Source: an uncultured Ramlibacter sp. | Lineage (GTDB): Bacteria > Pseudomonadota > Gammaproteobacteria > Burkholderiales > Burkholderiaceae_C | Reading direction: 5' to 3' | DNA length: 64,000 nt | Assembly (NCBI RefSeq): GCF_936925435.1 | Contig: NZ_CAKZHQ010000045.1 | Location: 1-64,000 of the forward strand | Shown here: piece after piece, positions 1 through 64,000 of the stretch | Position numbering within the stretch: the first letter of the stretch is position 1 | Layout of the letters: each line of letters begins with the position of its first letter | The notes under the pieces: model-generated | Seen by the model: only the letters and a program-made list of their open reading frames with translations | Database searches by the model: none | What the model was told of the DNA's origin: nothing | Position numbers and translations under genes: made by a program

Positions 1-34
1 CCGGCTTCCCCCACGCGATGGGAGCGCCCCATGA
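1..34 (+). CDS. Peptide ABC transporter permease, C-terminal end only (DppB-like)
   Basis: The first bases read in frame 2 as the tail RLPPRDGSAP followed by a TGA that overlaps the next ATG (ATGA). A DppB/OppB permease normally precedes DppC and often ends in a similar Asp/Arg-rich tail. Only ten codons are visible, so the identity rests on operon position rather than on sequence. Confidence 0.5.
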   Translation, partial: RLPPRDGSAP

Positions 35-927
35 ACCAGGCCAGCCTTGCGGAAGAAACCTTTGGGCCCGCGTCGCGGCTGGCGCGCTTCTGGCAAAGCT
101 TCTCGTCCAACCGCGGCGCCCTGGCGGGCCTGGGGCTGCTGGCGCTGGTGCTGTTGTGCGCGCTGACCGCCCCTTGGCTGGCCCCGCACGACCCCACCGA
201 GCAGTTCCGCGAGGCCCTGCTCACCCCGCCGATGTGGGCCGAAGGCGGCAACCCGCTGTACCCGCTGGGCACCGACGACGTGGGTCGCTGCCTGCTGTCG
301 CGCCTGCTGTTCGGCGCGCGGCTATCGCTGACCATCGGCGCTTTGGCGGTGGTGCTGGCCCTGCTGCCGGGCATCGCCCTGGGGCTGGTGGCGGCGTTCT
401 TCCCGCGCGGCTGGGGCACCGCCATCCTGCGCCTGATGGACGTGATGCTGGCCCTGCCCAGCCTGCTGCTGGCCATCGTCATCGTCGCCATCCTGGGCCC
501 GGGGCTGATGAACGCCATGCTGGCGGTGTCGGTGGTGGTGCTGCCGCATTACGTGCGCATCACCCGTGCCTCGGTGATCTCCGAGGTCTCCAAGGACTAC
601 GTCACGGCGGCCCGCGTCAGCGGCGCCGGCACGCTGCGCCTGATGTTCAGCGAGGTGCTGCCCAACTGCGCCGCGCCGCTGATCGTGCAGGCCTCGCTGG
701 GCGTGTCCACCGCCATCCTCGATGCCGCCGCCCTGGGCTTCCTGGGCCTGGGCGCGCAGCCGCCCTCGCCCGAGTGGGGCACCATGCTGGCCGACGCGCG
801 CGAGTTCGTGCTGCGCGCCTGGTGGGTCGTGACCTTCCCGGGCCTGGCCATCCTGGTGGCGGTGCTGGCTTTTAACCTGATGGGGGACGGCCTGCGCGAC
901 GCGCTGGACCCCAAGCTCAAACGTTGA
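31..927 (+). CDS. dppC: Dipeptide/oligopeptide ABC transporter permease DppC
   Basis: This 298-residue inner-membrane permease forms half of the channel of a peptide/nickel-type ABC importer. A short cytoplasmic N-terminus is followed by a first membrane segment at about residues 33-50. The family periplasmic region follows (APHDPTEQ, then PLGTDDVGRCLLSRLLFGAR), with several further hydrophobic segments. The EAA-type loop is near residues 190-210 (DYVTAARVSGAG). Its ATG overlaps the stop of the preceding permease, and dppD follows after 14 nt, so the genes form one operon. Substrate specificity cannot be read from the permease; dipeptides or oligopeptides are the family default. Confidence 0.93.
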   Translation: MNQASLAEETFGPASRLARFWQSFSSNRGALAGLGLLALVLLCALTAPWLAPHDPTEQFREALLTPPMWAEGGNPLYPLGTDDVGRCLLSRLLFGARLSLTIGALAVVLALLPGIALGLVAAFFPRGWGTAILRLMDVMLALPSLLLAIVIVAILGPGLMNAMLAVSVVVLPHYVRITRASVISEVSKDYVTAARVSGAGTLRLMFSEVLPNCAAPLIVQASLGVSTAILDAAALGFLGLGAQPPSPEWGTMLADAREFVLRAWWVVTFPGLAILVAVLAFNLMGDGLRDALDPKLKR

Positions 928-941
928 GGAGCAAAAGCACC

Positions 942-1961
942 ATGCCCTTGCTCGAAATCGAAGACCTGCACGTGGAGTTCCCCACGCAAGGCAGCGTCAT
1001 GCATGCGGTCGAAGGCGTCAGCCTGACGCTGGAAGAAGGCGAAGTGCTGGGCATCGTCGGCGAGTCCGGCTCCGGCAAGAGCGTCACCATGATGGCCTTG
1101 ATGGGCCTGATCGCCTATCCGGGCCGGGTGCGCGCCAAGACCTTGCGCTTTGCCGGCCACGACCTGCTGGGCATCTCCGACAAGGAGCGCCGGCGCCTGG
1201 TGGGCAAGGACATGGCGATGATCTTCCAGGATCCCACCACCAGCCTCAACCCCTGCTTCACCATCGGCTTCCAGCTGATGGAAACGCTGCGCCTGCATTC
1301 GCCGCTGGACAAGGCCAGCGCCAAACGCCACGCCATCGAGCTGCTCGAGCAGGTCGGCATCCCGGCCGCCCACACCCGCCTGAACGACTACCCGCACCAG
1401 ATGTCGGGCGGCATGAACCAGCGGGTGATGATCGCGATGGCGATCTCCTGCAACCCGCGCCTGCTGATCGCCGACGAGCCGACCACGGCGCTGGACGTGA
1501 CCATCCAGGCGCAGATCCTGGATCTGCTGCGCAACCTGCAGAAGGAGCGCGGCATGGCCCTCGTGCTGATCACCCACAACATGGGCGTGGTCAGCGAGAT
1601 GGCCCAGCGTGTGGCTGTCATGTACGCCGGCCAGGTGGCCGAGCAGCAGGCCGCCGCCAGCCTGTTTGCCAATCCCCAGCATCCCTACACCGAAGCGCTG
1701 CTGGCCGCCTTGCCCGAACGCGGCCCGGCCGGCCACCGCCTGGCCACCATCCCCGGCGTGGTGCCGGGCGTCTTCGACCGACCCCATGGCTGCCTGTTTG
1801 CGCCGCGCTGCGCCTATGCCACCGCGCATTCGGCGGCCGTGCGGCCCGAGCTGCGCGACTGGCAGGGCGGCCAGGTGCGCTGCCACTATCCGCTGGGTGA
1901 CCCGCAGCGCCAGGCCCGGATCGAACACGACCTGCCGCTCCAGACCGAGGTGGCGGCATGA
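942..1961 (+). CDS. dppD: Peptide ABC transporter ATP-binding protein DppD
   Basis: This 339-residue ATPase energises the peptide importer. It has a Walker A motif GESGSGKS at residues 40-47, a Q-loop in [10 protein letters not shown] near 95-104, an MSGGMNQR signature near 154-161 and Walker B LLIADEP at 174-180. The C-terminal extension contains the Cys-rich oligopeptide/dipeptide transporter motif ([10 protein letters not shown]). I chose the ATG at 942 because a GAGGA ribosome binding site sits at 926-930. An upstream TTG at 924 would also be in frame but overlaps the dppC stop. The stop overlaps the dppF ATG, indicating translational coupling. Confidence 0.94.
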
Positions 1962-2974
1962 CGGTGGTGGTTGAAGCCAAAAACCTGCGCCAGGTCTACA
2001 AGATCCGGCGTGGCATGTTCCGCGAGCCGGCCCAGCTGCAGGCCGTGGGCGGCGTGTCGTTTTCCATCGAGGCGGGCAAGACCCTGGCCGTGGTCGGCGA
2101 GTCCGGCTGCGGCAAGTCGACCCTGGCACGCATGGTGGCGCTGATCGAAAAGCCCACCGAGGGCAGCCTGGTGCTCGACGGTACGGATGCGGTGCAGACG
2201 CCGGCGGCTGATCGCAGGCGCCTGCGCCAGGCGGTGCAGTTGGTGTTCCAGAATCCCTACGGATCGCTCAACCCGCGCAAGAAGATCAGCGCGGTGCTGG
2301 AAGACCCGTTGGCCATCAACACCGATCTGGCTGCGCCTGAAAGGGCGGAGCGCGCGCGCGCCATGCTCGCCCAGGTGGGCCTGCGTCCCGAGTACGCTGC
2401 CCGCTATCCCCACATGTTCTCCGGCGGCCAGCGCCAGCGCATCGCGATTGCCCGCGCGCTGATGCTCAATCCCAAGCTGCTGGTGGCCGACGAGCCGGTC
2501 TCGGCGCTGGACGTGTCGATCCAGGCCCAGGTGCTGAACCTGCTGGCCGACCTGCAGGCCCAGTTCCAGCTGGCCTTTTTGTTCATCTCGCACGACCTGG
2601 CCGTGGTGCGCCACATCGCGCACGACGTGCTGGTGATGTACCTGGGCCATGTGATGGAGCAGGGGCCCAAGGACAAGCTGTTTGCCCGGCCGCTCCATCC
2701 TTATACGAACGCCCTGCTGGCTTCCACGCCCGGCGTGGGCGCGCGCAGCGTCCAGCGCATCGTGCTCAAGGGCGAGCTGCCCTCGCCGCTGAACCCGCCC
2801 AGCGGCTGCGTCTTTTCCAGCCGCTGCCCCTACGCCCTTGCCCAGTGCAAGGCCGAGCGGCCGCTGCCCCGGCCGGTGGATGGCAGGCTTGTTGCATGCC
2901 ACTTCGCCGAACAGTTCCTGGAATCGGGTTTTCCCGCATCGCCGGCTGTTGATAATGCAAGTCTTCCCGGCTGA
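1958..2974 (+). CDS. dppF: Peptide ABC transporter ATP-binding protein DppF
   Basis: This 338-residue protein is the second ATPase of the importer, pairing with DppD. It shows Walker A GESGCGKST at 47-55, the Q-loop VFQNPYGSLNPR near 96-107, the signature FSGGQRQRIAIARAL near 154-168 and Walker B LLVADEP near 174-180. The C-terminal CVFSSRCPYA motif is typical of the DppF/OppF group. The ATG is embedded in the dppD stop (ATGA). The binding-protein gene follows after a 36-nt gap. Confidence 0.94.
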   Translation: MTVVVEAKNLRQVYKIRRGMFREPAQLQAVGGVSFSIEAGKTLAVVGESGCGKSTLARMVALIEKPTEGSLVLDGTDAVQTPAADRRRLRQAVQLVFQNPYGSLNPRKKISAVLEDPLAINTDLAAPERAERARAMLAQVGLRPEYAARYPHMFSGGQRQRIAIARALMLNPKLLVADEPVSALDVSIQAQVLNLLADLQAQFQLAFLFISHDLAVVRHIAHDVLVMYLGHVMEQGPKDKLFARPLHPYTNALLASTPGVGARSVQRIVLKGELPSPLNPPSGCVFSSRCPYALAQCKAERPLPRPVDGRLVACHFAEQFLESGFPASPAVDNASLPG

Positions 2975-3010
2975 GCCGGAAACCATTTACTTCACTCAAG
3001 GAGTGTGTCC

Positions 3011-4612
3011 ATGAATCTGTCGACCTACAGTAAGCACTTCGCCATTGCGGCCCTGGCCCTGGCGGCCACGGCCGGCGCCGGTGCCAAGACCCTGGTGTAC
3101 TGCTCCGAAGGCAGCCCGGAAAACTTCTATCCCGGCATCAACACCACCGGCACCTCGTTCGACGGCAACGAGCCGATCTACAACCGCGTCGTCGAATTCG
3201 AGCGCGGCGGCACCAAGGTCGTGCCCGGCCTGGCAGAAAAGTGGTCGATCTCGCCCGACGGCCTGGTCTACACCTTCAACCTGCGCAAGGGCGTGAAGTG
3301 GCACAGCAACAAGAATTTCAAGCCGTCGCGCGACTTCAACGCTGACGACATGATCTTCGCCTTCCACCGCCAGTGGCTGGACACCGACCCCTACTACAAG
3401 GTCACCAGCTCCAACCATGCGTACTTCAACGACATGGGCATGCCCAAGCTGCTCAAGTCGGTCGACAAGGTCGATGAGTACACGGTCAAGATCACGCTGA
3501 ACAAGCCCGAAGCGCCCTTCCTGGCGAACATGGCCATGCCCTACGCGGCCATCCAGTCGCAGGAATACGCCATCGCCATGCTCAAGGCCGGCACGCCCGA
3601 GAAGCTCGACCAGGAGCCCATCGGCACCGGCCCCTTCACCCTGGTGCAGTACCAGAAAGACGCCGTCATCCGCTACAAGGCCTTCCCGCAGTACTGGGGC
3701 GGCAAGGCCAAGATCGACGATCTGGTGTACTCGATCACGCCGGACGCCTCGGTGCGCTGGGCCAAGCTGCAAAAGGGCGAGTGCCATGTCATGCCGTACC
3801 CCAATCCGGCCGACCTGGATGCCATCCGCAAGGACCCGAACATCAAGGTGATGGACCAGGCCGGCCTGAATGTCGGCTACCTGGCGTTCAACACACAGAA
3901 GAAGCCCTTCGACGACGTGCGCGTGCGCAAGGCCATCAGCATGGCCATCAACAAGAAGGCCATCATCGACGGCGTCTACCTGACCACCGGCGTGGCGGCG
4001 AAGAACCCGATCCCGCCGTCCATGTGGTCGTACAACGACGCGATCAAGGACGATGGCTACGATCCCGAAGGCGCCAAGAAGCTGCTGGCAGCCGCCGGTT
4101 TCCCCAACGGGCTTAGCACTGACCTGTGGGCCATGCCGGTGCAGCGCCCCTACAACCCGAACGCCAAGCGCATCGCCGAGCTGATGCAGGCCGACCTGGC
4201 CAAGATCGGCGTGAAGGCCGAGATCAAGACCTTCGAATGGGGTGAGTACCGCAAGCGCATGCAGGCTGGCGAGCACCAGATGGGCATGCTGGGCTGGACC
4301 GGCGACAACGGCGACCCGGACAACTTCCTGCACACCCTGCTGGGCTGCGATTCGGCCAAGACCAATGGCTCCAACGTGGCCAAGTTCTGCCACCAGCCGT
4401 ATGAGGAGCTTGTGCTCAAGGCCAAGACGGTGTCCAAGCAGGCCGACCGCGACGCCCTGTACAAGAAGGCCCAGGTGATCTTCAAGGAACAGGCGCCCTG
4501 GTTCACCATCGCCCACGCCGTGCAGCTCAAGCCGATGAGCAACAAGGTCATCGACTTCAAGCTCAGCCCCTTCGGCCGCCATAACTTCTACGGCGTCGAC
4601 ATCAAGGAATAA
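3011..4612 (+). CDS. dppA: Periplasmic peptide-binding protein (DppA/SBP family 5)
   Basis: This 533-residue periplasmic receptor delivers peptides, or possibly heme or nickel-type ligands, to the DppBCDF importer. A signal peptide covers roughly residues 1-25, ending AGAGA before KTLVYCSEGSP. The mature part shows family features such as LRKGVKWHSN and the binding-cleft segment GTGPFTLVQYQ. The ATG at 3011 is preceded by AAGGAG at 2998-3003. An in-frame GTG at 3005 lies within the spacer and is less likely. Having the receptor last in the operon reverses the common dppABCDF order. A strong terminator follows. Confidence 0.92.
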   Translation: MNLSTYSKHFAIAALALAATAGAGAKTLVYCSEGSPENFYPGINTTGTSFDGNEPIYNRVVEFERGGTKVVPGLAEKWSISPDGLVYTFNLRKGVKWHSNKNFKPSRDFNADDMIFAFHRQWLDTDPYYKVTSSNHAYFNDMGMPKLLKSVDKVDEYTVKITLNKPEAPFLANMAMPYAAIQSQEYAIAMLKAGTPEKLDQEPIGTGPFTLVQYQKDAVIRYKAFPQYWGGKAKIDDLVYSITPDASVRWAKLQKGECHVMPYPNPADLDAIRKDPNIKVMDQAGLNVGYLAFNTQKKPFDDVRVRKAISMAINKKAIIDGVYLTTGVAAKNPIPPSMWSYNDAIKDDGYDPEGAKKLLAAAGFPNGLSTDLWAMPVQRPYNPNAKRIAELMQADLAKIGVKAEIKTFEWGEYRKRMQAGEHQMGMLGWTGDNGDPDNFLHTLLGCDSAKTNGSNVAKFCHQPYEELVLKAKTVSKQADRDALYKKAQVIFKEQAPWFTIAHAVQLKPMSNKVIDFKLSPFGRHNFYGVDIKE

Positions 4613-4632
4613 GCGCACCGCGCCGATACTCA

Positions 4633-4666
4633 AGCCCTGGCGCTTCGCGGCGCCGGGGCTTTTTCT
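4633..4666 (+). terminator. Rho-independent terminator of the dpp operon
   Basis: An 11-bp GC-rich stem (4633-4643 with 4650-4660, one G-T wobble) with a 6-nt loop is followed directly by a T-rich run. It sits 20 nt after the dppA stop. Confidence 0.88.
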
Positions 4667-4682
4667 TTGCCCAGGACCTTCC

Positions 4683-5390
4683 ATGACCATTGCCATCGTC
4701 TCTGCCATGCACCAGGAGCTTGCGGCTGTCCTGGACCTGATGCCGGACGAGCACAAGCAGGTGGTGGCCGGCCGCGAGTTCTGGCGCGGCCACCTGCACG
4801 GGCAGGAGGTGGTGTGCGTGCTGTCGCGCATCGGCAAGGTGGCGGCTGCGACCACGGCCACCGCCTTGATCGAGCGCTTCGGCGTGACGCGCATCGTCTT
4901 CACCGGCGTGGCCGGCGGCCTGGGTCCGGGCGTCCAGGTGGGCGACGTGGTGGTGGCTGGCAGCTTCGTGCAGCACGACATGGATGCCTCGCCGATTTTC
5001 CCGCGCTACGAGGTGCCGCTGTATGGCGCCAGCCGCTTCGCCACCGACGCGGCGCTGACGGCGGCGCTGGCTCAGGCGGTGCGGCGCGCCCTGCCAGGGA
5101 CAAGCCTGCACCAGGGCCTGGTGGCCAGCGGCGACCGCTTTGTGGCGTCCAGTGCCGAAAGCCGGGCCCTGCAGGTGGCCTTGCCGGATGCGCTGGCGGT
5201 GGAGATGGAGGGCGCGGCCTTCGCCCAGGTCTGCCACGACTACGGCCTGCCCTTCGCCGCGGTGCGCACCATCTCCGACCGCGCCGACGACGCGGCGCAC
5301 GGCGACTTCACGCGCTTCATCGAGGAGGTGGCCAGCCGCCACAGTGCCGCCATCATCGCCGCGTTGCTGCAGATGCTCTCGAATTCATAG
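4683..5390 (+). CDS. mtnN: 5'-methylthioadenosine/S-adenosylhomocysteine nucleosidase
   Basis: This 235-residue cytosolic enzyme cleaves methylthioadenosine and S-adenosylhomocysteine to adenine and the thioribose or ribosyl-homocysteine, feeding methionine salvage and removing inhibitory by-products of SAM use. The N-terminal AIVSAMHQE carries the catalytic Glu. TGVAGGLGPGVQVGDVVV is the nucleoside-phosphorylase fold loop. AVEMEGAAFAQV supplies the ribose-binding Met-Glu, and ISDRADD the catalytic Asp. It appears monocistronic, lying between two terminators. Its last codons and stop lie inside a short hairpin repeat at 5375-5391, so the C-terminus LSNS may derive from that element. Confidence 0.93.
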   Translation: MTIAIVSAMHQELAAVLDLMPDEHKQVVAGREFWRGHLHGQEVVCVLSRIGKVAAATTATALIERFGVTRIVFTGVAGGLGPGVQVGDVVVAGSFVQHDMDASPIFPRYEVPLYGASRFATDAALTAALAQAVRRALPGTSLHQGLVASGDRFVASSAESRALQVALPDALAVEMEGAAFAQVCHDYGLPFAAVRTISDRADDAAHGDFTRFIEEVASRHSAAIIAALLQMLSNS

Positions 5391-5391
5391 C
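5375..5391. repeat. Short 5-7-5 hairpin repeat at the mtnN stop codon
   Basis: The arms are GCTCT (5375-5379) and ATAGC (5387-5391) with spacer CGAATTC, one mismatch from the form GCTAT-N7-ATAGC seen elsewhere in the window. The mtnN stop TAG lies within the right arm. Confidence 0.6.
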
Positions 5392-5418
5392 GCCCCAGGT
5401 CCATCTCTCGGGGGTTAC

Positions 5419-5445
5419 AGCCCGATTTCCTTCGAAAATCGGGCT
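5419..5445. terminator. Bidirectional terminator between mtnN and corA
   Basis: A 10-bp perfect stem (AGCCCGATTT at 5419-5428 with its complement at 5436-5445) surrounds a small loop. A-rich and T-rich flanks suit both strands. The right arm overlaps the corA stop codon. Confidence 0.75.
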
Positions 5446-6430
5446 ATTTCAGCCAGCCGCGCTTGCGGAAGTACCACATGGGCACCAGGGCAGAGGCCAC
5501 CATCAGGCCCAGCGCGAAGGGGTAGCCGGCCTGCCAGTCCAGCTCGGGCATGAACTTGAAGTTCATGCCGTAGATGCTGGCGATCAGCGTGGGCGGCAGC
5601 AGCGCCACGCTGGCCACCGAGAAGATCTTGATGATCTTGTTCTGGTTGATGTTGATGAAACCGACGGTCGCATCCATCAGGAAGTTGATCTTGTCGAACA
5701 GGAAGGCCGTGTGGTTGTCCAGTGACTCGATGTCGCGCAGGATCTGCCGGGCTTCCTCGAACTGGTCGGCGTTGAGCATGCGGCTGCGCATCATGAAGCT
5801 GACGGCGCGGCGCGTGTCCATCATGTTGCGGCGGATGCGGCCGTTCAAGTCCTCATGGCGGGCGATGGCGCCCAGCACCTCGCCGGCCAGGGCGTCGGTC
5901 ACGTCGCCGGCCAGCACCTGCTTGCTGACTTTCTCCAGCTCGTCGTAGATGCCTTCGAGCGTGTCGGCCGAGTACTCGGCGTCGGCGTCGAACAGCTTGA
6001 GCAGCACTTCCTTGGCGTCTTCGATCAGTCCGGGGGCGCGGCGCGCCCGCATGCGCAGCAGCCGGAACACCGGCACGTCCTCGTCGTGGATGGAGAACAG
6101 CACGCCCTTGCTGCGCAGCGACTCGTTCATCAGGTTCAGGATGAAGGCGACCCGCACTGTGCGCGGCTCGTCCTCGTCGGCGATCAGGAAGTCGCTGCGG
6201 ATGTGCAGCTCGCCGTTGTCTTCCTCGTAGAAGCGCGCGGACTCCTCGATGTCCTCGTCCATCGCGTCTTCCGGGATCGACAGGCCGTAGTACTGCTTGA
6301 TCCAGCGCTTTTCTTCCAGCGTGGGCGACTCCAGGTCGACCCAGATCGGCTGGAATTTCGAGAGCTCTTCCAGCGACTCGATCTCTTCCTGGAAGAGCCG
6401 GCCGTTGGCGAGCGAGAAAATGTTGAGCAT
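5444..6430 (-). CDS. corA: CorA-family magnesium/cobalt transporter
   Basis: This 328-residue inner-membrane channel takes up Mg2+ (also Co2+ or Ni2+) as a pentamer. A long acidic, helical cytoplasmic N-domain (about 1-265) precedes two C-terminal membrane helices. The selectivity motif GMN is present in SIYGMNFKFMPEL, and the protein ends in a basic tail (FRKRGWLK). I chose the ATG at 6430 (MLNIFSLANGR). An in-frame ATG 17 codons upstream would add residues not expected in the family. It is convergent with mtnN and shares the terminator between them. Confidence 0.93.
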   Translation of the reverse strand: MLNIFSLANGRLFQEEIESLEELSKFQPIWVDLESPTLEEKRWIKQYYGLSIPEDAMDEDIEESARFYEEDNGELHIRSDFLIADEDEPRTVRVAFILNLMNESLRSKGVLFSIHDEDVPVFRLLRMRARRAPGLIEDAKEVLLKLFDADAEYSADTLEGIYDELEKVSKQVLAGDVTDALAGEVLGAIARHEDLNGRIRRNMMDTRRAVSFMMRSRMLNADQFEEARQILRDIESLDNHTAFLFDKINFLMDATVGFININQNKIIKIFSVASVALLPPTLIASIYGMNFKFMPELDWQAGYPFALGLMVASALVPMWYFRKRGWLK

Positions 6431-6732
6431 GGGCCCGTCCCGTGTTGTTGTATTCGGTGTTGTGGCGAGGTGCGCTTTCAACCCCGTTCACGGGCGTTGA
6501 AAGCTACCGACTAGGGTAGGTTTCCAAGGAGGGTCTCCAGTGATTGCGACCGCGCGATTATGCCGCGCTGGTATTGAAGAAGACCAGCAGCTCGACGCTG
6601 CGGAGCCGGCCCGGCGCAGGACAAGTCCTACAAATTTGGCGCGAGCTGTCCGACACGGCTGCTCAGGCTGGGGCCGTAAATTGGAATCCTGTCGTCCAGC
6701 CATCCCGCAAGACTGCCCACAGGAGCCCCGCC
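6431..6732. other. Intergenic region upstream of corA and of two small genes
   Basis: About 300 bases separate the divergent corA and the small gene at 6733. A hairpin GCTGGT-N10-ACCAGC is visible at about 6569-6590. No tRNA or confident coding frame was found. The region presumably carries promoters for both directions, but no strong -35/-10 pair stands out. Confidence 0.5.
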
Positions 6733-6924
6733 ATGATCCAGCTCGCCAGCCAAGCGAATGCCGCCCGCATGGGTGTGCACGCGGCAGCCAACGACGGCAA
6801 ATCGCGCAATTTCGAGTTTCAGCGCGGCCGCAGCGGCCACGCTTGGCCCTTCATCAGCCGCCATGCGCAGCAGCCGGCAGCGCAAGACAGCCCCAAGGCC
6901 GCCGGCAGCAGCGCCGGCAGCTGA
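6733..6924 (+). CDS. Small basic protein of unknown function (63 aa)
   Basis: I do not recognise this protein. It starts MIQLASQANAAR and has a segment FEFQRGRSGHAWPFISRH, followed by an Ala/Gln/Ser-rich tail. An AGGAG ribosome binding site lies at about 6720-6724, eight bases before the ATG. No signal peptide or membrane segment is seen. A second small gene with its own ribosome binding site follows 14 nt later, and both precede one strong terminator, so they look like a two-gene transcript. The chance that this is real coding is judged from the ribosome binding site and the terminator, not from homology. Confidence 0.5.
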   Translation: MIQLASQANAARMGVHAAANDGKSRNFEFQRGRSGHAWPFISRHAQQPAAQDSPKAAGSSAGS

Positions 6925-6938
6925 GCCCAGGAGAAACT

Positions 6939-7112
6939 ATGTCCCTTGAATCCACCCGCCCTGACCGCCCATCCGAAGCCCCACGTGACAAGCCGCAGGT
7001 GGACCGGGGCGAGCATGCCAACCTGGAGCGCCCCGGCGCCCAGTTCCACCCCCGCGCCGCCGGCTGGCAAGCGCGCCACCCCATCTCGGCCTGGCCCTCG
7101 GCCCGGCCCTGA
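6939..7112 (+). CDS. Small basic/proline-rich protein of unknown function (57 aa)
   Basis: I do not recognise this protein. It starts MSLESTRPDRPSE, is rich in Arg, Pro, Ala and His, and ends HPISAWPSARP. An AGGAG site precedes the ATG by 7 nt. Its tail AQFHPRAAGWQARHP and the neighbour's FQRGRSGHAWPFISRH are loosely alike in aromatic/His/Arg content, which may be chance. The terminator begins 17 nt after the stop. Confidence 0.45.
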   Translation: MSLESTRPDRPSEAPRDKPQVDRGEHANLERPGAQFHPRAAGWQARHPISAWPSARP

Positions 7113-7129
7113 GCCCGCCCAAGGCGGTG

Positions 7130-7158
7130 AAGGCGGCCCCGGAGGGCCGCCTTTTTTC
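7130..7158 (+). terminator. Strong rho-independent terminator after the two small genes
   Basis: A perfect 10-bp stem (7130-7139 with 7144-7153), tetraloop CGGA and a run of six Ts. It supports the presence of a transcribed unit upstream. Confidence 0.9.
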
Positions 7159-7363
7159 ATTGGGGCGCCGAAAAGTCAGCCTGTGGTCAGTGGCCGGGAC
7201 ATAGGGGTACAGGGCTTGCCTTTTCACACGCTGCACTGGGGTGAAAGCGGTTGCTTTTCCCTGCCCAGCGGCGCATAGTGATTCGACCCTTTCGTTTCCC
7301 CGTTCGCCGTCCGCCTCGCCTTCCGGGAGGCGGCTTTCAACCCGAGCAACAGGAGGCTCTTTC

Positions 7364-7693
7364 ATGAACTTGACGATCAGCGGTCACCATCTCGAAGTCA
7401 CCCCGGCGCTGCGTAATTACGTAACAACAAAGCTGGACCGCATCACCAGGCATTTCGACCAGGTCGTTGACATCAAGGTGCTCCTCACCGTCGAGAATCA
7501 GAAGGAAAAGGAACGACGACAACGCGCCGAGTGCATGATCCACGTCAAGGGCAGCGACATGTTCGCCGAAAGTTCTCACGCGGATCTGTACGCGGCCCTG
7601 GACGAGTTGGTCGACAAGCTCGACCGCCAGGTTGGCAAGCACAAGGCCCGCCTGCAGGACCACCACCACGATGCCCCCAAAAGGTTGATGTGA
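7364..7693 (+). CDS. hpf: Ribosome hibernation promoting factor HPF
   Basis: This 109-residue short HPF/RaiA-type protein binds the 30S decoding centre and inactivates or dimerises ribosomes in stationary phase. The sequence [20 protein letters not shown] is the typical N-terminal strand-helix, and the basic helix ([10 protein letters not shown], then [17 protein letters not shown]) contacts 16S rRNA. An AGGAGG site lies 6 nt before the ATG. Placement before ptsN and hprK matches the beta-proteobacterial rpoN-hpf-ptsN cluster, but rpoN is not upstream here. Confidence 0.93.
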
Positions 7694-7703
7694 AAACGTG
7701 AAC

Positions 7704-7726
7704 AAAGGCGCCCTCGGGCGCTTTTT
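7704..7726 (+). terminator. Terminator after hpf
   Basis: A GC-rich hairpin centred on GGCGCC-CTC-GGGCGC is followed by TTTTT. It separates hpf from ptsN. Confidence 0.8.
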
Positions 7727-7808
7727 GCTTTCCGGGTGTCCACGGGCACGGTCTGTGACACGTTTGTTGCAGTGCACTGTCCGAAGTGCATAATCCATCC
7801 GCCCGACC

Positions 7809-8276
7809 ATGAACCGCCTCGCGTCCATCCTGCCTGCCGCTCAAGTGCTCGTGAGCGTCGATGCCACAAGCAAGAAACGTGCTTTCGAAGAGGCGGGCTT
7901 GCTGTTCGAAAACCTGCATGGCCTGTCGCGGGCGCTGATCACCGACAGCCTGTTTGCCCGCGAACGGCTGGGCTCGACCGGCCTGGGCCACGGCGTGGCC
8001 ATTCCGCACGGCCGGATCAAGGGCCTGAAGGCGCCGATGGCTGCGCTGTTCCAGCTGGTCCAGCCGATCGGGTTCGACGCGCCGGACGAGCAGCCGGTCA
8101 ACCTGCTGATCTTCCTGCTGGTGCCCGAAGCGGCTACCCAGAAGCACCTGGAAATCCTGTCCGAAATCGCCGAGTTGCTCAGCGACGCGCCCTTGCGCGA
8201 AAAAATCAAGGCCAGCCCGGACGCGGCCGGGCTGCACAGCCTGATTGCCACCTGGCAGTCTGCCCAACCCGCGTGA
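7809..8276 (+). CDS. ptsN: Nitrogen-PTS enzyme IIA, PtsN
   Basis: This 155-residue regulatory phosphocarrier is the output protein of the nitrogen-related PTS (PtsP-NPr-PtsN). It links nitrogen and carbon status to potassium transport and sigma-54 metabolism in other proteobacteria. The phosphorylated histidine is H67 in [11 protein letters not shown]. The rest is the IIA-Ntr/IIA-Fru fold ([22 protein letters not shown]). The stop is embedded in the GTG start of hprK. The kup potassium transporter elsewhere in this window would be a plausible indirect target, but the sequence shows no link. Confidence 0.93.
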
Positions 8277-9226
8277 AACCCACCGTCGTCAGCGCCGACG
8301 TCCTGTTCGAAGACCATCGGGCCCAGCTCAAGTGGGAGTGGGTGGCCGGACTGGGTGCTTCGGAGCGCCGTTTCGACGAAGAGGTGGTCAAGGCGGCCCG
8401 GTCGGGCGCCGACCTGGTGGGCTACCTCAACTACATCCATCCCTACCGGGTCCAGATCCTGGGCCAGCGCGAGATCGCCTACCTGACCAACGCCACGGCC
8501 GAGGATTGCGCCCGGCGCATCTCACGCATCGTGACGCTGGAACCGCCGGTGCTCATCCTGACAGACGGCCAAGCCGCGCCCGACGCCCTGCTGTCGATGT
8601 GCGAGCGGGCCCAGATCCCGATGTTTGCCACGACCGAGCCCTCGGCCTTTGTCATCGACGTGCTGCGCGCCTACCTGTCCAAGCACTTCGCCGAGCGCAC
8701 CTCGATGCACGGCGTCTTCATGGACATCCTGGGCGTGGGCGTGATGATCACCGGCGAGTCGGGGCTGGGCAAGAGCGAGCTGGGGCTGGAGCTGATCTCG
8801 CGCGGCCACGGCCTGGTGGCCGATGACGCGGTCGACCTGTACCGCATCAACCAGACCACCATCGAGGGGCGCTGCCCGGAGCTGCTGCAGAACCTGCTGG
8901 AGGTGCGCGGCATCGGCCTGCTCGACATCAAGGCCATCTTTGGCGAGACCGCGGTGCGCCGCAAGATGCGCCTGAAGCTGATCGTCCACCTGGTGCGCCG
9001 CGAGACGCTGGAGCGCGAATACGAGCGCCTGCCGTATGAACCGTTGACCCAGGACGTGCTGGGTGTGCCGGTGCGCAAGGCCGTCATCCAGGTGGTGGCC
9101 GGCCGCAACATCGCCGTGCTGGTGGAGGCGGCGGTGCGCAACACCATCTTGCAGCTGCGCGGGGTGGACACCTACCAGGAATTCGTCGAGCGCCACCGCA
9201 AGGCGATGGAAAAGGGCTCCGGCTAG
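8273..9226 (+). CDS. hprK: HPr kinase/phosphorylase
   Basis: This 317-residue cytosolic enzyme phosphorylates and dephosphorylates HPr at a serine. An N-terminal domain (1-125) is followed by the kinase domain with Walker [10 protein letters not shown] near residue 160 and the HprK signature [11 protein letters not shown]. It starts at a GTG overlapping the ptsN TGA, so it is translationally coupled. Beta-proteobacteria with ptsN-hprK but no sugar PTS use this as a regulatory pathway; the cognate HPr gene is not in the window. Confidence 0.94.
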
Positions 9227-9249
9227 CGCGCCGGCGCTCTAGCGGCGCA

Positions 9250-9669
9250 TCAGCGGCTTTGGGCGCAGTTGCCGCACAGGCCGTACAGCGACATCGCGTG
9301 GTCCTGCAGGACCCAGCCCTTGTCCTGCGACACCATCTGCTGGCGTTTCTCGATCTCGGCGTCGTAGAACTCCTCGACCCGGCCGCAGGAGGTGCAGATC
9401 AGGTGGTCGTGGTGCGTGCCTTCGTTGAGCTCGTAGACGGCCTTGCCGCTCTCGAAATGGCTGCGGCTGAGGATGCCGGCCTGCTCGAACTGGGTCAGCA
9501 CGCGGTACACCGTGGCCAGGCCAATGTCCGAATGGTCCTGCAGCAAGACACGAAACACGTCTTCGGCCGTCATGTGGCGCTGCGCGCCCTTCTGGAAAAC
9601 GTCCAGGATCTTCAGCCGCGGCAGGGTGGCCTTCAGGCCGGTGCTCTTGAGTTCGTCGATGTTGGCCAT
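9250..9669 (-). CDS. fur: Ferric uptake regulator Fur
   Basis: This 139-residue metal-dependent repressor uses Fe2+ as corepressor. The N-terminal winged helix is at residues 1-80 ([35 protein letters not shown]). The metal-binding motif [16 protein letters not shown] is at about 86-101, and the second Cys pair CGNC lies at the C-terminus. I chose the ATG at 9669 ([15 protein letters not shown]). It is divergent from bamE with 71 nt between, the conserved arrangement in Burkholderiales. Confidence 0.95.
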
Positions 9670-9740
9670 GGTCTTCCTGGCAGCGGGCGCCAGGGGGGCT
9701 GCCGCTACAATGGTTTGATCATATCGCCACCGGTAGACCC

Positions 9741-10277
9741 ATGCCCGCTTTTCCTTCCAGCATGACCCGCTTGGGCCTGGCGTTGGCCTGTGCCGCAGCC
9801 GCCGGCTGCAGCTCGATCGACAGCGCGACGCAAAGCTTCGCCAGCTCCCTGGCGCCATACAAGATCCAGGTGGTGCAGGGCAACTTCGTGTCCAAGGAGC
9901 AGGTCGATGCCCTGCAGCCGGGCATGAGTCGCCAGCAGGTGCGTGACGTGCTGGGCACGCCACTGGTGGCCAGCGTGTTCCACAGCAACCGTTGGGACTA
10001 CATCTTCACCCTGCGCCGCCAGGGCGTGGAGCCGCAGTCGCGCAAGCTCACCGTGTTCTTCAAGGGTGACCAGCTCGAGCGCTTCGAGGGTGACACCATG
10101 CCCAGCGAGGCGGACTTCGTGGCGACGCTGGACGTCAAGCGCCGCACCGGCAAGGTGCCGCCGCTCGAGGCCAGCGAAGAGAGCCTGGCCAAGTTCGGTG
10201 GCAAGCCGGCCGCGCAGCCCGTGGCCGCGCCCGAGCCCCCGCCGGCGGTGAGCTACCCGCCGCTGGAGCCGCGCTGA
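9741..10277 (+). CDS. bamE: Outer-membrane assembly lipoprotein BamE (OmlA/SmpA)
   Basis: This 178-residue lipoprotein belongs to the BAM complex that inserts beta-barrel proteins in the outer membrane. The signal peptide ends with the lipobox AAAGC (Cys at about 23). The SmpA/OmlA core runs from [15 protein letters not shown] to about residue 125, with [15 protein letters not shown]. The Pro/Ala-rich C-terminal tail (about 150-178) is longer than in E. coli BamE. A TACAAT box at 9706-9711 could be its -10. dapB follows one base after the stop. Confidence 0.92.
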
Positions 10278-10278
10278 G

Positions 10279-11106
10279 ATGGCCGCGCAGGAAGCAGAGC
10301 AACACAAGGTCGCCGTCGCCGTCGCCGGCGCCTCGGGCCGCATGGGCCAGATGCTGATCGAGGCCATCCGCGCCTCGGGCGACTGCCAGCTGGCCGGCGC
10401 CCTGGACATTGCCGCCAGCCCGGCCATCGGTAATGACGCTGCCGCCTTCCTGGGCGTGGCCAGCGGCGTGCCGGTATCGGCCGACCTGCGCTCGGGTCTG
10501 CAGGCGGCCAAGGTCCTGATCGATTTCACCCGGCCCGAGGGCACGCTGGCCCATCTCAAGGCCTGCCGCGAGCTGGGCGTCAACGCCGTCATCGGCACCA
10601 CCGGTTTGAGCGATGCGGACAAGCGCCAGGTGGCGGACGCCGCGCGCGACATCGCCATCGTCATGGCGCCCAATATGAGCGTGGGCGTCAACGTCACGCT
10701 CAAGCTGCTGGAGATGGCCGCCAGATCGCTGTCCACCGGCTACGACATCGAGATCATCGAGGCCCACCACCGCCACAAGGTCGATGCGCCCTCGGGCACG
10801 GCCCTGAAGATGGGCGAAGTGATCGCCCAGGCCCTGGGCCGCGATCTGAAGGATTGCGCCGTCTACGCCCGCGAAGGTGTGACCGGCGAGCGCGATCCGT
10901 CGACCATCGGCTTTTCCGCCATCCGCGGCGGCGACATCATCGGCGACCACACCGTGCTGTTTGCCGGCACCGGCGAGCGCATCGAGATCAGCCACAAGGC
11001 GTCCAGCCGCGCTTCCTACGCCCAGGGCAGCTTGCACGCCGTGCGCTTCCTGGCCGGCAAGAAGACTGGCCTGTTCGACATGTTCGACGTGCTTGGGCTC
11101 AGATGA
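10279..11106 (+). CDS. dapB: 4-hydroxy-tetrahydrodipicolinate reductase
   Basis: This 275-residue cytosolic enzyme reduces 4-hydroxy-tetrahydrodipicolinate with NAD(P)H in lysine and diaminopimelate synthesis. The N-terminal Rossmann motif is [12 protein letters not shown]. The catalytic signature [19 protein letters not shown] holds the active-site His pair and Lys. The C-terminal substrate-binding part ends [12 protein letters not shown]. It directly follows bamE and overlaps the exbB-like gene by ATGA. Confidence 0.95.
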
Positions 11107-11768
11107 GCCTGCAGCAGCTGTTGAGCCAGGGTGACGCGCTCACCCAGGCCGTGGCAGCTGCGCTGCTGGCCATGTCGGTGGCCAGCTGGGTGCTGATTCT
11201 GTGGAAAGCCTGGCTGCTACGCCGCGCCGGCGCTGACCTGCCCCGCGCCACAGCGGCCTTCTGGCAATCCGACTCGATCGCCCAGGCGCTGCAAACAGTC
11301 GGCGCCTTCGACCGTGAGCGTCTCTTGTTGCCCTTGATCGCCGCCACCCAGGGGCCGGTCCCGGCCGGCCTGGCCGCCGCAGGCGACCGCTCGCAGCAGC
11401 TGACCCGGGTGCTGCGCGACGCCTTGCACCGGGTGCTCGACAAGCTGCAGTTTGGCCAGGTCCTGCTGGCCACGGTGGGTTCGACAGCGCCCTTTGTCGG
11501 CCTGCTGGGCACGGTCTGGGGCATTTACCACGCGCTCACCGCCATCGCCGCCAGCGGCCAGATCAGCGTCGACAAGATCGCCGGGCCGGTCGGCGAGGCC
11601 CTGGTCATGACGGCCGCCGGCCTGGCCGTGGCCATTCCTGCCGTGCTGGGCTACAACATCTTCGGCCGCTGGATCGGCCGCATCGAGGCCGACCTGGAAG
11701 GCTTCGCCCGCGACTTGCGCGAAATATTGACGCCCCCCCGAAGCGCCTTCGGCGAATCCGGAACCTGA
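11103..11768 (+). CDS. exbB: MotA/TolQ/ExbB family proton channel protein
   Basis: This 221-residue inner-membrane subunit uses the proton motive force to drive TonB- or TolA-type energy transfer. The first membrane helix is at about residues 14-34. The conserved cytoplasmic/TM region shows [19 protein letters not shown] and [21 protein letters not shown]. The start is an ATG inside the dapB stop. The ExbD/TolR partner follows one base after the stop. No tonB, tolA or tolB is adjacent, so ExbB versus TolQ cannot be settled from context; the lack of tol genes favours ExbB. Confidence 0.85.
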
Positions 11769-11769
11769 T

Positions 11770-12189
11770 ATGGCGTTTGGCCGGCTGGAGCGCACCCAGG
11801 GGCCGCAGCCCATGAGCGAGATCAACGTCACGCCCCTGGTGGACGTGATGCTGGTGCTGGTGGTGATCTTCATCCTGACCGCCCCGCTGCTGGCCAGCTC
11901 GCTGCGCCTGGAGCTGCCGCGCACCGATGCGGCCAGCCCCGGCGACGCCCCGAAGTTCGTGAGCATCGCCCTGGACAAGGCCGGTCAGGCCTTCTTCAAC
12001 GACCAGCCGGTCGGGCCGGCGCAACTGGCCGAGCGGCTGGCCGGCGCGGCCCGGGCCGACCCGCAGACCGAAGTCCAGCTGCGCGCCGATGCCGCCGTGC
12101 CCTATGGCCGGGTGGTCGAGGTCATGGGCGCCGCCCAGAAGGCCGGGCTCAACCGCATCGGCTTCGTCGCCGAGCCGCGCAATCCCTGA
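11770..12189 (+). CDS. exbD: ExbD/TolR family biopolymer transport protein
   Basis: This 139-residue protein has one membrane anchor and is the partner of the upstream ExbB-like channel. The N-terminal SEINVTPLVDVMLVLVVIFI contains the membrane Asp (about residue 25) needed for proton coupling. The periplasmic domain ends in the typical helix/strand PYGRVVEVMGAAQKAGLNRIGFV. It is the last gene before leuS, which appears to have its own promoter. Confidence 0.88.
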   Translation: MAFGRLERTQGPQPMSEINVTPLVDVMLVLVVIFILTAPLLASSLRLELPRTDAASPGDAPKFVSIALDKAGQAFFNDQPVGPAQLAERLAGAARADPQTEVQLRADAAVPYGRVVEVMGAAQKAGLNRIGFVAEPRNP

Positions 12190-12222
12190 GTCCGGGCGGG
12201 TGCCCCGCACAGGGTGGGCATC

Positions 12223-12228
12223 TACAAT
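12223..12228 (+). promoter_or_regulatory. Candidate -10 box for a leaderless leuS mRNA
   Basis: TACAAT ends 6 nt before the leuS ATG, and no Shine-Dalgarno sequence is present. Transcription starting 6-7 nt after the box would begin at the A of ATG. The same layout occurs before at least ten other genes in this window. Confidence 0.5.
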
Positions 12229-12234
12229 TTGCCC

Positions 12235-14874
12235 ATGCAAGACAAGTACAACCACATCGAGGTCGAAAAGGCCGCCCAGGCGCATTGGACCGCCCGCGAC
12301 GCCTACCGCGTGACCGAGGACGCCAACAAGAAGAAGTTCTACGCCTGTTCCATGCTGCCTTATCCCAGCGGCAAGCTGCACATGGGTCACGTGCGCAACT
12401 ACACCATCAACGACATGCTCACGCGCTACCTGCGCATGAACGGCTACAACGTGCTGATGCCGATGGGATGGGACGCCTTCGGCCTGCCGGCCGAGAACGC
12501 CGCGCTCAAGAACGGCGTGCCGCCGGCCAAGTGGACGTACGAGAACATCGCCTACATGAAGAAGCAGATGCAGGCGATGGGGCTGGCCGTCGACTGGTCG
12601 CGCGAGATCGCCACCTGCGACCCCAGCTACTACAAATGGAACCAGTGGCTGTTCCTGAAGATGCTGGAAAAAGGCATCGCCTACCGCAAGACCCAGGTCG
12701 TCAACTGGGACCCGGTCGACCAGACCGTGCTGGCCAACGAGCAGGTCATCGACGGCAAGGGCTGGCGCACCGGCGCGGTGGTGGAAAAGCGCGAGATCCC
12801 CGGCTACTACCTGAAGATCACCGACTACGCCGAAGAACTGCTGGACCATGTGCAGCACAAGCTGCCCGGCTGGCCCGAGCGGGTCAAGCTGATGCAGGAG
12901 AACTGGATCGGCAAGAGCGAGGGCCTGCGCTTTGCGTTCCCCCACGCCATCCGCGGCGCTGACGGTGCACTGATCGGCGACGGCCGCATGTATGTCTTCA
13001 CCACCCGTGCTGACACCATCATGGGCGTGACCTTCTGCGCGGTGGCGCCCGAGCATCCGCTTGCCAGCCACGCGGCGGCAGGCAATCCGGCGCTGGCGGC
13101 CTTCATCGAAGAGTGCAAGAGCGGCGGCACGACCGAGGCCGAACTGGCGCTCAAGGACAAGGTCGGCATGGACACCGGCCTGGTGGTGACGCACCCGCTG
13201 ACCGGCGATGATGTGCCGGTCTGGGTCGGCAACTACGTGCTCATGAGCTACGGCGACGGCGCGGTGATGGGCGTGCCCGGTCACGATGAGCGCGATTTCG
13301 CCTTCGCCATGAAGTACAAGCTGCCCATCATGCAGGTGGTGCACGTGGACGGCGAGCATTACGACTACACGCAGTGGCACGACTGGTACGGCGACAAGGT
13401 CAACGGCGTGACCATCAACTCCGACATCTACAGCGGCTTTGGCTACCAGGAGGCGGTCAACGCCGTGGCGCACACGCTGGAGCAAAAGGGCCTGGGTGGC
13501 AAGAAGACCACCTGGCGGCTGCGCGACTGGGGCGTCAGCCGCCAGCGCTACTGGGGCACGCCCATCCCCATCATCCACTGCGCCGAGCACGGCGCAGTGC
13601 CGGTGCCCGAAAAAGACCTGCCGGTGGTGCTGCCGCTGGACTGCGTGCCCGATGGCTCGGGCAACCCGCTGAACAAGCGCGAGGACTTCCTGGCTTGCCA
13701 GTGCCCGGTTTGCGGCAAGCCGGCCCGGCGCGAGACCGACACCATGGACACCTTTGTCGACTCGTCCTGGTATTTCATGCGCTACTGCGACCCGCAGAAC
13801 AGCCAGGCCATGGTGGACCAGGGCGCGCACTACTGGGCGCCGATGGACCAGTACATCGGCGGCATCGAGCACGCCATCCTGCACCTGCTGTACGCGCGCT
13901 TCTGGACCAAGGTGATGCGCGACATGGGCCTGGTCAAGGTCGACGAGCCCTTCACCAAGCTGCTCACGCAGGGCATGGTGCTCAACGAGGCCTTCTCGCG
14001 CACCACCACCGGCAAGCAGTACTTCTGGGCCCATGAGCTGGACATCGTGCGCGACGAGCACGCCAAGGTGCTGTCGGCCACCGCCAAGGCGGACGGCCAG
14101 GCCGTCACCTACGAGGGCTGGACGACGATGTCCAAGTCCAAGAACAACGGTGTCGACCCGCAGGACCTGATCGAGAAGTACGGCGCCGACACCTCGCGCC
14201 TGTACACCATGTTCACCGCGCCGCCCGAGGCCACGCTGGAGTGGAACGACGCCGCGCTGGAGGGCTCGTACCGTTTCCTGCGCCGCGTCTGGAACTTCGG
14301 TCACAAGCTGTCTGCTATGGATTCGATAGCTACCCGCGGACAATCTGCGGGCTCTGGCACTGCATTTGGCAAACAGGCCAAGGCCTTGCGGCTGGAGATC
14401 CACAGCGTGTTCAAGCAGGTCGACTACGACTACCAGCGCATGCAGTACAACACCGTCGTCTCCGGCGCGATGAAGCTGCTCAATGCGTTGGAGGACTTCA
14501 AGGGCGCGGCCGACGCCGGCGGCCAGGAGGCGATGGCCGAGGGCTTTGCCATCCTGCTGCGCGTGCTCTACCCGGCCACGCCGCACATCGCACAGGCGCT
14601 TTGGCAGGACCTGGGCTGGGCCGCGGCGCGCGGCGAGCTGATCGACGCGCCCTGGCCGCAAGTGGATGCCGAAGCCCTCAAGCAGGACGAGATCGAGCTG
14701 ATGCTCCAGGTCAACGGCAAGCTGCGCGGCGCGGTCACCGTGCCGGCCGGCGCCAGCAAGGAAGAGATCGAGAAGCTGGCCCTGGCCAGCGAGGCCTTTG
14801 CCCTGCATGCCGGCGGCGCCGCGCCCAAGAAGGTGATCGTGGTGCCTGGCCGCCTGGTCAACGTGGTGGTCTAG
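12235..14874 (+). CDS. leuS: Leucyl-tRNA synthetase
   Basis: This 879-residue class I synthetase charges tRNA-Leu. The HIGH-type motif HMGH is at residues 49-52, and the editing domain lies in the middle ([21 protein letters not shown] and [12 protein letters not shown]). The KMSKS loop is MSKSKNN from residue 632. The C-terminal [12 protein letters not shown] domain is present. I took the ATG at 12235 ([14 protein letters not shown]) over an in-frame GTG seven codons upstream. Residues about 693-709 ([17 protein letters not shown]), between the catalytic and anticodon domains, look foreign. They are encoded by a hairpin repeat at 14314-14358. Confidence 0.95.
14314..14358. repeat. Hairpin repeat inserted in frame in leuS
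   Basis: The first hairpin is GCTAT-GGATTCG-ATAGC (14314-14330). A second inverted repeat follows, CCCGC (14333-14337) with GCGGG (14347-14351), then CTCTGGC. It encodes a low-complexity Ser/Ala/Gly/Thr stretch, consistent with an element that entered without breaking the frame. Confidence 0.65.
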
Positions 14875-14878
14875 AAAG

Positions 14879-15379
14879 ATGGCACCCACCAGCTTCCTGT
14901 CGCGCCGCCGCCTGCTGCTGCTGGCCGCACCCGCCGCCCTGGCGGCCTGCGGCTTCGAGCTGCGCAAAGCGCCCAACTTCGCTTTCAGCACCGTCTACGT
15001 CGGCGGCGCCGAGTCGCCCCTGCTGACCGAACTGCGGCGCAGCATTGCCGCCAGCGGCGCCGTGCAGGTGGTGCCGGTCGAACGGGCCCAGGTCATCCTG
15101 GACGTGCCGCTGGACCAGCGCGAGAAGGTGGTGGTGGCCCTGAACTCCACCGGCCAGGTGCGCGAGTTCCAACTGCGCACGCGCGTCAAGTTCCGCCTGC
15201 GCACGGCGCAGGGCAAGGAGCTCATCCCCGAAACCGAGCTGCTGCAGCAGCGCGACATCAGCTTCAACGAGTCGGCGGTGCTGGCCAAGGAAGGCGAAGA
15301 GAACCTGCTGTACCGCGACATGCAGACCGACATCGTGCAGCAGCTGATGCGCCGGCTGGCGGCGATCAAGGCCTTGTAG
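14879..15379 (+). CDS. lptE: LPS-assembly lipoprotein LptE
   Basis: This 166-residue outer-membrane lipoprotein plugs the LptD barrel and assists lipopolysaccharide insertion. The signal peptide (SRRRLLLLAAPAALAAC) ends in the lipobox LAAC, and the mature start CGFELR is typical of LptE. The conserved C-terminal part contains LLYRDMQTDIVQQLMRRL. It starts 4 nt after the leuS stop. The order leuS-lptE-holA is conserved in proteobacteria. Confidence 0.92.
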   Translation: MAPTSFLSRRRLLLLAAPAALAACGFELRKAPNFAFSTVYVGGAESPLLTELRRSIAASGAVQVVPVERAQVILDVPLDQREKVVVALNSTGQVREFQLRTRVKFRLRTAQGKELIPETELLQQRDISFNESAVLAKEGEENLLYRDMQTDIVQQLMRRLAAIKAL

Positions 15380-15386
15380 CCGCACC

Positions 15387-16457
15387 ATGCAGCTTGCCGC
15401 CGGCCAACTCGCAGCGCACCTGCAAAAGGGGCTCAAATCCCTGTACACCCTGCACGGCGACGAGCCGCTGCTGGTGCAGGAGGCGGCCGACGCCATCCGG
15501 GCCGCGGCGCGCACCCAGGGCTACACCGAGCGCACAGTGCACACGGTCGCAGGTGCCCACTTCGACTGGAGCGAGGTGCTGGCCGCCGGCGGCTCGCTCA
15601 GCCTGTTTGCCGACAAGCAGATTGTCGAGATCCGCGTCCCCTCGGGCAAGCCCGGCAAGGAAGGCAGCCCGGCCCTGCAGCAGCTGGCCGAGGCCGCGCA
15701 GGGCAACGACACGACCCTGACCCTGGTGCTGCTGCCGCGCCTGGACAAGATGACGCGCAGCGGCGCCTGGTTCGGCGCGCTCGAGAGCTTCGGCGTGACG
15801 CTGCAGTTCGACCCGGTGGACCGCGCGGCGCTGCCGCAATGGATTGCCCAGCGGCTGGCGCGTCAGGGCCAGCGCGTGGCCTCCGGCGAGGAGGGGCAGC
15901 GCACGCTGCAGTTTTTTGCCGACCGGGTCGAGGGCAACCTGCTGGCGGCCCACCAGGAGATCCAGAAGCTGGCCCTGCTGCACCCTGAGGGCGAGCTGGG
16001 TTTCGACCAGGTCGAAGGCGCGGTGCTCAACGTGGCGCGCTACGACGTCTTCAAGCTGTCCGAGGCGGTGCTGGGCGGCCAGGCCGCGCGGGTGCAGCGC
16101 ATGCTCGACGGCCTGCAGGCCGAGGGCGAGGCCGAGGTGCTGGTGCACTACACGCTGGCCGAGGACATTCGCGCGCTCAAGCGCGTCAAGGACGCCATGG
16201 CGGCCGGCCGGCCGCTGCCCATGGCGCTGCGCGAGCAGCGCGTCTGGGGCATCAAGGAGCGGCTGTTCGAGCGGGTGCTGCCGCGCCTGACGGCCACCGG
16301 CCTGGACAATCTGCTGCACTCGGCCCACCTGGTCGACGGCATCGTCAAGGGCCTGAAGGCGCCGGGCTGGCCCAGCGACGGCTGGCAGGCCCTGCACCGC
16401 CTGGCCCAGGGGCTTTGCCAGGAGTGCGCGCCGCAAAGCGCCCCCGTGCGAAAATAG
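15387..16457 (+). CDS. holA: DNA polymerase III subunit delta
   Basis: This 356-residue clamp-loader subunit opens the beta sliding clamp. The N-terminal AAA+-like domain begins [22 protein letters not shown], with a clamp-binding region near [20 protein letters not shown]. The collar helices at the C-terminus contain the [15 protein letters not shown] segment. It lies 7 nt after lptE and 4 nt before proA, so it is probably cotranscribed with its neighbours. Confidence 0.93.
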
Positions 16458-16461
16458 GGCC

Positions 16462-17742
16462 ATGAACGCTCTCAACGTCGCAGAGTACATCCAGACCCTG
16501 GGTTTGCAGGCAAAACAAGCCTCGGCCCCCATGGCGGCTGCCTCGAGCGCTACGAAAAATGTAGCGCTGAAGGCGCTGGCGCGGCTCCTGCGCGAGAACG
16601 CCCAGGCCTTGCAGGCCGACAACGGCAGGGACATCGAGCGGGCCACGGCCGCCGGCCTGAGCGCGCCCATGGTCGACCGGCTCAAGCTCACGCCCAAGGT
16701 GCTAGAGACCGTGGCCCAGGGCTGCGAGCAGCTGGCCGCGATGCCGGACATCATCGGCGAGATCATCGGCATGAAGCAGCAGCCCAGCGGCATCCGCGTG
16801 GGGCAAATGAGGGTGCCGATCGGCGTCTTCGGCATGGTCTTCGAGAGCCGGCCCAATGTCACCATCGAGGCGGCCAGCCTGTCGATCAAGAGCGGCAATG
16901 CCTGCATCCTGCGCGGCGGCTCCGAGGCCATCGAGTCCAACAAGGCCCTGGCCCGGCTGGTGCAGCAGGCGCTGGCCGAGGCCGGCCTGCCGGTCGAGGC
17001 GGTGCAGCTGGTGCAGACCACCGACCGTGAAGCTGTCGGCCAGCTGATCGCCATGCCGCAGTATGTGGACGTGATCATCCCGCGCGGCGGCAAGAGCCTG
17101 ATCGAGCGCATCAGCCGCGAGGCCAAGGTGCCGGTGATCAAGCACCTGGACGGCAACTGCCACGTCTACGTCGACGATCCCTGCGACATCGCCATGGCGG
17201 TGGCCATCGCCGACAACGCCAAGACCCAGAAGTACAGCCCCTGCAACGCCAGCGAAGGCCTGCTGGTGGCGCGCGGCGCGGCGGCGCAGTTCCTGCCGCT
17301 GATCGGCGCCATCTATGCCGCCAAGGGCGTGGAGATGCGCTGCGACGCCCAGGCCCAGGCCATCCTGCAGGCTGTGCGCGGCGCCAATCTGAAAGAAGCG
17401 ACCGAGCAGGACTGGTCCGAGGAATACCTGGCGCCCATCATCAGCGTCAAAGTGGTGGAGGGCGTCGACGAGGCCATCGCCCACATCAACCGCTATTCCA
17501 GCCACCACACGGATGCCATCGTCACGCGCGACCACGTCCATGCCCAGCGCTTCCTGCGCGAGGTGGATTCGGCCAGCGTGATGGTCAACGCCAGCACCCG
17601 CTTCGCCGATGGCTTCGAGTTCGGCCTGGGTGCCGAAATCGGCATCAGCACCGACAAATTCCATGCCCGCGGCCCGGTGGGCATCGAAGGCCTGACCTCC
17701 CTGAAGTGGGTGGTGCTGGGCCAGGGCGAAGTGCGCGGCTGA
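16462..17742 (+). CDS. proA: Glutamate-5-semialdehyde dehydrogenase (gamma-glutamyl phosphate reductase)
   Basis: This 426-residue NADPH-dependent enzyme is the second step of proline synthesis. The catalytic Cys is C261 in [10 protein letters not shown]. Other family motifs are [22 protein letters not shown] and [12 protein letters not shown]. The ATG is preceded by GAAAAT at 16450-16455 with a 6-nt gap, another candidate leaderless start. Residues about 28-36 are encoded by a perfect 8-bp-armed hairpin (16546-16568). The pathway partner proC is at 45.8 kb; proB is not in the window. Confidence 0.95.
16546..16568. repeat. Hairpin repeat inside the proA 5' end
   Basis: Arms AGCGCTAC (16546-16553) and GTAGCGCT (16561-16568) enclose the 7-nt spacer GAAAAAT. 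The core GCTAC-N7-GTAGC matches the architecture of the other copies in the window. Confidence 0.55.
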
Positions 17743-17767
17743 AAGCGCGGCTTCCCCAATTTCTTCC

Positions 17768-18781
17768 ATGCACGATTACTGGCCCGGCTGCGGCTACAGC
17801 CTCCTGCAAGCCGGTGCCGACGGCCAGCTGCGTGTCACCGACGATTTCCTGCGCAGCCTGCTGCAGCGCCCGGAACTGGCGCCGGCGCCCGAGTCCTGCC
17901 CGGCCGAACTGGGCTTGCACGAGCAGCTGCTGCGCGATCCGCGCCAGCCCATCGACGCCGTGGCGCTGGCCGGCTTGCGCGACGAGGACGCCCGCGCCAA
18001 CTACGCCGTCTGGCTGCGCTTTCGCGCCCGCCTGCTGGCCCAGCCCACGCTGGAGGGCAGCTACCTGGCGCTGTTCCACGGCGATGTCGACGTGCCGCCG
18101 GTCCTGGTGCACCAGCTGACCCAGATCCTGCTGCGCCATGTGCTGGGCGCGGAAGCGGCGCCATTGCAGGCGCGCGTGGCCGAGATGCTGTTCCGCCCGC
18201 AGAAGATCTCCATCCTGGAGCAGGGCCAGGTGATGGCGGCCGACGACGAGACGGTGGAGCGCCACGCCATCGCCGGCAGCTTCGGCACGTTGGGCGAGCT
18301 GCTGGCGCAAGGTGGGGCCGTGCTGCGCACCGCCGAACTCGACGTCCTCAACGAGGACAACGCCGACCAGTACTGGGAGCGCAGCGAGGCCCATGACCTG
18401 GTGGTCAGCCTGAACCACGGCCAGAGCGCCCTGGAGGCGCTGTGCCGGGTGCTGGAGCGCTGGGTCCGGCACTTCCTGGGGGCCGAGGTGGCCATCACGG
18501 TGGAGCGCGAGATCGACGACGAACACTGGGTCTGGCATGTCGGCCTGGACGCGCAGGCCAGCGCCGTGCTCAATGCGCTCTACCAGGGCCAGGACGTGGA
18601 CGAGGCCCAGATGGCGCGCATGCTGTGCCTGTTCCGGCTGGAGTTCACCCACAGCGGCGTCATGCGACCGGAGATCGCCGGCAAGCCGGTCTACCTGGCG
18701 ATGGCCATGGATGCCGACAAACGCCTCAAGCTCAAGCCGCAGAACCTGCTGCTGAATCTGCCGCTGGCGCAGCAGTCCTGA
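17768..18781 (+). CDS. Conserved protein of unknown function (337 aa, DUF6352-like)
   Basis: The protein looks soluble, with no signal peptide or membrane segment. It begins HDYWPGCGYSLLQ and has a conserved-looking middle (DVDVPPVLVHQLTQILLRHVLG; NADQYWERSEAHDLVV) and a C-terminal domain with WVRHFLGAEVAITVEREID. I associate this layout with a Burkholderiales family named DUF6352, but that assignment is from memory and unverified. No catalytic motif is evident. It sits between proA and gshA on the same strand, a conserved neighbourhood, with no clear operon signal. Confidence 0.8.
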   Translation: MHDYWPGCGYSLLQAGADGQLRVTDDFLRSLLQRPELAPAPESCPAELGLHEQLLRDPRQPIDAVALAGLRDEDARANYAVWLRFRARLLAQPTLEGSYLALFHGDVDVPPVLVHQLTQILLRHVLGAEAAPLQARVAEMLFRPQKISILEQGQVMAADDETVERHAIAGSFGTLGELLAQGGAVLRTAELDVLNEDNADQYWERSEAHDLVVSLNHGQSALEALCRVLERWVRHFLGAEVAITVEREIDDEHWVWHVGLDAQASAVLNALYQGQDVDEAQMARMLCLFRLEFTHSGVMRPEIAGKPVYLAMAMDADKRLKLKPQNLLLNLPLAQQS

Positions 18782-18878
18782 GGGCGGCGTCAGGCCTGGC
18801 GGGCTTGCAAGCGGGGGCCGCGGCCCCAGATTCCCTACAATTCCAGTCGAATATTCCAAGTCAGAAGGCAGAGGGCCC

Positions 18879-20174
18879 ATGGTTCCCCATCTCGTCACCG
18901 CCCTGAACGGCCCCATCAACGAACTCGAGCAGCGCATCCTCGAGTCCATGCCGGCGATCGAGCGCTGGTTCCGGCTGGAATGGATGGAGCACACGCCGCC
19001 CTTCTACAGCTCGGTCGACATCCGCAACGCCGGCTTCAAGCTGGCGCCGGTGGACACCAATCTGTTTCCCGGCGGCTGGAACAACCTCACGCCCGAGATG
19101 CTGCCGCTGGCCGTGCAGTCGGCGATGGCGGCGATCGAGAAGATCTGCCCCGAGGCGCGCAACCTGCTGGTGATCCCCGAGAACCACACGCGCAACACCT
19201 TCTATCTGAGCAACATCGACCAGTTGCGGCGCATCTTTCACATGGCCGGCCTTAACGTGCGCATCGGCTCCATCAGCCCCGATATCAAGGAGCCCACCGA
19301 GGTCCAGCTGCCCGGCGGCGGCTCGGTGCTGCTCGAGCCGGTGGTGCGCAGCAAGCGCCGCCTGGGCCTGAAGGACTTCGACCCCTGCACCATCCTGCTC
19401 AATAACGACCTGTCGGCCGGCGCCCCCGGCATCCTGGAAGACCTGCACGAGCAGTACCTGCTGCCGCCGCTGCACGCCGGCTGGTCGGTGCGGCGCAAGA
19501 GCCGCCACTTCAAGAGCTACGAAGAGGTCTCCAAGCGCTTCGGCAAGCTGCTGGGCATCGATCCCTGGCTGATCAACCCCATGTTCAACCAGTGCGGCGA
19601 GGTCAACTTCGCCGAGGGCACGGGCATGGAATGCCTGACCAGCAATGTCGACGCGCTGCTGACCAAGGTGCGCAAGAAGTACAAGGAATACGGCATCAAC
19701 GAGAAGCCCTTCGTCGTGGTCAAGGCCGACAACGGCACCTACGGCATGGGCATCATGACGGTGCGCGACGTCAAGGACCTGGACCAGCTCAATCGCAAGA
19801 CGCGCAACAAGATGTCGGTCATCAAGGACGGCCAGGAGGTGCACGACGTCATCATCCAGGAAGGCGTGCTGACCAACGAGCGGGTCAACGACGCTGTCGC
19901 CGAGCCGGTGGTCTACATGATGGACCGCTACGTGGTGGGCGGCTTCTACCGGGTCCATGCCGAGCGCGGCGTGGACGAGAACCTCAACGCCCCCGGCGCC
20001 AGTTTTGCCCCCCTAGCCTTTGCCGAGAGTACGCGCTTACCCCAGCCGGGCGAGAGGCCGGGCGCCAGTGCGCCCAACCGCTTCTACATGTATGGCGTGA
20101 TCGGCCGGCTGGCCATGCTGGCCGCCAGCTACGAGTTGGAAGCGACCGACCCCGACGCCGAGGTCTACGAATAG
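18879..20174 (+). CDS. gshA: Glutamate-cysteine ligase, beta-proteobacterial type
   Basis: This 431-residue cytosolic enzyme makes gamma-glutamylcysteine, the first step of glutathione synthesis. It belongs to the distinct proteobacterial GshA family, which is unrelated in length and motifs to the E. coli enzyme. Typical segments are SSVDIRNAGFKLAPVDTNLF, NTFYLSNIDQLRR, and KADNGTYGMGIMTVRD, an ATP-grasp-like nucleotide segment. The start is an ATG at 18879 without a strong ribosome binding site; a TACAAT box lies at 18836-18841. gshB is 12.5 kb downstream. Confidence 0.92.
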   Translation: MVPHLVTALNGPINELEQRILESMPAIERWFRLEWMEHTPPFYSSVDIRNAGFKLAPVDTNLFPGGWNNLTPEMLPLAVQSAMAAIEKICPEARNLLVIPENHTRNTFYLSNIDQLRRIFHMAGLNVRIGSISPDIKEPTEVQLPGGGSVLLEPVVRSKRRLGLKDFDPCTILLNNDLSAGAPGILEDLHEQYLLPPLHAGWSVRRKSRHFKSYEEVSKRFGKLLGIDPWLINPMFNQCGEVNFAEGTGMECLTSNVDALLTKVRKKYKEYGINEKPFVVVKADNGTYGMGIMTVRDVKDLDQLNRKTRNKMSVIKDGQEVHDVIIQEGVLTNERVNDAVAEPVVYMMDRYVVGGFYRVHAERGVDENLNAPGASFAPLAFAESTRLPQPGERPGASAPNRFYMYGVIGRLAMLAASYELEATDPDAEVYE

Positions 20175-20195
20175 AGGGGCTTGGCGGCGCCACGT

Positions 20196-20210
20196 TGTTG
20201 CGTCGCAACA
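20196..20210. promoter_or_regulatory. Inverted repeat upstream of kup, possible operator
   Basis: TGTTGC-GTC-GCAACA is a perfect 6-bp-arm dyad about 100 nt before the kup start codon. No T-run follows, so it is not an obvious terminator. The binding protein is unknown. Confidence 0.35.
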
Positions 20211-20306
20211 TAGGGTCTTTCCCATCGGGCACAGGCGCACAATAGCGGTCCCAAAGGTTACACAACCCCGCTGGCCGATTGAAGAGGCACAAGACGGGGA
20301 TCTCCA

Positions 20307-22175
20307 GTGCAAAGCTCGAAATCCTCGCTCGCGGCGCTGACGCTCGGCGCCATCGGTGTCGTCTACGGTGACATCGGCACCAGCGTCCTGTACGCCGTCA
20401 AGGAAGTCTTCGGCTCCGGCCACGTTCCTTTCACCACCGACAACATCTACGGCATCCTGTCGATCTTCTTCTGGACGCTGACCACCATCGTCTCGATCAA
20501 GTACGTGGTGCTGGTGCTGCGGGCCGACAACAACGGCGAGGGTGGCCTGATCGCCATGCTGGCCCTGGCCTCGCAGGCGGTCAAAGACAAGCCCAAGCTG
20601 CGCAACATCCTGCTCACGGTGGGCATCTTCGGCACCTCGCTGTTCTACGGCGACGGCGTCATCACGCCGGCGATCTCGGTGCTGTCGGCGATCGAGGGCC
20701 TGGAAGTCGTCTCGCCCGCCTTCAAGGACTGGGTCATCCCGCTGACCCTGGTCGTGCTGTTCGGCCTGTTCGCGGTGCAGAAGAACGGCACCACGGGCAT
20801 AGGCCGCTTCTTCGGCCCGGTCACGCTGGCCTGGTTCGCCATCCTGGCCGTGCTGGGCGTCGCCAACATCGTGCGGCATCCGGAAATCCTCACCGCCATC
20901 AGCCCGCACCATGCGCTGGGCTTCATGTTCCGCAACCCCGGCACCACCTTCATCATCCTGGGCGCCGTCGTCCTGTGCGTGACCGGCGCCGAGGCGCTGT
21001 ACGCCGACCTGGGCCACTTCGGCAAGCGGCCGATCCGCCTGGCCTGGTTCAGCGTGGTCATGCCGGCCCTGACGCTCAACTATTTCGGCCAGGGTGCCCT
21101 GCTGCTGGAGCGCCCCGAAGCGGTGAAGAACCCCTTCTTCCTGATGGCGCCCGAATGGGCGACCCTGCCGCTGGTGGTGATGGCCACGGCGGCGACGGTG
21201 ATCGCCTCGCAGGCCCTGATCACCGGTGCCTTCAGCGTCACCAAGCAGGCCATCCAGATGGGTTACCTGCCGCGCCTGCAAGTCCAGCACACCAGCGTGC
21301 GCGAGACCGGCCAGATCTACATTCCCTTCGTCAACTGGAGCCTGTTCGCTGCCATCGTGCTGGCGGTGGTGATGTTCCGCTCGTCGAGCAACCTGGCGGC
21401 GGCCTACGGCATCGCGGTGACGCTGGACATGCTGATCACCACCATCCTGACCTTCTTCGTCATCCGCTTCGGCTGGAAGTACCCGCTGTGGCTGTGCATC
21501 GCCGCCACCGTCTGGTTCTTCGTGGTTGACCTCGTCTTTTTCGCCTCCAACATGCTCAAGCTGTTTGCCGGCGGCTGGTTCCCGCTGATGATCGGCGGCG
21601 TGGTGTTCACGCTGATGATGACCTGGAAGGAAGGCCGGCAGCTGCTCAACGACAAGCTCAAGGCCGATGCGATCGACCTGAACAGCTTCCTGGAGGCGGT
21701 CTTCGTGAGCCCGCCGACGCGGGTCGAAGGCACGGCGGTCTTCCTCACGGCCGAGCCCGGCACCGTGCCCAACGCCATGCTGCACAACCTCAAGCACAAC
21801 AAGGTCCTGCACGAGCACAACCTGTTCGTCACCGTGCGCAGCCACGAGGTGCCGTGGATCGGCATGAACAAGCGGGTGGAGATCGAGTCGCTGGGCCACG
21901 ATTGCTGGCAGGTGGTGTTGCACTACGGCTTCAAGAACGACCCTGACGTGCCGCGCGCGCTCGAGCAGATCCGGGCCCGCGGCTGCGAGCTCGAGCGCAT
22001 GAGCACCAGCTACTTTCTGTCGCGCGACAGCGTCATCCCGACCATCGGCAGCGGCATGGCGGGCTGGCGCGAAAAACTGTTCGCCCAGATGCACCACAAC
22101 GCCAGCGCCGCGGCCGACTTCCTCAACCTGCCCAATAACTCGGTGGTGGAGCTGGGCAGCAAGATCGAGATCTGA
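20307..22175 (+). CDS. kup: Kup-family low-affinity potassium transporter
   Basis: This 622-residue inner-membrane K+/H+ symporter has about twelve hydrophobic segments in residues 1-430 and a cytoplasmic C-terminal domain. Family motifs are [20 protein letters not shown] at the N-terminus and [15 protein letters not shown]. The start is a GTG (20307), because the family N-terminus begins within a few codons of it and no upstream ATG fits. It is convergent with the GntR gene, only 21 nt from its stop. Confidence 0.94.
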
Positions 22176-22196
22176 GGCCGGCGCCCCGGCGGGCCT

Positions 22197-22901
22197 TCAG
22201 CCCAGACCCAGCATCCGCGCCAGGCTGCGCTCGGGCGTCTCCTGCTGCAGCCGCACGTTGCGCTCGAGCACCTGCAGGTGTTCCTCCATCAGGCGCACCG
22301 CGCCCTCGGCGTCGCGCCGCTCGATGCAGCCGACCAGGGCCTCGTGTTCGTCGTGCTCGCAGGAAGCGTTGCCAGGCGGCTCGTACAGCGCCACGATGAG
22401 CGAGCAGCGCGAGACCAGCTCGGTCAGGTAGCGTTGCAGCATCTCGTTGCCTGCCACCTCGGCCAACCGCAGGTGGAAGGAGCTGGCCAGCCGGGCCCAG
22501 GCCGGCTGGTCGAAGCGGTGCATGGCCTCGTGCTCCTTGCCCATACGCTGGCGCAGGTCGGCGATGTCCTGGGGCGTGGCGTTGCGCACGGCCAGCCGCA
22601 TGATGGCCGCCTCCAGGGCGCGCCGCGCCTCAAAGATCTGGCGGGTTTCTTCCGGCGTGGGGGAGGCGACGACGGCGCCCTTGTTAGGGCGCAGGTCGAC
22701 GATGCGGTCGTGCGCCAGCCGCTGCAGCACCTTGCGCACCACCGAGCGGCTGACCTGGAACAGCTCGCACAGGGCCGCTTCCGGCAGCTTGGTGCCGGGC
22801 GCCAGGCGCTGGTTCATGACGCCATCGAAGACCGAGCGGTAGATGCGCTCCTCGACGTCGTCGACGCCTTCGTCCACTGGTGGCACGGCAGCTACGCTCA
22901 T
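22197..22901 (-). CDS. GntR-family (FCD domain) transcriptional regulator
   Basis: This 234-residue protein has an N-terminal winged helix (residues about 15-85, RIYRSVFDGVMNQRLAPGTK and FQVSRSVVRKVLQRLAHDR) and a C-terminal all-helical FCD ligand-binding domain (EARRALEAAIMRLAVR to the end) with His residues expected to bind a metal or organic acid. Its ATG overlaps the stop of the deacetylase gene. It is thus the third gene of a small operon divergent from an amino-acid-type ABC transporter, and it is the natural candidate to control both directions through the shared intergenic region. Confidence 0.88.
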   Translation of the reverse strand: MSVAAVPPVDEGVDDVEERIYRSVFDGVMNQRLAPGTKLPEAALCELFQVSRSVVRKVLQRLAHDRIVDLRPNKGAVVASPTPEETRQIFEARRALEAAIMRLAVRNATPQDIADLRQRMGKEHEAMHRFDQPAWARLASSFHLRLAEVAGNEMLQRYLTELVSRCSLIVALYEPPGNASCEHDEHEALVGCIERRDAEGAVRLMEEHLQVLERNVRLQQETPERSLARMLGLG

Positions 22902-23827
22902 GCGAAGTCCTGCGGCCGTTCGGCGGCCAGCTGGTCCATCTGGCTGGCAATGGCGCCCGGCGTGCACAGCCAGACGCTGCCGGCGTCGCGGGCGCTGGCC
23001 AGGGCTTGCAGCGCGCGGCGCAGATGGCGCAGCCGGTAGGGCTGGCCGACGATGTAGGGATGCAGGGCCAGGCCCATCACCAGGGGTTGAACGCGCGCTT
23101 GCAGGAGCATTTCCTCCAGATTGTCCACCACCATGTCGGCGAAATCCTTGGCGTCCATCAGCCGGCCCATGACCATGGGGATGTCGTTGAGCTCCTGCGG
23201 ATAGGGCACGGACCACAGGCGCGCGCCACTGCGCGTGCGCATGGCCACGGGTTGGTCGTCATGGCACCAGTTCAGGGTGTAGCCGTAGCCGGTTTCGGCC
23301 AGCAGGTCGGGCGTGACGGCGCTCTCGGAGATCCAGGGCGAGAGCCAGCCGGACGGCGCCGCGCCGCTTTCGGCAGCGATGCGCTTGCGGCAGGCCAGCA
23401 GAAGGCCGCGCTCGGCCTCTTCGCTGTACACGCCCTGGCGCTCGGCATTGGTGTGGCCGTGGCCGACGATCTCGTCGCCGCGCGCCACACAGGCCGCCAC
23501 CAGCTCGGGGCAGTGGTCGTACAGGGCGGTGTTGATGATGGCCGACGAGGGCAGGCCCAGGCTGTCGAACAACTCCAGGCAGCGCCAGGCGCCGACACGG
23601 TTGCCGTATTCGCGCCAGCTGAAGTTCAGCACGTCGGGCTGGGGCGAGGGCGGGCCCAGGCAGGCGCCCAGGCCCTCACCAAACGCGAAGTGCTCGATGT
23701 TGAAGCCCAGATAGACGGCCAGCCGTGCGCCATTGGGCCAGACCCAGTCGGGGCGGCGGTTGATGGGGCTGTAGCCGAAGCGCCCGTGCTCGGGCAGGGC
23801 GCCGGGCCAGACGGGCAGGGTGCTCAC
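22898..23827 (-). CDS. Polysaccharide-deacetylase-family protein (PuuE-like)
   Basis: This 309-residue protein has the NodB/CE4-type fold. Visible segments are LAVYLGFNIEHFAFGEG, RVGAWRCLELFDSLGLPSS and EIVGHGHTNAERQG, then the C-terminal LALHPYIVGQPYRLRHL. This pattern is closer to the PuuE/urate-catabolism branch, often cofactor-free hydrolases of cyclic amides, than to chitin deacetylases. It starts at a GTG overlapping the preceding TGA (GTGA). The neighbours (NTF2-like protein, GntR regulator, divergent ABC importer) suggest catabolism of an imported nitrogenous compound; the exact substrate is unknown. Confidence 0.82.
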   Translation of the reverse strand: MSTLPVWPGALPEHGRFGYSPINRRPDWVWPNGARLAVYLGFNIEHFAFGEGLGACLGPPSPQPDVLNFSWREYGNRVGAWRCLELFDSLGLPSSAIINTALYDHCPELVAACVARGDEIVGHGHTNAERQGVYSEEAERGLLLACRKRIAAESGAAPSGWLSPWISESAVTPDLLAETGYGYTLNWCHDDQPVAMRTRSGARLWSVPYPQELNDIPMVMGRLMDAKDFADMVVDNLEEMLLQARVQPLVMGLALHPYIVGQPYRLRHLRRALQALASARDAGSVWLCTPGAIASQMDQLAAERPQDFA

Positions 23828-24255
23828 AGCGTGGCCAGGCCGGCGCGCACCAGCAGCCATTCGGCGCTGTCGTTCCAGACGTCCATCTCGCAGATCAGGC
23901 CATGGCGCACCACATAGCGGTCCACATAGCGGTTGCCCTCGAAGGGCGTGCCGTCCGGCCAGGCGCCGTACAGGGTGCCCAGGCTGTAGACCACGGTTTC
24001 TTCGGGCGTGCCGCCGCTCACCACTTCGGTGCGCTCGATCTTCTTCTTGACCCAGGCGTAGCGGCCGCGGTTGAAGGCTGTGGCCTCGGCAGGGTGGCGC
24101 ATGGCGCGGTTCCCTGTGAAGCGGATCTGCATGCCGGGCGCGACAAGTTCGGCTGCAGCCTCCGGGTCGGGAATCATGTGGCGGCGCAGGTATTCGTCGA
24201 CCAGGGGGCCGGGCGCGAGGCCGGGTGGGGCGGCAGTTTCTGAAGCGTGGGACAT
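23824..24255 (-). CDS. NTF2/SnoaL-like protein
   Basis: This 143-residue small cone-fold protein is probably an enzyme or binding protein acting on a small molecule. Segments such as VDEYLRRHMIPDPEAAAELV, a central MQIRFTGNR strand, and YVDRYVVRHGLICEMDVWND resemble SnoaL-like polyketide-cyclase/ketosteroid-isomerase relatives. A GGAGG site precedes the ATG closely. It is the first gene of a three-gene operon with the deacetylase and the GntR regulator, all overlapping by 4 nt. Confidence 0.75.
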   Translation of the reverse strand: MSHASETAAPPGLAPGPLVDEYLRRHMIPDPEAAAELVAPGMQIRFTGNRAMRHPAEATAFNRGRYAWVKKKIERTEVVSGGTPEETVVYSLGTLYGAWPDGTPFEGNRYVDRYVVRHGLICEMDVWNDSAEWLLVRAGLATL

Positions 24256-24349
24256 GGATCCTCCGAAGAATCACTGAAATGGTGCACAAGCTGCGATGGT
24301 CAGACTGCAGCAAAAGCCATGCCGTTTGTTTACATGGCAGCCAATCAAG

Positions 24350-24380
24350 TGTCGACAATGATTGTCATGAATTGTAGACA
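24350..24380. promoter_or_regulatory. Candidate GntR operator in the divergent promoter region
   Basis: Two near-identical octamers, TGTCGACA (24350-24357, a perfect palindrome) and TGTAGACA (24373-24380), are spaced 23 bp apart, about two helical turns. They lie between the NTF2-like operon and the ABC transporter genes. A palindromic CAATGATTG lies between them. Such TnGTnnnACnA-like dyads suit FCD-type GntR repressors. Confidence 0.5.
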
Positions 24381-24461
24381 TGGCACGGCCCTTGCATTCC
24401 CGCAGGCAGTCCGTGGCAGCGCGCCACATTTTTGTGCAGCCTCATTTTTCCGGAGATCGCC

Positions 24462-25658
24462 ATGTCCTTTGCCTTCCGCCCCAATGCCCGCCGCAGCTTC
24501 CTGTGCGCCGCCCTTGCCGCCGCCGGCCTGGCCACTTCCGGCACGGCCTTCGCCGCCGACCCGATCAAGATCGGCCTGGTCACCGCCTTGTCGGGCCAGT
24601 CGGCCCTGGCCGGCGAGGCCATCACCCGCGGCCTGACCGTGGCCATCGACGAGATCAATGCCAAGGGCGGCCTGCTGGGCGGCCGCAAGCTGGAACTGGT
24701 GCGCCGTGACGACGAGGCCAACCCGGCCAAGGGCGTGGTTGCCGCGCGAGAACTGATCTTCAAGGAAAAGGTCGCCGTGCTGTTTGGCGGCCTGGACACG
24801 CCGGTGTCCATGGCCATCGTGCCGGTGATCAACCAGGAAAAGACGCCCTTCATGGGCCCCTGGGCCGCGGGCACGCCCATCACCAAGAACGGCGCCAATC
24901 CCAACTTCGCCTTCCGCGTCTCGGCCGTCGACGAGATCGTCAATGTGGGCATGCTCGACTACGCGCAGAAGAACTTCAAGAGCAGCAAGTTCGGCATGAT
25001 CCTGGTCAACAACCCCTGGGGTGAGTCCAACGAAAAGGGCTTGATCGCCGCCCTGGCTGCCAAGAACATGAAGGCCGTGGGCATCGAGAAGTTCGAAGGC
25101 AGCGACGTCGACGTCGTGCCCCAGCTGACGCGCCTGAAGGCCGCCGGCGCCGACACCCTGTTCCTGGTCGGCAACGTCGGCCCCTCGGCCCAGGTCGTCA
25201 AGTCGCTGGACCGCATGGGCTGGCAGGTGCCCATCGTCTCGCATTGGGGGCCGGCCGGCGGCCGCTTCACCGAGCTGGCCGGCCCGAACGGCAAGAACGT
25301 GCACTTCGTCCAGACCTACAGCTTCTTCGGCAAGCAGTCGCCGGTGGGCGAGAAGGTGGTCGCCGCGCTCAAGGCCAAGTACCCCGCCATCAAGGGCCCG
25401 GACGACATCACGCCCGCGGTCGGTGTGGCCAACGCCTACGACGGCATGATGCTGGCCGGCCTGGCGATCGCCGCCGCAGGCTCCACCGATGGCGACGCCG
25501 TGCGCCAGGGCTTCTACAAGATCGACAAGTACGAAGGCCTGATCAAGACCTACGTCAAGCCGTTCACGCCCGCGGTGCACGACGCGGTGACGGCCAGCGA
25601 CTACGTCTGGGCCCAGTTCATCGACAACCGCATCCTGCCCGTTGCGTTGGCCAAGTAA
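24462..25658 (+). CDS. ABC transporter periplasmic binding protein, branched-chain amino acid type
   Basis: This 398-residue LivJ/LivK-like receptor has a signal peptide of about 31 residues (RRSFLCAALAAAGLATSGTAFA) and mature start ADPIKIGLVTALSG. Type I periplasmic-binding lobes are evident (EAITRGLTVAIDEINAKGGL; GGLDTPVSMAIVPVINQEKTP). A CGGAG site lies 7 nt before the ATG at 24462. It heads a livKH-livMGF cassette. Members of this family also bind amides, urea or aromatic acids; the adjacent deacetylase operon argues for a nitrogen-containing ligand rather than leucine itself. Confidence 0.9.
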   Translation: MSFAFRPNARRSFLCAALAAAGLATSGTAFAADPIKIGLVTALSGQSALAGEAITRGLTVAIDEINAKGGLLGGRKLELVRRDDEANPAKGVVAARELIFKEKVAVLFGGLDTPVSMAIVPVINQEKTPFMGPWAAGTPITKNGANPNFAFRVSAVDEIVNVGMLDYAQKNFKSSKFGMILVNNPWGESNEKGLIAALAAKNMKAVGIEKFEGSDVDVVPQLTRLKAAGADTLFLVGNVGPSAQVVKSLDRMGWQVPIVSHWGPAGGRFTELAGPNGKNVHFVQTYSFFGKQSPVGEKVVAALKAKYPAIKGPDDITPAVGVANAYDGMMLAGLAIAAAGSTDGDAVRQGFYKIDKYEGLIKTYVKPFTPAVHDAVTASDYVWAQFIDNRILPVALAK

Positions 25659-25667
25659 GCAGCGCCG

Positions 25668-26543
25668 ATGTTGTTGTCTGCCTGGATCAGCGGGCTGGGG
25701 CTCGGGAGCATGTACGGGCTGATGGCCCTGGGCTTCTATGTCACATATGCCGTCTCGGGAACGGTCAACTTCGCCCAGGGCAGCGCAATGATGCTCGGGG
25801 CGGTGCTGACCTTCGCTTTTGCCCAGACCCTGGGCTGGCCCATGCTGGCGTCGGCGCTTCTGGCCCTGTGCCTGTGCGCGCTGTACGGCCTGCTGGTCGA
25901 GTTGCTGGCGGTGCGGCCTTTCGCCGGGCGCGGCTCCGAGTCCTGGCTGATGGCCACCGTGGCCCTGGGCATCGTGGTGGACAACCTGGTGATGTTCAGC
26001 TTCGGCAAGGAGCCGCGCAGCCTGCCCTCCCCACTGGCCGTCACGCCGCTGAAGTTCGGCGAGATGGGGCTGGGCATCTACCCGCTGCAACTGCTGATCC
26101 CAGTCGTCGGCCTGGCGCTGGCCGGTGTGCTGCACGCCGTCTCGCGCCGCACCCGCTGGGGCGTGGCCCTGCTGGCCGTGGTGCAAAACCGTGAGGCAGC
26201 GCGCCTGATGGGCATCCCCATCAAGCGCGCCGTCGCCGCCTCGTTCGCGCTGTCAGCGCTGTTTGCCGGCATCGCCGGCGTGCTGATCGCGCCGCTGTAC
26301 AACGTGCATGCCGACATGGGCACGCTGTTCGGCCTGAAAGCCTTTGCGGTCGCCATCCTGGGCGGCATCACCAGCGCCTGGGGCGTGATGCTGGCCGGCT
26401 TGCTGTTCGGCACGGCCGAGGCCCTGATCACCGCCACCCTGGGCTCGGGCTACACCCAGATCCTGACCTTCACCCTGGTGATCGTTGCCCTGGCCTTGCG
26501 GCCCAATGGCCTGTTCGGCCGCGCCACGCTTCGCAAAGTATGA
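25668..26543 (+). CDS. Branched-chain amino acid ABC transporter permease LivH-like
   Basis: This 291-residue inner-membrane permease has eight or so hydrophobic segments. Family motifs are GSMYGLMALGFYVTYAVSGTVNFAQG at the N-terminus and VQNREAARLMGIPIKRAVAASF in the cytoplasmic coupling loop, then GGITSAWGVMLAGLL. It begins 9 nt after the receptor stop and overlaps the next gene by ATGA. Confidence 0.92.
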   Translation: MLLSAWISGLGLGSMYGLMALGFYVTYAVSGTVNFAQGSAMMLGAVLTFAFAQTLGWPMLASALLALCLCALYGLLVELLAVRPFAGRGSESWLMATVALGIVVDNLVMFSFGKEPRSLPSPLAVTPLKFGEMGLGIYPLQLLIPVVGLALAGVLHAVSRRTRWGVALLAVVQNREAARLMGIPIKRAVAASFALSALFAGIAGVLIAPLYNVHADMGTLFGLKAFAVAILGGITSAWGVMLAGLLFGTAEALITATLGSGYTQILTFTLVIVALALRPNGLFGRATLRKV

Positions 26544-29023
26544 GCCGTTCCCTGTTGTCCCGCGCGCCGGCTCTGGCGCTGGCTGTCCTCGTCCTGGCGG
26601 CCCTGGCGCTGCTGACCAAAGTCAATGGCTACTACGTCTTCGTCATCGCCAACGTCGCCCTGCTGGTCGCGGTCGGCGTCGGCCTGAACGTGCTGCTGGG
26701 TCTGAGCGGCCAGGTCTCGTTCGGCCATGTCGGCTTCTACGCCGTCGGCGCCTACACCGTGGCCATCCTGACCAGCAAGTACGGCTGGAGTTTCTGGGCG
26801 GCCTGGCCGCTGGCGGCCCTGATTGCTTCGGCCCTGGGTGCGTTGCTGGCGCTGCCGGCGCTGCGCGCGCGCGGGCCTTACCTGGCGATGATCACCATCG
26901 CCTTTGGTTTCATCATCGAGCACGCCATCGTCGAGGCGCGCGGCCTGACCGGCGGCCAGAACGGCATCATGGGCGTGGCCGCGCCCTCGCTGTTCGGCCT
27001 GGCCAGCGGTGAGCGCGCTGCCGCCATGCTGGCCGTGCTGCTGGCTGCGGCGCTGCTGGTGGCGTTTGCCCTGCTCTCTCGCGGCACCTGGGGCGCGGCC
27101 CTGCGCGCGGTGCGCGACAGCGAAACGGCGGCCGAGTCGGTGGGCCTGCGCCCGCTGGTGGTCAAGACCGTGGCCTTTGCCGTCTCGGCCGCCTGTGCCG
27201 GCGCGGCCGGCGGCTTGTTTGCTCCGCTGTCGGGCTTTGTGACGCCGCAGGCCTTTGGCTTTCTGCAGTCCATCCTGTTCGTGCTGGTGGTGATGATCGG
27301 CGGCGCTGGTTCGGTGGCCGGTCCGCTGGTGGGCGCGCTCATCGTCGGCCTCTTGCCCGAGGTCCTGGCCAGCCTGGAGGAATACCGGCTGCTGTTGTTC
27401 GGTGCCTTGCTGCTGGTCGTGCTGTGGGTGGCGCCCAATGGCGCGGCCGGCCTGTGGCGGCCCAAGCCCCAGGCCGAAGCACTGCCCGCCGCGGCAGGCG
27501 ATGTGCCCCTGCTGCGGCCCGAAGCCGGCCCCGCCCTGGTGGCGCAGGACCTGGGCATGCAGTTTGGCGGCGTGCGCGCCGTCCAGGGCCTGGCCTTCGA
27601 GGCCCAGCCCGGGCGCATCACCAGCTTGATCGGCCCCAACGGCGCCGGAAAGACCACGGCGCTGAACATGCTCAGCGGCTTTTACACGCCGACCTCGGGC
27701 GGCTTCGCGCTGGGCGCCCAGGCCTTGCAAGGCCTGCCGGCCTTTCGCATTGCGCGTGCCGGCATCGCGCGCAGCTACCAGACCTCGCAGCTGTTCGGCA
27801 GCCTGAGCGTGCTGGACAACGTGTCGCTGGCCCTGGGCCGCGGCACGCTGGGCCCGCTGCTGGGCGCGGCCCGGCTGCGCGCCGGCGCCACGCGCGCGCG
27901 GGCCGCCCAGCTGCTGGCCTTTTGCGGCTACGCGGGGGCGCTGGAAACGCCGGCGGCCGATCTGGCGCACGTGGACCGGCGCCTGGTGGAGATCGCCCGT
28001 GCGCTGGCCACCTCGCCGCGCATGCTGCTGCTGGACGAGCCGGCCGCCGGCCTCTCGCGCGAGGACAAGGACGCTCTTGCAGCGCTGCTCCAACGCATCG
28101 CCGCGCAGGACATCGGCGTGCTGCTGGTGGAGCACGACATGGAGCTGGTGATGGGCGTGTCCCATCACGTGGTGGTGATCGACGCCGGCCAGCGCCTGGC
28201 GGTGGGTGATGTCGCCGCAGTGCAGGCCAACCCCGCCGTGCGCGCCGCCTACCTGGGCGAGTCGCTGGAGCTGTCGGGCAATGCGCAGGCCCGTGCGCCC
28301 CTGGCCGAGGACGCGACCGAGCTGCTGGGCGTCGGCGAGCTGCGCACCGGCTATGGCGCCGGGCCGGTATTGCATGGCATCTCGCTGAGCGTGCGGCCCG
28401 GCGAGATGGTGGCCCTGCTGGGCGCCAACGGTGCGGGCAAGTCCACGCTGATGCGTGCGCTGGCCGGCTTGCACCGGCCGGTGCAGGGCGGCATCCACCT
28501 GGCAGGGGTGGAGCTCGCTGCGCTGCCGGCCGAACGCATCGTGGCCCAGGGCCTGGCCCTGGTGCCCGAGGGCCGCCAGGTCTTCCCCGAGCTGAGTGTG
28601 CTGGACAACCTGCGCCTGGGCGCCTTCCTCGACGGCCGCGGCATCGAGGCGCGCACCGAGCAGATGTTGGTGCGCTTTCCGCGCCTGCGCGAGCGCCTGC
28701 AGCAGCGCGCCGGCCTGCTGTCCGGCGGCGAGCAGCAGATGCTGGCAGTGGCGCGCGGCCTGATGTCGCAGCCGCGCCTGCTGCTGCTGGACGAGCCTTC
28801 GCTGGGCCTGGCGCCCAAGGTCATCGCCGACCTGTTTGCCGCGCTCGATGGCCTGCGCCAGGAGGGCATCACCGTGCTGCTGGTCGACCAGATGGCGGCG
28901 CTGGCGCTGGCGCTGGCCGACCGCGCCTATGTCATCGAGGGTGGCCGCATCGTCGCGCAGGGCACGGCCGCTGAAATCGCCGCCGATGGCACGCTGGCGC
29001 GGGCTTACCTCGGAGCGGGCTGA
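26540..29023 (+). CDS. Fused LivM-LivG-LivF: permease plus two ATPases in one polypeptide
   Basis: This 827-residue protein joins three subunits that are normally separate. Residues 1-310 are a LivM-type permease (LNVLLGLSGQVSFGHVGFYA; ATIAFGF-type core). Residues 330-575 are a LivG-type ATPase with Walker A GPNGAGKT at 365-372 and Walker B MLLLDEP near 495-501. Residues 595-827 are a LivF-type ATPase with Walker A GANGAGKS at 628-635, signature LSGGE at 727-731 and LLLLDEP near 747-753. In the first ATPase the usual signature is replaced by LAHVD (475-479). No internal frameshift is seen. It completes the importer with the receptor and LivH. Confidence 0.92.
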   Translation: MSRSLLSRAPALALAVLVLAALALLTKVNGYYVFVIANVALLVAVGVGLNVLLGLSGQVSFGHVGFYAVGAYTVAILTSKYGWSFWAAWPLAALIASALGALLALPALRARGPYLAMITIAFGFIIEHAIVEARGLTGGQNGIMGVAAPSLFGLASGERAAAMLAVLLAAALLVAFALLSRGTWGAALRAVRDSETAAESVGLRPLVVKTVAFAVSAACAGAAGGLFAPLSGFVTPQAFGFLQSILFVLVVMIGGAGSVAGPLVGALIVGLLPEVLASLEEYRLLLFGALLLVVLWVAPNGAAGLWRPKPQAEALPAAAGDVPLLRPEAGPALVAQDLGMQFGGVRAVQGLAFEAQPGRITSLIGPNGAGKTTALNMLSGFYTPTSGGFALGAQALQGLPAFRIARAGIARSYQTSQLFGSLSVLDNVSLALGRGTLGPLLGAARLRAGATRARAAQLLAFCGYAGALETPAADLAHVDRRLVEIARALATSPRMLLLDEPAAGLSREDKDALAALLQRIAAQDIGVLLVEHDMELVMGVSHHVVVIDAGQRLAVGDVAAVQANPAVRAAYLGESLELSGNAQARAPLAEDATELLGVGELRTGYGAGPVLHGISLSVRPGEMVALLGANGAGKSTLMRALAGLHRPVQGGIHLAGVELAALPAERIVAQGLALVPEGRQVFPELSVLDNLRLGAFLDGRGIEARTEQMLVRFPRLRERLQQRAGLLSGGEQQMLAVARGLMSQPRLLLLDEPSLGLAPKVIADLFAALDGLRQEGITVLLVDQMAALALALADRAYVIEGGRIVAQGTAAEIAADGTLARAYLGAG

Positions 29024-29074
29024 CTTTCATCGGGGCGCCGCCACGCTGGGATACCATGGTCGCAAGGAGGAGAG

Positions 29075-29437
29075 ATGGCATTTCGTCTCAACATCACGCG
29101 TTCGCCCAGGATGGCGGCGGCCCAGGTCACGGCCCTGGCCTCGCACGAGGAGGCGCAGGAGATCGTGATGGCCATCGCCGAGCAGACCCGTGAGCACGGA
29201 GACAAGCGCTTGCTGATCGACCTGACCGATTTCGTCGGCACGCTCGACATCGACAGCCACCGCTGGGCGGGAGAGCTGGTCTTTCGCCACCTGTCGCACC
29301 TGGAGCGCATCGCCTCCCTGGTGCCCGAGGACAAGATCACCCGCGTCAGCGAGCAGACCGCCCAGGCCCATGGCGTGCAGCTGCGCGTCTTCGCCGAAAT
29401 CACTTCCGCGGTGGAGTGGCTGATCGCGCCGCTGTAG
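29075..29437 (+). CDS. STAS/SpoIIAA-like small protein
   Basis: This 120-residue soluble protein has the alternating beta-alpha pattern of SpoIIAA/STAS-like domains: KRLLIDLTDFVGTLDIDSHRW, ERIASLVPEDKITR, RVFAEITSAVEWL at the C-terminus. Such stand-alone domains bind small ligands or partner proteins. It has a very strong AAGGAGG site. It lies 51 nt after the fused transporter gene and could be cotranscribed; no partner kinase or phosphatase is nearby. Confidence 0.65.
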   Translation: MAFRLNITRSPRMAAAQVTALASHEEAQEIVMAIAEQTREHGDKRLLIDLTDFVGTLDIDSHRWAGELVFRHLSHLERIASLVPEDKITRVSEQTAQAHGVQLRVFAEITSAVEWLIAPL

Positions 29438-29472
29438 GGGCTTTTGCAGGCCGTGTTGCTACAGTGCGGCCG

Positions 29473-31503
29473 ATGCATAGCCTTCTGGCCGCCCTGCTGT
29501 TCTCCGTCGCCTTGGCGGGGCCTGCAGGCGCACAAACGCAGGACCGGCCGCCTCTGCCGGAACTGCTGCAACGGGCGGGTGCCGCCAACAGCCGCGGCGC
29601 CCCCGACCTGGTGGCCCTGGACGTCTCCCCGACACGCGGCCAGCAGCAGCCGTTCTTTCGCGCCGTGATGGCCGCGCCGCTGGTTGCGCCCTACCGCGCC
29701 GGCGTGTTGGGAGATTCCTTCCGGGGCGCGGTGGGATCGCCGCGGGAACTGATCGGCCGGGCGGGAGCGCTCTCTGGCGCGCGGCTGCAGCGCCCGGCCG
29801 ACTTCGGGATGGCCGCCATCGAAGCCCGGCTGGGCGCCGCGCCCGACCCGCTGGCGGCAGGCCTTGCGTGGATGGCTTCGACGCCGGCGGGCGCTGGATG
29901 GGTGCCGGTGTTGCCCGACGAGGCACAACTGCGTGGCCCCTTGCGCTACGAACTCGCACGCGTTCTCGCCGCCATGGCGCAGCCGCATGCGTTCCTGCAG
30001 CGCGCTTTCGCACGCTTTCCCCCGGGCGTGACGCCGCAACTGTTGCGCCGGCAGGCGCTGGACGGCCAGCTCACCCAGTTCGAGATGCCGGACTACCGGC
30101 AATTGCTGCCGCTCATCGAGCATGAAGCCGTCCTGGCCGGCATGCTCGATCTGGTGGGCGCCGTCGAACGCCTGCAGCGTTTCGTGAAGAGCGAGGCGGC
30201 GCTGCCTTCGCTTGCCTGGTCGCTGCAGACACCGTTAGGCCGGATCGTCGTCGACACGAGCGGCCAGAACAATCGCCACCTGCTCAAAGATGCGCTGTTG
30301 GTGCTGGACGTGGGCGGCGACGACGAGTACGAATTCCTGGCCCCGGGCGACACCCATGCCATCAGCGTGCTCCTGGACCACCGCGGCAACGACCGGTATG
30401 CGACGGCGGCTGCCGGCGCAGACCCGTCGAGCGCCACGCTCGGCTACGGCATCCTGTGGGACACGGAAGGCGACGACCGTTACCAGGGAACCGGGCAAGC
30501 GCAGGCGTCCGCGCTCTTCGGCGCGGCCTTGCTGGTCGACGGCGGCGGCAGCAACCGCTTCGCGGCAAGCAGCCATTCGCAGGCGCACGCGATTGGCGGT
30601 GTGGCGGTGCTGGTCAGCGGCAGCGGCGACGACGCGTTCACCGCGCAAACCTACTCGCAGGCCACGGGCGGCCCGGGGGGCGCCGCGGTGCTGGTTGATA
30701 CCGGCGGCGATGACCGTTACACGCTGGGCAACGTGCCGCTGGTCCGGCCCTCTCCTCAGTTGCCGGACCACAACGTCTCGATGGGGCAGGGTGCCGGTTA
30801 CGGAATGCGCGGGGTCTTCTTCGACGGGCGCTCCACCGCCGGAGGGATCGGCATGCTGCTGGACCTGGCGGGCAACGACCGCTATGAGGCGCAGGTCTTC
30901 GCGCAAGGCGTCGGCTACCACGAGGGCCTGGGCATGCTGCTGGACGACGGCGGCAACGACCACTTCGAAGCGGCCTGGTACGCGATGGGCGCCGGCGTGC
31001 ACCACGCCGCAGGGATCCTCCTCAAGCGCGGCACCGGCAACGACGTCTACCGCGCGAGCCACGAGATGGCGCTGGGCGCCGCGAACGACCTGTCGGTTGG
31101 CGTGTTTGTGGACGAGGACGGACACGATGAGTACGCCGTCGGCCAGTTGGGCCTGGGGACCTCGCACGCGAACGGCACCGGCATCTTTGTCGACGCCGCA
31201 GGGAACGATCGCTACACCGTCATGTCGGCCACATGCCGTGCGCTGGGCGCCGCTTACATGCACGAGTGGGGCAACGCGCGGGAGACTTTGCCGGCCCTGG
31301 GCCTGTTCATCGATCTCGGCGGCGCCGACAGCTACCCGGCGCATTGCGCTCGCGTGGCGAACAACAGCCTTTGGGCCGGCCCGCGCGCCTGGCCCCAGCT
31401 GGATCTGCGCAGCGAGGCCGCAGCCGGCGCGGACGGGCAATGGCCGCTGCCGTTTGCGCTGCGCCTGCTGACCCAGCCAGCGACACCTGCGGCAGCGCGC
31501 TGA
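29473..31503 (+). CDS. Secreted protein with about twelve 27-residue Asp/Gly repeats, unknown function
   Basis: This 676-residue protein has a signal peptide (1-20, ending AGPAGA before QTQDRPP). A helical N-domain (about 25-255) is followed by a repeat domain (about 275-625). The repeated motif is roughly L/F-x-D-x-x-G-G/N-D-x-Y/F, seen near residues 278, 300, 328, 354, 380, 407, 462, 489, 516, 545, 572 and 612. The spacing in the regular blocks is 26-29 residues. The Gly-Asn-Asp-x-Tyr cores recall RTX calcium-binding turns, but the 9-residue RTX period is absent. A beta-solenoid exported to the periplasm or surface is my inference. The start at 29473 has no Shine-Dalgarno; TACAGT ends 7 nt before it. 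Confidence 0.8.
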   Translation: MHSLLAALLFSVALAGPAGAQTQDRPPLPELLQRAGAANSRGAPDLVALDVSPTRGQQQPFFRAVMAAPLVAPYRAGVLGDSFRGAVGSPRELIGRAGALSGARLQRPADFGMAAIEARLGAAPDPLAAGLAWMASTPAGAGWVPVLPDEAQLRGPLRYELARVLAAMAQPHAFLQRAFARFPPGVTPQLLRRQALDGQLTQFEMPDYRQLLPLIEHEAVLAGMLDLVGAVERLQRFVKSEAALPSLAWSLQTPLGRIVVDTSGQNNRHLLKDALLVLDVGGDDEYEFLAPGDTHAISVLLDHRGNDRYATAAAGADPSSATLGYGILWDTEGDDRYQGTGQAQASALFGAALLVDGGGSNRFAASSHSQAHAIGGVAVLVSGSGDDAFTAQTYSQATGGPGGAAVLVDTGGDDRYTLGNVPLVRPSPQLPDHNVSMGQGAGYGMRGVFFDGRSTAGGIGMLLDLAGNDRYEAQVFAQGVGYHEGLGMLLDDGGNDHFEAAWYAMGAGVHHAAGILLKRGTGNDVYRASHEMALGAANDLSVGVFVDEDGHDEYAVGQLGLGTSHANGTGIFVDAAGNDRYTVMSATCRALGAAYMHEWGNARETLPALGLFIDLGGADSYPAHCARVANNSLWAGPRAWPQLDLRSEAAAGADGQWPLPFALRLLTQPATPAAAR

Positions 31504-31515
31504 CAAAATCCCCCC

Positions 31516-32700
31516 ATGGGTTTTTTCCGCGACGTCAATCTTTCCGCCCTGACCGCCGGCTTTGTTGCCGTGCTGGTGGGTTTCACCAGTTCGGTCGCCA
31601 TCGTCTTCCAGGCGGCACAGGCCTTCAACGCCACGCCGGAGCTGATCTCCTCCTGGATGTGGGCGCTCGGTCTGGGCATGGGCCTGTGTTCGGCCATTCC
31701 CTCGCTGGTGCTCAAGAAGCCGGTGATGGTGGCCTGGTCGACGCCGGGCGCGGCGGTGCTGGCCACGGCCGGCCTGGCCGGCGGCTTTTCCATGGCCGAA
31801 GCCGTGGGCGCCTTCCTGGTCTGCGGTGCCTTGATCGTGCTGTTCGGCGCCACCGGCTGGTTCGAGAAGTTGATGAATCGCATCCCGATGGCGATTGCGT
31901 CTGCCCTGCTGGCCGGCGTGCTGGCGCGCTTTGGCCTGCAGGCCTTTGCTGCCGCCCAGACCGCCTTGCCCCTGGTGCTGCTGATGCTGGCCACCTACTT
32001 GGTGGCACGCCGCGCCGCACCGCGCTATGCCGTGGTGCTGACCCTGGTGGTGGCCATCGCGTTCGTGGCGGCGCGCGGCGAGATGGCATGGTCGCGCGTC
32101 ACGTTCGCACCGGCCATGCCGGTGTTCACCATGCCGCAGTTCAGCTTTGCCGCCCTCACCAGCCTGGCGCTGCCGCTGTTCGTCGTGACCATGGCCTCGC
32201 AGAACCTGCCGGGTGTGGCGGCCATCCAGGCCGCCGGCTACCAGATGCCGATTTCGAAGCTGATCACCGTCACTGGGCTGGCCATGCTGCTGCTGGCGCC
32301 CTTTGGCGCCTTTGCCCTGTGCCTGTCAGCCATCACCGCCGCCATCTGCATGGGCCGCGAGGCCCACGAAGATCCGGCCAGGCGCTACACCGCGGCCGTC
32401 TGCTGCGGCGCTCTCTATGTGCTGATCGGCGTTTTCGGCACGGCCGTCACCGGCGTGCTCACCGCCTTCCCCAAGGAGCTGGTGGTGGCCATCGCCGGCC
32501 TGGCCCTGCTGGGCACCATCGGTGGTGGCCTGGCCACGGCGCTGCGCGAGGAGGCGCACCGCGAGGCCGCGCTCATCACCTTCCTGGTCACGCTCAGCGG
32601 CGTGGCAATAGCCGGAGTCGGTTCGGCGTTTTGGGGCGTGGTCGCGGGCGCGCTCGCTCTTTTTGTGCAACAGTACCGGCGTCCCAGAGAAGCATCCTGA
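31516..32700 (+). CDS. benE: BenE-family benzoate/H+ symporter
   Basis: This 394-residue inner-membrane transporter has about twelve hydrophobic segments. Recognisable family parts are NLSALTAGFVAVLVGFTSS at the N-terminus, KKPVMVAWSTPGAAVLAT, and VVTMASQNLPGVAAIQAAGY in the second half. BenE proteins import benzoate or related aromatic acids, but no benzoate catabolic genes are in the window, so the substrate is open. CAAAAT ends 6 nt before the ATG with no ribosome binding site. The stop overlaps the gshB ATG, an unusual partner for coupling. Confidence 0.88.
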   Translation: MGFFRDVNLSALTAGFVAVLVGFTSSVAIVFQAAQAFNATPELISSWMWALGLGMGLCSAIPSLVLKKPVMVAWSTPGAAVLATAGLAGGFSMAEAVGAFLVCGALIVLFGATGWFEKLMNRIPMAIASALLAGVLARFGLQAFAAAQTALPLVLLMLATYLVARRAAPRYAVVLTLVVAIAFVAARGEMAWSRVTFAPAMPVFTMPQFSFAALTSLALPLFVVTMASQNLPGVAAIQAAGYQMPISKLITVTGLAMLLLAPFGAFALCLSAITAAICMGREAHEDPARRYTAAVCCGALYVLIGVFGTAVTGVLTAFPKELVVAIAGLALLGTIGGGLATALREEAHREAALITFLVTLSGVAIAGVGSAFWGVVAGALALFVQQYRRPREAS

Positions 32701-33650
32701 TGAACATCCTCTTTATTGCCGACCCGCTCGCATCCTTCAAGACCTACAAGGACACGACCTTCTCGATGATGCGCGAGGCGCAGCGGCGCGGCCACCGCAT
32801 TGCCGCCTGCGGCCCGCAGGACATCGCCTGGCGCTCCGGCGGCCTGGTGCAGGCCGCGGTGCGCGAGATCACGCTCACCGGCGAAGCCGACGACTGGTTC
32901 CGTGAGACCGGCACGCCGGTCAAGGCGCTCAAGGACTACGACGCCGTGCTGATGCGCAAGGACCCGCCGTTCGACAGCGAGTACTTTTACGCCACCCACC
33001 TGCTGGAACAGGCTGAGCGCGAGGGCGCGCGCGTCTTCAACAAACCGGCGGCGCTGCGCGACCATCCGGAAAAGCTGGCCATCATGGAGTTCGCGCAGTA
33101 CATCGGCCCGACCCTGGTCACGCGCAGCGCCGATGAAGTGCGGCGCTTTCACGCCGAGCATGGCGACATCATCCTCAAGCCCCTGGACGGCATGGGCGGC
33201 ATGGGCATCTACCGGGTCAAGGCCGACGGCCTGAACCTGGGCTCAATCACCGAGACGCTCAACCGCGACGGCGCCACCAGCCTGATGGTGCAGAAATTCC
33301 TGCCAGAGATCGCCGCCGGCGACAAGCGCATCCTCATCATCGGCGGCAAGCCTGTGCCGTTTTCGCTGGCGCGCATCCCGCAGGGCAGCGAGGTGCGCGG
33401 CAATCTGGCAGCCGGTGGCAAGGGCGTGGCCCAGCCGCTGTCGGCGCGCGACCTGGAGCTGGCGAACGCCGTGGGCCCGGTGCTGGCGGCGCGCGGCCTG
33501 CTGCTGGTGGGGCTGGACGTGATCGGCAGCAGCATCACCGAGATCAACGTCACCAGCCCGACCTGCTTCCAGGAAATCCACGACCAGGCGGGCTTCGACG
33601 TGCCGGCCATGTTCGTCGATGCGCTGGAAGCGGCGATTTCGGCAAAATAG
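32700..33650 (+). CDS. gshB: Glutathione synthetase
   Basis: This 316-residue ATP-grasp ligase joins gamma-glutamylcysteine and glycine. Motifs: FIADPLASFKTYKDTTFSMM at the N-terminus, RKDPPFDSEYFYATHLLE, ILKPLDGMGGMGIYRV in the ATP-grasp glycine loop, and EINVTSPTCFQEI with metal ligands. The ATG is embedded in the benE stop (ATGA). It completes the pathway begun by gshA at 18.9 kb. Confidence 0.95.
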   Translation: MNILFIADPLASFKTYKDTTFSMMREAQRRGHRIAACGPQDIAWRSGGLVQAAVREITLTGEADDWFRETGTPVKALKDYDAVLMRKDPPFDSEYFYATHLLEQAEREGARVFNKPAALRDHPEKLAIMEFAQYIGPTLVTRSADEVRRFHAEHGDIILKPLDGMGGMGIYRVKADGLNLGSITETLNRDGATSLMVQKFLPEIAAGDKRILIIGGKPVPFSLARIPQGSEVRGNLAAGGKGVAQPLSARDLELANAVGPVLAARGLLLVGLDVIGSSITEINVTSPTCFQEIHDQAGFDVPAMFVDALEAAISAK

Positions 33651-33681
33651 GCCTGTAGCCAGCGTCCAGTGGACCTGGGAT

Positions 33682-33698
33682 GCTCCTGAAACAGGAGC
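33682..33698. terminator. Hairpin between convergent gshB and amidotransferase genes
   Basis: A perfect 7-bp stem GCTCCTG-AAA-CAGGAGC is followed by GTTTC on the + strand. There is no long T-run, so termination is plausible but not certain. Confidence 0.5.
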
Positions 33699-33701
33699 GT
33701 T

Positions 33702-34463
33702 TCAGGCGTTGACGCCGTCCACGAAGACCCGCAGCTCACCCGGCGAAAACTGGGTCCAGGTCTCGTCCGTGGTCAGCGGCGCCGTCACCACCACGGCCAC
33801 CCTGTCCTGCGGCGTGGTGTTGCGGGCGAAGTCGATCGACAGGTCTTCGTCGGCCAGATGCGCGTGGGCGAAAGGGTGCTTGCGCTCGACGAAGAACAGG
33901 CTGGTCGAGCAGTGCGCCCACAGGGCCTGGCCATTGGACAGCATGAAGTTGAAGGTGCCGTGCCTGGCGATCTGCGGCGCCAGCTCGCGCAGGGTCAGGG
34001 TCAGCTCGTGCACGCTGGGCACGGAAGCATGCGACTTGGCCATCTCCTGCATGATCCAGCAGAAGGCGCGCTCGCTGTCGGTCGTGCCCACCGGCCGGAA
34101 GCCCGCGTGCAGGCGCGGCTGGAAGTCCTTCAGGTCGCCGTTGTGGGCGAACACCCAGTAGCGGCCCCACAGCTCGCGCACGAAGGGGTGGCAGTTCTCC
34201 AGCGCCACCTGGCCCTGGGTGGCCTTGCGGATGTGGGCGATGACGTTGCGGCTCTTGATCGGGTAGCGGCGGATCAGCTCGGCCACCGGCGAGTCGAAGG
34301 CCGCCGCCGGATCGACGAAGTGGCGCAGCCCGTGGCCCTCGAAGAAGGCGATGCCCCAGCCGTCGGCATGGTGGTCGGTGCGGCCGCCGCGCTGGGCAAA
34401 GCCGGTGAAGCTGAAGGTCACGTCGGTCGGCGTGTTGCAATTCATTCCAAGAAGCTGGCACAT
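33702..34463 (-). CDS. Class II glutamine amidotransferase (YafJ-like)
   Basis: This 253-residue stand-alone Ntn-type amidotransferase has Cys2 as nucleophile after Met removal (MCQLLGMNCN). The family motifs RGGRTDHHADGWGIAF, NVIAHIRKATQG and the oxyanion/glutamine-binding FAHNGDL are present. Members of this group are annotated as putative glutamine amidotransferases with undefined acceptors. GACAAT (34470-34475) ends 6 nt before the ATG and there is no Shine-Dalgarno, a candidate leaderless start. The MFS gene upstream on the same strand stops only 4 nt away, so this box would lie inside that gene's end. Confidence 0.88.
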   Translation of the reverse strand: MCQLLGMNCNTPTDVTFSFTGFAQRGGRTDHHADGWGIAFFEGHGLRHFVDPAAAFDSPVAELIRRYPIKSRNVIAHIRKATQGQVALENCHPFVRELWGRYWVFAHNGDLKDFQPRLHAGFRPVGTTDSERAFCWIMQEMAKSHASVPSVHELTLTLRELAPQIARHGTFNFMLSNGQALWAHCSTSLFFVERKHPFAHAHLADEDLSIDFARNTTPQDRVAVVVTAPLTTDETWTQFSPGELRVFVDGVNA

Positions 34464-34467
34464 GGCG

Positions 34468-35931
34468 TCATTGTCCCGCGGCCGGGCGCTGCGGTCGCAG
34501 CTGCCAGGCCGCCACGATCGCCAGGCAGCACAGCGCGGCGAGGAAGAAAAAGGATTCGTTGAAGGCCGCCAGCCGCGCCGGACTGGTGTCCGGGTTGGCC
34601 AGCGAGTCGCCGTGCACCGCGAGTCGCCACTCCAGCACGATGCCGCACAGGCTGACGCCGGCCGCGCCGCCGAGCATGCGCAGGAAGCTGATGGCGCTGG
34701 CGCCGAAGGGCACCAGGTCCTTGTCCAGCGAGCGCAGCGCGCCCAGGTTGAGCGAGGGCAGGATGAAGCCCAGGCCGATGCGGCCCAGCACGGCCCAGGC
34801 CACCAGCAGGCCCAGCGACGCCGACAGCCCCACGGTCGGCATCAGCGCAAACGAAGCTGCCAGAAGCACCAGGCCGGTGGTCACCAGCACATAGGTCGGT
34901 ACGCGGTTCGTCATCCGCGCCACGCCGGGGATGGTGAAAGCCAGCACCAGGCCGGCCGGCAGCAAGATGGTGCCCACGTGCGAGGCCGACAGCTTGAGGC
35001 CCAGCAGCATGTAGACCGGCAGCAGATAGGTCGAGCCGAACAGCGCCGTGCCATAGATGAAGGAGACGATGCTGCCCATGGCAAAGGTGCGGTGGCCGAA
35101 CAGCTGCAGGTTCATCAGCGGTTCGCGGCCGCTGGAGAGCATGCGCTTTTGCCACCAGATGAAGGTCACCAGGGCGCCGGCCGCCGCCACTAGCAGGGCC
35201 GTGGCCTGCAGCATTGAGTCGCCGTGCAGTTCGACCAGGCCATTGAGCAGGCACAGCGTGCCACCGGCGCCCAGCAGCGCGCCGCGCCAGTCCAGCGCGG
35301 CGCCGCGCTCGGCCGCCTCACCGCCAGGCGCGCTGCTGGGCACGAACTTCAGCGCCAGCCAGATCGCAGTCAGGCAGAAGGGCACGACCATGAAGAAGAT
35401 CGAGCGCCAGCCGAACAAGTCCACCAGCACGCCGCCTATGCTCGGGCCAATGGCCGGCGCCAGCACCACGCCCATGCCGAACAGGCCGCCGGCCTTGCCC
35501 TGCTCGCTGGGTTCGAAGGCCCGCATCATGATGATGGCCGGGATGGGTTGCACCGCGCCGGCCGCCAGGCCCTCGGCCACGCGCGCCGCCAGCACCAGGC
35601 TGAAGTTGTCGGCCAGGCCGCCGGCGATGCCGCCCGCCATCAGCAGCACCATGGTGCCCAGGTAGGTCTTGCGGTAGCCGAAACGCGCCAGCAGCCAGGG
35701 CGTGGTCAGCATGGCCACCGTCATCGCCACCATGAAGCCGGAGCTGACCCACTGCACTCGCTCCTGGCCCAGCACGAAATGCTGGCTCAGTCCCGGGATG
35801 GCGACGTTGATGATGGTCGAGGACATGATGGAGGCCATGGTGCCGACCATCACCGACAGCATCAGCAGCCAGCGGTAGCGCGGGCCGTAGCGCGCGCTCA
35901 GGGCCTGCAGGCTGGAGGAGGGGTCGCTCAC
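34468..35931 (-). CDS. MFS drug:H+ antiporter, DHA2 (EmrB/QacA) type
   Basis: This 487-residue transporter has about fourteen hydrophobic segments. The typical DHA2 N-terminus has MASIMSSTIINVAIPGLSQHF; GFMVAMTVAMLTTPWLLARFG and GMGVVLAPAIGPSIGGVLVD form motif C. The start is a GTG overlapping the stop of the CWC gene (GTGA). No membrane-fusion partner (EmrA) is adjacent, so tripartite efflux is not indicated. The substrate is unknown. Confidence 0.88.
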   Translation of the reverse strand: MSDPSSSLQALSARYGPRYRWLLMLSVMVGTMASIMSSTIINVAIPGLSQHFVLGQERVQWVSSGFMVAMTVAMLTTPWLLARFGYRKTYLGTMVLLMAGGIAGGLADNFSLVLAARVAEGLAAGAVQPIPAIIMMRAFEPSEQGKAGGLFGMGVVLAPAIGPSIGGVLVDLFGWRSIFFMVVPFCLTAIWLALKFVPSSAPGGEAAERGAALDWRGALLGAGGTLCLLNGLVELHGDSMLQATALLVAAAGALVTFIWWQKRMLSSGREPLMNLQLFGHRTFAMGSIVSFIYGTALFGSTYLLPVYMLLGLKLSASHVGTILLPAGLVLAFTIPGVARMTNRVPTYVLVTTGLVLLAASFALMPTVGLSASLGLLVAWAVLGRIGLGFILPSLNLGALRSLDKDLVPFGASAISFLRMLGGAAGVSLCGIVLEWRLAVHGDSLANPDTSPARLAAFNESFFFLAALCCLAIVAAWQLRPQRPAAGQ

Positions 35932-36152
35932 GCGGCCGCCGTCCCGGCCGTGGCGCAGGCCCGGCAGATGCAGGCCAGGCCGCGCGCGGCGCTCGGGATC
36001 TGCAGCAGAACCGCACGCTGAAAATCCACCTGCATGCACCAGCAGGGCGGCTGCTCCTGACCTGTCACGCGCGCCGCCTCCATGGCGCAGCCATTGGCCT
36101 GGCCGCACAGCGGGCAATGGCGCGGGTCGGTGACCGGGGCTGGGGCAGTCAT
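35928..36152 (-). CDS. Cysteine-rich CWC-family small protein
   Basis: This 74-residue protein has eight cysteines (C13, C16, C22, C37, C39, C61, C63, C66) arranged CPLCGQANGC, CWC and CICRAC, matching the CWC family, probably a zinc-binding fold of unknown role. TAAACT (36159-36164) ends 6 nt before the ATG and no ribosome binding site is visible. The downstream MFS gene overlaps it by 4 nt. Confidence 0.8.
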   Translation of the reverse strand: MTAPAPVTDPRHCPLCGQANGCAMEAARVTGQEQPPCWCMQVDFQRAVLLQIPSAARGLACICRACATAGTAAA

Positions 36153-36263
36153 GCGGCCAGTTTAGCCGCGCGTCCAGCGCGCCGGGGTGGCGCGACGGTG
36201 CCGCAGGCCATCCAGGCAGAATGCGGGCGGAACAGCGCAATCCGACAACAGGAGGAGGTCCGC

Positions 36264-38159
36264 ATGGGCAACAACAGCCACCCGAACCAGTTCGCGCTGC
36301 TGCGCCAGCGCCGGTTCGCGCCGTTTTTCTGGACGCAGTTTGCCGGCGCGGCCAACGACAACCTGTTCAAGTTCGCCTTCACCGTGATGGTGACCTACCA
36401 GCTGCAGGTGGCCTGGCTGCCGCCGGCGCTGGCCGGCCTGGTGATCGGCGCGCTGTTCATCCTGCCCTTTCTGCTGTTTTCGGCGACCAGCGGCCAGCTC
36501 ACGGACAAGCACGACAAGACGGCGGTGATCCGCTTCGTCAAGAACCTGGAGATCGCCATCATGCTGTTCGCGGCGGCGGGCTTCTGGCTGGACAACGTGG
36601 CCGTGCTGCTGGCCTGCACCTTTCTGATGGGCCTGCACTCCACCCTGTTCGGGCCGGTGAAATTCGCCTACCTGCCGCAGGTGCTGGACGAGCGCGAGCT
36701 CACGGGCGGCAACGGCATGGTGGAAATGGGCACCTTCGTGGCCATCCTGCTGGGCAGCGTGGCCGGCGGCCTGATCGTGGCCATCCCCGAGGTCGGCCGC
36801 CGGGACGTGGGAATCGCCTGCGTGCTGCTGGCGCTGCTCGGACGGGTGGCCGCGCAGGCCATTCCGCCGGCACCGGCCACCGACCCGGGCCTGAAGATCA
36901 ACTGGAACCCCTTCACCGAGACCTGGCGCAACCTCAAGCTGGCGCACGGCAACCTGGTGGTGTTCCGCTCGCTGCTGGGCATCAGCTGGATGTGGTTCTT
37001 CGGCTCGGTCTTCCTCAGCCAGTTCCCCAGCTTCGCCAAGGAGGTGCTGCACGGCGACGAACATGTTGCTTCCCTGCTGCTGGTGGTGTTTTCCGTCGGC
37101 ATCGGCACGGGTTCGTTGCTGTGCGAGGTGCTGTCGCGCCGCCACGTGGAGATCGGCCTGGTGCCGTTGGGCGCGATCGGCATGAGCGTGTTCGCGATCG
37201 ATCTGTGCTTTGCCTCGCGCGGCCTGGCCTTGCCGGCGGACGCGGCCTTCAGCCTGGCGCAGTTTCTGGCGGTGCCGGCCCACTGGCGGGTGATGGCCGA
37301 CCTGGCCCTGCTCAGCCTGTTCGCCGGCCTGTACAGCGTGCCCATGTACGCGCTGATCCAGCTGCGCGCCCAGCCCACGCACCGGGCCCGCATCATCGCC
37401 GCCAACAACATCCTCAACGCCTTGTTCATGATCGCCAGCGCGGTCATCGCCGGCGCGCTGCTGCACGCCGGCCTGAGCATCGCGCAGATTTTCCTGCTGG
37501 TCGGCCTGGCCAATGCGCTGGTGGCCGTCTACATCTTCGCCCTGGTGCCCGAATACCTGCTGCGTTTCGTGGCCTGGGTGCTGTCGCGCCTGGTCTACCG
37601 CTTCAAGGTGCAGGGCGACGAGCACATCCCGGTGGCGGGTGCGGCCATCCTGGTGTGCAACCACGTGAGCTTTGTCGATGCCGTTCTGCTGATGGCGGCC
37701 AGCCCGCGGCCCATCTGTTTTGTCATGGACCACCGCATTTTCCGCACGCCGGTGCTGGGCTGGTTCTTTCGCCTGGCCAAGGCCATCCCGATCGCGCCGC
37801 AAAAGGAGGATCCTGCCGTGTACGAGGCGGCCATCCAGCGCGCCGCCCAGGTGCTGCGGGACGGCGACCTGCTGGCGATCTTTCCGGAGGGCTCGATCAC
37901 GCGCGACGGGCAGCTGCAGGAGTTCAAGGGCGGCATCATGAAGATCCTGGAGCACCAGGGCGCGCCCGTCGTGCCCATGGCCCTGACCAACCTGTGGGGC
38001 TCATTCTTCAGCCGGATCGAGAAGGGCGGCGCCATGGTGCGGCCGTTTCGCCGAGGCCTGTTCAACCGGGTCGGTCTGAACGTCGGCGAGCCCCTGAGCG
38101 CGCAGGACGTGCAGCCGCAGGGCCTGCATTCGCAGGTGGCGCGGCTGCTGGCAGCCTGA
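36264..38159 (+). CDS. MFS (LplT-like) - acyltransferase (PlsC) fusion protein
   Basis: In this 631-residue protein, residues 1-425 are an MFS domain like the lysophospholipid flippase LplT (FFWTQFAGAANDNLFKFAFTV; LHSTLFGPVKFAYLPQVL). Residues about 440-631 are a 1-acylglycerol-phosphate acyltransferase domain with the HX4D motif NHVSFVDAV and the acceptor motif FPEGSITRDG. It presumably flips lysophospholipids inward and reacylates them. Unlike E. coli Aas there is no acyl-ACP synthetase (AMP-binding) domain, so an acyl donor must come from elsewhere. An AGGAGGAGG run precedes the ATG. Confidence 0.9.
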   Translation: MGNNSHPNQFALLRQRRFAPFFWTQFAGAANDNLFKFAFTVMVTYQLQVAWLPPALAGLVIGALFILPFLLFSATSGQLTDKHDKTAVIRFVKNLEIAIMLFAAAGFWLDNVAVLLACTFLMGLHSTLFGPVKFAYLPQVLDERELTGGNGMVEMGTFVAILLGSVAGGLIVAIPEVGRRDVGIACVLLALLGRVAAQAIPPAPATDPGLKINWNPFTETWRNLKLAHGNLVVFRSLLGISWMWFFGSVFLSQFPSFAKEVLHGDEHVASLLLVVFSVGIGTGSLLCEVLSRRHVEIGLVPLGAIGMSVFAIDLCFASRGLALPADAAFSLAQFLAVPAHWRVMADLALLSLFAGLYSVPMYALIQLRAQPTHRARIIAANNILNALFMIASAVIAGALLHAGLSIAQIFLLVGLANALVAVYIFALVPEYLLRFVAWVLSRLVYRFKVQGDEHIPVAGAAILVCNHVSFVDAVLLMAASPRPICFVMDHRIFRTPVLGWFFRLAKAIPIAPQKEDPAVYEAAIQRAAQVLRDGDLLAIFPEGSITRDGQLQEFKGGIMKILEHQGAPVVPMALTNLWGSFFSRIEKGGAMVRPFRRGLFNRVGLNVGEPLSAQDVQPQGLHSQVARLLAA

Positions 38160-38163
38160 TGCC

Positions 38164-40378
<2,215 letters not shown>

Positions 40379-40437
40379 GCTTGAGGGCTGGACGAGCCCG
40401 TTCCAAGTGGAAAAGAAAGAGCGGGCAGAATTGTCCC

Positions 40438-42513
40438 ATGCCCGTTGCCAAGGAGATGTCCGCCCCGCAGAAAGCCTTGCTCAAGATGGGCCTGGCGCGC
40501 GACATCGACCTGGCCCTGCACCTGCCGCTGCGCTACGAGGACGAGACCCGCATCGTGCAACTGCGCGATGCGCGCGAGGGCGAGACGGTGCAGATCGAGG
40601 CCATGGTCACCCACAGCGAGATCGCTTTCCGGCCGCGCCGCCAGCTGCTGGTGACGGTCGACGATGGCAGCGACACCTGCCAGCTGCGCTTCCTGAACTT
40701 CTATCCCTCGCAGCAAAAGGCGCTGGCGGTGGGCGCGCGCCTGCGCATCCGCGGTGAGCTCAAGGGCGGCTTCCTGGGCTGGCAGATGGTCCATCCCACC
40801 TGCCGCAGCGCCAGCGGCGAGCTGCCTGGCGCGCTGACGCCGGTCTATCCAACCGTGGCGAGCCTGCCCCAGGCTTACCTGCGCAAGGCGGTGTTGGGTG
40901 GCTTGGGGCGGGCCGACCTCTCGGATAGCTTTCCGGCCGATGTTCCCTATTCAATCGGCCGTGAGCCCCCGTGGAATCTGCCAAAGGCGCTATCATTTTT
41001 GCATCAACCCGCGCCTGACGTGTCACTCGCCGCGCTGGAAGACCGCAGCCACCCGGCCTGGCAGCGCCTGAAGGCCGAGGAGTTGCTGGCGCAGCAGCTG
41101 TCGCAGCTGCAAAGCAAGCGCGAGCGTGCCATGCTGCGCGCCCCGGCCCTGTTGGCCGAGCAGGGCGGCCTGCAGGAGCAACTGCTGGCGGCCCTGCCTT
41201 TCCAGCTCACGCCGGCGCAGCGGCGCGTCTGCGAGGAGATCGCGCGCGACCTGGGGCGCGAGGTGCCCATGCACCGCCTGCTGCAAGGCGACGTGGGCTC
41301 GGGCAAGACCGTGGTGGCTGCGCTGGCCGCAGCGGTGTCCATCGATGCCGGCTGGCAGTGCGCCCTGATGGCGCCCACCGAGATCCTGGCGGAACAGCAT
41401 TTCCGCAAGCTCATTGGCTGGCTGGAGCCGCTGCTGGCGCCGCGCGGCCTGCGCGTGGCTTGGCTGACCGGCAGCCAGAAGAAAAAGGAGCGGACGCAGA
41501 TGCTGGAGCTGGTCGCCAGTGGCGAGGCCGCCCTGGTGGTGGGCACCCATGCCGTGATCCAGGAGCAGGTGCGGTTCAAGGCCCTGGCCCTGGCCGTGAT
41601 CGACGAGCAGCACCGTTTCGGTGTCGCCCAGCGGCTGGCGCTGCGTTCCAAGATGCAGCCGGTGGCCGGTGCGCAGCGCGAGCCCCACCTTCTCATGATG
41701 TCGGCCACGCCCATCCCGCGCACCCTGGCCATGAGCTACTACGCCGACCTCGATGTCTCGACCCTCGACGAACTGCCGCCGGGCCGCACGCCGGTGGTGA
41801 CCAAGCTGGTGGCCGACAGCCGGCGCGACGAGGTGACCGAGCGCATCCGCGCCCAGCTGGCGCAAGGCCGCCAGGTCTATTGGGTCTGCCCGCTGATCGA
41901 GGAGAGCGAGGCGCTGGACCTGACCAATGCCACGGCCACCCATGAGGCCTTGAGCGCCGCCTTGCCCGGCGTCATGGTGGGCCTGCTGCACTCGCGCATG
42001 CCGGTGGCGGAAAAGAAGACGGTGATGGCGCTGTTCAACGGTGGCCAGATGGGCGTGCTGGTGTCCACCACCGTGATCGAAGTCGGCGTCGACGTGCCCA
42101 ACGCCTCGCTGATGGTGATCGAGCACGCCGAGCGCTTCGGCCTGTCGCAGCTGCACCAGCTGCGCGGCCGCGTCGGCCGGGGCGCAGCGGCCTCGGCCTG
42201 CGTGCTGCTGTACGCCGCCGGCGACAACGGCCGCCTGGGCGAGACGGCGCGTGCGCGCCTGAAGGCCATGGCGGAAACCGCCGACGGCTTCGAGATCGCC
42301 CGGCGCGACCTGGACATCCGCGGTCCCGGCGAGTTCCTGGGCGCGCGCCAGTCGGGCGCCCCCCTGCTGCGCTTTGCCGACCTGGCCACCGACGGCCATC
42401 TGCTGGAATGGGCGCGCGCGCTGGCGCCTGCCATGCTCGACGAGCACCCCGAATTGGCCCGCAAGCACACGGCACGCTGGTTGGGAGGAAAATCCGAGTT
42501 CCTGAAAGCCTAG
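40438..42513 (+). CDS. recG: ATP-dependent DNA helicase RecG
   Basis: This 691-residue branch-migration helicase rescues stalled forks and processes recombination intermediates. The N-terminal wedge/OB domain is at about 60-140. The helicase domain has GDVGSGKT (Walker A), VIDEQHRFG (motif II) and SATPIPRT (motif III), and the C-terminal domain includes [10 protein letters not shown] chose the ATG at 40438 ([16 protein letters not shown]); CAGAAT ends 6 nt upstream and no ribosome binding site is visible. The region between the wedge and helicase domains (40925-41005) contains decayed hairpin repeats. oxyR follows after 4 nt. Confidence 0.94.
40925..41005. repeat. Decayed hairpin-repeat cluster inside recG
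   Basis: An ATAGC arm (40925-40929) is followed by inverted repeat CGGCCGAT (40934-40941)/ATCGGCCG (40954-40961). A second unit GCTAT-CATTTTT-GCATC (40989-41005) has a degraded right arm. The spacer of seven matches the other copies in the window. Confidence 0.45.
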
Positions 42514-42517
42514 AGCC

Positions 42518-43471
42518 ATGACCCTGACCGAACTCAAATACATCGTCGCCGTCGCGCGCGAGAAGCATTTCGGCAAGGCGGCCGAGGCCTGCTACGTCTC
42601 GCAGCCCACGCTGTCGGTGGCGATCAAGAAGCTGGAAGAGGAACTGGAGGTCAAGCTGTTCGAGCGCAGCGCCAACGAGGTGACGGTCACTCCGCTGGGC
42701 GAGGACATCGTGCGCCAGGCCCAGAGCGTGCTGGAGCAGGCGGCCAGCATCAAGGAGATCGCCAAGCGCGGCAAGGACCCGCTGGCCGGACCGCTCAAGC
42801 TGGGCGTGATCTACACCATCGGTCCCTACCTGCTGCCCGACCTGGTGCGCCAGGCGATCGACCGCAACCCGCAGATGCCGCTGATGCTGCAGGAGAACTT
42901 CACCGTGCGCCTGCTGGAGATGCTGCGCACCGGCGAGATCGACTGCGCCATCATGGCCGAGCCCTTTCCCGACACCGGCCTGGCGATGGCGCCGCTGTAC
43001 GACGAGCCCTTCCTGGCGGCCGTGCCGGCCAGCCATGCTTTCGCGGCGCGCAAGACCATCACCTCGCAGGAGCTCAAGAGCGAGACCATGCTGCTGCTGG
43101 GCACGGGCCACTGCTTTCGCGACCACGTGCTCGAGGTCTGCCCCGAGTTCGCGCGCTTTTCCAGCAACGCCGAGGGCATCCGCAAGAGCTTCGAGGGCTC
43201 ATCGCTGGAGACCATCAAACACATGGTGGCCGCCGGCATGGGCGTGACCCTGGTGCCGCGGCTGTCGGTGCCCAAGGGCGCGATGGACGCCAAGCCCAAG
43301 CGCCGCAGCGACGACGAGGCCTATGTGCGCTATGTGCCCTTCGACGGCGACCCGCCGACCCGCCGCGTGGTGCTGGCCTGGCGCCGCAGCTTCACCCGCT
43401 ATGAGGCCATTGCGGCCCTGCGCAACTCGATCTACGCCTGCGAGCTGCCCGGCGTGATCCGCCTGTCCTGA
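42518..43471 (+). CDS. oxyR: Hydrogen-peroxide-sensing LysR regulator OxyR
   Basis: This 317-residue protein has an N-terminal winged helix (HFGKAAEACYVSQPTLSVAI) and a redox-sensing domain. The two redox cysteines fall at C199 (GTGHCFRD) and C208 (VLEVCPEF), the same numbering as the E. coli sensor pair, which makes OxyR much more likely than a generic LysR. It is 4 nt after recG, so probably cotranscribed; recG-oxyR linkage is known in other proteobacteria. Downstream are a periplasmic CxxC protein and a peroxidase, plausible regulon members. Confidence 0.93.
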   Translation: MTLTELKYIVAVAREKHFGKAAEACYVSQPTLSVAIKKLEEELEVKLFERSANEVTVTPLGEDIVRQAQSVLEQAASIKEIAKRGKDPLAGPLKLGVIYTIGPYLLPDLVRQAIDRNPQMPLMLQENFTVRLLEMLRTGEIDCAIMAEPFPDTGLAMAPLYDEPFLAAVPASHAFAARKTITSQELKSETMLLLGTGHCFRDHVLEVCPEFARFSSNAEGIRKSFEGSSLETIKHMVAAGMGVTLVPRLSVPKGAMDAKPKRRSDDEAYVRYVPFDGDPPTRRVVLAWRRSFTRYEAIAALRNSIYACELPGVIRLS

Positions 43472-43560
43472 GGCGGTCTTTACCGTAGCCTTGCGTTACG
43501 CCGTCAACCCGCGGCGCAGGCCGCGCGCTAACATGGTTTGACACTCCCCTGGAGACCGCC

Positions 43561-44037
43561 ATGCCACGCACCGTCCCCCGCCTTGCCGCTTCGTTGCTGT
43601 TCCTGCTGTCCGCAGCCGCGTCGGTCCAGCCGGCGGCTGCCCAGGGTTTCTGGGACCGGCTGTTGGGCCGCAACCCCCAGACGGCGCCCGGCGGCGTCGT
43701 CATCCTGCCGGGGGGCGTGGTCAACACCGGCGCCTACATCCTGGACCGCCGCGACAACCTGCCGCTGGGGCGCAATAACGTCGTGGTTTTTGTCGGCAGC
43801 GGCTGCCCGCTGTGCCTGGGCGCGGTGGAGGATGTGCGCGCAGGGGCCGTTGCCGGCATGGAGGTGATGGACGTTTCAGCCGGCGGTATGGCGCGCGACG
43901 CCTTCAACATGCTGGGCTTGCCCGCCGTGCCGGCAACGGTCGCGGGCAGCCAGATGCTGGTCGGGCGTGATCCCCTCCAGCTGCACGGCGTGCTGGGCCG
44001 CGCCGGTCTGTGGGCGCCCAAGTCCAACGGCCCTTAA
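43561..44037 (+). CDS. Periplasmic thioredoxin/glutaredoxin-like protein with CPLC motif
   Basis: This 158-residue protein has a signal peptide (1-27, ending PAAAQ). The mature part has a strand VVVFVGSGCPLCLGAV with C82 and C85 as a CxxC pair, then DAFNMLGLPAVPATVAG, where P124 sits in the cis-Pro position of a thioredoxin fold. This suggests a small periplasmic disulfide oxidoreductase or integrating-conjugative TrbC/TrsF-like relative; the substrate is unknown. A GGAG site lies before the ATG. Its position between oxyR and a DyP peroxidase is suggestive of oxidative-stress work. Confidence 0.7.
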   Translation: MPRTVPRLAASLLFLLSAAASVQPAAAQGFWDRLLGRNPQTAPGGVVILPGGVVNTGAYILDRRDNLPLGRNNVVVFVGSGCPLCLGAVEDVRAGAVAGMEVMDVSAGGMARDAFNMLGLPAVPATVAGSQMLVGRDPLQLHGVLGRAGLWAPKSNGP

Positions 44038-44047
44038 CATCGGGGGC

Positions 44048-44956
44048 ATGTCTCTCGCCCAACCCGGAATCCTGGAGTCCGTGCCCGCCGTGGCACGCTA
44101 TGTCCTGTTTGCCCTGAATGACCAGGCCGGCGGTGTCCCCGCCATCAGGGAGGCGCTGTGCCGGCTCTCGCCGCTGGCCAACGGCAGCGACGTCGTCGTC
44201 GGCCTCGGGCCCTCGCTGGTGGCGGCCCTGGGCGCCAGCGTCCCCGGTCTGCACGAGTTTCCCGCGCTGTCCGGCCACGGCGTCAAGGTGCCGTCCACCC
44301 CGGGCGTGCTGTGGTGCTGGGTGCGTGGTGATGACCTGGGCGACCTGCTGCACCTGACGCGCAAGGTGCAAAAGGCGCTGGCGCCGGCTTTTGGCGTGCG
44401 CCACGTGGTCGACGCTTTCCGCCATGCGCTGAGCGACAGCGGCCATGGCAAGGACCTGACCGGCTACGAGGACGGCACCGAGAACCCCAGCGGCGAAGCC
44501 GCAGAGGAAGCCGCTCTGGCCCACGGCCAGGGCGAGGGCATCGACGGCTCCAGCTATGTCGCCGTCCAGCAGTGGCTGCACGACCTGGACGCCTTCGACG
44601 CCCTGGCCAGCGAGGACCAGGACAACCACTTCGGACGGCGCCGCAGCGACAACTTCGAGCTGGAGGATTCGCCCACCTCGTCGCACGTCAAGCGCACGGC
44701 GCAGGAGAGCTTCGATCCCGAGGCCTTCCTGCTGCGCCGCTCCATGCCCTGGATGATGAGCATGCAGGCCGGCCTGATGTTCGTGGCCTTCGGCAAGTCC
44801 TTCTACGCCTTCGAGGCGCAGATCAAGCGCATGGCCGGCCAGGAAGACGGCATCACCGATGCCATGTTCGCGATCTCCAAGCCCGTGACCGGCGCCTACT
44901 TCTGGTGCCCGCCGATGCGGGACGGCAAGCTCGACCTGCGCCAGATCGGCGTCTGA
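44048..44956 (+). CDS. DyP-type heme peroxidase
   Basis: This 302-residue dye-decolorizing peroxidase has the GxxDG motif as GYEDGTENP (G139-G143, catalytic D142), a proximal heme ligand H213 in SSHVKR, and the distal Arg region LLRRSMPW near 229. No signal peptide or Tat motif is seen, so it acts in the cytosol or inside an encapsulin. No encapsulin gene is visible nearby. TAACAT ends 7 nt before the ATG with no clear ribosome binding site. It starts 10 nt after the CxxC protein. Confidence 0.92.
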
Positions 44957-44961
44957 GGGCG

Positions 44962-45819
44962 ATGCGCGCAAGGCTTGCGCTCTACCTGGACCTCGTCCGC
45001 TGGAACCGGCCGGCCGGCTGGTTGCTGTTGCTGTGGCCCACGCTCAGCGCCTTGTGGATCGCCACCCACGGCTTTCCGGGCTGGAAGCTGATCGCGGTCT
45101 TCACCCTGGGCACCATCCTCATGCGCAGCGCCGGCTGCTGCGTCAACGACGTGGCCGACCGCGACTTCGACCGCCACGTCAAGCGCACGGCGAACCGGCC
45201 TGTGACCAGCGGCGCGGTGTCGGTGAAAGAAGCCTTGCTGCTGGGCGCCGTGCTGGCCCTGCTGGCCTTCGCGCTGGTGCTGACCACCAACAGCGTGACC
45301 ATCATTTGGTCGTTCGCCGCCCTGGCCATCGCCCTGGCCTATCCCTATGCCAAGCGCTTCGTCTCCATGCCGCAGGCGGTGCTGGGCGTGGCCTTCAGCT
45401 TCGGCATCCCCATGGCCTTTGCCGCCGTGCAGTCGCGCGTGCCGCCGCTGGCCTGGCTGCTGCTGCTGGGCAACCTGTTCTGGGTGCTGGCCTACGACAC
45501 CGAGTACGCCATGGTGGACCGCGACGACGACCTGCGCATTGGCATGAAGACCTCGGCCATCACGCTGGGCCGGGCCGATCTGGCCGTGGTCATGCTCAGT
45601 TATGCCATTTACCTGGCGATCTGGGCTCTGGCCCCTGGCGATCTTCGCTCCTCAGCCCTCTTTTTGATAGCAATCGGCCTGGCTGCGGCGCAGGCCCTGT
45701 GGCACTACACACTGATCCGCGGGCGCAGCCGCGAAGGCTGCTTCCAGGCCTTCCGCCTGAACCACTGGCTGGGGTTCACCGTGTTCGCCGGCGTGGTGGC
45801 CGGCTACACGCAACTTTAG
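44962..45819 (+). CDS. ubiA: 4-hydroxybenzoate polyprenyltransferase
   Basis: This 285-residue inner-membrane enzyme prenylates 4-hydroxybenzoate in ubiquinone synthesis. The first Asp-rich motif NDVADRDFD is near residue 65 and the second, [12 protein letters not shown], near 180; seven to nine hydrophobic segments. It begins 5 nt after the peroxidase stop. Residues around 232-239 are encoded across a hairpin repeat (45655-45671). The stop overlaps that of convergent proC by 4 nt. Confidence 0.94.
45655..45671. repeat. Partly decayed hairpin repeat in ubiA
   Basis: GCCCT-CTTTTTG-ATAGC has an intact right arm, a left arm with two mismatches, and the same 7-nt spacer as the other copies. A second inverted repeat GGCCTG-N9-CAGGCC follows immediately. 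Confidence 0.4.
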
Positions 45820-46673
45820 GTTCCGAACTCGTCGCCCAGTTCCTTGGCGCGCTGTTGCGCCGCATGCACAGCCTTGACGAAGGCCTGCTGCACGCCGTCG
45901 GCCTCCAGCGAGGTGATGGCCGCATAGGTGGTGCCGCCCTTGGAGGTGACGCGCTGGCGCATCTCCTGCAGCGGGTCGTCCGACGCGGCGGCCAGGGCGG
46001 TGGCGCCGGCGAAAGTGGCCACGGCCAGCTGGCGTGCCTGGTCCGGCGTCAGGCCCATCTCGACGCCGCCTTGCACCATGGCCTCCAGGAAGTAGAAGAC
46101 ATAGGCCGGGCCCGAGCCGGACAGCGCGGTCACCGCGTCGAGCTGGCGCTCCTGGTCGAACCACAGGCGCTGGCCGGTGGACGACAGCAGGACATCGACG
46201 TGGCTGCGGTCGGCCTCGGAGACGCCGGCGCCGGCGTACAGGCCGGTCATGCCCGCGCCGACCAGGGCCGGCGTGTTGGGCATGCCGCGCACCACGCGTT
46301 GCGTGCCCAGCCAGCCGCTGATGCTGTCGCTGCGGATGCCGGCGGCCACGCTCAGGTGCAGGGCCGAACCGGTGAAGGGCGCCACGGTCTGGGCGGCTTC
46401 GCGAAAGCTCTGCGGCTTGACCGCCCAGACCACCGTGTGGCAGGCGCGAAGGTCCTCGCCGGCGGCCGCCTTGGCCGTCACGCCCAGCTTGCTTTGCAAT
46501 TGCGCACGGGCGGCGTCGAAGGGCTCGACCACGTGGATGCGCTCCAGCGGCATGCCTTGGGCGGCCAGGCCGCCGATGATGGCGCTGGCCATGTTGCCGC
46601 CGCCGATGAAGGCGACCGGCGGCAGATCGGCCGCGGCCCGGCTGGAAGTAGCGGATGTCCGTAGAGTGTTCAT
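45816..46673 (-). CDS. proC: Pyrroline-5-carboxylate reductase
   Basis: This 285-residue NADPH enzyme is the last step of proline synthesis. The Rossmann motif [17 protein letters not shown] is near residue 20. The C-terminal signature region includes [16 protein letters not shown] and [22 protein letters not shown] ends 6 nt before the ATG with no ribosome binding site. An inverted repeat in the 69-nt gap to divergent glpD overlaps this box. Confidence 0.95.
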
Positions 46674-46674
46674 G

Positions 46675-46720
46675 CTGCCATTGTCCCCGAGGCGCCGGCA
46701 ATCGGACCGACAATAGGCAG
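46675..46720. promoter_or_regulatory. Inverted repeat in the proC-glpD divergent promoter
   Basis: CTGCCATTGTC (46675-46685) pairs with GACAAT-A-GGCAG (46709-46720), with one unpaired base and a 23-nt centre. Each arm contains a -10-like hexamer. It may be a shared operator or simply back-to-back -10 boxes. Confidence 0.35.
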
Positions 46721-46742
46721 GGCAGCATTCCACACTGATTTG

Positions 46743-48347
46743 ATGACACAACAACAAGAAATTCCAGGGGCTGGCCGGCAGGATCTGCTGGAGCGGCTGG
46801 CACGGCCCGTCACGTATGACGTGGCCATCATTGGCGGCGGCGCCACCGGCCTGGGCGTGGCGCTGGATGCGGCAGCCCGCGGCTTCTCGGTGGTGCTGGT
46901 CGAGTCGCACGACTTTGCCAGCGGCACATCGTCCCGGGCCACCAAGCTGGTTCACGGTGGCGTGCGCTACCTGGCCCAGGGCAATGTGGCCCTGGTGCGC
47001 GAAGCGCTGCACGAGCGCACCACGCTGCTGCACAACGCGCCGCACCTGGCCCAGCCGCTGCCCTTCGTCATGCCTTCCTACAAATTTTGGGAGACGCCGT
47101 TCTACGGCATCGGCCTGAAGCTGTACGACGCGCTGGCAGGCAAGGCCGGCCTGGGCGCCACCGAATTCCTGGGCCGCGAGCGGACTCTGGAATGCCTGCC
47201 GACGGCGCGGCCCGAGGGGCTCAAGGGCGGGGTGAAGTACTGGGACGGCCAGTTCGACGACGCCAGGCTGGCCCTGGCCCTGGCCCGCACGGCAGCGGCC
47301 CGCGGCGCGCTGCTGGTCAATTACTGCCCGGCCACTGGCCTGGTGCACGAAGGCGGCAAGGTGGCCGGCCTGCGCTGCCAGGACAGTGAGAGCGGCCGGA
47401 CCTTTGAATTGAAGGCCCGCTGCGTGATCAACGCTGCCGGCGTCTGGGTGGATGAATTCCGCCAGAAGGACGGCGAGGCCATCGCCCGTCCCGTGCGGCC
47501 CATGGTGGCGCCCAGCCAGGGCGTGCACATCGTGGTCGACCGCGAGTTCCTGCCCGGTGACCACGCCCTGATGGTGCCCAAGACGGCGGACGGCCGCGTG
47601 CTGTTCGGCGTCCCCTGGCTGGGCAAAATCATCCTGGGCACCACGGACACGCCGCGCGGCGATCTGGCGCGCGAACCCCGGCCCTTCAAGGAAGAACTGG
47701 ACTTCATCCTGGGCGAGTCGGCCCGCTACCTGAGTCGGGCGCCGCGTCCCGAGGACATCCGCAGCATCTGGGTGGGCCTGCGCCCCCTGGTCAAGCCGCC
47801 TGACGACGACGGCGAGAACACCAAGGGCCTGAGCCGCGAGCACACCGTCCTGGTCAGCCGTTCCGGCATGGTCACCGTCACCGGCGGCAAATGGACCACC
47901 TACCGGGCCATGGCCGAGGATGTTCTGGAGAAATGCTTCACCAGTCGTCTTCTGGAACGGCATGCTGCGGGAGTGACCACCAACTTGAAGCTGATCGGCA
48001 GCGAACATTTGAGTGGCCAGCCTGGCCCCCTCAGCGCGGCGCAGGGCCTGCATTCCTATGGCAGCGAGGCGGCTGTCGTGGCTGGCCTGCCGGGGGCCGA
48101 CCGCCATCTGGGTGGGGGCCTGACCGAGGCCATGGTCCGGTTTGCTGCCCGTAGCGAGTACGCCCGGACGGTGGAAGACGTCCTGGCCCGGCGCTGCCGG
48201 ATGCTGTTTCTGGACGCCCGGCTGGCCGGCTCGCTGGCAGATGCGGTGGGCGCCATCCTGCGCAAAGAGACTGGCGCCGACCCGCGCGCAGAGGCTTTTG
48301 GCGAGTTGGTCAAGCTGTATTTGGCTTTGCCCGAACAAGGCGCTTGA
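46743..48347 (+). CDS. glpD: Aerobic glycerol-3-phosphate dehydrogenase
   Basis: This 534-residue membrane-associated flavoenzyme oxidises glycerol-3-phosphate to dihydroxyacetone phosphate and reduces ubiquinone. The FAD-binding motif is VAIIGGGATGLG (about 27-38), followed by FASGTSSRATKLVHGGVRYL. The C-terminal domain (about 400-534) is the GlpD C-terminal cap. The ATG at 46743 is preceded by an in-frame TTG that is unlikely to be used. glpK and glpF are not adjacent, so it is an isolated copy. Confidence 0.94.
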   Translation: MTQQQEIPGAGRQDLLERLARPVTYDVAIIGGGATGLGVALDAAARGFSVVLVESHDFASGTSSRATKLVHGGVRYLAQGNVALVREALHERTTLLHNAPHLAQPLPFVMPSYKFWETPFYGIGLKLYDALAGKAGLGATEFLGRERTLECLPTARPEGLKGGVKYWDGQFDDARLALALARTAAARGALLVNYCPATGLVHEGGKVAGLRCQDSESGRTFELKARCVINAAGVWVDEFRQKDGEAIARPVRPMVAPSQGVHIVVDREFLPGDHALMVPKTADGRVLFGVPWLGKIILGTTDTPRGDLAREPRPFKEELDFILGESARYLSRAPRPEDIRSIWVGLRPLVKPPDDDGENTKGLSREHTVLVSRSGMVTVTGGKWTTYRAMAEDVLEKCFTSRLLERHAAGVTTNLKLIGSEHLSGQPGPLSAAQGLHSYGSEAAVVAGLPGADRHLGGGLTEAMVRFAARSEYARTVEDVLARRCRMLFLDARLAGSLADAVGAILRKETGADPRAEAFGELVKLYLALPEQGA

Positions 48348-48372
48348 CGACCGCCAGCCAAGCTGCCATAAT
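48344..48372 (+). promoter_or_regulatory. Promoter of the spc ribosomal operon
   Basis: TTGACG (48344-48349), a 17-bp spacer and CATAAT (48367-48372) form a near-consensus sigma-70 promoter overlapping the glpD stop. A start about 7 nt on gives a leader of about 155 nt before rplN. Confidence 0.75.
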
Positions 48373-48445
48373 TGCGGGCTGCGCTAATCAAAGGTGCAGG
48401 AAACTCGAAAGAGCTTCCAACTTCTGCCCAGCGGAAGCGTCATGA

Positions 48446-48547
48446 GTGGTTCATGGCGTGGACGGCGGGCCCAAGACTGACCTGAAGCTGTGGACTGTCC
48501 GCGGCATTGGGTACAAGTTGGGAATATTGAAAAATGATCCAAACTGA
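48446..48547 (+). pseudogene. Remnant of an OmpR-family response regulator C-terminus
   Basis: An open frame of 33 codons in the rplN leader ends in a segment with LWTVRGIGYKLG, the hallmark last strand-turn of the OmpR/PhoB winged-helix domain. It is closed upstream by an in-frame TGA and runs 14 nt into rplN in another frame. Nothing else of a regulator is visible. I read it as a relic left at a rearrangement point between glpD and the ribosomal block. A translated leader peptide is the alternative. Confidence 0.45.
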
Positions 48548-48902
48548 ATCTCGACTCGAAGTCGCCGATAACACCGGCGCGAAGTCCGTCCTTTGCATCA
48601 AGGTGCTGGGCGGCTCCAAGCGTCGCTACGCCAGCGTCGGCGATGTCATCAAGGTGAGCATCAAAGAAGCTGCTCCGCGCGGTCGCGTCAAGAAGGGCGA
48701 GATCTACAGCGCTGTGGTTGTCCGCACCGCCAAGGGCATCCGCCGCAGCGACGGCTCGCTGGTCAAGTTCGACGGCAATGCCGCCGTGCTGCTCAATAAC
48801 AAGCTGGAGCCCATTGGCACCCGCATCTTCGGACCGGTCACGCGCGAGCTGCGCACCGAGAAGTTCATGAAGATCGTGTCTCTGGCTCCTGAAGTTCTGT
48901 AA
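48534..48902 (+). CDS. rplN: 50S ribosomal protein L14
   Basis: This 122-residue protein is full length for bacterial L14. It begins [20 protein letters not shown] and binds 23S rRNA near the subunit interface. It is the first gene of this ribosomal block; the S10 operon genes (through rpsQ), which precede it in many bacteria, are absent here because glpD lies upstream. Confidence 0.97.
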
Positions 48903-48913
48903 GAGGACGCGTC

Positions 48914-49231
48914 ATGAACAAGATTCGCAAAGGCGACGAGGTCATCGTGCTCGCAGGCCGTGACAAAGGCAAGCGTGGCAAGGTCACGTTGCGCAAGGAT
49001 GACTCTCACCTGCTGGTCGAGGGCATCAACCTGGTGAAGAAGCACACCAAGCCGAACCCCCTCAAGGGCGCCACCGGTGGCATCGTCGAGAAGACCATGC
49101 CGATTCACCAGTCCAACGTGGCGATCTTCAACGCCGCCACCGGCAAGGCTGACCGCGTGGGTATCAAGACCGATGGCGACAAGCGCGTTCGCGTGTTCAA
49201 GTCCAGCGGCGAAGAAATCAAGGTGGCATGA
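48914..49231 (+). CDS. rplX: 50S ribosomal protein L24
   Basis: This 105-residue protein has an N-terminal KOW motif ([19 protein letters not shown]). It is an early 23S assembly initiator. It starts 11 nt after rplN with AGAGGA as ribosome binding site. Confidence 0.97.
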
Positions 49232-49233
49232 CC

Positions 49234-49773
49234 ATGGCACGTCTTCAACAACATTACCGCGAAAAGATCGTTCCCGAACTGACCGAGAAGTTCGGCTACA
49301 AGTCGCCGATGCAGGTTCCGCGCCTGACCAAGATCACCCTGAATATGGGTGTCTCGGAGGCCGTCGCCGACAAGAAGGTCATGGACAACGCCGTGGGCGA
49401 CCTGACCAAGATCGCCGGCCAGAAGCCCGTCGTGACCAAGGCCAAGAAGGCTATCGCCGGTTTCAAGATCCGCGAAGGCCAGGCCATCGGCACGATGGTG
49501 ACGCTGCGCGGCATCAAGATGTATGAGTTCCTGGACCGTTTCGTCACCGTGGCCCTGCCCCGTGTGCGTGACTTCCGCGGCATCTCCGGTCGCGCTTTCG
49601 ACGGCCGTGGCAACTACAACATCGGCGTGAAAGAGCAGATCATTTTCCCTGAGATCGAGTACGACAAGGTCGACGCCCTGCGCGGTCTCAATATCAGCAT
49701 CACCACAACGGCCCAGACCGACGAAGAGTGCAAGGCACTGCTCGCTGGCTTCCGTTTCCCGTTCAAGAACTGA
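49234..49773 (+). CDS. rplE: 50S ribosomal protein L5
   Basis: This 179-residue protein has the exact usual length from [11 protein letters not shown]. It binds 5S rRNA in the central protuberance. An ATG two codons earlier (49228) overlaps the rplX stop, but the second ATG has better spacing from AAGGTGG. Confidence 0.97.
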
Positions 49774-49781
49774 GGTGTCGT

Positions 49782-50087
49782 GTGGCTAAAGTAGCTTTGA
49801 TCGAGCGCGAGCTCAAGCGAGACAAACTGGTCGCCAAGTACGCGAAGAAACACGCGGAACTCAAGGCGATTGCCAGCGACCTCAAGAAGAGCGAGGAAGA
49901 GCGTGCTGCCGCCCGTCTGGGCCTGCAGAAGCTCCCGCGCAACGCCAATCCGACGCGTCAGCGTAACCGCTGCGCAATCACCGGCCGCGGCCGCGGCACC
50001 TTCCGCCAATTCGGCCTGGTGCGCCACAAGGTCCGTGAGCTTGCATTTGCAGGCGACATCCCGGGCGTCATCAAGGCCAGCTGGTAA
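49782..50087 (+). CDS. rpsN: 30S ribosomal protein S14
   Basis: This 101-residue protein is the long, zinc-free form of S14, lacking the CxxC pairs (tail [20 protein letters not shown]). It starts at a GTG at 49782 after GAGGTG, giving the standard N-terminus (V/M)[10 protein letters not shown]. Confidence 0.96.
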
Positions 50088-50108
50088 GCCAGGCAGGAGA
50101 GACAGAAC

Positions 50109-50504
50109 ATGAGCATGAGTGATCCCATTGCCGACCTGCTGACCCGCATCCGCAACGCGCAGATGGTGGCCAAGCCGACGGTTTCGGTGCCTTCCTCCAA
50201 AGTGAAGGTTGCCATCGCCCAGGTGCTGAAGGATGAGGGCTACATCGACGGCTTCCAGGTCAAGACCGAAGCCGGCAAGTCCGAACTCGAAATCGCCCTG
50301 AAGTACTACGCTGGCCGTCCGGTCATCGAGCGCATTGAGCGCGTCAGCCGTCCTGGTCTGCGCGTCTACAAGGGCCGCGATGCCATTCCGCAGGTCATGA
50401 ACGGCCTGGGTGTGGCGATTGTCACCACGCCCCAGGGCGTGATGACGGACCGCAAGGCTCGCGCTACCGGTGTCGGTGGCGAAGTCCTGTGCTACGTGGC
50501 CTAA
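50109..50504 (+). CDS. rpsH: 30S ribosomal protein S8
   Basis: This 131-residue protein begins [18 protein letters not shown] and ends GGEVLCYVA, both typical. It binds helix 21 of 16S rRNA. In E. coli it also represses the spc operon at rplE; no such site was examined here. Confidence 0.97.
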
Positions 50505-50520
50505 AGGGAGGAGCAGAAAA

Positions 50521-51054
50521 ATGTCCCGAGTAGGAAAAATGCCTGTCGCCGTCCCGCAAGGCGTGGACGTGGCGATCAAGGACGATCAGATCAGCATCAA
50601 GGGCGCCGGCGGCACGCTGCTGCTGACCCAGAACGCGCTGGTCAAGATCGTCAACAAGGATGGCAAGCTCAGTTTTGAGCCGGCCAACGATTCGCGCGAA
50701 GCCAATGCCATGAGTGGCACCATGCGTCAGCTGGTGAACAACATGGTGGTTGGTGTGACCAAGGGCTTCGAGAAGAAGCTCAGCCTGGTCGGTGTGGGCT
50801 ACAAGGCCCAGGCCCAGGGCGCGAAGCTGAATCTGACGGTGGGCTACTCGCACCCCGTCAACAAGGACATGCCCGCGGGCATCACGGTTGCAACCCCGAC
50901 CCCGACGGAAGTCGTGATCAAGGGTGCTGACCGCCAGCGCGTGGGCCAGGTGGCCGCTGAGATTCGTGCGATCCGTCCGCCCGAGCCCTACAAGGGCAAA
51001 GGCATCCGCTACGCGGACGAGAAGATCACGATCAAAGAGACCAAGAAGAAGTAA
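50521..51054 (+). CDS. rplF: 50S ribosomal protein L6
   Basis: This 177-residue protein runs from [15 protein letters not shown] to [17 protein letters not shown]. It lies near the sarcin-ricin loop. GGGAGG precedes the ATG. Confidence 0.97.
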
Positions 51055-51065
51055 GGGGCAGCATC

Positions 51066-51431
51066 ATGTTGACCAAAAAAGAGCAACGTCTGCGTCGTTC
51101 GCGCCAGACCCGCATCCGGATCGCCACACAGGGCGTCGCGCGCCTGACGGTGAACCGCACCAATCTGCACATCTACGCCACCGTGATCTCCGGCGACGGC
51201 GCCAAGGTGCTGGCCACTGTGTCGACGGCCCAGGCCGATCTTCGCAAGTCGCTCGGCGGCTCGGGCAAGGGGGGCAACACCGCCGCTGCCCAGCAGGTCG
51301 GCAAGCTGATCGCCGAGAAGGCCAAGGCTGCCGGCGTCGAGAAGGTGGCATTCGACCGTGCAGGTTTTGCGTACCACGGCCGCGTCAAGGCTTTGGCCGA
51401 CGCAGCGCGCGAAGCCGGCTTGCAGTTCTAA
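51066..51431 (+). CDS. rplR: 50S ribosomal protein L18
   Basis: This 121-residue 5S rRNA-binding protein has the usual basic N-terminus [16 protein letters not shown] and the conserved end [20 protein letters not shown]. Confidence 0.97.
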
Positions 51432-51449
51432 CGGACACGGGGATTTAAC

Positions 51450-51968
51450 ATGGCTAAATTTCAAGCGAAGACGCAAGGCGACGGTCCGGAAGACGGCCTG
51501 CGCGAGAAGATGATCGCGATCAATCGCGTCACCAAAGTGGTTAAAGGCGGCCGGATTCTCGGTTTTGCCGCACTGACCGTGGTGGGCGACGGCGAAGGCC
51601 GCGTGGGCATGGGCAAGGGCAAGTCCAAGGAAGTGCCGGCTGCGGTGCAGAAGGCCATGGAAGAGGCCCGCCGCAACATGACCAAGGTGACCCTGAAGAA
51701 CGGTGCCCTCCAGCACAACGTGTTCGGCCAGCATGGCGCTGCACGTGTTCAGATGGGCCCGGCGCCCAAGGGTACCGGCATCATCGCCGGCGGCCCGATG
51801 CGTGCCGTTTTCGAAGTCATGGGCATCACCGACATCGTGGCCAAGAGCCACGGTTCGAGCAACCCGTACAACATGGTTCGCGCCACCTTCGATGCGCTGA
51901 AGAATTCCACCACCCCGGCGGAAGTTGCAGCCAAGCGCGGCAAGTCGGTCGAAGACATCTTCGCCTGA
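51450..51968 (+). CDS. rpsE: 30S ribosomal protein S5
   Basis: This 172-residue protein has the double-stranded RNA-binding-like N-domain ([19 protein letters not shown]) and [20 protein letters not shown]. It affects translational accuracy. Confidence 0.97.
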
Positions 51969-51981
51969 CAGGAGCACAGAC

Positions 51982-52167
51982 ATGGCCACCCAAGAACAAA
52001 CCGTCAAGGTCCAGCTGGTTCGCAGCCCCATCGGCACCAAGGAGTCGCATCGCGCGACGGTCCGTGGTCTGGGTCTGCGCAAGCTCAACAGCGTGAGCGA
52101 ACTGCAGGACACCCCCGCAGTGCGCGGCATGATCAACAAGATCAGTTACCTGGTCAAGGTCCTCTGA
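51982..52167 (+). CDS. rpmD: 50S ribosomal protein L30
   Basis: This 61-residue protein has the full bacterial L30 pattern [20 protein letters not shown] and [12 protein letters not shown]. An AGGAG site lies 9 nt before the ATG. Confidence 0.96.
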
Positions 52168-52174
52168 GGCATTT

Positions 52175-52606
52175 ATGCAATTGAATGGCATCAAGCCCGC
52201 AGCGGGCGCAAAGCACGCCAAGCGTCGCGTCGGTCGCGGCATTGGTTCTGGCCTGGGCAAGACCGCAGGTCGTGGCCACAAAGGTCAGAAGTCGCGTTCG
52301 GGCGGCTACCACAAGGTTGGCTTCGAAGGCGGCCAGATGCCGCTGCAGCGCCGTCTGCCCAAGCGTGGCTTCAAGTCGCACTTGCTCCAGTTCAACGCCG
52401 AAGTCTCTCTGACCTCGTTGGAACTCCTGGGCGCGGCGGAAGTCGATCTGCTGTCGCTGAAGCAGGCTGGCCTCGTGGGCCAGATGATCAAGGTCGTCAA
52501 GGTCATCAAGACCGGCGAGATCAAGATCGCTGTCAAGCTCAATGGCATCGGCGCAACCGCCGGCGCCAAGGCTGCCATCGAGGCAGCCGGCGGCAGTGTT
52601 GCCTGA
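52175..52606 (+). CDS. rplO: 50S ribosomal protein L15
   Basis: This 143-residue protein has the glycine-rich basic N-terminus ([20 protein letters not shown]) typical of L15. It starts 7 nt after rpmD and immediately precedes secY. Confidence 0.97.
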
Positions 52607-52632
52607 TTTGTCTGGATTGAAGGACGACTCGC

Positions 52633-53952
52633 GTGGCCACTAGCGCAGCCCAAATTGCAAAGACCGGCAAGTTCGGCGACCTGCGTCGCCGGCTGGTCTT
52701 CTTGCTGCTCGCGCTGGTGGTTTACCGCGTGGGCGCGCACATTCCTGTGCCGGGCATCGATCCGAACCAGCTGCAATCCCTGTTCAAGGGTCAGCAGGGC
52801 GGGATCCTGAGCCTGTTCAACATGTTCTCCGGCGGTGCGCTGTCGCGCTTCACGGTGTTCGCGCTGGGCATCATGCCGTACATCTCGGCCTCGATCATCA
52901 TGCAGCTGCTGACGTACGTCGTTCCGACGTTCGAGCAACTGAAGAAAGAGGGCGAGTCCGGCCGTCGCAAGATCACGCAGTACACCCGCTATGGCACGCT
53001 GGGCCTGGCCCTCTTCCAGTCGCTGGGGATTGCCATGGCGCTGGAAGGCTCGGCTGGCTTGGTGCTCAACCCCGGCTTTGGCTTTCGAATGACGGCGGTT
53101 GTCAGCCTGACGGCAGGCACCATGTTCCTGATGTGGCTGGGCGAGCAGATCACCGAGCGCGGCCTGGGCAACGGTATCTCCATCCTGATCTTTGCGGGCA
53201 TCGCCGCTGGCTTGCCCAGCGCTGTGGGTGGTCTGCTGGAGCTGGTGCGTACCGGTGCGATGAGCATCCTGGCTGCCGTGTTCATCGTCGCCTTGGTGGG
53301 GCTCGTGACCTACTTCGTGGTATTCGTCGAGCGTGGTCAGCGCAAGATCCTGGTGAACTACGCCAGGCGCCAGGTCGGCAACAAGGTTTACGGCGGCCAG
53401 TCGTCGCATCTGCCGCTGAAGCTGAACATGGCTGGTGTGATCCCGCCGATCTTCGCCTCGTCGATCATCCTGCTGCCCGCCACCGTGGTGAGTTGGTTCA
53501 GCACAGGTGATGCCATGCGCTGGCTCAAGGACATCGCGGGCATGCTGACGCCGGGCCAGCCGATTTACGTCATGCTGTATGCCAGCGCGATCGTGTTCTT
53601 CTGCTTCTTCTATACGGCTTTGGTGTTCAACAGCCGGGAGACGGCGGACAACCTGAAAAAGAGCGGTGCATTCATTCCAGGCATCCGCCCGGGTGACCAG
53701 ACGGCGCGGTACATCGACAAGATCCTTATCCGGCTGACGCTGGCCGGTGCGGTGTACATCACTTTTGTCTGCCTGCTGCCCGAGTTTCTGATCCTGAAGT
53801 ACAACGTGCCGTTCTATTTCGGTGGAACGTCCTTGCTGATCATCGTGGTCGTGACGATGGACTTCATGGCCCAGGTGCAGAATTATTTGATGTCGCAGCA
53901 ATACGAATCGCTGCTTAAAAAGGCTAACTTCAAGACATCACTCGGCGGCTGA
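52633..53952 (+). CDS. secY: Preprotein translocase subunit SecY
   Basis: This 439-residue channel subunit has ten membrane helices. Motifs: [14 protein letters not shown], the plug region [23 protein letters not shown], and the cytoplasmic loops [12 protein letters not shown] and [14 protein letters not shown]. It starts at a GTG (52633). Confidence 0.97.
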
Positions 53953-53957
53953 GAGAC

Positions 53958-54176
53958 ATGGCGAAAGACGATGTCATCCAGATGCAGGGTGAAGTTGTGG
54001 AAAACCTGCCGAACGCGACTTTCCGCGTGAAGCTGGAAAACGGGCACGTAGTGCTCGGGCATATTTCGGGAAAGATGCGGATGCATTACATCCGCATCCT
54101 CCCTGGTGACAAGGTCACGGTTGAATTGACGCCCTACGACTTGTCGCGGGCACGAATTGTGTTCCGCGCCAAGTAA
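53958..54176 (+). CDS. infA: Translation initiation factor IF-1
   Basis: This 72-residue OB-fold factor binds the A site of the 30S subunit. Sequence: [20 protein letters not shown], ending [11 protein letters not shown]. It lies between secY and rpmJ. Confidence 0.97.
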
Positions 54177-54203
54177 GCGCAAAGAGTTTTAGGAGAACTG
54201 CAA

Positions 54204-54317
54204 ATGAGAGTTTCGGCTTCGGTCAAGAAAATTTGCCGCAACTGCAAGATCATCCGCCGCAAGGGCGTTGTTCGCGTGATCTGCACGGATCCGCGTCACA
54301 AGCAGCGCCAAGGCTGA
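54204..54317 (+). CDS. rpmJ: 50S ribosomal protein L36
   Basis: This 37-residue protein reads [20 protein letters not shown] and ends DPRHKQRQG. The zinc ligands CxxC, C and H are present, so it is the zinc-binding form. An AGGAG site lies 8 nt before the ATG. Confidence 0.97.
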
Positions 54318-54340
54318 GCATAGAGTTATAGAGGACGAAC

Positions 54341-54706
54341 ATGGCACGTATCGCTGGCATCAATATTCCGCCGCATCAACACGCCGAGATTGGCCTGACG
54401 GCGATCTTCGGCATCGGCCGCACGCGCGCTCGCAAGATTTGCGAAGCCACGGGCATTCCCTACTCCAAGAAGGTCAAGGACCTGACGGACGGTGACCTCG
54501 AGAAGATTCGCGATCAGATCGCGAACATCACGATCGAGGGTGACCTGCGCCGCGAAACGACCATGAACATCAAGCGTTTGATGGACATTGGTTGCTACCG
54601 TGGTTTCCGCCATCGCCGCGGCCTGCCGATGCGCGGTCAGCGTACGCGCACCAATGCCCGTACCCGCAAGGGTCCGCGCAAGGCCGCTCAGGCCCTCAAG
54701 AAATAA
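54341..54706 (+). CDS. rpsM: 30S ribosomal protein S13
   Basis: This 121-residue protein has the usual start [20 protein letters not shown] and the basic tail [16 protein letters not shown] contacting the P-site tRNA. It is the first gene of the alpha part of the cluster. Confidence 0.97.
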
Positions 54707-54724
54707 CCGGGAAAGAGAATCGTC

Positions 54725-55129
54725 ATGGCAAAAGCTCCCGCCAATAACGCAGCGCAGCGAGTGCGCAAGAAGGTCCGCAAGAACGTGTCCGACGGTGTCG
54801 CTCACGTGCATGCTTCCTTCAACAACACCATCATCACGATCACCGACCGCCAGGGCAACGCCCTGTCGTGGGCATCTTCGGGTGGCCAGGGTTTCAAGGG
54901 TTCGCGCAAGTCGACGCCCTTCGCCGCCCAGGTCGCATCTGAAGTCGCCGGTCGTGCTGCCATCGAGCAGGGCATCAAGAATCTCGACGTCGAGATCAAG
55001 GGTCCTGGTCCTGGCCGTGAATCGTCGGTCCGCGCGTTGGCCGCGCTGGGCATCCGCATCAATTCGATCGCTGATGTCACGCCCGTGCCGCACAACGGCT
55101 GCCGCCCGCAAAAACGTCGTCGGATCTGA
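54725..55129 (+). CDS. rpsK: 30S ribosomal protein S11
   Basis: This 134-residue protein forms part of the platform near the mRNA exit. [20 protein letters not shown] and the C-terminal [13 protein letters not shown] are diagnostic. A gap of 117 nt with no gene follows before rpsD. Confidence 0.97.
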
Positions 55130-55246
55130 TCGCGACCGCGATCAGAGTCGGTTGACCTGATTTCTAACCAAGCCCACCGCCGCCACCCCCTCAGGGCGAC
55201 GGCTCCCGCAGCAACAGGCTGCGGCAGATGATGTAAAGGAAACAAA

Positions 55247-55870
55247 GTGGCACGCTACCTCGGCCCCAAGGCCAAACTCTCCCGCCGTGAAGGCACGGAC
55301 CTGTTCCTCAAGAGCGCACGTCGCTCGATTGCGGACAAGTCCAAGTTCGACTCCAAGCCCGGCCAGCATGGCCGTACTTCGGGCCAACGTACTTCCGACT
55401 TCGGCCTGCAGCTGCGCGAAAAGCAGAAGGTCAAGCGCATGTACGGCATCCTGGAGCGCCAGTTCCGCCGCTACTTCGAAGAAGCCGATCGCCGCAAGGG
55501 CAACACCGGCGCCAACCTGCTGTTCATCCTGGAAAGTCGCCTGGACAACGTGGTGTACCGCATGGGTTTCGGCTCCACGCGCGCAGAAGCCCGCCAGCTG
55601 GTATCGCACAAGGCGATCACCGTCAACGGCAACCCCGTGAACATCCCGTCCTACCTGGTCAAGACCGGTGACGTGATTGCCGTTCGCGACAAGTCCAAGA
55701 AGCAGAACCGCATCGTCGAGGCGCTCGAGCTGGCCAAGCAGGTCGGCATCCCGGCCTGGGTGGACGTCAATGCCGACAAGGCCGAAGGCGTCTTCAAGAA
55801 GGTGCCGGATCGCGACGAATTCGCGGCCGACATCAACGAGTCGCTGATCGTCGAACTGTATTCCCGATAA
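55247..55870 (+). CDS. rpsD: 30S ribosomal protein S4
   Basis: This 207-residue 16S assembly initiator has the S4 RNA-binding domain at about 95-160 ([20 protein letters not shown]). The start is a GTG after AAAGGAAAC. It can repress the alpha operon in E. coli; the 117-nt gap upstream and 125-nt gap downstream leave room for control structures. Confidence 0.97.
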
Positions 55871-55995
55871 GCAGACGATACGTGCCTGCTTTGCTGGCCC
55901 GTACCTGATTTTTCCGTTCCCTGCCGGCATCCCGGCCGGGCACTTCACCAGCCTTACCGGTGTAACGAGCCGGGGGTATTGAGAGGAAGTCCTGC

Positions 55996-56985
55996 ATGCA
56001 AACCAACCTGCTGAAACCCAAAGCCATCAATGTGGAACAGCTTGGTACGAACCGTGCCAAGGTGACGCTGGAGCCGTTCGAGCGTGGTTACGGCCATACG
56101 CTGGGCAATGCCCTGCGCCGCGTTCTGCTGTCCTCGATGGTGGGTTATTCCGCAACCGAAGTCACGATCGCCGGTGTTCTGCACGAGTACTCGTCGATCG
56201 ACGGTGTCCAGGAAGACGTCGTCAGCATCCTGCTGAACCTCAAGGGCGTTGTGTTCAAGCTGCACAACCGCGATGAAGTCACGCTGAGCCTGCGCAAGGA
56301 CGGCGAAGGCGTTGTCACGGCCGCCGACATCCAGACGCCGCACGACGTCGAGATCATCAACCCCGACCACGTGATCGCCCATCTGTCGCAAGGCGGCAAG
56401 ATCGACATGCAGATCAAGGTCGAAAAGGGCCGCGGTTATGTGCCGGGCACGATGCGCCGCTACGCCGATGAGCCGACCAAGTCGATTGGCCGCATCGTGC
56501 TGGACGCTTCGTTCTCGCCGGTCAAGCGCGTCAGCTACACCGTCGAAAGCGCCCGTGTCGAGCAGCGCACCGATCTGGACAAGCTGGTTGTCGAGATCGA
56601 GACCAATGGCGCCATCACGGCAGAGGACGCAGTGCGCGCCTCGGCCAAGATTCTGGTGGAACAGCTGGCTGTGTTCGCCCAGCTCGAGGGCAGCGAACTC
56701 GCCGCCTTCGACGCTCCGGTGCAGCGCAGCTCGCAGCAGTTCGATCCGATCCTGCTGCGCCCGGTGGACGAACTCGAACTGACGGTGCGCTCCGCCAACT
56801 GCCTGAAGGCCGAGAACATCTATTACATCGGTGACCTGATCCAGCGCACCGAGAACGAGCTGCTTAAGACCCCGAACCTGGGTCGCAAGTCGCTCAACGA
56901 AATCAAGGAAGTTCTTGCCTCGCGTGGTCTCACGCTCGGCATGAAGCTCGAGAGCTGGCCTCCCGCCGGCCTCGACAAGCGTTAA
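55996..56985 (+). CDS. rpoA: DNA-directed RNA polymerase subunit alpha
   Basis: This 329-residue protein has the N-terminal dimerisation domain ([20 protein letters not shown]) and the C-terminal UP-element/activator-binding domain ([18 protein letters not shown] to [17 protein letters not shown]). An AGGAAG site precedes the ATG. Confidence 0.98.
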
Positions 56986-57048
56986 TCAACATTGGTGAAC
57001 TCGCAGTACCTGACACGGCTGCGTTTTAGATAAGGAAAGGAACACACC

Positions 57049-57441
57049 ATGCGTCACGGCCACGGCCTCCGTAAACTCAACCGCACCAGCGAGCACCGCC
57101 TCGCCATGCTGCGCAACATGATGGTTTCGCTGCTCGATCACGAAGTCATCAAGACCACGGTCCCCAAGGCCAAGGAACTGCGCCGCGTTGTGGAACCCAT
57201 GATCACGCTGGCGAAAGAGCCCACGCTTGCGAACAAGCGCCTGGCATTCAACCGCCTGCGCGATCGCGACATCGTGGTCAAGCTCTTCGCCGAGCTCGGC
57301 CCGCGCTACAAGGCCCGTCCCGGTGGCTACACGCGCATCCTGAAGATGGGCTTCCGCGTTGGTGACAACGCGCCCATGGCCCTGGTCGAGCTGGTGGACC
57401 GGCCCGAAATTCTGGAAACAGATGCTCCTGCTGCGGAATAA
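57049..57441 (+). CDS. rplQ: 50S ribosomal protein L17
   Basis: This 130-residue protein begins [17 protein letters not shown] and includes [20 protein letters not shown]. It is the last protein gene of the cluster. Confidence 0.97.
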
Positions 57442-57456
57442 GCAGTCTGCGTAGCG

Positions 57457-57462
57457 TATAAT
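57457..57462 (+). promoter_or_regulatory. -10 box of tRNA-fMet
   Basis: A consensus TATAAT ends 11 nt before the mature tRNA 5' end. No convincing -35 is seen at 17 bp. Confidence 0.6.
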
Positions 57463-57473
57463 CAAAACACTGA

Positions 57474-57550
<77 letters not shown>

Positions 57551-57577
57551 AATCTTTGAGCGATTTTCGCTCGCGAC

Positions 57578-57608
57578 AACGCCCACAAATTGTGGGCGTT
57601 TTTTTTGG
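57578..57608 (+). terminator. Terminator after tRNA-fMet
   Basis: A stem of about ten pairs (AACGCCCACAA with TTGTGGGCGTT) is followed by eight or more Ts. Confidence 0.92.
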
Positions 57609-58063
57609 CTTTTTTTCGACAAGTGCCGGCAGTCCTGCGGGCTGCGCAGTCGTCGCTGGGCGAACATCAGGCCAGCTTGCTTCAACCGGGATCTTTCCCC
57701 CCAAGGCCCTTCACTGAATTGTTTCGCACGCAACGCGCGGCGACTGCACCCAAGCTGGCCGCTCGCGTCAAGCCTACTCTTGGGCGCGGGGCGGACGGGG
57801 CCTCCCTGGCGCCCATGAGCGCCAGATCTTGATCTTCTCAATCGGCAAGGTGGTGGAGGCTCGGCGCAAGGCTCGGTGCTGCGCCTGTTCGAGGGCGCGG
57901 CCCTCCGAGGCAGTGACGATCCAGGTGCGGCGTAGCTCGAAGGGGCGCGATGGTGAATGCAGATCCCGCGCCCTGCGGTGACCTCGTGTCACAGGGCCGC
58001 TGACTTTCAACAGCCGCGTGGCTGAGCGCGGGCCCGTGTGAGGGCGGATCCGACGGGGGAAAA
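57609..58063. other. Gene-poor gap between two tRNA genes, with a possible coding relic
   Basis: About 455 bases carry no confident gene. On the minus strand, 57774-57992 is open from a GTG to TAG, and its middle (LRRTWIVTASEGRALEQAQH, then RASTTLPIEKIKIWRSW) has mostly G or C in third positions, as expected of real coding DNA here. No ribosome binding site or family is recognised, and the 5' side soon runs into the tRNA-Arg region. It may be a fragment of a lost gene. Confidence 0.35.
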
Positions 58064-58139
58064 TGGTGCGGCTGGCGGGGATCGAACCCACGACCCTTGG
58101 CTTCGGAGGCCAATACTCTATCCACTGAGCTACAGCCGC
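58064..58139 (-). tRNA. tRNA-Arg (anticodon CCG)
   Basis: A 76-nt cloverleaf with encoded CCA, read on the minus strand. Acceptor GCGGCTG pairs with CAGCCGC. The anticodon loop is CTCCGAA within the stem TTGGC/GCCAA, giving CCG for the CGG codon. The T-loop is TTCGATC. A GATAAT -10-like box lies about 20 nt upstream on the same strand. Confidence 0.96.
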
Positions 58140-58205
58140 ATCTTTGCGAGGCGAGCCGCATTATCCCTCATGCGGACAGCGTTCTCTGATGCTCTTGTGC
58201 TCACG

Positions 58206-58233
58206 CGGACAGCCCTCGCCCCCTGGCTATAAT
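58206..58233 (+). promoter_or_regulatory. Promoter of the cytochrome c gene
   Basis: A consensus TATAAT (58228-58233) lies 16 bp after a CGGACA box, with the ATG about 40 nt downstream preceded by TGAGGA. Confidence 0.6.
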
Positions 58234-58274
58234 CTAAGGTTGATTTCCAAGCCCCCGCAATATTTGAGGACGCC

Positions 58275-59144
58275 ATGAGCGACAGCACCCAGGAAGAAGC
58301 CCACACAGGCCCGATCAAGACCCCCAAGCAACTTCTGCTGGCGGTGTTTTTTTCGTTCGTCGTCCCGGTCTTCGCCATCATCGGACTGGTGTTTTACGTC
58401 GTGTCCGACACCAAGCCGGCGGGCAGTGCCCACGAGGCAAGCTATGCCCTGGGCGGCTTGAACACCCAGGATGTGGGCAAGGGCGTGAACGTGCGCATCC
58501 AGAAGGTCGGCACCGTGGAAATCCGCGATGCCAACCGGGCGCTTAAGACCGGTGAAGAGGTGTTCAAGGCCCAGTGCACAACCTGCCATAGCACCGGCGC
58601 CGCCGGCGCTCCCAAACTGGGCGACGCAGCGGCCTGGGCTGCGCGCCTGGGCAGCGGCCTGGAAGCTCTGGTGCACTCGGCTCTCAAGGGCAAGGGCGCC
58701 ATGCCGGCCCAGAGCGGTGGTGATTTCGACGATCTCGAGATTGCGCGCGCTGCTGTCTACATGGCCAACAGTGCAGGCGGCAAGTTTGCCGAACCGCAAC
58801 GCCCCGCCGTTGCCGCCGACGCTTCCGCTGCACCCGCAGCAGCAACGGCAGCTGCTTCGGCGGCCGCAACCCCTGCTGCAGCCCCGGTCGCCGCAGTTGC
58901 CGCAGCCGGTGCCGGCGAGGCGCTTTACAAGCAGGCCTGCGTCGCCTGCCACGCCACTGGTGTGGCCAACGCACCCAAATTCGGCGACAAGGCCGCCTGG
59001 GGCCCGCGCCTGGCCGCTGGTGTGCCGCAGCTGGTGCAGTCTGTCATCAAGGGCAAAGGCGCCATGCCTCCGAAGGGCGGCAGCGCCGCTTCCGACGCTG
59101 ACGTGCACGCAGCGGTGGACTACATGGTCAAGGCCGTCAAGTAA
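58275..59144 (+). CDS. Membrane-anchored diheme c-type cytochrome (c5-like domains)
   Basis: This 289-residue protein has a single membrane helix at about 19-43 that anchors it, with two periplasmic cytochrome c domains. Heme motifs are CTTCH (101-105) and CVACH (222-226). Each domain has a likely axial Met in a GKGAMP loop (M143 and M264). An Ala/Pro-rich linker (about 178-213) joins them. The two domains are alike (APKLGDAAAWAARL versus APKFGDKAAWGPRL), indicating internal duplication. It probably shuttles electrons between the bc1 complex and an oxidase. Confidence 0.9.
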   Translation: MSDSTQEEAHTGPIKTPKQLLLAVFFSFVVPVFAIIGLVFYVVSDTKPAGSAHEASYALGGLNTQDVGKGVNVRIQKVGTVEIRDANRALKTGEEVFKAQCTTCHSTGAAGAPKLGDAAAWAARLGSGLEALVHSALKGKGAMPAQSGGDFDDLEIARAAVYMANSAGGKFAEPQRPAVAADASAAPAAATAAASAAATPAAAPVAAVAAAGAGEALYKQACVACHATGVANAPKFGDKAAWGPRLAAGVPQLVQSVIKGKGAMPPKGGSAASDADVHAAVDYMVKAVK

Positions 59145-59164
59145 GAGGCTTCGCCCAGCGCAAG

Positions 59165-59197
59165 AAAAAAGCCGGTCGTTGACCGGCTTTTTCTTTG
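59165..59197. terminator. Bidirectional terminator
   Basis: A 7-bp GC stem GCCGGTC-GTT-GACCGGC flanked by A and T runs serves the cytochrome gene and the convergent gene alike. The convergent gene stops at its edge. Confidence 0.9.
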
Positions 59198-59737
59198 TCA
59201 GGCGCTCGGGGCTGCCTGCCCGGCAATCGGGCTGCGCATGAAGCCAAAGCGCGCCGGCAGCGAGGCCGCAAGCACGTCCTCGGGCGCGGACCACAGGCCC
59301 TGCTCGATGGCCTGCGCCGCCAAGGCCACATCCAGCGTGTGGACAAGGCCAAAGCCGGTGTCCGTCTCCAGATAGAGCAAGCCGTTTTCATCGAGAAGGC
59401 AGCGCTGCACCTGGGCCGGGCGGCCGGTGTGGGAGGTCACGGCAAGGTCCATCTCCAGGCGCCACACCAGGGGCGTGGCTTCCAGTTCCACATACACGCG
59501 CTGCGGCCCGTTCTGGAAGTACCAGCGGCCCTGCGCATCGGCTTCGTAGTTGCGCCCGATGAACTCGATGAGCTTGTCGTGGCGCAGCACCGAGCCACGG
59601 CTGTGCGGGAAAGGCCCGGCGGCCTGGGTGCGGTCGTCACGCATGTACCAGTTGCCGCGCGCATCGAGGCCCAGCCAGCCGTAGCAATCAGGGACGTTGG
59701 GCCACTTGGCGATGGCCTGGCGAACAATGTCATCCAT
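59198..59737 (-). CDS. Conserved protein of unknown function (179 aa)
   Basis: This soluble-looking protein begins MDDIVRQAIAKWPNVPDCYG. It has RGNWYMRDD, a region IGRNYEADAQGRWYFQNGPQ and a C-terminal half with LLDENGLLYLETDTGFGLVH. I recognise it as a family widespread in beta- and gamma-proteobacteria carrying a DUF number (DUF2944 or DUF2946; I cannot confirm which). No catalytic motif is seen. GATAAT (59744-59749) ends 6 nt before the ATG and no ribosome binding site is present. Confidence 0.85.
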   Translation of the reverse strand: MDDIVRQAIAKWPNVPDCYGWLGLDARGNWYMRDDRTQAAGPFPHSRGSVLRHDKLIEFIGRNYEADAQGRWYFQNGPQRVYVELEATPLVWRLEMDLAVTSHTGRPAQVQRCLLDENGLLYLETDTGFGLVHTLDVALAAQAIEQGLWSAPEDVLAASLPARFGFMRSPIAGQAAPSA

Positions 59738-59779
59738 GGCCGGATTATCCGGCGCTGTGCACTGGCACGGGGCTGCCCG

Positions 59780-60538
59780 TCAGCGCAGGAAGGCGTCGTA
59801 GCCTGTCTTGAGAATCAATGCCGACACCACCACGATGAAAGCCACGCGCACGAAAGCCGCCCCGTGCTTGAGCGCCAGATGCGTGCCCAGCAGGCTGCCC
59901 AGCACGTTGGCGACGGCCAGGGACAGCGCATAGTGCCACCACACATGGCCCTTGAGCGCGAAGAGCACCAGGGCCGCCAGATTGGTCGCGGTGTTCAGCA
60001 GCTTGGCGCTGGCCGAGGCATGGAGGAAGTCGTAGCCCAGCCAGCGCACGAACAGAAAGACAAAGAAGCTCCCTGTGCCCGGCCCGAAGAATCCGTCGTA
60101 GAAACCCAGGGCCAGACCGATGCTGCTGGCCGCCAGCACTTCTGCACGGCCGGACAAGCGGGGCATGTGGTGGCGGCCAAGATCCTTGCGCGCCAGGGTG
60201 TAGGCCAGCACGCCCAGCAAGACGACGGGCAGCAGCTTGCGCAGGAATTCGGGGGACACCACGGTCACGGTCCAGGCGCCGGCAAAGGAGCCCAGCAAAC
60301 CGGCCAGTGCGGCCGGCAGCAGTGCACGCCAGTTCAGGTCGACGCGCCGGCTGTATTGCAGGGCCGCGATGGCCGTGCCCCAGATGGAGGCGCTCTTGTT
60401 GATGCCGAACAGGGTGGCCGGATGGGTATTGGGAAAGATCGCGAATAGCGCGGGCACCAGAATCAGGCCGCCGCCACCCACGATCGCATCGACAAATCCG
60501 GCCAGCAGCGAGGCCAGCGACACCAGCAGCAATTCCAT
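59780..60538 (-). CDS. TauE/SafE-family sulfite/organosulfonate transporter
   Basis: This 252-residue inner-membrane protein has about eight hydrophobic segments. Family parts: LAGFVDAIVGGGGLILVPAL at the N-terminus and the mirror motif LGFYDGFFGPGTGSFFVFLF in the second half. It likely exports sulfite, sulfoacetate or a related anion; there are no sulfur genes beside it. GACAAT ends 7 nt before the ATG without a ribosome binding site. Confidence 0.88.
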   Translation of the reverse strand: MELLLVSLASLLAGFVDAIVGGGGLILVPALFAIFPNTHPATLFGINKSASIWGTAIAALQYSRRVDLNWRALLPAALAGLLGSFAGAWTVTVVSPEFLRKLLPVVLLGVLAYTLARKDLGRHHMPRLSGRAEVLAASSIGLALGFYDGFFGPGTGSFFVFLFVRWLGYDFLHASASAKLLNTATNLAALVLFALKGHVWWHYALSLAVANVLGSLLGTHLALKHGAAFVRVAFIVVVSALILKTGYDAFLR

Positions 60539-60563
60539 GGCGTCGATTGTCGCATTCGCGATC

Positions 60564-60580
60564 GCTATGAAATTCGTAGC
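60564..60580. repeat. Hairpin repeat upstream of the TauE/SafE gene
   Basis: GCTAT-GAAATTC-GTAGC is an intact intergenic copy of the 5-7-5 element, 26 bp upstream of the start codon. Confidence 0.55.
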
Positions 60581-60622
60581 GAATCAAGAAGGATTGACGG
60601 GGGGTACAGGCAGATTACGCTG

Positions 60623-60655
60623 AAAAAATAAAAGGCGCCGGGGTACGGCGCCTTT
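60623..60655 (-). terminator. Minus-strand terminator with no known gene upstream
   Basis: A perfect 9-bp stem AAAGGCGCC/GGCGCCTTT with a 7-nt loop. On the minus strand it is followed by TTTATTTTTT, on the plus strand only by GTC. It therefore terminates a minus-strand transcript arising between it and amtB, where no confident coding gene is seen. Confidence 0.75.
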
Positions 60656-60772
60656 GTCAAACGGCATCGGTCAATGCCTTGAATTCTTGTGGTGTTCTGG
60701 AAATTGTCTCCTCGGTCCCTCGCCTGCAACAGGCACGCGGCCTTGTTTGCGAGTGCAGCCAATGTAGTGGGC

Positions 60773-60789
60773 CGCACCCTGCCAGTGCA
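60773..60789 (+). promoter_or_regulatory. Candidate NtrC-binding enhancer
   Basis: CGCACC-CTGCC-AGTGCA matches the NtrC dyad TGCACY-N5-GGTGCA at ten of twelve positions. It lies about 80 nt upstream of the predicted sigma-54 start site, a normal enhancer distance. Confidence 0.45.
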
Positions 60790-60842
60790 TCGGGACTTTC
60801 CCGCCCCGCGCCGTGGACGGATCAAGCACCCGTGCATTGCCA

Positions 60843-60857
60843 TGGCATGAGTTATGC
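60843..60857 (+). promoter_or_regulatory. Candidate sigma-54 promoter of amtB
   Basis: TGGCATGAGTTATGC matches the -24/-12 consensus TGGCACG-N4-TTGC with the exact GG-to-GC spacing and two mismatches. Transcription would start about 12 nt downstream, about 26 nt before the ATG. Confidence 0.6.
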
Positions 60858-60894
60858 GTCGCCCCTTGGCGTTGGGTCATAAAAAGGAACAGGC

Positions 60895-62340
<1,446 letters not shown>

Positions 62341-62379
62341 GCGCCCATGGGCGCGAGGTCCATTTGAAGGAGTTTCGCC

Positions 62380-62835
62380 ATGCTTGTTAGCGAGAAACTT
62401 GCGATCGCCGCCCACCTGCACGTCCTGCTCAGGCGCAAGACAGGACGGGTGACCGACACCGAATGGCTGGCGGGCAACCGGGAGTACGCGCTGGAGATCA
62501 TCCGCTTCTCGCGCGCCAAGGCGGCCGAGGACGGTCATCCGGACCTGGCGGAATGGGCCGACAAGCTCGAGCGCGCGATGCTGGAGGGCAAGCCGGCAGG
62601 CAAGCAGCCGCTGGCGCAAAGCGCGATGCAGATGGTGCGTGAGCGCCACGCGGTGCCGCCGCAAGGCCAAGCTGCGGTAGCCGCCCCCGCCCCCGCGTCT
62701 GAACCCTCGGCCAGCGGCTTTGGCCAGTCGGTGTTTGGCGAGTCGGGTTTTGCCGACTCCACCATGGTGGGCCCGGATCGCGTGCGCAAGCCGCGCGATC
62801 CCAATGCGCCGCGCTATGTCGGCGGTATCCGCTGA
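62380..62835 (+). CDS. Conserved-looking protein of unknown function downstream of amtB (151 aa)
   Basis: I do not recognise a family. The N-terminal half is helical and charged (EKLAIAAHLHVLLRRKTGRV; ALEIIRFSRAKAAEDGHPDL). A Pro/Ala linker leads to a C-terminal segment rich in Gly/Phe (FGQSVFGESGF) and ending PNAPRYVGGIR. No signal or membrane segment. A strong AAGGAG site lies 9 nt before the ATG. The 39-nt gap to amtB suggests cotranscription; it is not GlnK. Confidence 0.75.
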   Translation: MLVSEKLAIAAHLHVLLRRKTGRVTDTEWLAGNREYALEIIRFSRAKAAEDGHPDLAEWADKLERAMLEGKPAGKQPLAQSAMQMVRERHAVPPQGQAAVAAPAPASEPSASGFGQSVFGESGFADSTMVGPDRVRKPRDPNAPRYVGGIR

Positions 62836-62847
62836 TTTTGCACGCGC

Positions 62848-64000
62848 TCAGGCCGGGCGGCGCGCGGCGGCCCGCACCCAGTCGGCGGCCTTCTCGGCCA
62901 TCATCAGTGTCGGCGAATTGGTGTTGCCGCTGGTGATGGTGGGCATGGCGCCCGCGTCGACCACCCGCAGGCCTGCGATCCCGCGTACCCGCATCTGCGA
63001 ATCGAGCACCGCCATGGGGTCGTCGTCGCGGCCCATCTTGGTCGTGCCCACCGGATGGAAGATGGTGGTGGCGATGTCGCCGGCCAATCGGGCCAGTTCC
63101 TCGTCGCTTTCGAACTGCGTGCCCGGTTTCCATTCCTGCGGCGCGAAACGCGCCAGCGCCGGCTGGGCGACGATGCGGCGCGTCACACGCAGAGAATCTG
63201 CCGCCACCTGGCGGTCCTCCGCCGTGCTCAGGTAGTTTGGCGCAATCGCCGGAGCGTCCTCGGGCTTGTTGCTGCGGATCTGCACGCTGCCGCGGCTGGT
63301 CGGGTTGAGGTTGCAGACGCTGGCGGTGAAGGCATTGAAGCCGTGCAGGGGCTCACCGAAGGCATCCAGACTCAGCGGTTGCACGTGGTACTCGATGTTG
63401 GGATGCAGCCTGTCGGGTGTGCTGCGCGTGAAAGCGCCCAGCTGCGAGGGCGCCATGCTCATCGGCCCGCTGCGCTTGAGCGCGTACTCCAGACCGATCT
63501 TGGCCTTGCCCAGCCAGCTGCTGGCCATGGTGTTGAGCGTGGCCACGCCGTTGACCTTGTAGACCGAACGGATCTGCAGATGGTCTTGCAGGTTGGCGCC
63601 GACGCCCGGCAGGTCCTGCAGCACCGGGATGCCATGGCGTTGCAGCAGGGCCGCCGGGCCGATGCCCGAGAGCTGCAGAAGCTGCGGCGAGCCGATGCTG
63701 CCCGCGCACAGCAGAACTTCGCCTTCGGCTGTTGCCGTCACCAGCTCGTGGCCGTCGTGCACCAGGACCCCGGTGCAGCGCTGCGTGCCGTCCGGCTGCT
63801 GTTCGAGCAGCAGTTTCTGGACATGGGCCGAGGTCCACATCTCGAAGTTGGGCCGGCCGTAGCAGGTGGGCCGCAGAAAGGCCTTGGCGGTGTTCCAGCG
63901 CCAGCCGTTCTTCTGGTTGACCTGGAAGTAGCCCACGCCCTCGTTGTCGCCGCGGTTGAAGTCCTCGCTGTGCGGGATGCCTGCCTCCTGCGCGGCCTGG
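62848..64000 (-). CDS. GMC-family oxidoreductase (choline dehydrogenase-like), N-terminus outside the window
   Basis: About 383 residues of a flavoprotein alcohol/choline dehydrogenase family member. Visible parts: the GMC signature region GEVLLCAGSIGSPQLLQLSG, GVGANLQDHLQ, and the active-site His in IFHPVGTTKMG with VDAGAMPTITSGNTNSPTLM near the C-terminus. The FAD dinucleotide-binding N-terminus lies beyond position 64000. The substrate cannot be told; no betaine genes are visible. Confidence 0.9.
   Translation of the reverse strand, partial: QAAQEAGIPHSEDFNRGDNEGVGYFQVNQKNGWRWNTAKAFLRPTCYGRPNFEMWTSAHVQKLLLEQQPDGTQRCTGVLVHDGHELVTATAEGEVLLCAGSIGSPQLLQLSGIGPAALLQRHGIPVLQDLPGVGANLQDHLQIRSVYKVNGVATLNTMASSWLGKAKIGLEYALKRSGPMSMAPSQLGAFTRSTPDRLHPNIEYHVQPLSLDAFGEPLHGFNAFTASVCNLNPTSRGSVQIRSNKPEDAPAIAPNYLSTAEDRQVAADSLRVTRRIVAQPALARFAPQEWKPGTQFESDEELARLAGDIATTIFHPVGTTKMGRDDDPMAVLDSQMRVRGIAGLRVVDAGAMPTITSGNTNSPTLMMAEKAADWVRAAARRPA

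Follow-up and report, generated by a model that had tools for sequence, protein, structure and literature searches.

A -10-like hexamer 6 or 7 nt before start codons suggests a class of leaderless genes in Ramlibacter, several with boxes conserved across genera

In the window, i.e. the whole 64-kb stretch of Ramlibacter DNA analyzed, twelve genes have a hexamer resembling a promoter -10 element located 6 or 7 nt upstream from the ATG (Table 1). All the hexamers described in the initial annotation were read at its positions and distances, including those set by the ATG codons of the CWC gene and of proC. They belong to 12 of the 65 genes of the window, a count that is not independent of that annotation, because at four of these genes the start was placed manually on the ATG it had chosen.

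Table 1. Hexamers preceding start codons in the window (gap, nucleotides between hexamer and ATG)
Gene	Hexamer position	Strand	Hexamer	Gap	ATG	Remark
leuS	12223..12228	+	TACAAT	6	12235	
proA	16450..16455	+	GAAAAT	6	16462	strongest case in the window
repeat-protein gene	29460..29465	+	TACAGT	7	29473	no relatives among loci compared
benE	31504..31509	+	CAAAAT	6	31516	
class-II amidotransferase	34470..34475	-	GACAAT	6	34463	overlaps stop of upstream MFS-like gene
Cys_rich_CWC gene, 74 aa (35928-36152)	36159..36164	-	TAAACT	6	36152	no relatives among loci compared
tgt	39332..39337	-	GACAAT	7	39324	overlaps end of queA
recG	40426..40431	+	CAGAAT	6	40438	
DyP peroxidase	44035..44040	+	TAACAT	7	44048	
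proC	46680..46685	-	GACAAT	6	46673	
PF11161 protein gene (unknown function)	59744..59749	-	GATAAT	6	59737	Pfam match
TauE-family gene	60546..60551	-	GACAAT	7	60538	hexamer follows TGC

The analysis was performed on a genome sample of 862.6 kb (19% of the genome, window included), in which 790 genes were called with a simple caller blind to upstream signals; the starts are rough. A hexamer was taken as a box when it scored at least 2.5 against a rough E. coli -10 matrix. The distance control was the mean over two-gap windows across gaps 10-22, and the shuffle control was obtained by randomizing the order of the 25 nt before each start 500 times.

A box was found 6-7 nt before 58 of the 644 called ATGs of the sample, compared with 11.4 at the control distances and with a mean of 14.2 (maximum 28) for the shuffled upstream sequences. 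Hence, the signal proposed for the window extends beyond it. The peak was sharp: gaps of 5, 6, 7 and 8 gave 7, 39, 19 and 10 boxes, respectively. For 1082 ATG genes in the loci of relatives, gap 6 gave 70 boxes and gap 7 gave 22, the remaining gaps from 0 to 40 giving 3-27. A weak second rise in the sample at gaps 24-27 fits leadered promoters. Genome-wide, BANAAT-N6-ATG occurred 160 times, against 50 for the N9 spacing and 40 with GTG replacing ATG; these controls were chosen because the reversed pattern (4 matches) alters the start trinucleotide.

The signal favoured ATG starts: only 2 of the 116 called GTG starts of the sample had a box, compared with the 58 of 644 (Fisher p 0.004), and the peak at gap 6-7 was absent from GTG, TTG and CTG starts. 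No peak was detected at 4741 internal in-frame ATGs (score of at least 3.5). When neighbouring in-frame ATGs were accepted in addition to the called start, 82 of the 790 genes had a box; approximately 18 of these candidates are expected by chance, since six control gap pairs gave 14-26. The lack of a Shine-Dalgarno sequence, reported by the initial annotation, held for the class (5/82 candidates, 213/569 other ATG genes), a depletion which is partly mechanical because the box sits at the Shine-Dalgarno position.

Boxes at gap 6-7 were most frequent in divergent spacers shorter than 100 nt (16/60, control 1.3); longer divergent spacers gave 12/124 (control 2.2). Co-directional spacers gave 11/86 at 20-60 nt (control 2.0) and 8/148 when longer (control 3.6). 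The small excess in those below 20 nt (11/223, control 2.1) suggests that some boxes may lie within operons. The class is not restricted to housekeeping genes, as originally suggested: the 82 candidates comprise LysR, MarR and two-component regulators in addition to a UvrD-type helicase and a DNA polymerase I. An enrichment in regulators is not claimed, as the counts are small and come from capped lists: the 25 most-matched families include three LysR, three histidine kinases, two response regulators and two MarR, and the most-matched families of 82 controls include none of these.

NANAAT was present at gap 6-7 of 34 called ATGs, with G or C as first base in 28 and T in 5, and TANNCT in 16; many boxes at this position differ from TANAAT by one step. 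G-14 accompanied 23 of the 38 boxes without T-12 and 15 of the 44 with it (p 0.026), as in extended -10 elements. In the conserved sets A-11 and T-7 reached 1.8-2.0 bits and most flanking columns stayed below 1, values that score-based choice of the box inflates. The -35 consensus was not enriched on average in the 82 candidates; an exact TTGACA, with a spacing of 15-19, occurs in three of them. Two further properties were considered and are not claimed: TG at -15/-14 as a rule of the class (8/82, 6/109 controls) and avoidance of T-12 relative to leadered promoters (5/34 vs 7/19, p 0.09).

Conservation was analyzed in relatives, which are non-independent samples in all the counts given here. 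For proA, 47 distinct upstreams of relatives were compared, and 40 had the box at gap 5-8 from the chosen ATG, against a control mean of 1.6; G-14 reached 1.2 bits. Among the seven others, L093 has a box before another ATG, and L072 and L074 have GATAAT 6 nt before GTG, so that AUG appears to be preferred but not obligatory. Beyond the family (15 loci), only L214 (TAAACT) and L215 (TGGAAT) have a proA box near the predicted start, both at gap 6; L209 has one at an ATG 27 nt inside, and the remaining loci have none at gap 5-8. The recG box was found in 22 of 28 relatives, the six without it all having less than 60% protein identity, and in 17 of 23 among the closest other genera (control mean 1.3; 5/9 with one candidate ATG only). 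None was seen in six distinct recG upstreams from outside the family, at less than 60% identity.

The box of the PF11161 gene was present in 14 of 14 distinct relatives and that of the TauE gene in 13 of 15 at 50% identity or more (13/19 with no identity cut). The proC box was found in 7 of 16 relatives (TAGACT in those inspected) and the DyP peroxidase box in 4 of 14. The amidotransferase box was seen in neither of two usable relatives, a number too small for a judgement, and the benE box in 2 of 8 (2/10 with no identity cut), a weak result. Position was not kept for leuS (8/72), the box of which would be lineage-specific, if real; two close relatives, L071 and L073, have TACAAT at gap 9. Nor was it kept for tgt (1/23), where the box is probably due to chance or recent. 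Thus, of the window genes, proA, recG, the PF11161 gene and the TauE gene appear best supported as leaderless candidates, and the boxes of proC and the DyP peroxidase are partly conserved.

Similar conservation was found outside the window. For these cross-genus counts, recG included, the best among in-frame ATGs near the aligned start was taken and controls were handled identically; for orn, M48 and recG the survey covered the 29 best-matching other genomes. Within the family, 69/77 sequences from other genera had the box for maf (control mean 4.6; 51/58 with one candidate ATG only) and 60/68 had it for yceD (control mean 3.4; 32/39). The corresponding values were 28/29 for orn (control mean 1.5; 12/12) and 20/28 for M48 (control mean 2.3; 9/15). 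Gap 8 predominates among the M48 boxes (11/20), which predicts a leader of 1-2 nt.

The yceD and maf genes are divergent, with 25 nt between their ATGs and the hexamers TACACT and GAGAAT 1 bp apart; of the 79 other genera compared, 26 have exactly this 13-bp core. A -10 hexamer shared by the two genes was not found there, the two hexamers being adjacent instead. Outside the family, the arrangement TTGAC[AT]-N17/18-TANNNT-N9-ATG was found at the start of yceD in E. coli K-12 and at 10 of the 15 loci taken from other families; in E. coli, yceD precedes rpmF-plsX-fabH.

The boxes of the class are very probably -10 elements of sigma70-type promoters which give leaderless mRNAs, our best reading of the data. 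From the hexamer, its fixed distance, the AUG preference, the enrichment in short divergent spacers and the conservation, all directly observed, we infer that RNA polymerase would start at, or within a few nt of, the A of the AUG from an ordinary sigma70 -10, and that ribosomes would initiate on the 5'-terminal AUG. In short divergent spacers two genes could be served by a region of only 25 bp, in which each -10 is directed toward its own start codon. Such genes would represent about 7-8% of the ATG genes in the sample (about one in twelve or thirteen). The leaderless interpretation made initially is thus supported for the class by the position of the box, the preference for AUG, the gene context and the conservation, and is weaker for tgt, leuS and benE individually.

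Transcription starting 2-5 nt before the AUG, and not on it, is an unlikely general explanation. Short leaders of this kind could account for the leuS boxes at gap 9, for the M48 boxes at gap 8 and for the N9 spacing of yceD outside the family; however, under standard spacing the gap of 6-7 of most genes places +1 at, or beside, the A of the AUG. It is very improbable that the A/T-rich hexamer serves translation from mRNAs with normal leaders, by keeping the start unstructured or by binding S1. Signals of this type near starts lacking a Shine-Dalgarno sequence are discussed in a 2011 survey of bacterial genomes (PMC3160421), but they would not require A-11 and T-7 to stand at a single fixed distance, and would leave unexplained the preference of AUG over GUG, the peak at short divergent spacers and the yceD/maf core facing both ways. 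A selection by eye of A/T-rich hexamers from a GC-rich window, scarcely credible overall, is refuted for the class by the 58 boxes against 11.4-14.2 expected and by the conservation of proA, recG, maf, yceD and orn. For single genes chance is possible, given its expected share of the candidates and the lack of clear conservation for tgt, leuS and benE.

The initial description of leaderless mRNAs as little described in beta-proteobacteria was too strong. The 2011 survey, which detected leaderless genes through a -10 signal replacing the Shine-Dalgarno sequence, reports them for 9 of the 71 beta-proteobacterial genomes it covered, at a mean of 6.8% (range 2.8-10.6%), and mapping of transcription start sites (TSSs) identified leaderless transcripts in B. 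cenocepacia J2315 (PMC4603805) and C. metallidurans CH34 (PMC7563307). Hence, a leaderless class in beta-proteobacteria is not new. Our signal and its position match those of the survey, the mean of which is near the share found here. The ortholog comparison in the survey's available sections concerns Actinobacteria; gene-specific hexamers kept across beta-proteobacterial genera, a feature here, were not found in those sections. The mapping reports give 72 pTSSs exactly at a start codon and 42 within 10 nt (24 transcripts being tRNAs; 4.67% of pTSSs), and either associate a TA-rich motif with the leaderless genes or give TAnAAT as the -10. The 5' ends were measured there, whereas the Ramlibacter class is predicted from sequence; conservation across genera and head-to-head pairs, seen here, are not treated in the sections available. 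This deep conservation and the back-to-back pairing may be new.

A more extended reading, which we consider evenly balanced between right and wrong, joins a leaderless set fixed in the ancestor of the family, mutually exclusive back-to-back pairs and the descent of yceD. The set would date back to the common ancestor of the family, every gene having retained a -10 hexamer of its own. Pairs of the yceD/maf type would have their -10s back to back, separated by 1 bp, and their start codons about 6 nt away; both mRNAs would begin at the AUG, any -35 contacts would be made inside the coding sequence of the neighbour, and the binding of one polymerase would exclude the other. The yceD promoter would derive from a near-leaderless one, the strong -35 of which is retained by other families of the order, as well as by E. 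coli K-12, where a very short yceD leader of 2-3 nt is predicted. Confirmation of the 5' ends would give beta-proteobacteria a conserved natural leaderless set (recG, proA, maf, orn, yceD), raising the questions of why selection holds particular genes leaderless, each with a gene-specific -10, and how a 25-bp spacer can accommodate two polymerases. Gene callers relying on Shine-Dalgarno sequences could misplace such starts.

Bidirectional promoters of E. coli (PMC12825309, in part) similarly drive transcription in both directions from a region of a few tens of bp, with polymerases that can compete. They share a -10, and their TSSs are mostly 18 bp apart, distances of 10 and 23 bp and slight variants also being described; in yceD/maf the hexamers are adjacent, the predicted TSSs are 26 bp apart, just outside this range, and both mRNAs are predicted to be leaderless. 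An excess of divergent pairs with both genes leaderless was too weak to be retained (7 among 115, 4.0 expected). The recG/queA pair may be a case of a shared -10: a GACAAT on the minus strand (40434-40429) overlaps the recG box and faces queA, and among the 17 recG boxes from other genera 7 contain AATTNT, which could be read as a -10 on both strands.

Re-reading of the window confirmed all 12 -10-like hexamers, and their distances to the start codon, that the initial annotation had proposed as signs of leaderless mRNAs. Among named sequences, the window leuS was closest to those of Caenimonas sedimenti (86%) and of Ramlibacter species (83-84%), which suggests a Ramlibacter/Caenimonas-like member of the Comamonadaceae.

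Chance occurrence was assessed in a sample of 862.6 kb out of the 4.49-Mb genome in 57 contigs, where 790 genes were called on codon usage, with no use of upstream signals. Hexamers (boxes) were scored by their fit to an E. coli -10 matrix. In this sample the share of ATG starts preceded by a box was background-like at all gaps (nt between box and start codon) except 6-7: boxes scoring ≥2.5 were found at gaps 5, 6, 7 and 8 before 7, 39, 19 and 10 of 644 ATG starts, respectively. The excess at gap 6-7 was 6.2-7.8% of ATG genes at thresholds from 0 to 3 and, with stricter thresholds, at most 4.3%. No peak was detected for GTG, TTG and CTG candidates near starts in the sample, nor, at score ≥3.5, for 4741 in-frame ATGs within genes. 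In a matrix-free scan, Shine-Dalgarno (SD)-like patterns ranked top and the first clearly different pattern was.A.AAT (34 versus 3.7 expected). A genome-wide pattern count agreed with the sample, yielding 160 occurrences at gap 6, 50 at gap 9 and 40 before GTG. A second, weak bump at gap 24-27 before the sampled ATG starts fits ordinary leadered promoters. About 18 of the 82 candidate genes, for which other in-frame ATGs near the called start were allowed, are expected by chance.

With a gap of 6-7, the standard spacing between the -10 element and the transcription start places +1 on the A of the AUG or on a neighbouring base. Positions A-11 and T-7, the two bases captured by sigma70 on the single strand, were among the least variable. 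The AUG preference fits leaderless translation: in E. coli, GUG, UUG and CUG are far less effective, though GUG performs better in certain other bacteria (PMC9031893). Searches of open-licence papers, judged by title or abstract, gave none on leaderless Comamonadaceae genes or on head-to-head leaderless pairs, which does not prove that no such paper exists.

A same-strand neighbour preceded the candidates less often (39/82) than other ATG genes (422/566). Boxes at gap 6-7 preceded 16 of 60 genes in divergent spacers <100 nt (control, the same count at other gaps, 1.3) and 12 of 124 in longer divergent spacers (2.2). For co-directional genes the counts were 11/223 with spacers <20 nt (control 2.1), 11/86 at 20-60 nt (2.0) and 8/148 with longer spacers (3.6). 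SD cores were scarce in the candidates, 5/82 versus 213/569 other ATG genes, partly because the box occupies the SD position.

At least one leaderless candidate was present in 14 of the 27 sampled divergent pairs <80 nt apart and in 22 of the 88 pairs with longer spacing (Fisher p 0.016), with a slight bias possible as distances were measured from the candidates' own ATGs. Seven pairs had candidates on both sides; the tightest non-overlapping one was yceD/maf (PF02620, PF02545), with 25 nt between the ATGs and back-to-back -10 hexamers 1 bp apart. Such a 25-bp spacer would hold no more than one polymerase at once, with any -35 contact lying inside the neighbour's coding sequence.

Features and their boxes. 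Locations are in fetched loci (L-numbers) or in the window; relatives are counted as distinct upstreams in which a box precedes the chosen ATG at gap 5-8.
Feature	Location	Strand	Box
yceD	L016:15853-16395	-	TACACT, 6 nt to its ATG
maf	L016:16421-17035	+	GAGAAT, 6 nt to its ATG
RNase_T exonuclease	L010:15157-15741	-	present; head to head with M48 protease
M48 protease	L010:15777-17036	+	present; head to head with RNase_T exonuclease
proA			40/47 relatives
recG			22/28 relatives
PF11161 gene			14/14 relatives
TauE			13/15 relatives at ≥50% identity; 13/19 without cut
proC	start 46673		7/16 relatives
FAD oxidoreductase	46821-48347		8/9 relatives
DyP			4/14 relatives
benE			2/8 relatives; 2/10 without identity cut
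leuS			8/72 relatives
tgt			1/23 relatives
amidotransferase			0/2 relatives
Cys_rich_CWC protein (74 aa)	start 36152

The yceD/maf pair was surveyed in one genome per genus from 79 other genera of the family. The 13-bp core AGTGTAAGAGAAT was exact in 26 of them. Across the 27 exact-core loci, our own included, the maf ATG lay at gap 6 in 24 loci, the other three having gaps of 7, 8 and 2; for yceD the gap was 6 in 18 loci, 7 in seven and 5 in one, with one gap unassigned; the maf N-terminus varied in length around the fixed box-ATG distance. Where the core was broken up, each gene often retained its own box. Both boxes were found in 55 of the 67 loci with both N-termini aligned, that of yceD only in 5, that of maf only in 6 and neither in 1. 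Over all loci, maf had a box in 69/77 (control mean 4.6; two more had no ATG) and yceD in 60 of the 68 aligned out of 79 (control mean 3.4). For these counts every in-frame ATG near the aligned start was considered and the best one taken, the control being treated identically; single-ATG loci alone gave 51/58 for maf and 32/39 for yceD.

In other families of the order, yceD carried TTGAC[AT]-N17/18-TANNNT-N9-ATG in 10 of 15 loci, the other five having no match. E. coli K-12 yceD has TTGACT-N17-TAATAT-N9-ATG (L364:2255-2294), from which a leader of 2-3 nt is predicted; its start codon is 198 nt from that of maf. The layout occurred in 0 of 68 yceD genes of the family within the 45 nt examined. 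This distribution suggests an ancestral yceD with a 2-3 nt leader and a strong -35, which would later have become leaderless and lost the -35.

The RNase_T exonuclease gene, which we take to be orn, and the M48 gene have 35 nt between their ATGs. In the best 29 of the 78 other genomes with a match, the box was found for orn in 28/29 and for M48 in 20/28 (one more had no ATG), mostly at gap 8 for M48. Several further bases of this spacer were kept across genera (ATCGGCGACAAT). recG had a box in 17/23 (six more had no ATG), likewise in the best 29 of 78 genomes. The hexamers were gene-specific: TACACT for yceD (52/60), GACAAT for orn (24/28), CAGAAT for recG (11/17) and GANAAT for maf (62/69). 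Before the window recG, CAGAATTGTCCC (40426-40437) holds a -10-like hexamer on both strands, for recG and queA, and was nearly invariant among the same-genus relatives examined. In other genera, 7 of 17 recG boxes carried AATTNT, which on the opposite strand gives a -10-like hexamer facing queA; queA itself lacked a close box in the same family survey (1/16, control 0.9).

Conservation of box position in relatives, which the initial annotation had proposed as a check, held for proA, recG, the PF11161 gene and TauE and failed for leuS and tgt; the CWC and repeat-protein genes had no relatives among the fetched loci. Carriers of the proA box included Variovorax, Hydrogenophaga, Delftia and Rhodoferax. 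Seven proA loci were box-negative. Four of them had no box at all, L093 carried one upstream of a different ATG, and in L072 and L074 GATAAT stood 6 nt ahead of a GTG that replaces the ATG of other relatives. These two are possibly leaderless GTG starts; AUG is thus preferred and not obligatory. The box-negative recG relatives were the six below 60% identity. The gene divergent from proC encodes an FAD oxidoreductase with an alpha-glycerophosphate oxidase C-terminal domain; its box was missing at the start called in the window (65-gene survey). In the spacer between the two genes (window 46674-46820), some relatives, for example L160, had boxes facing both starts.
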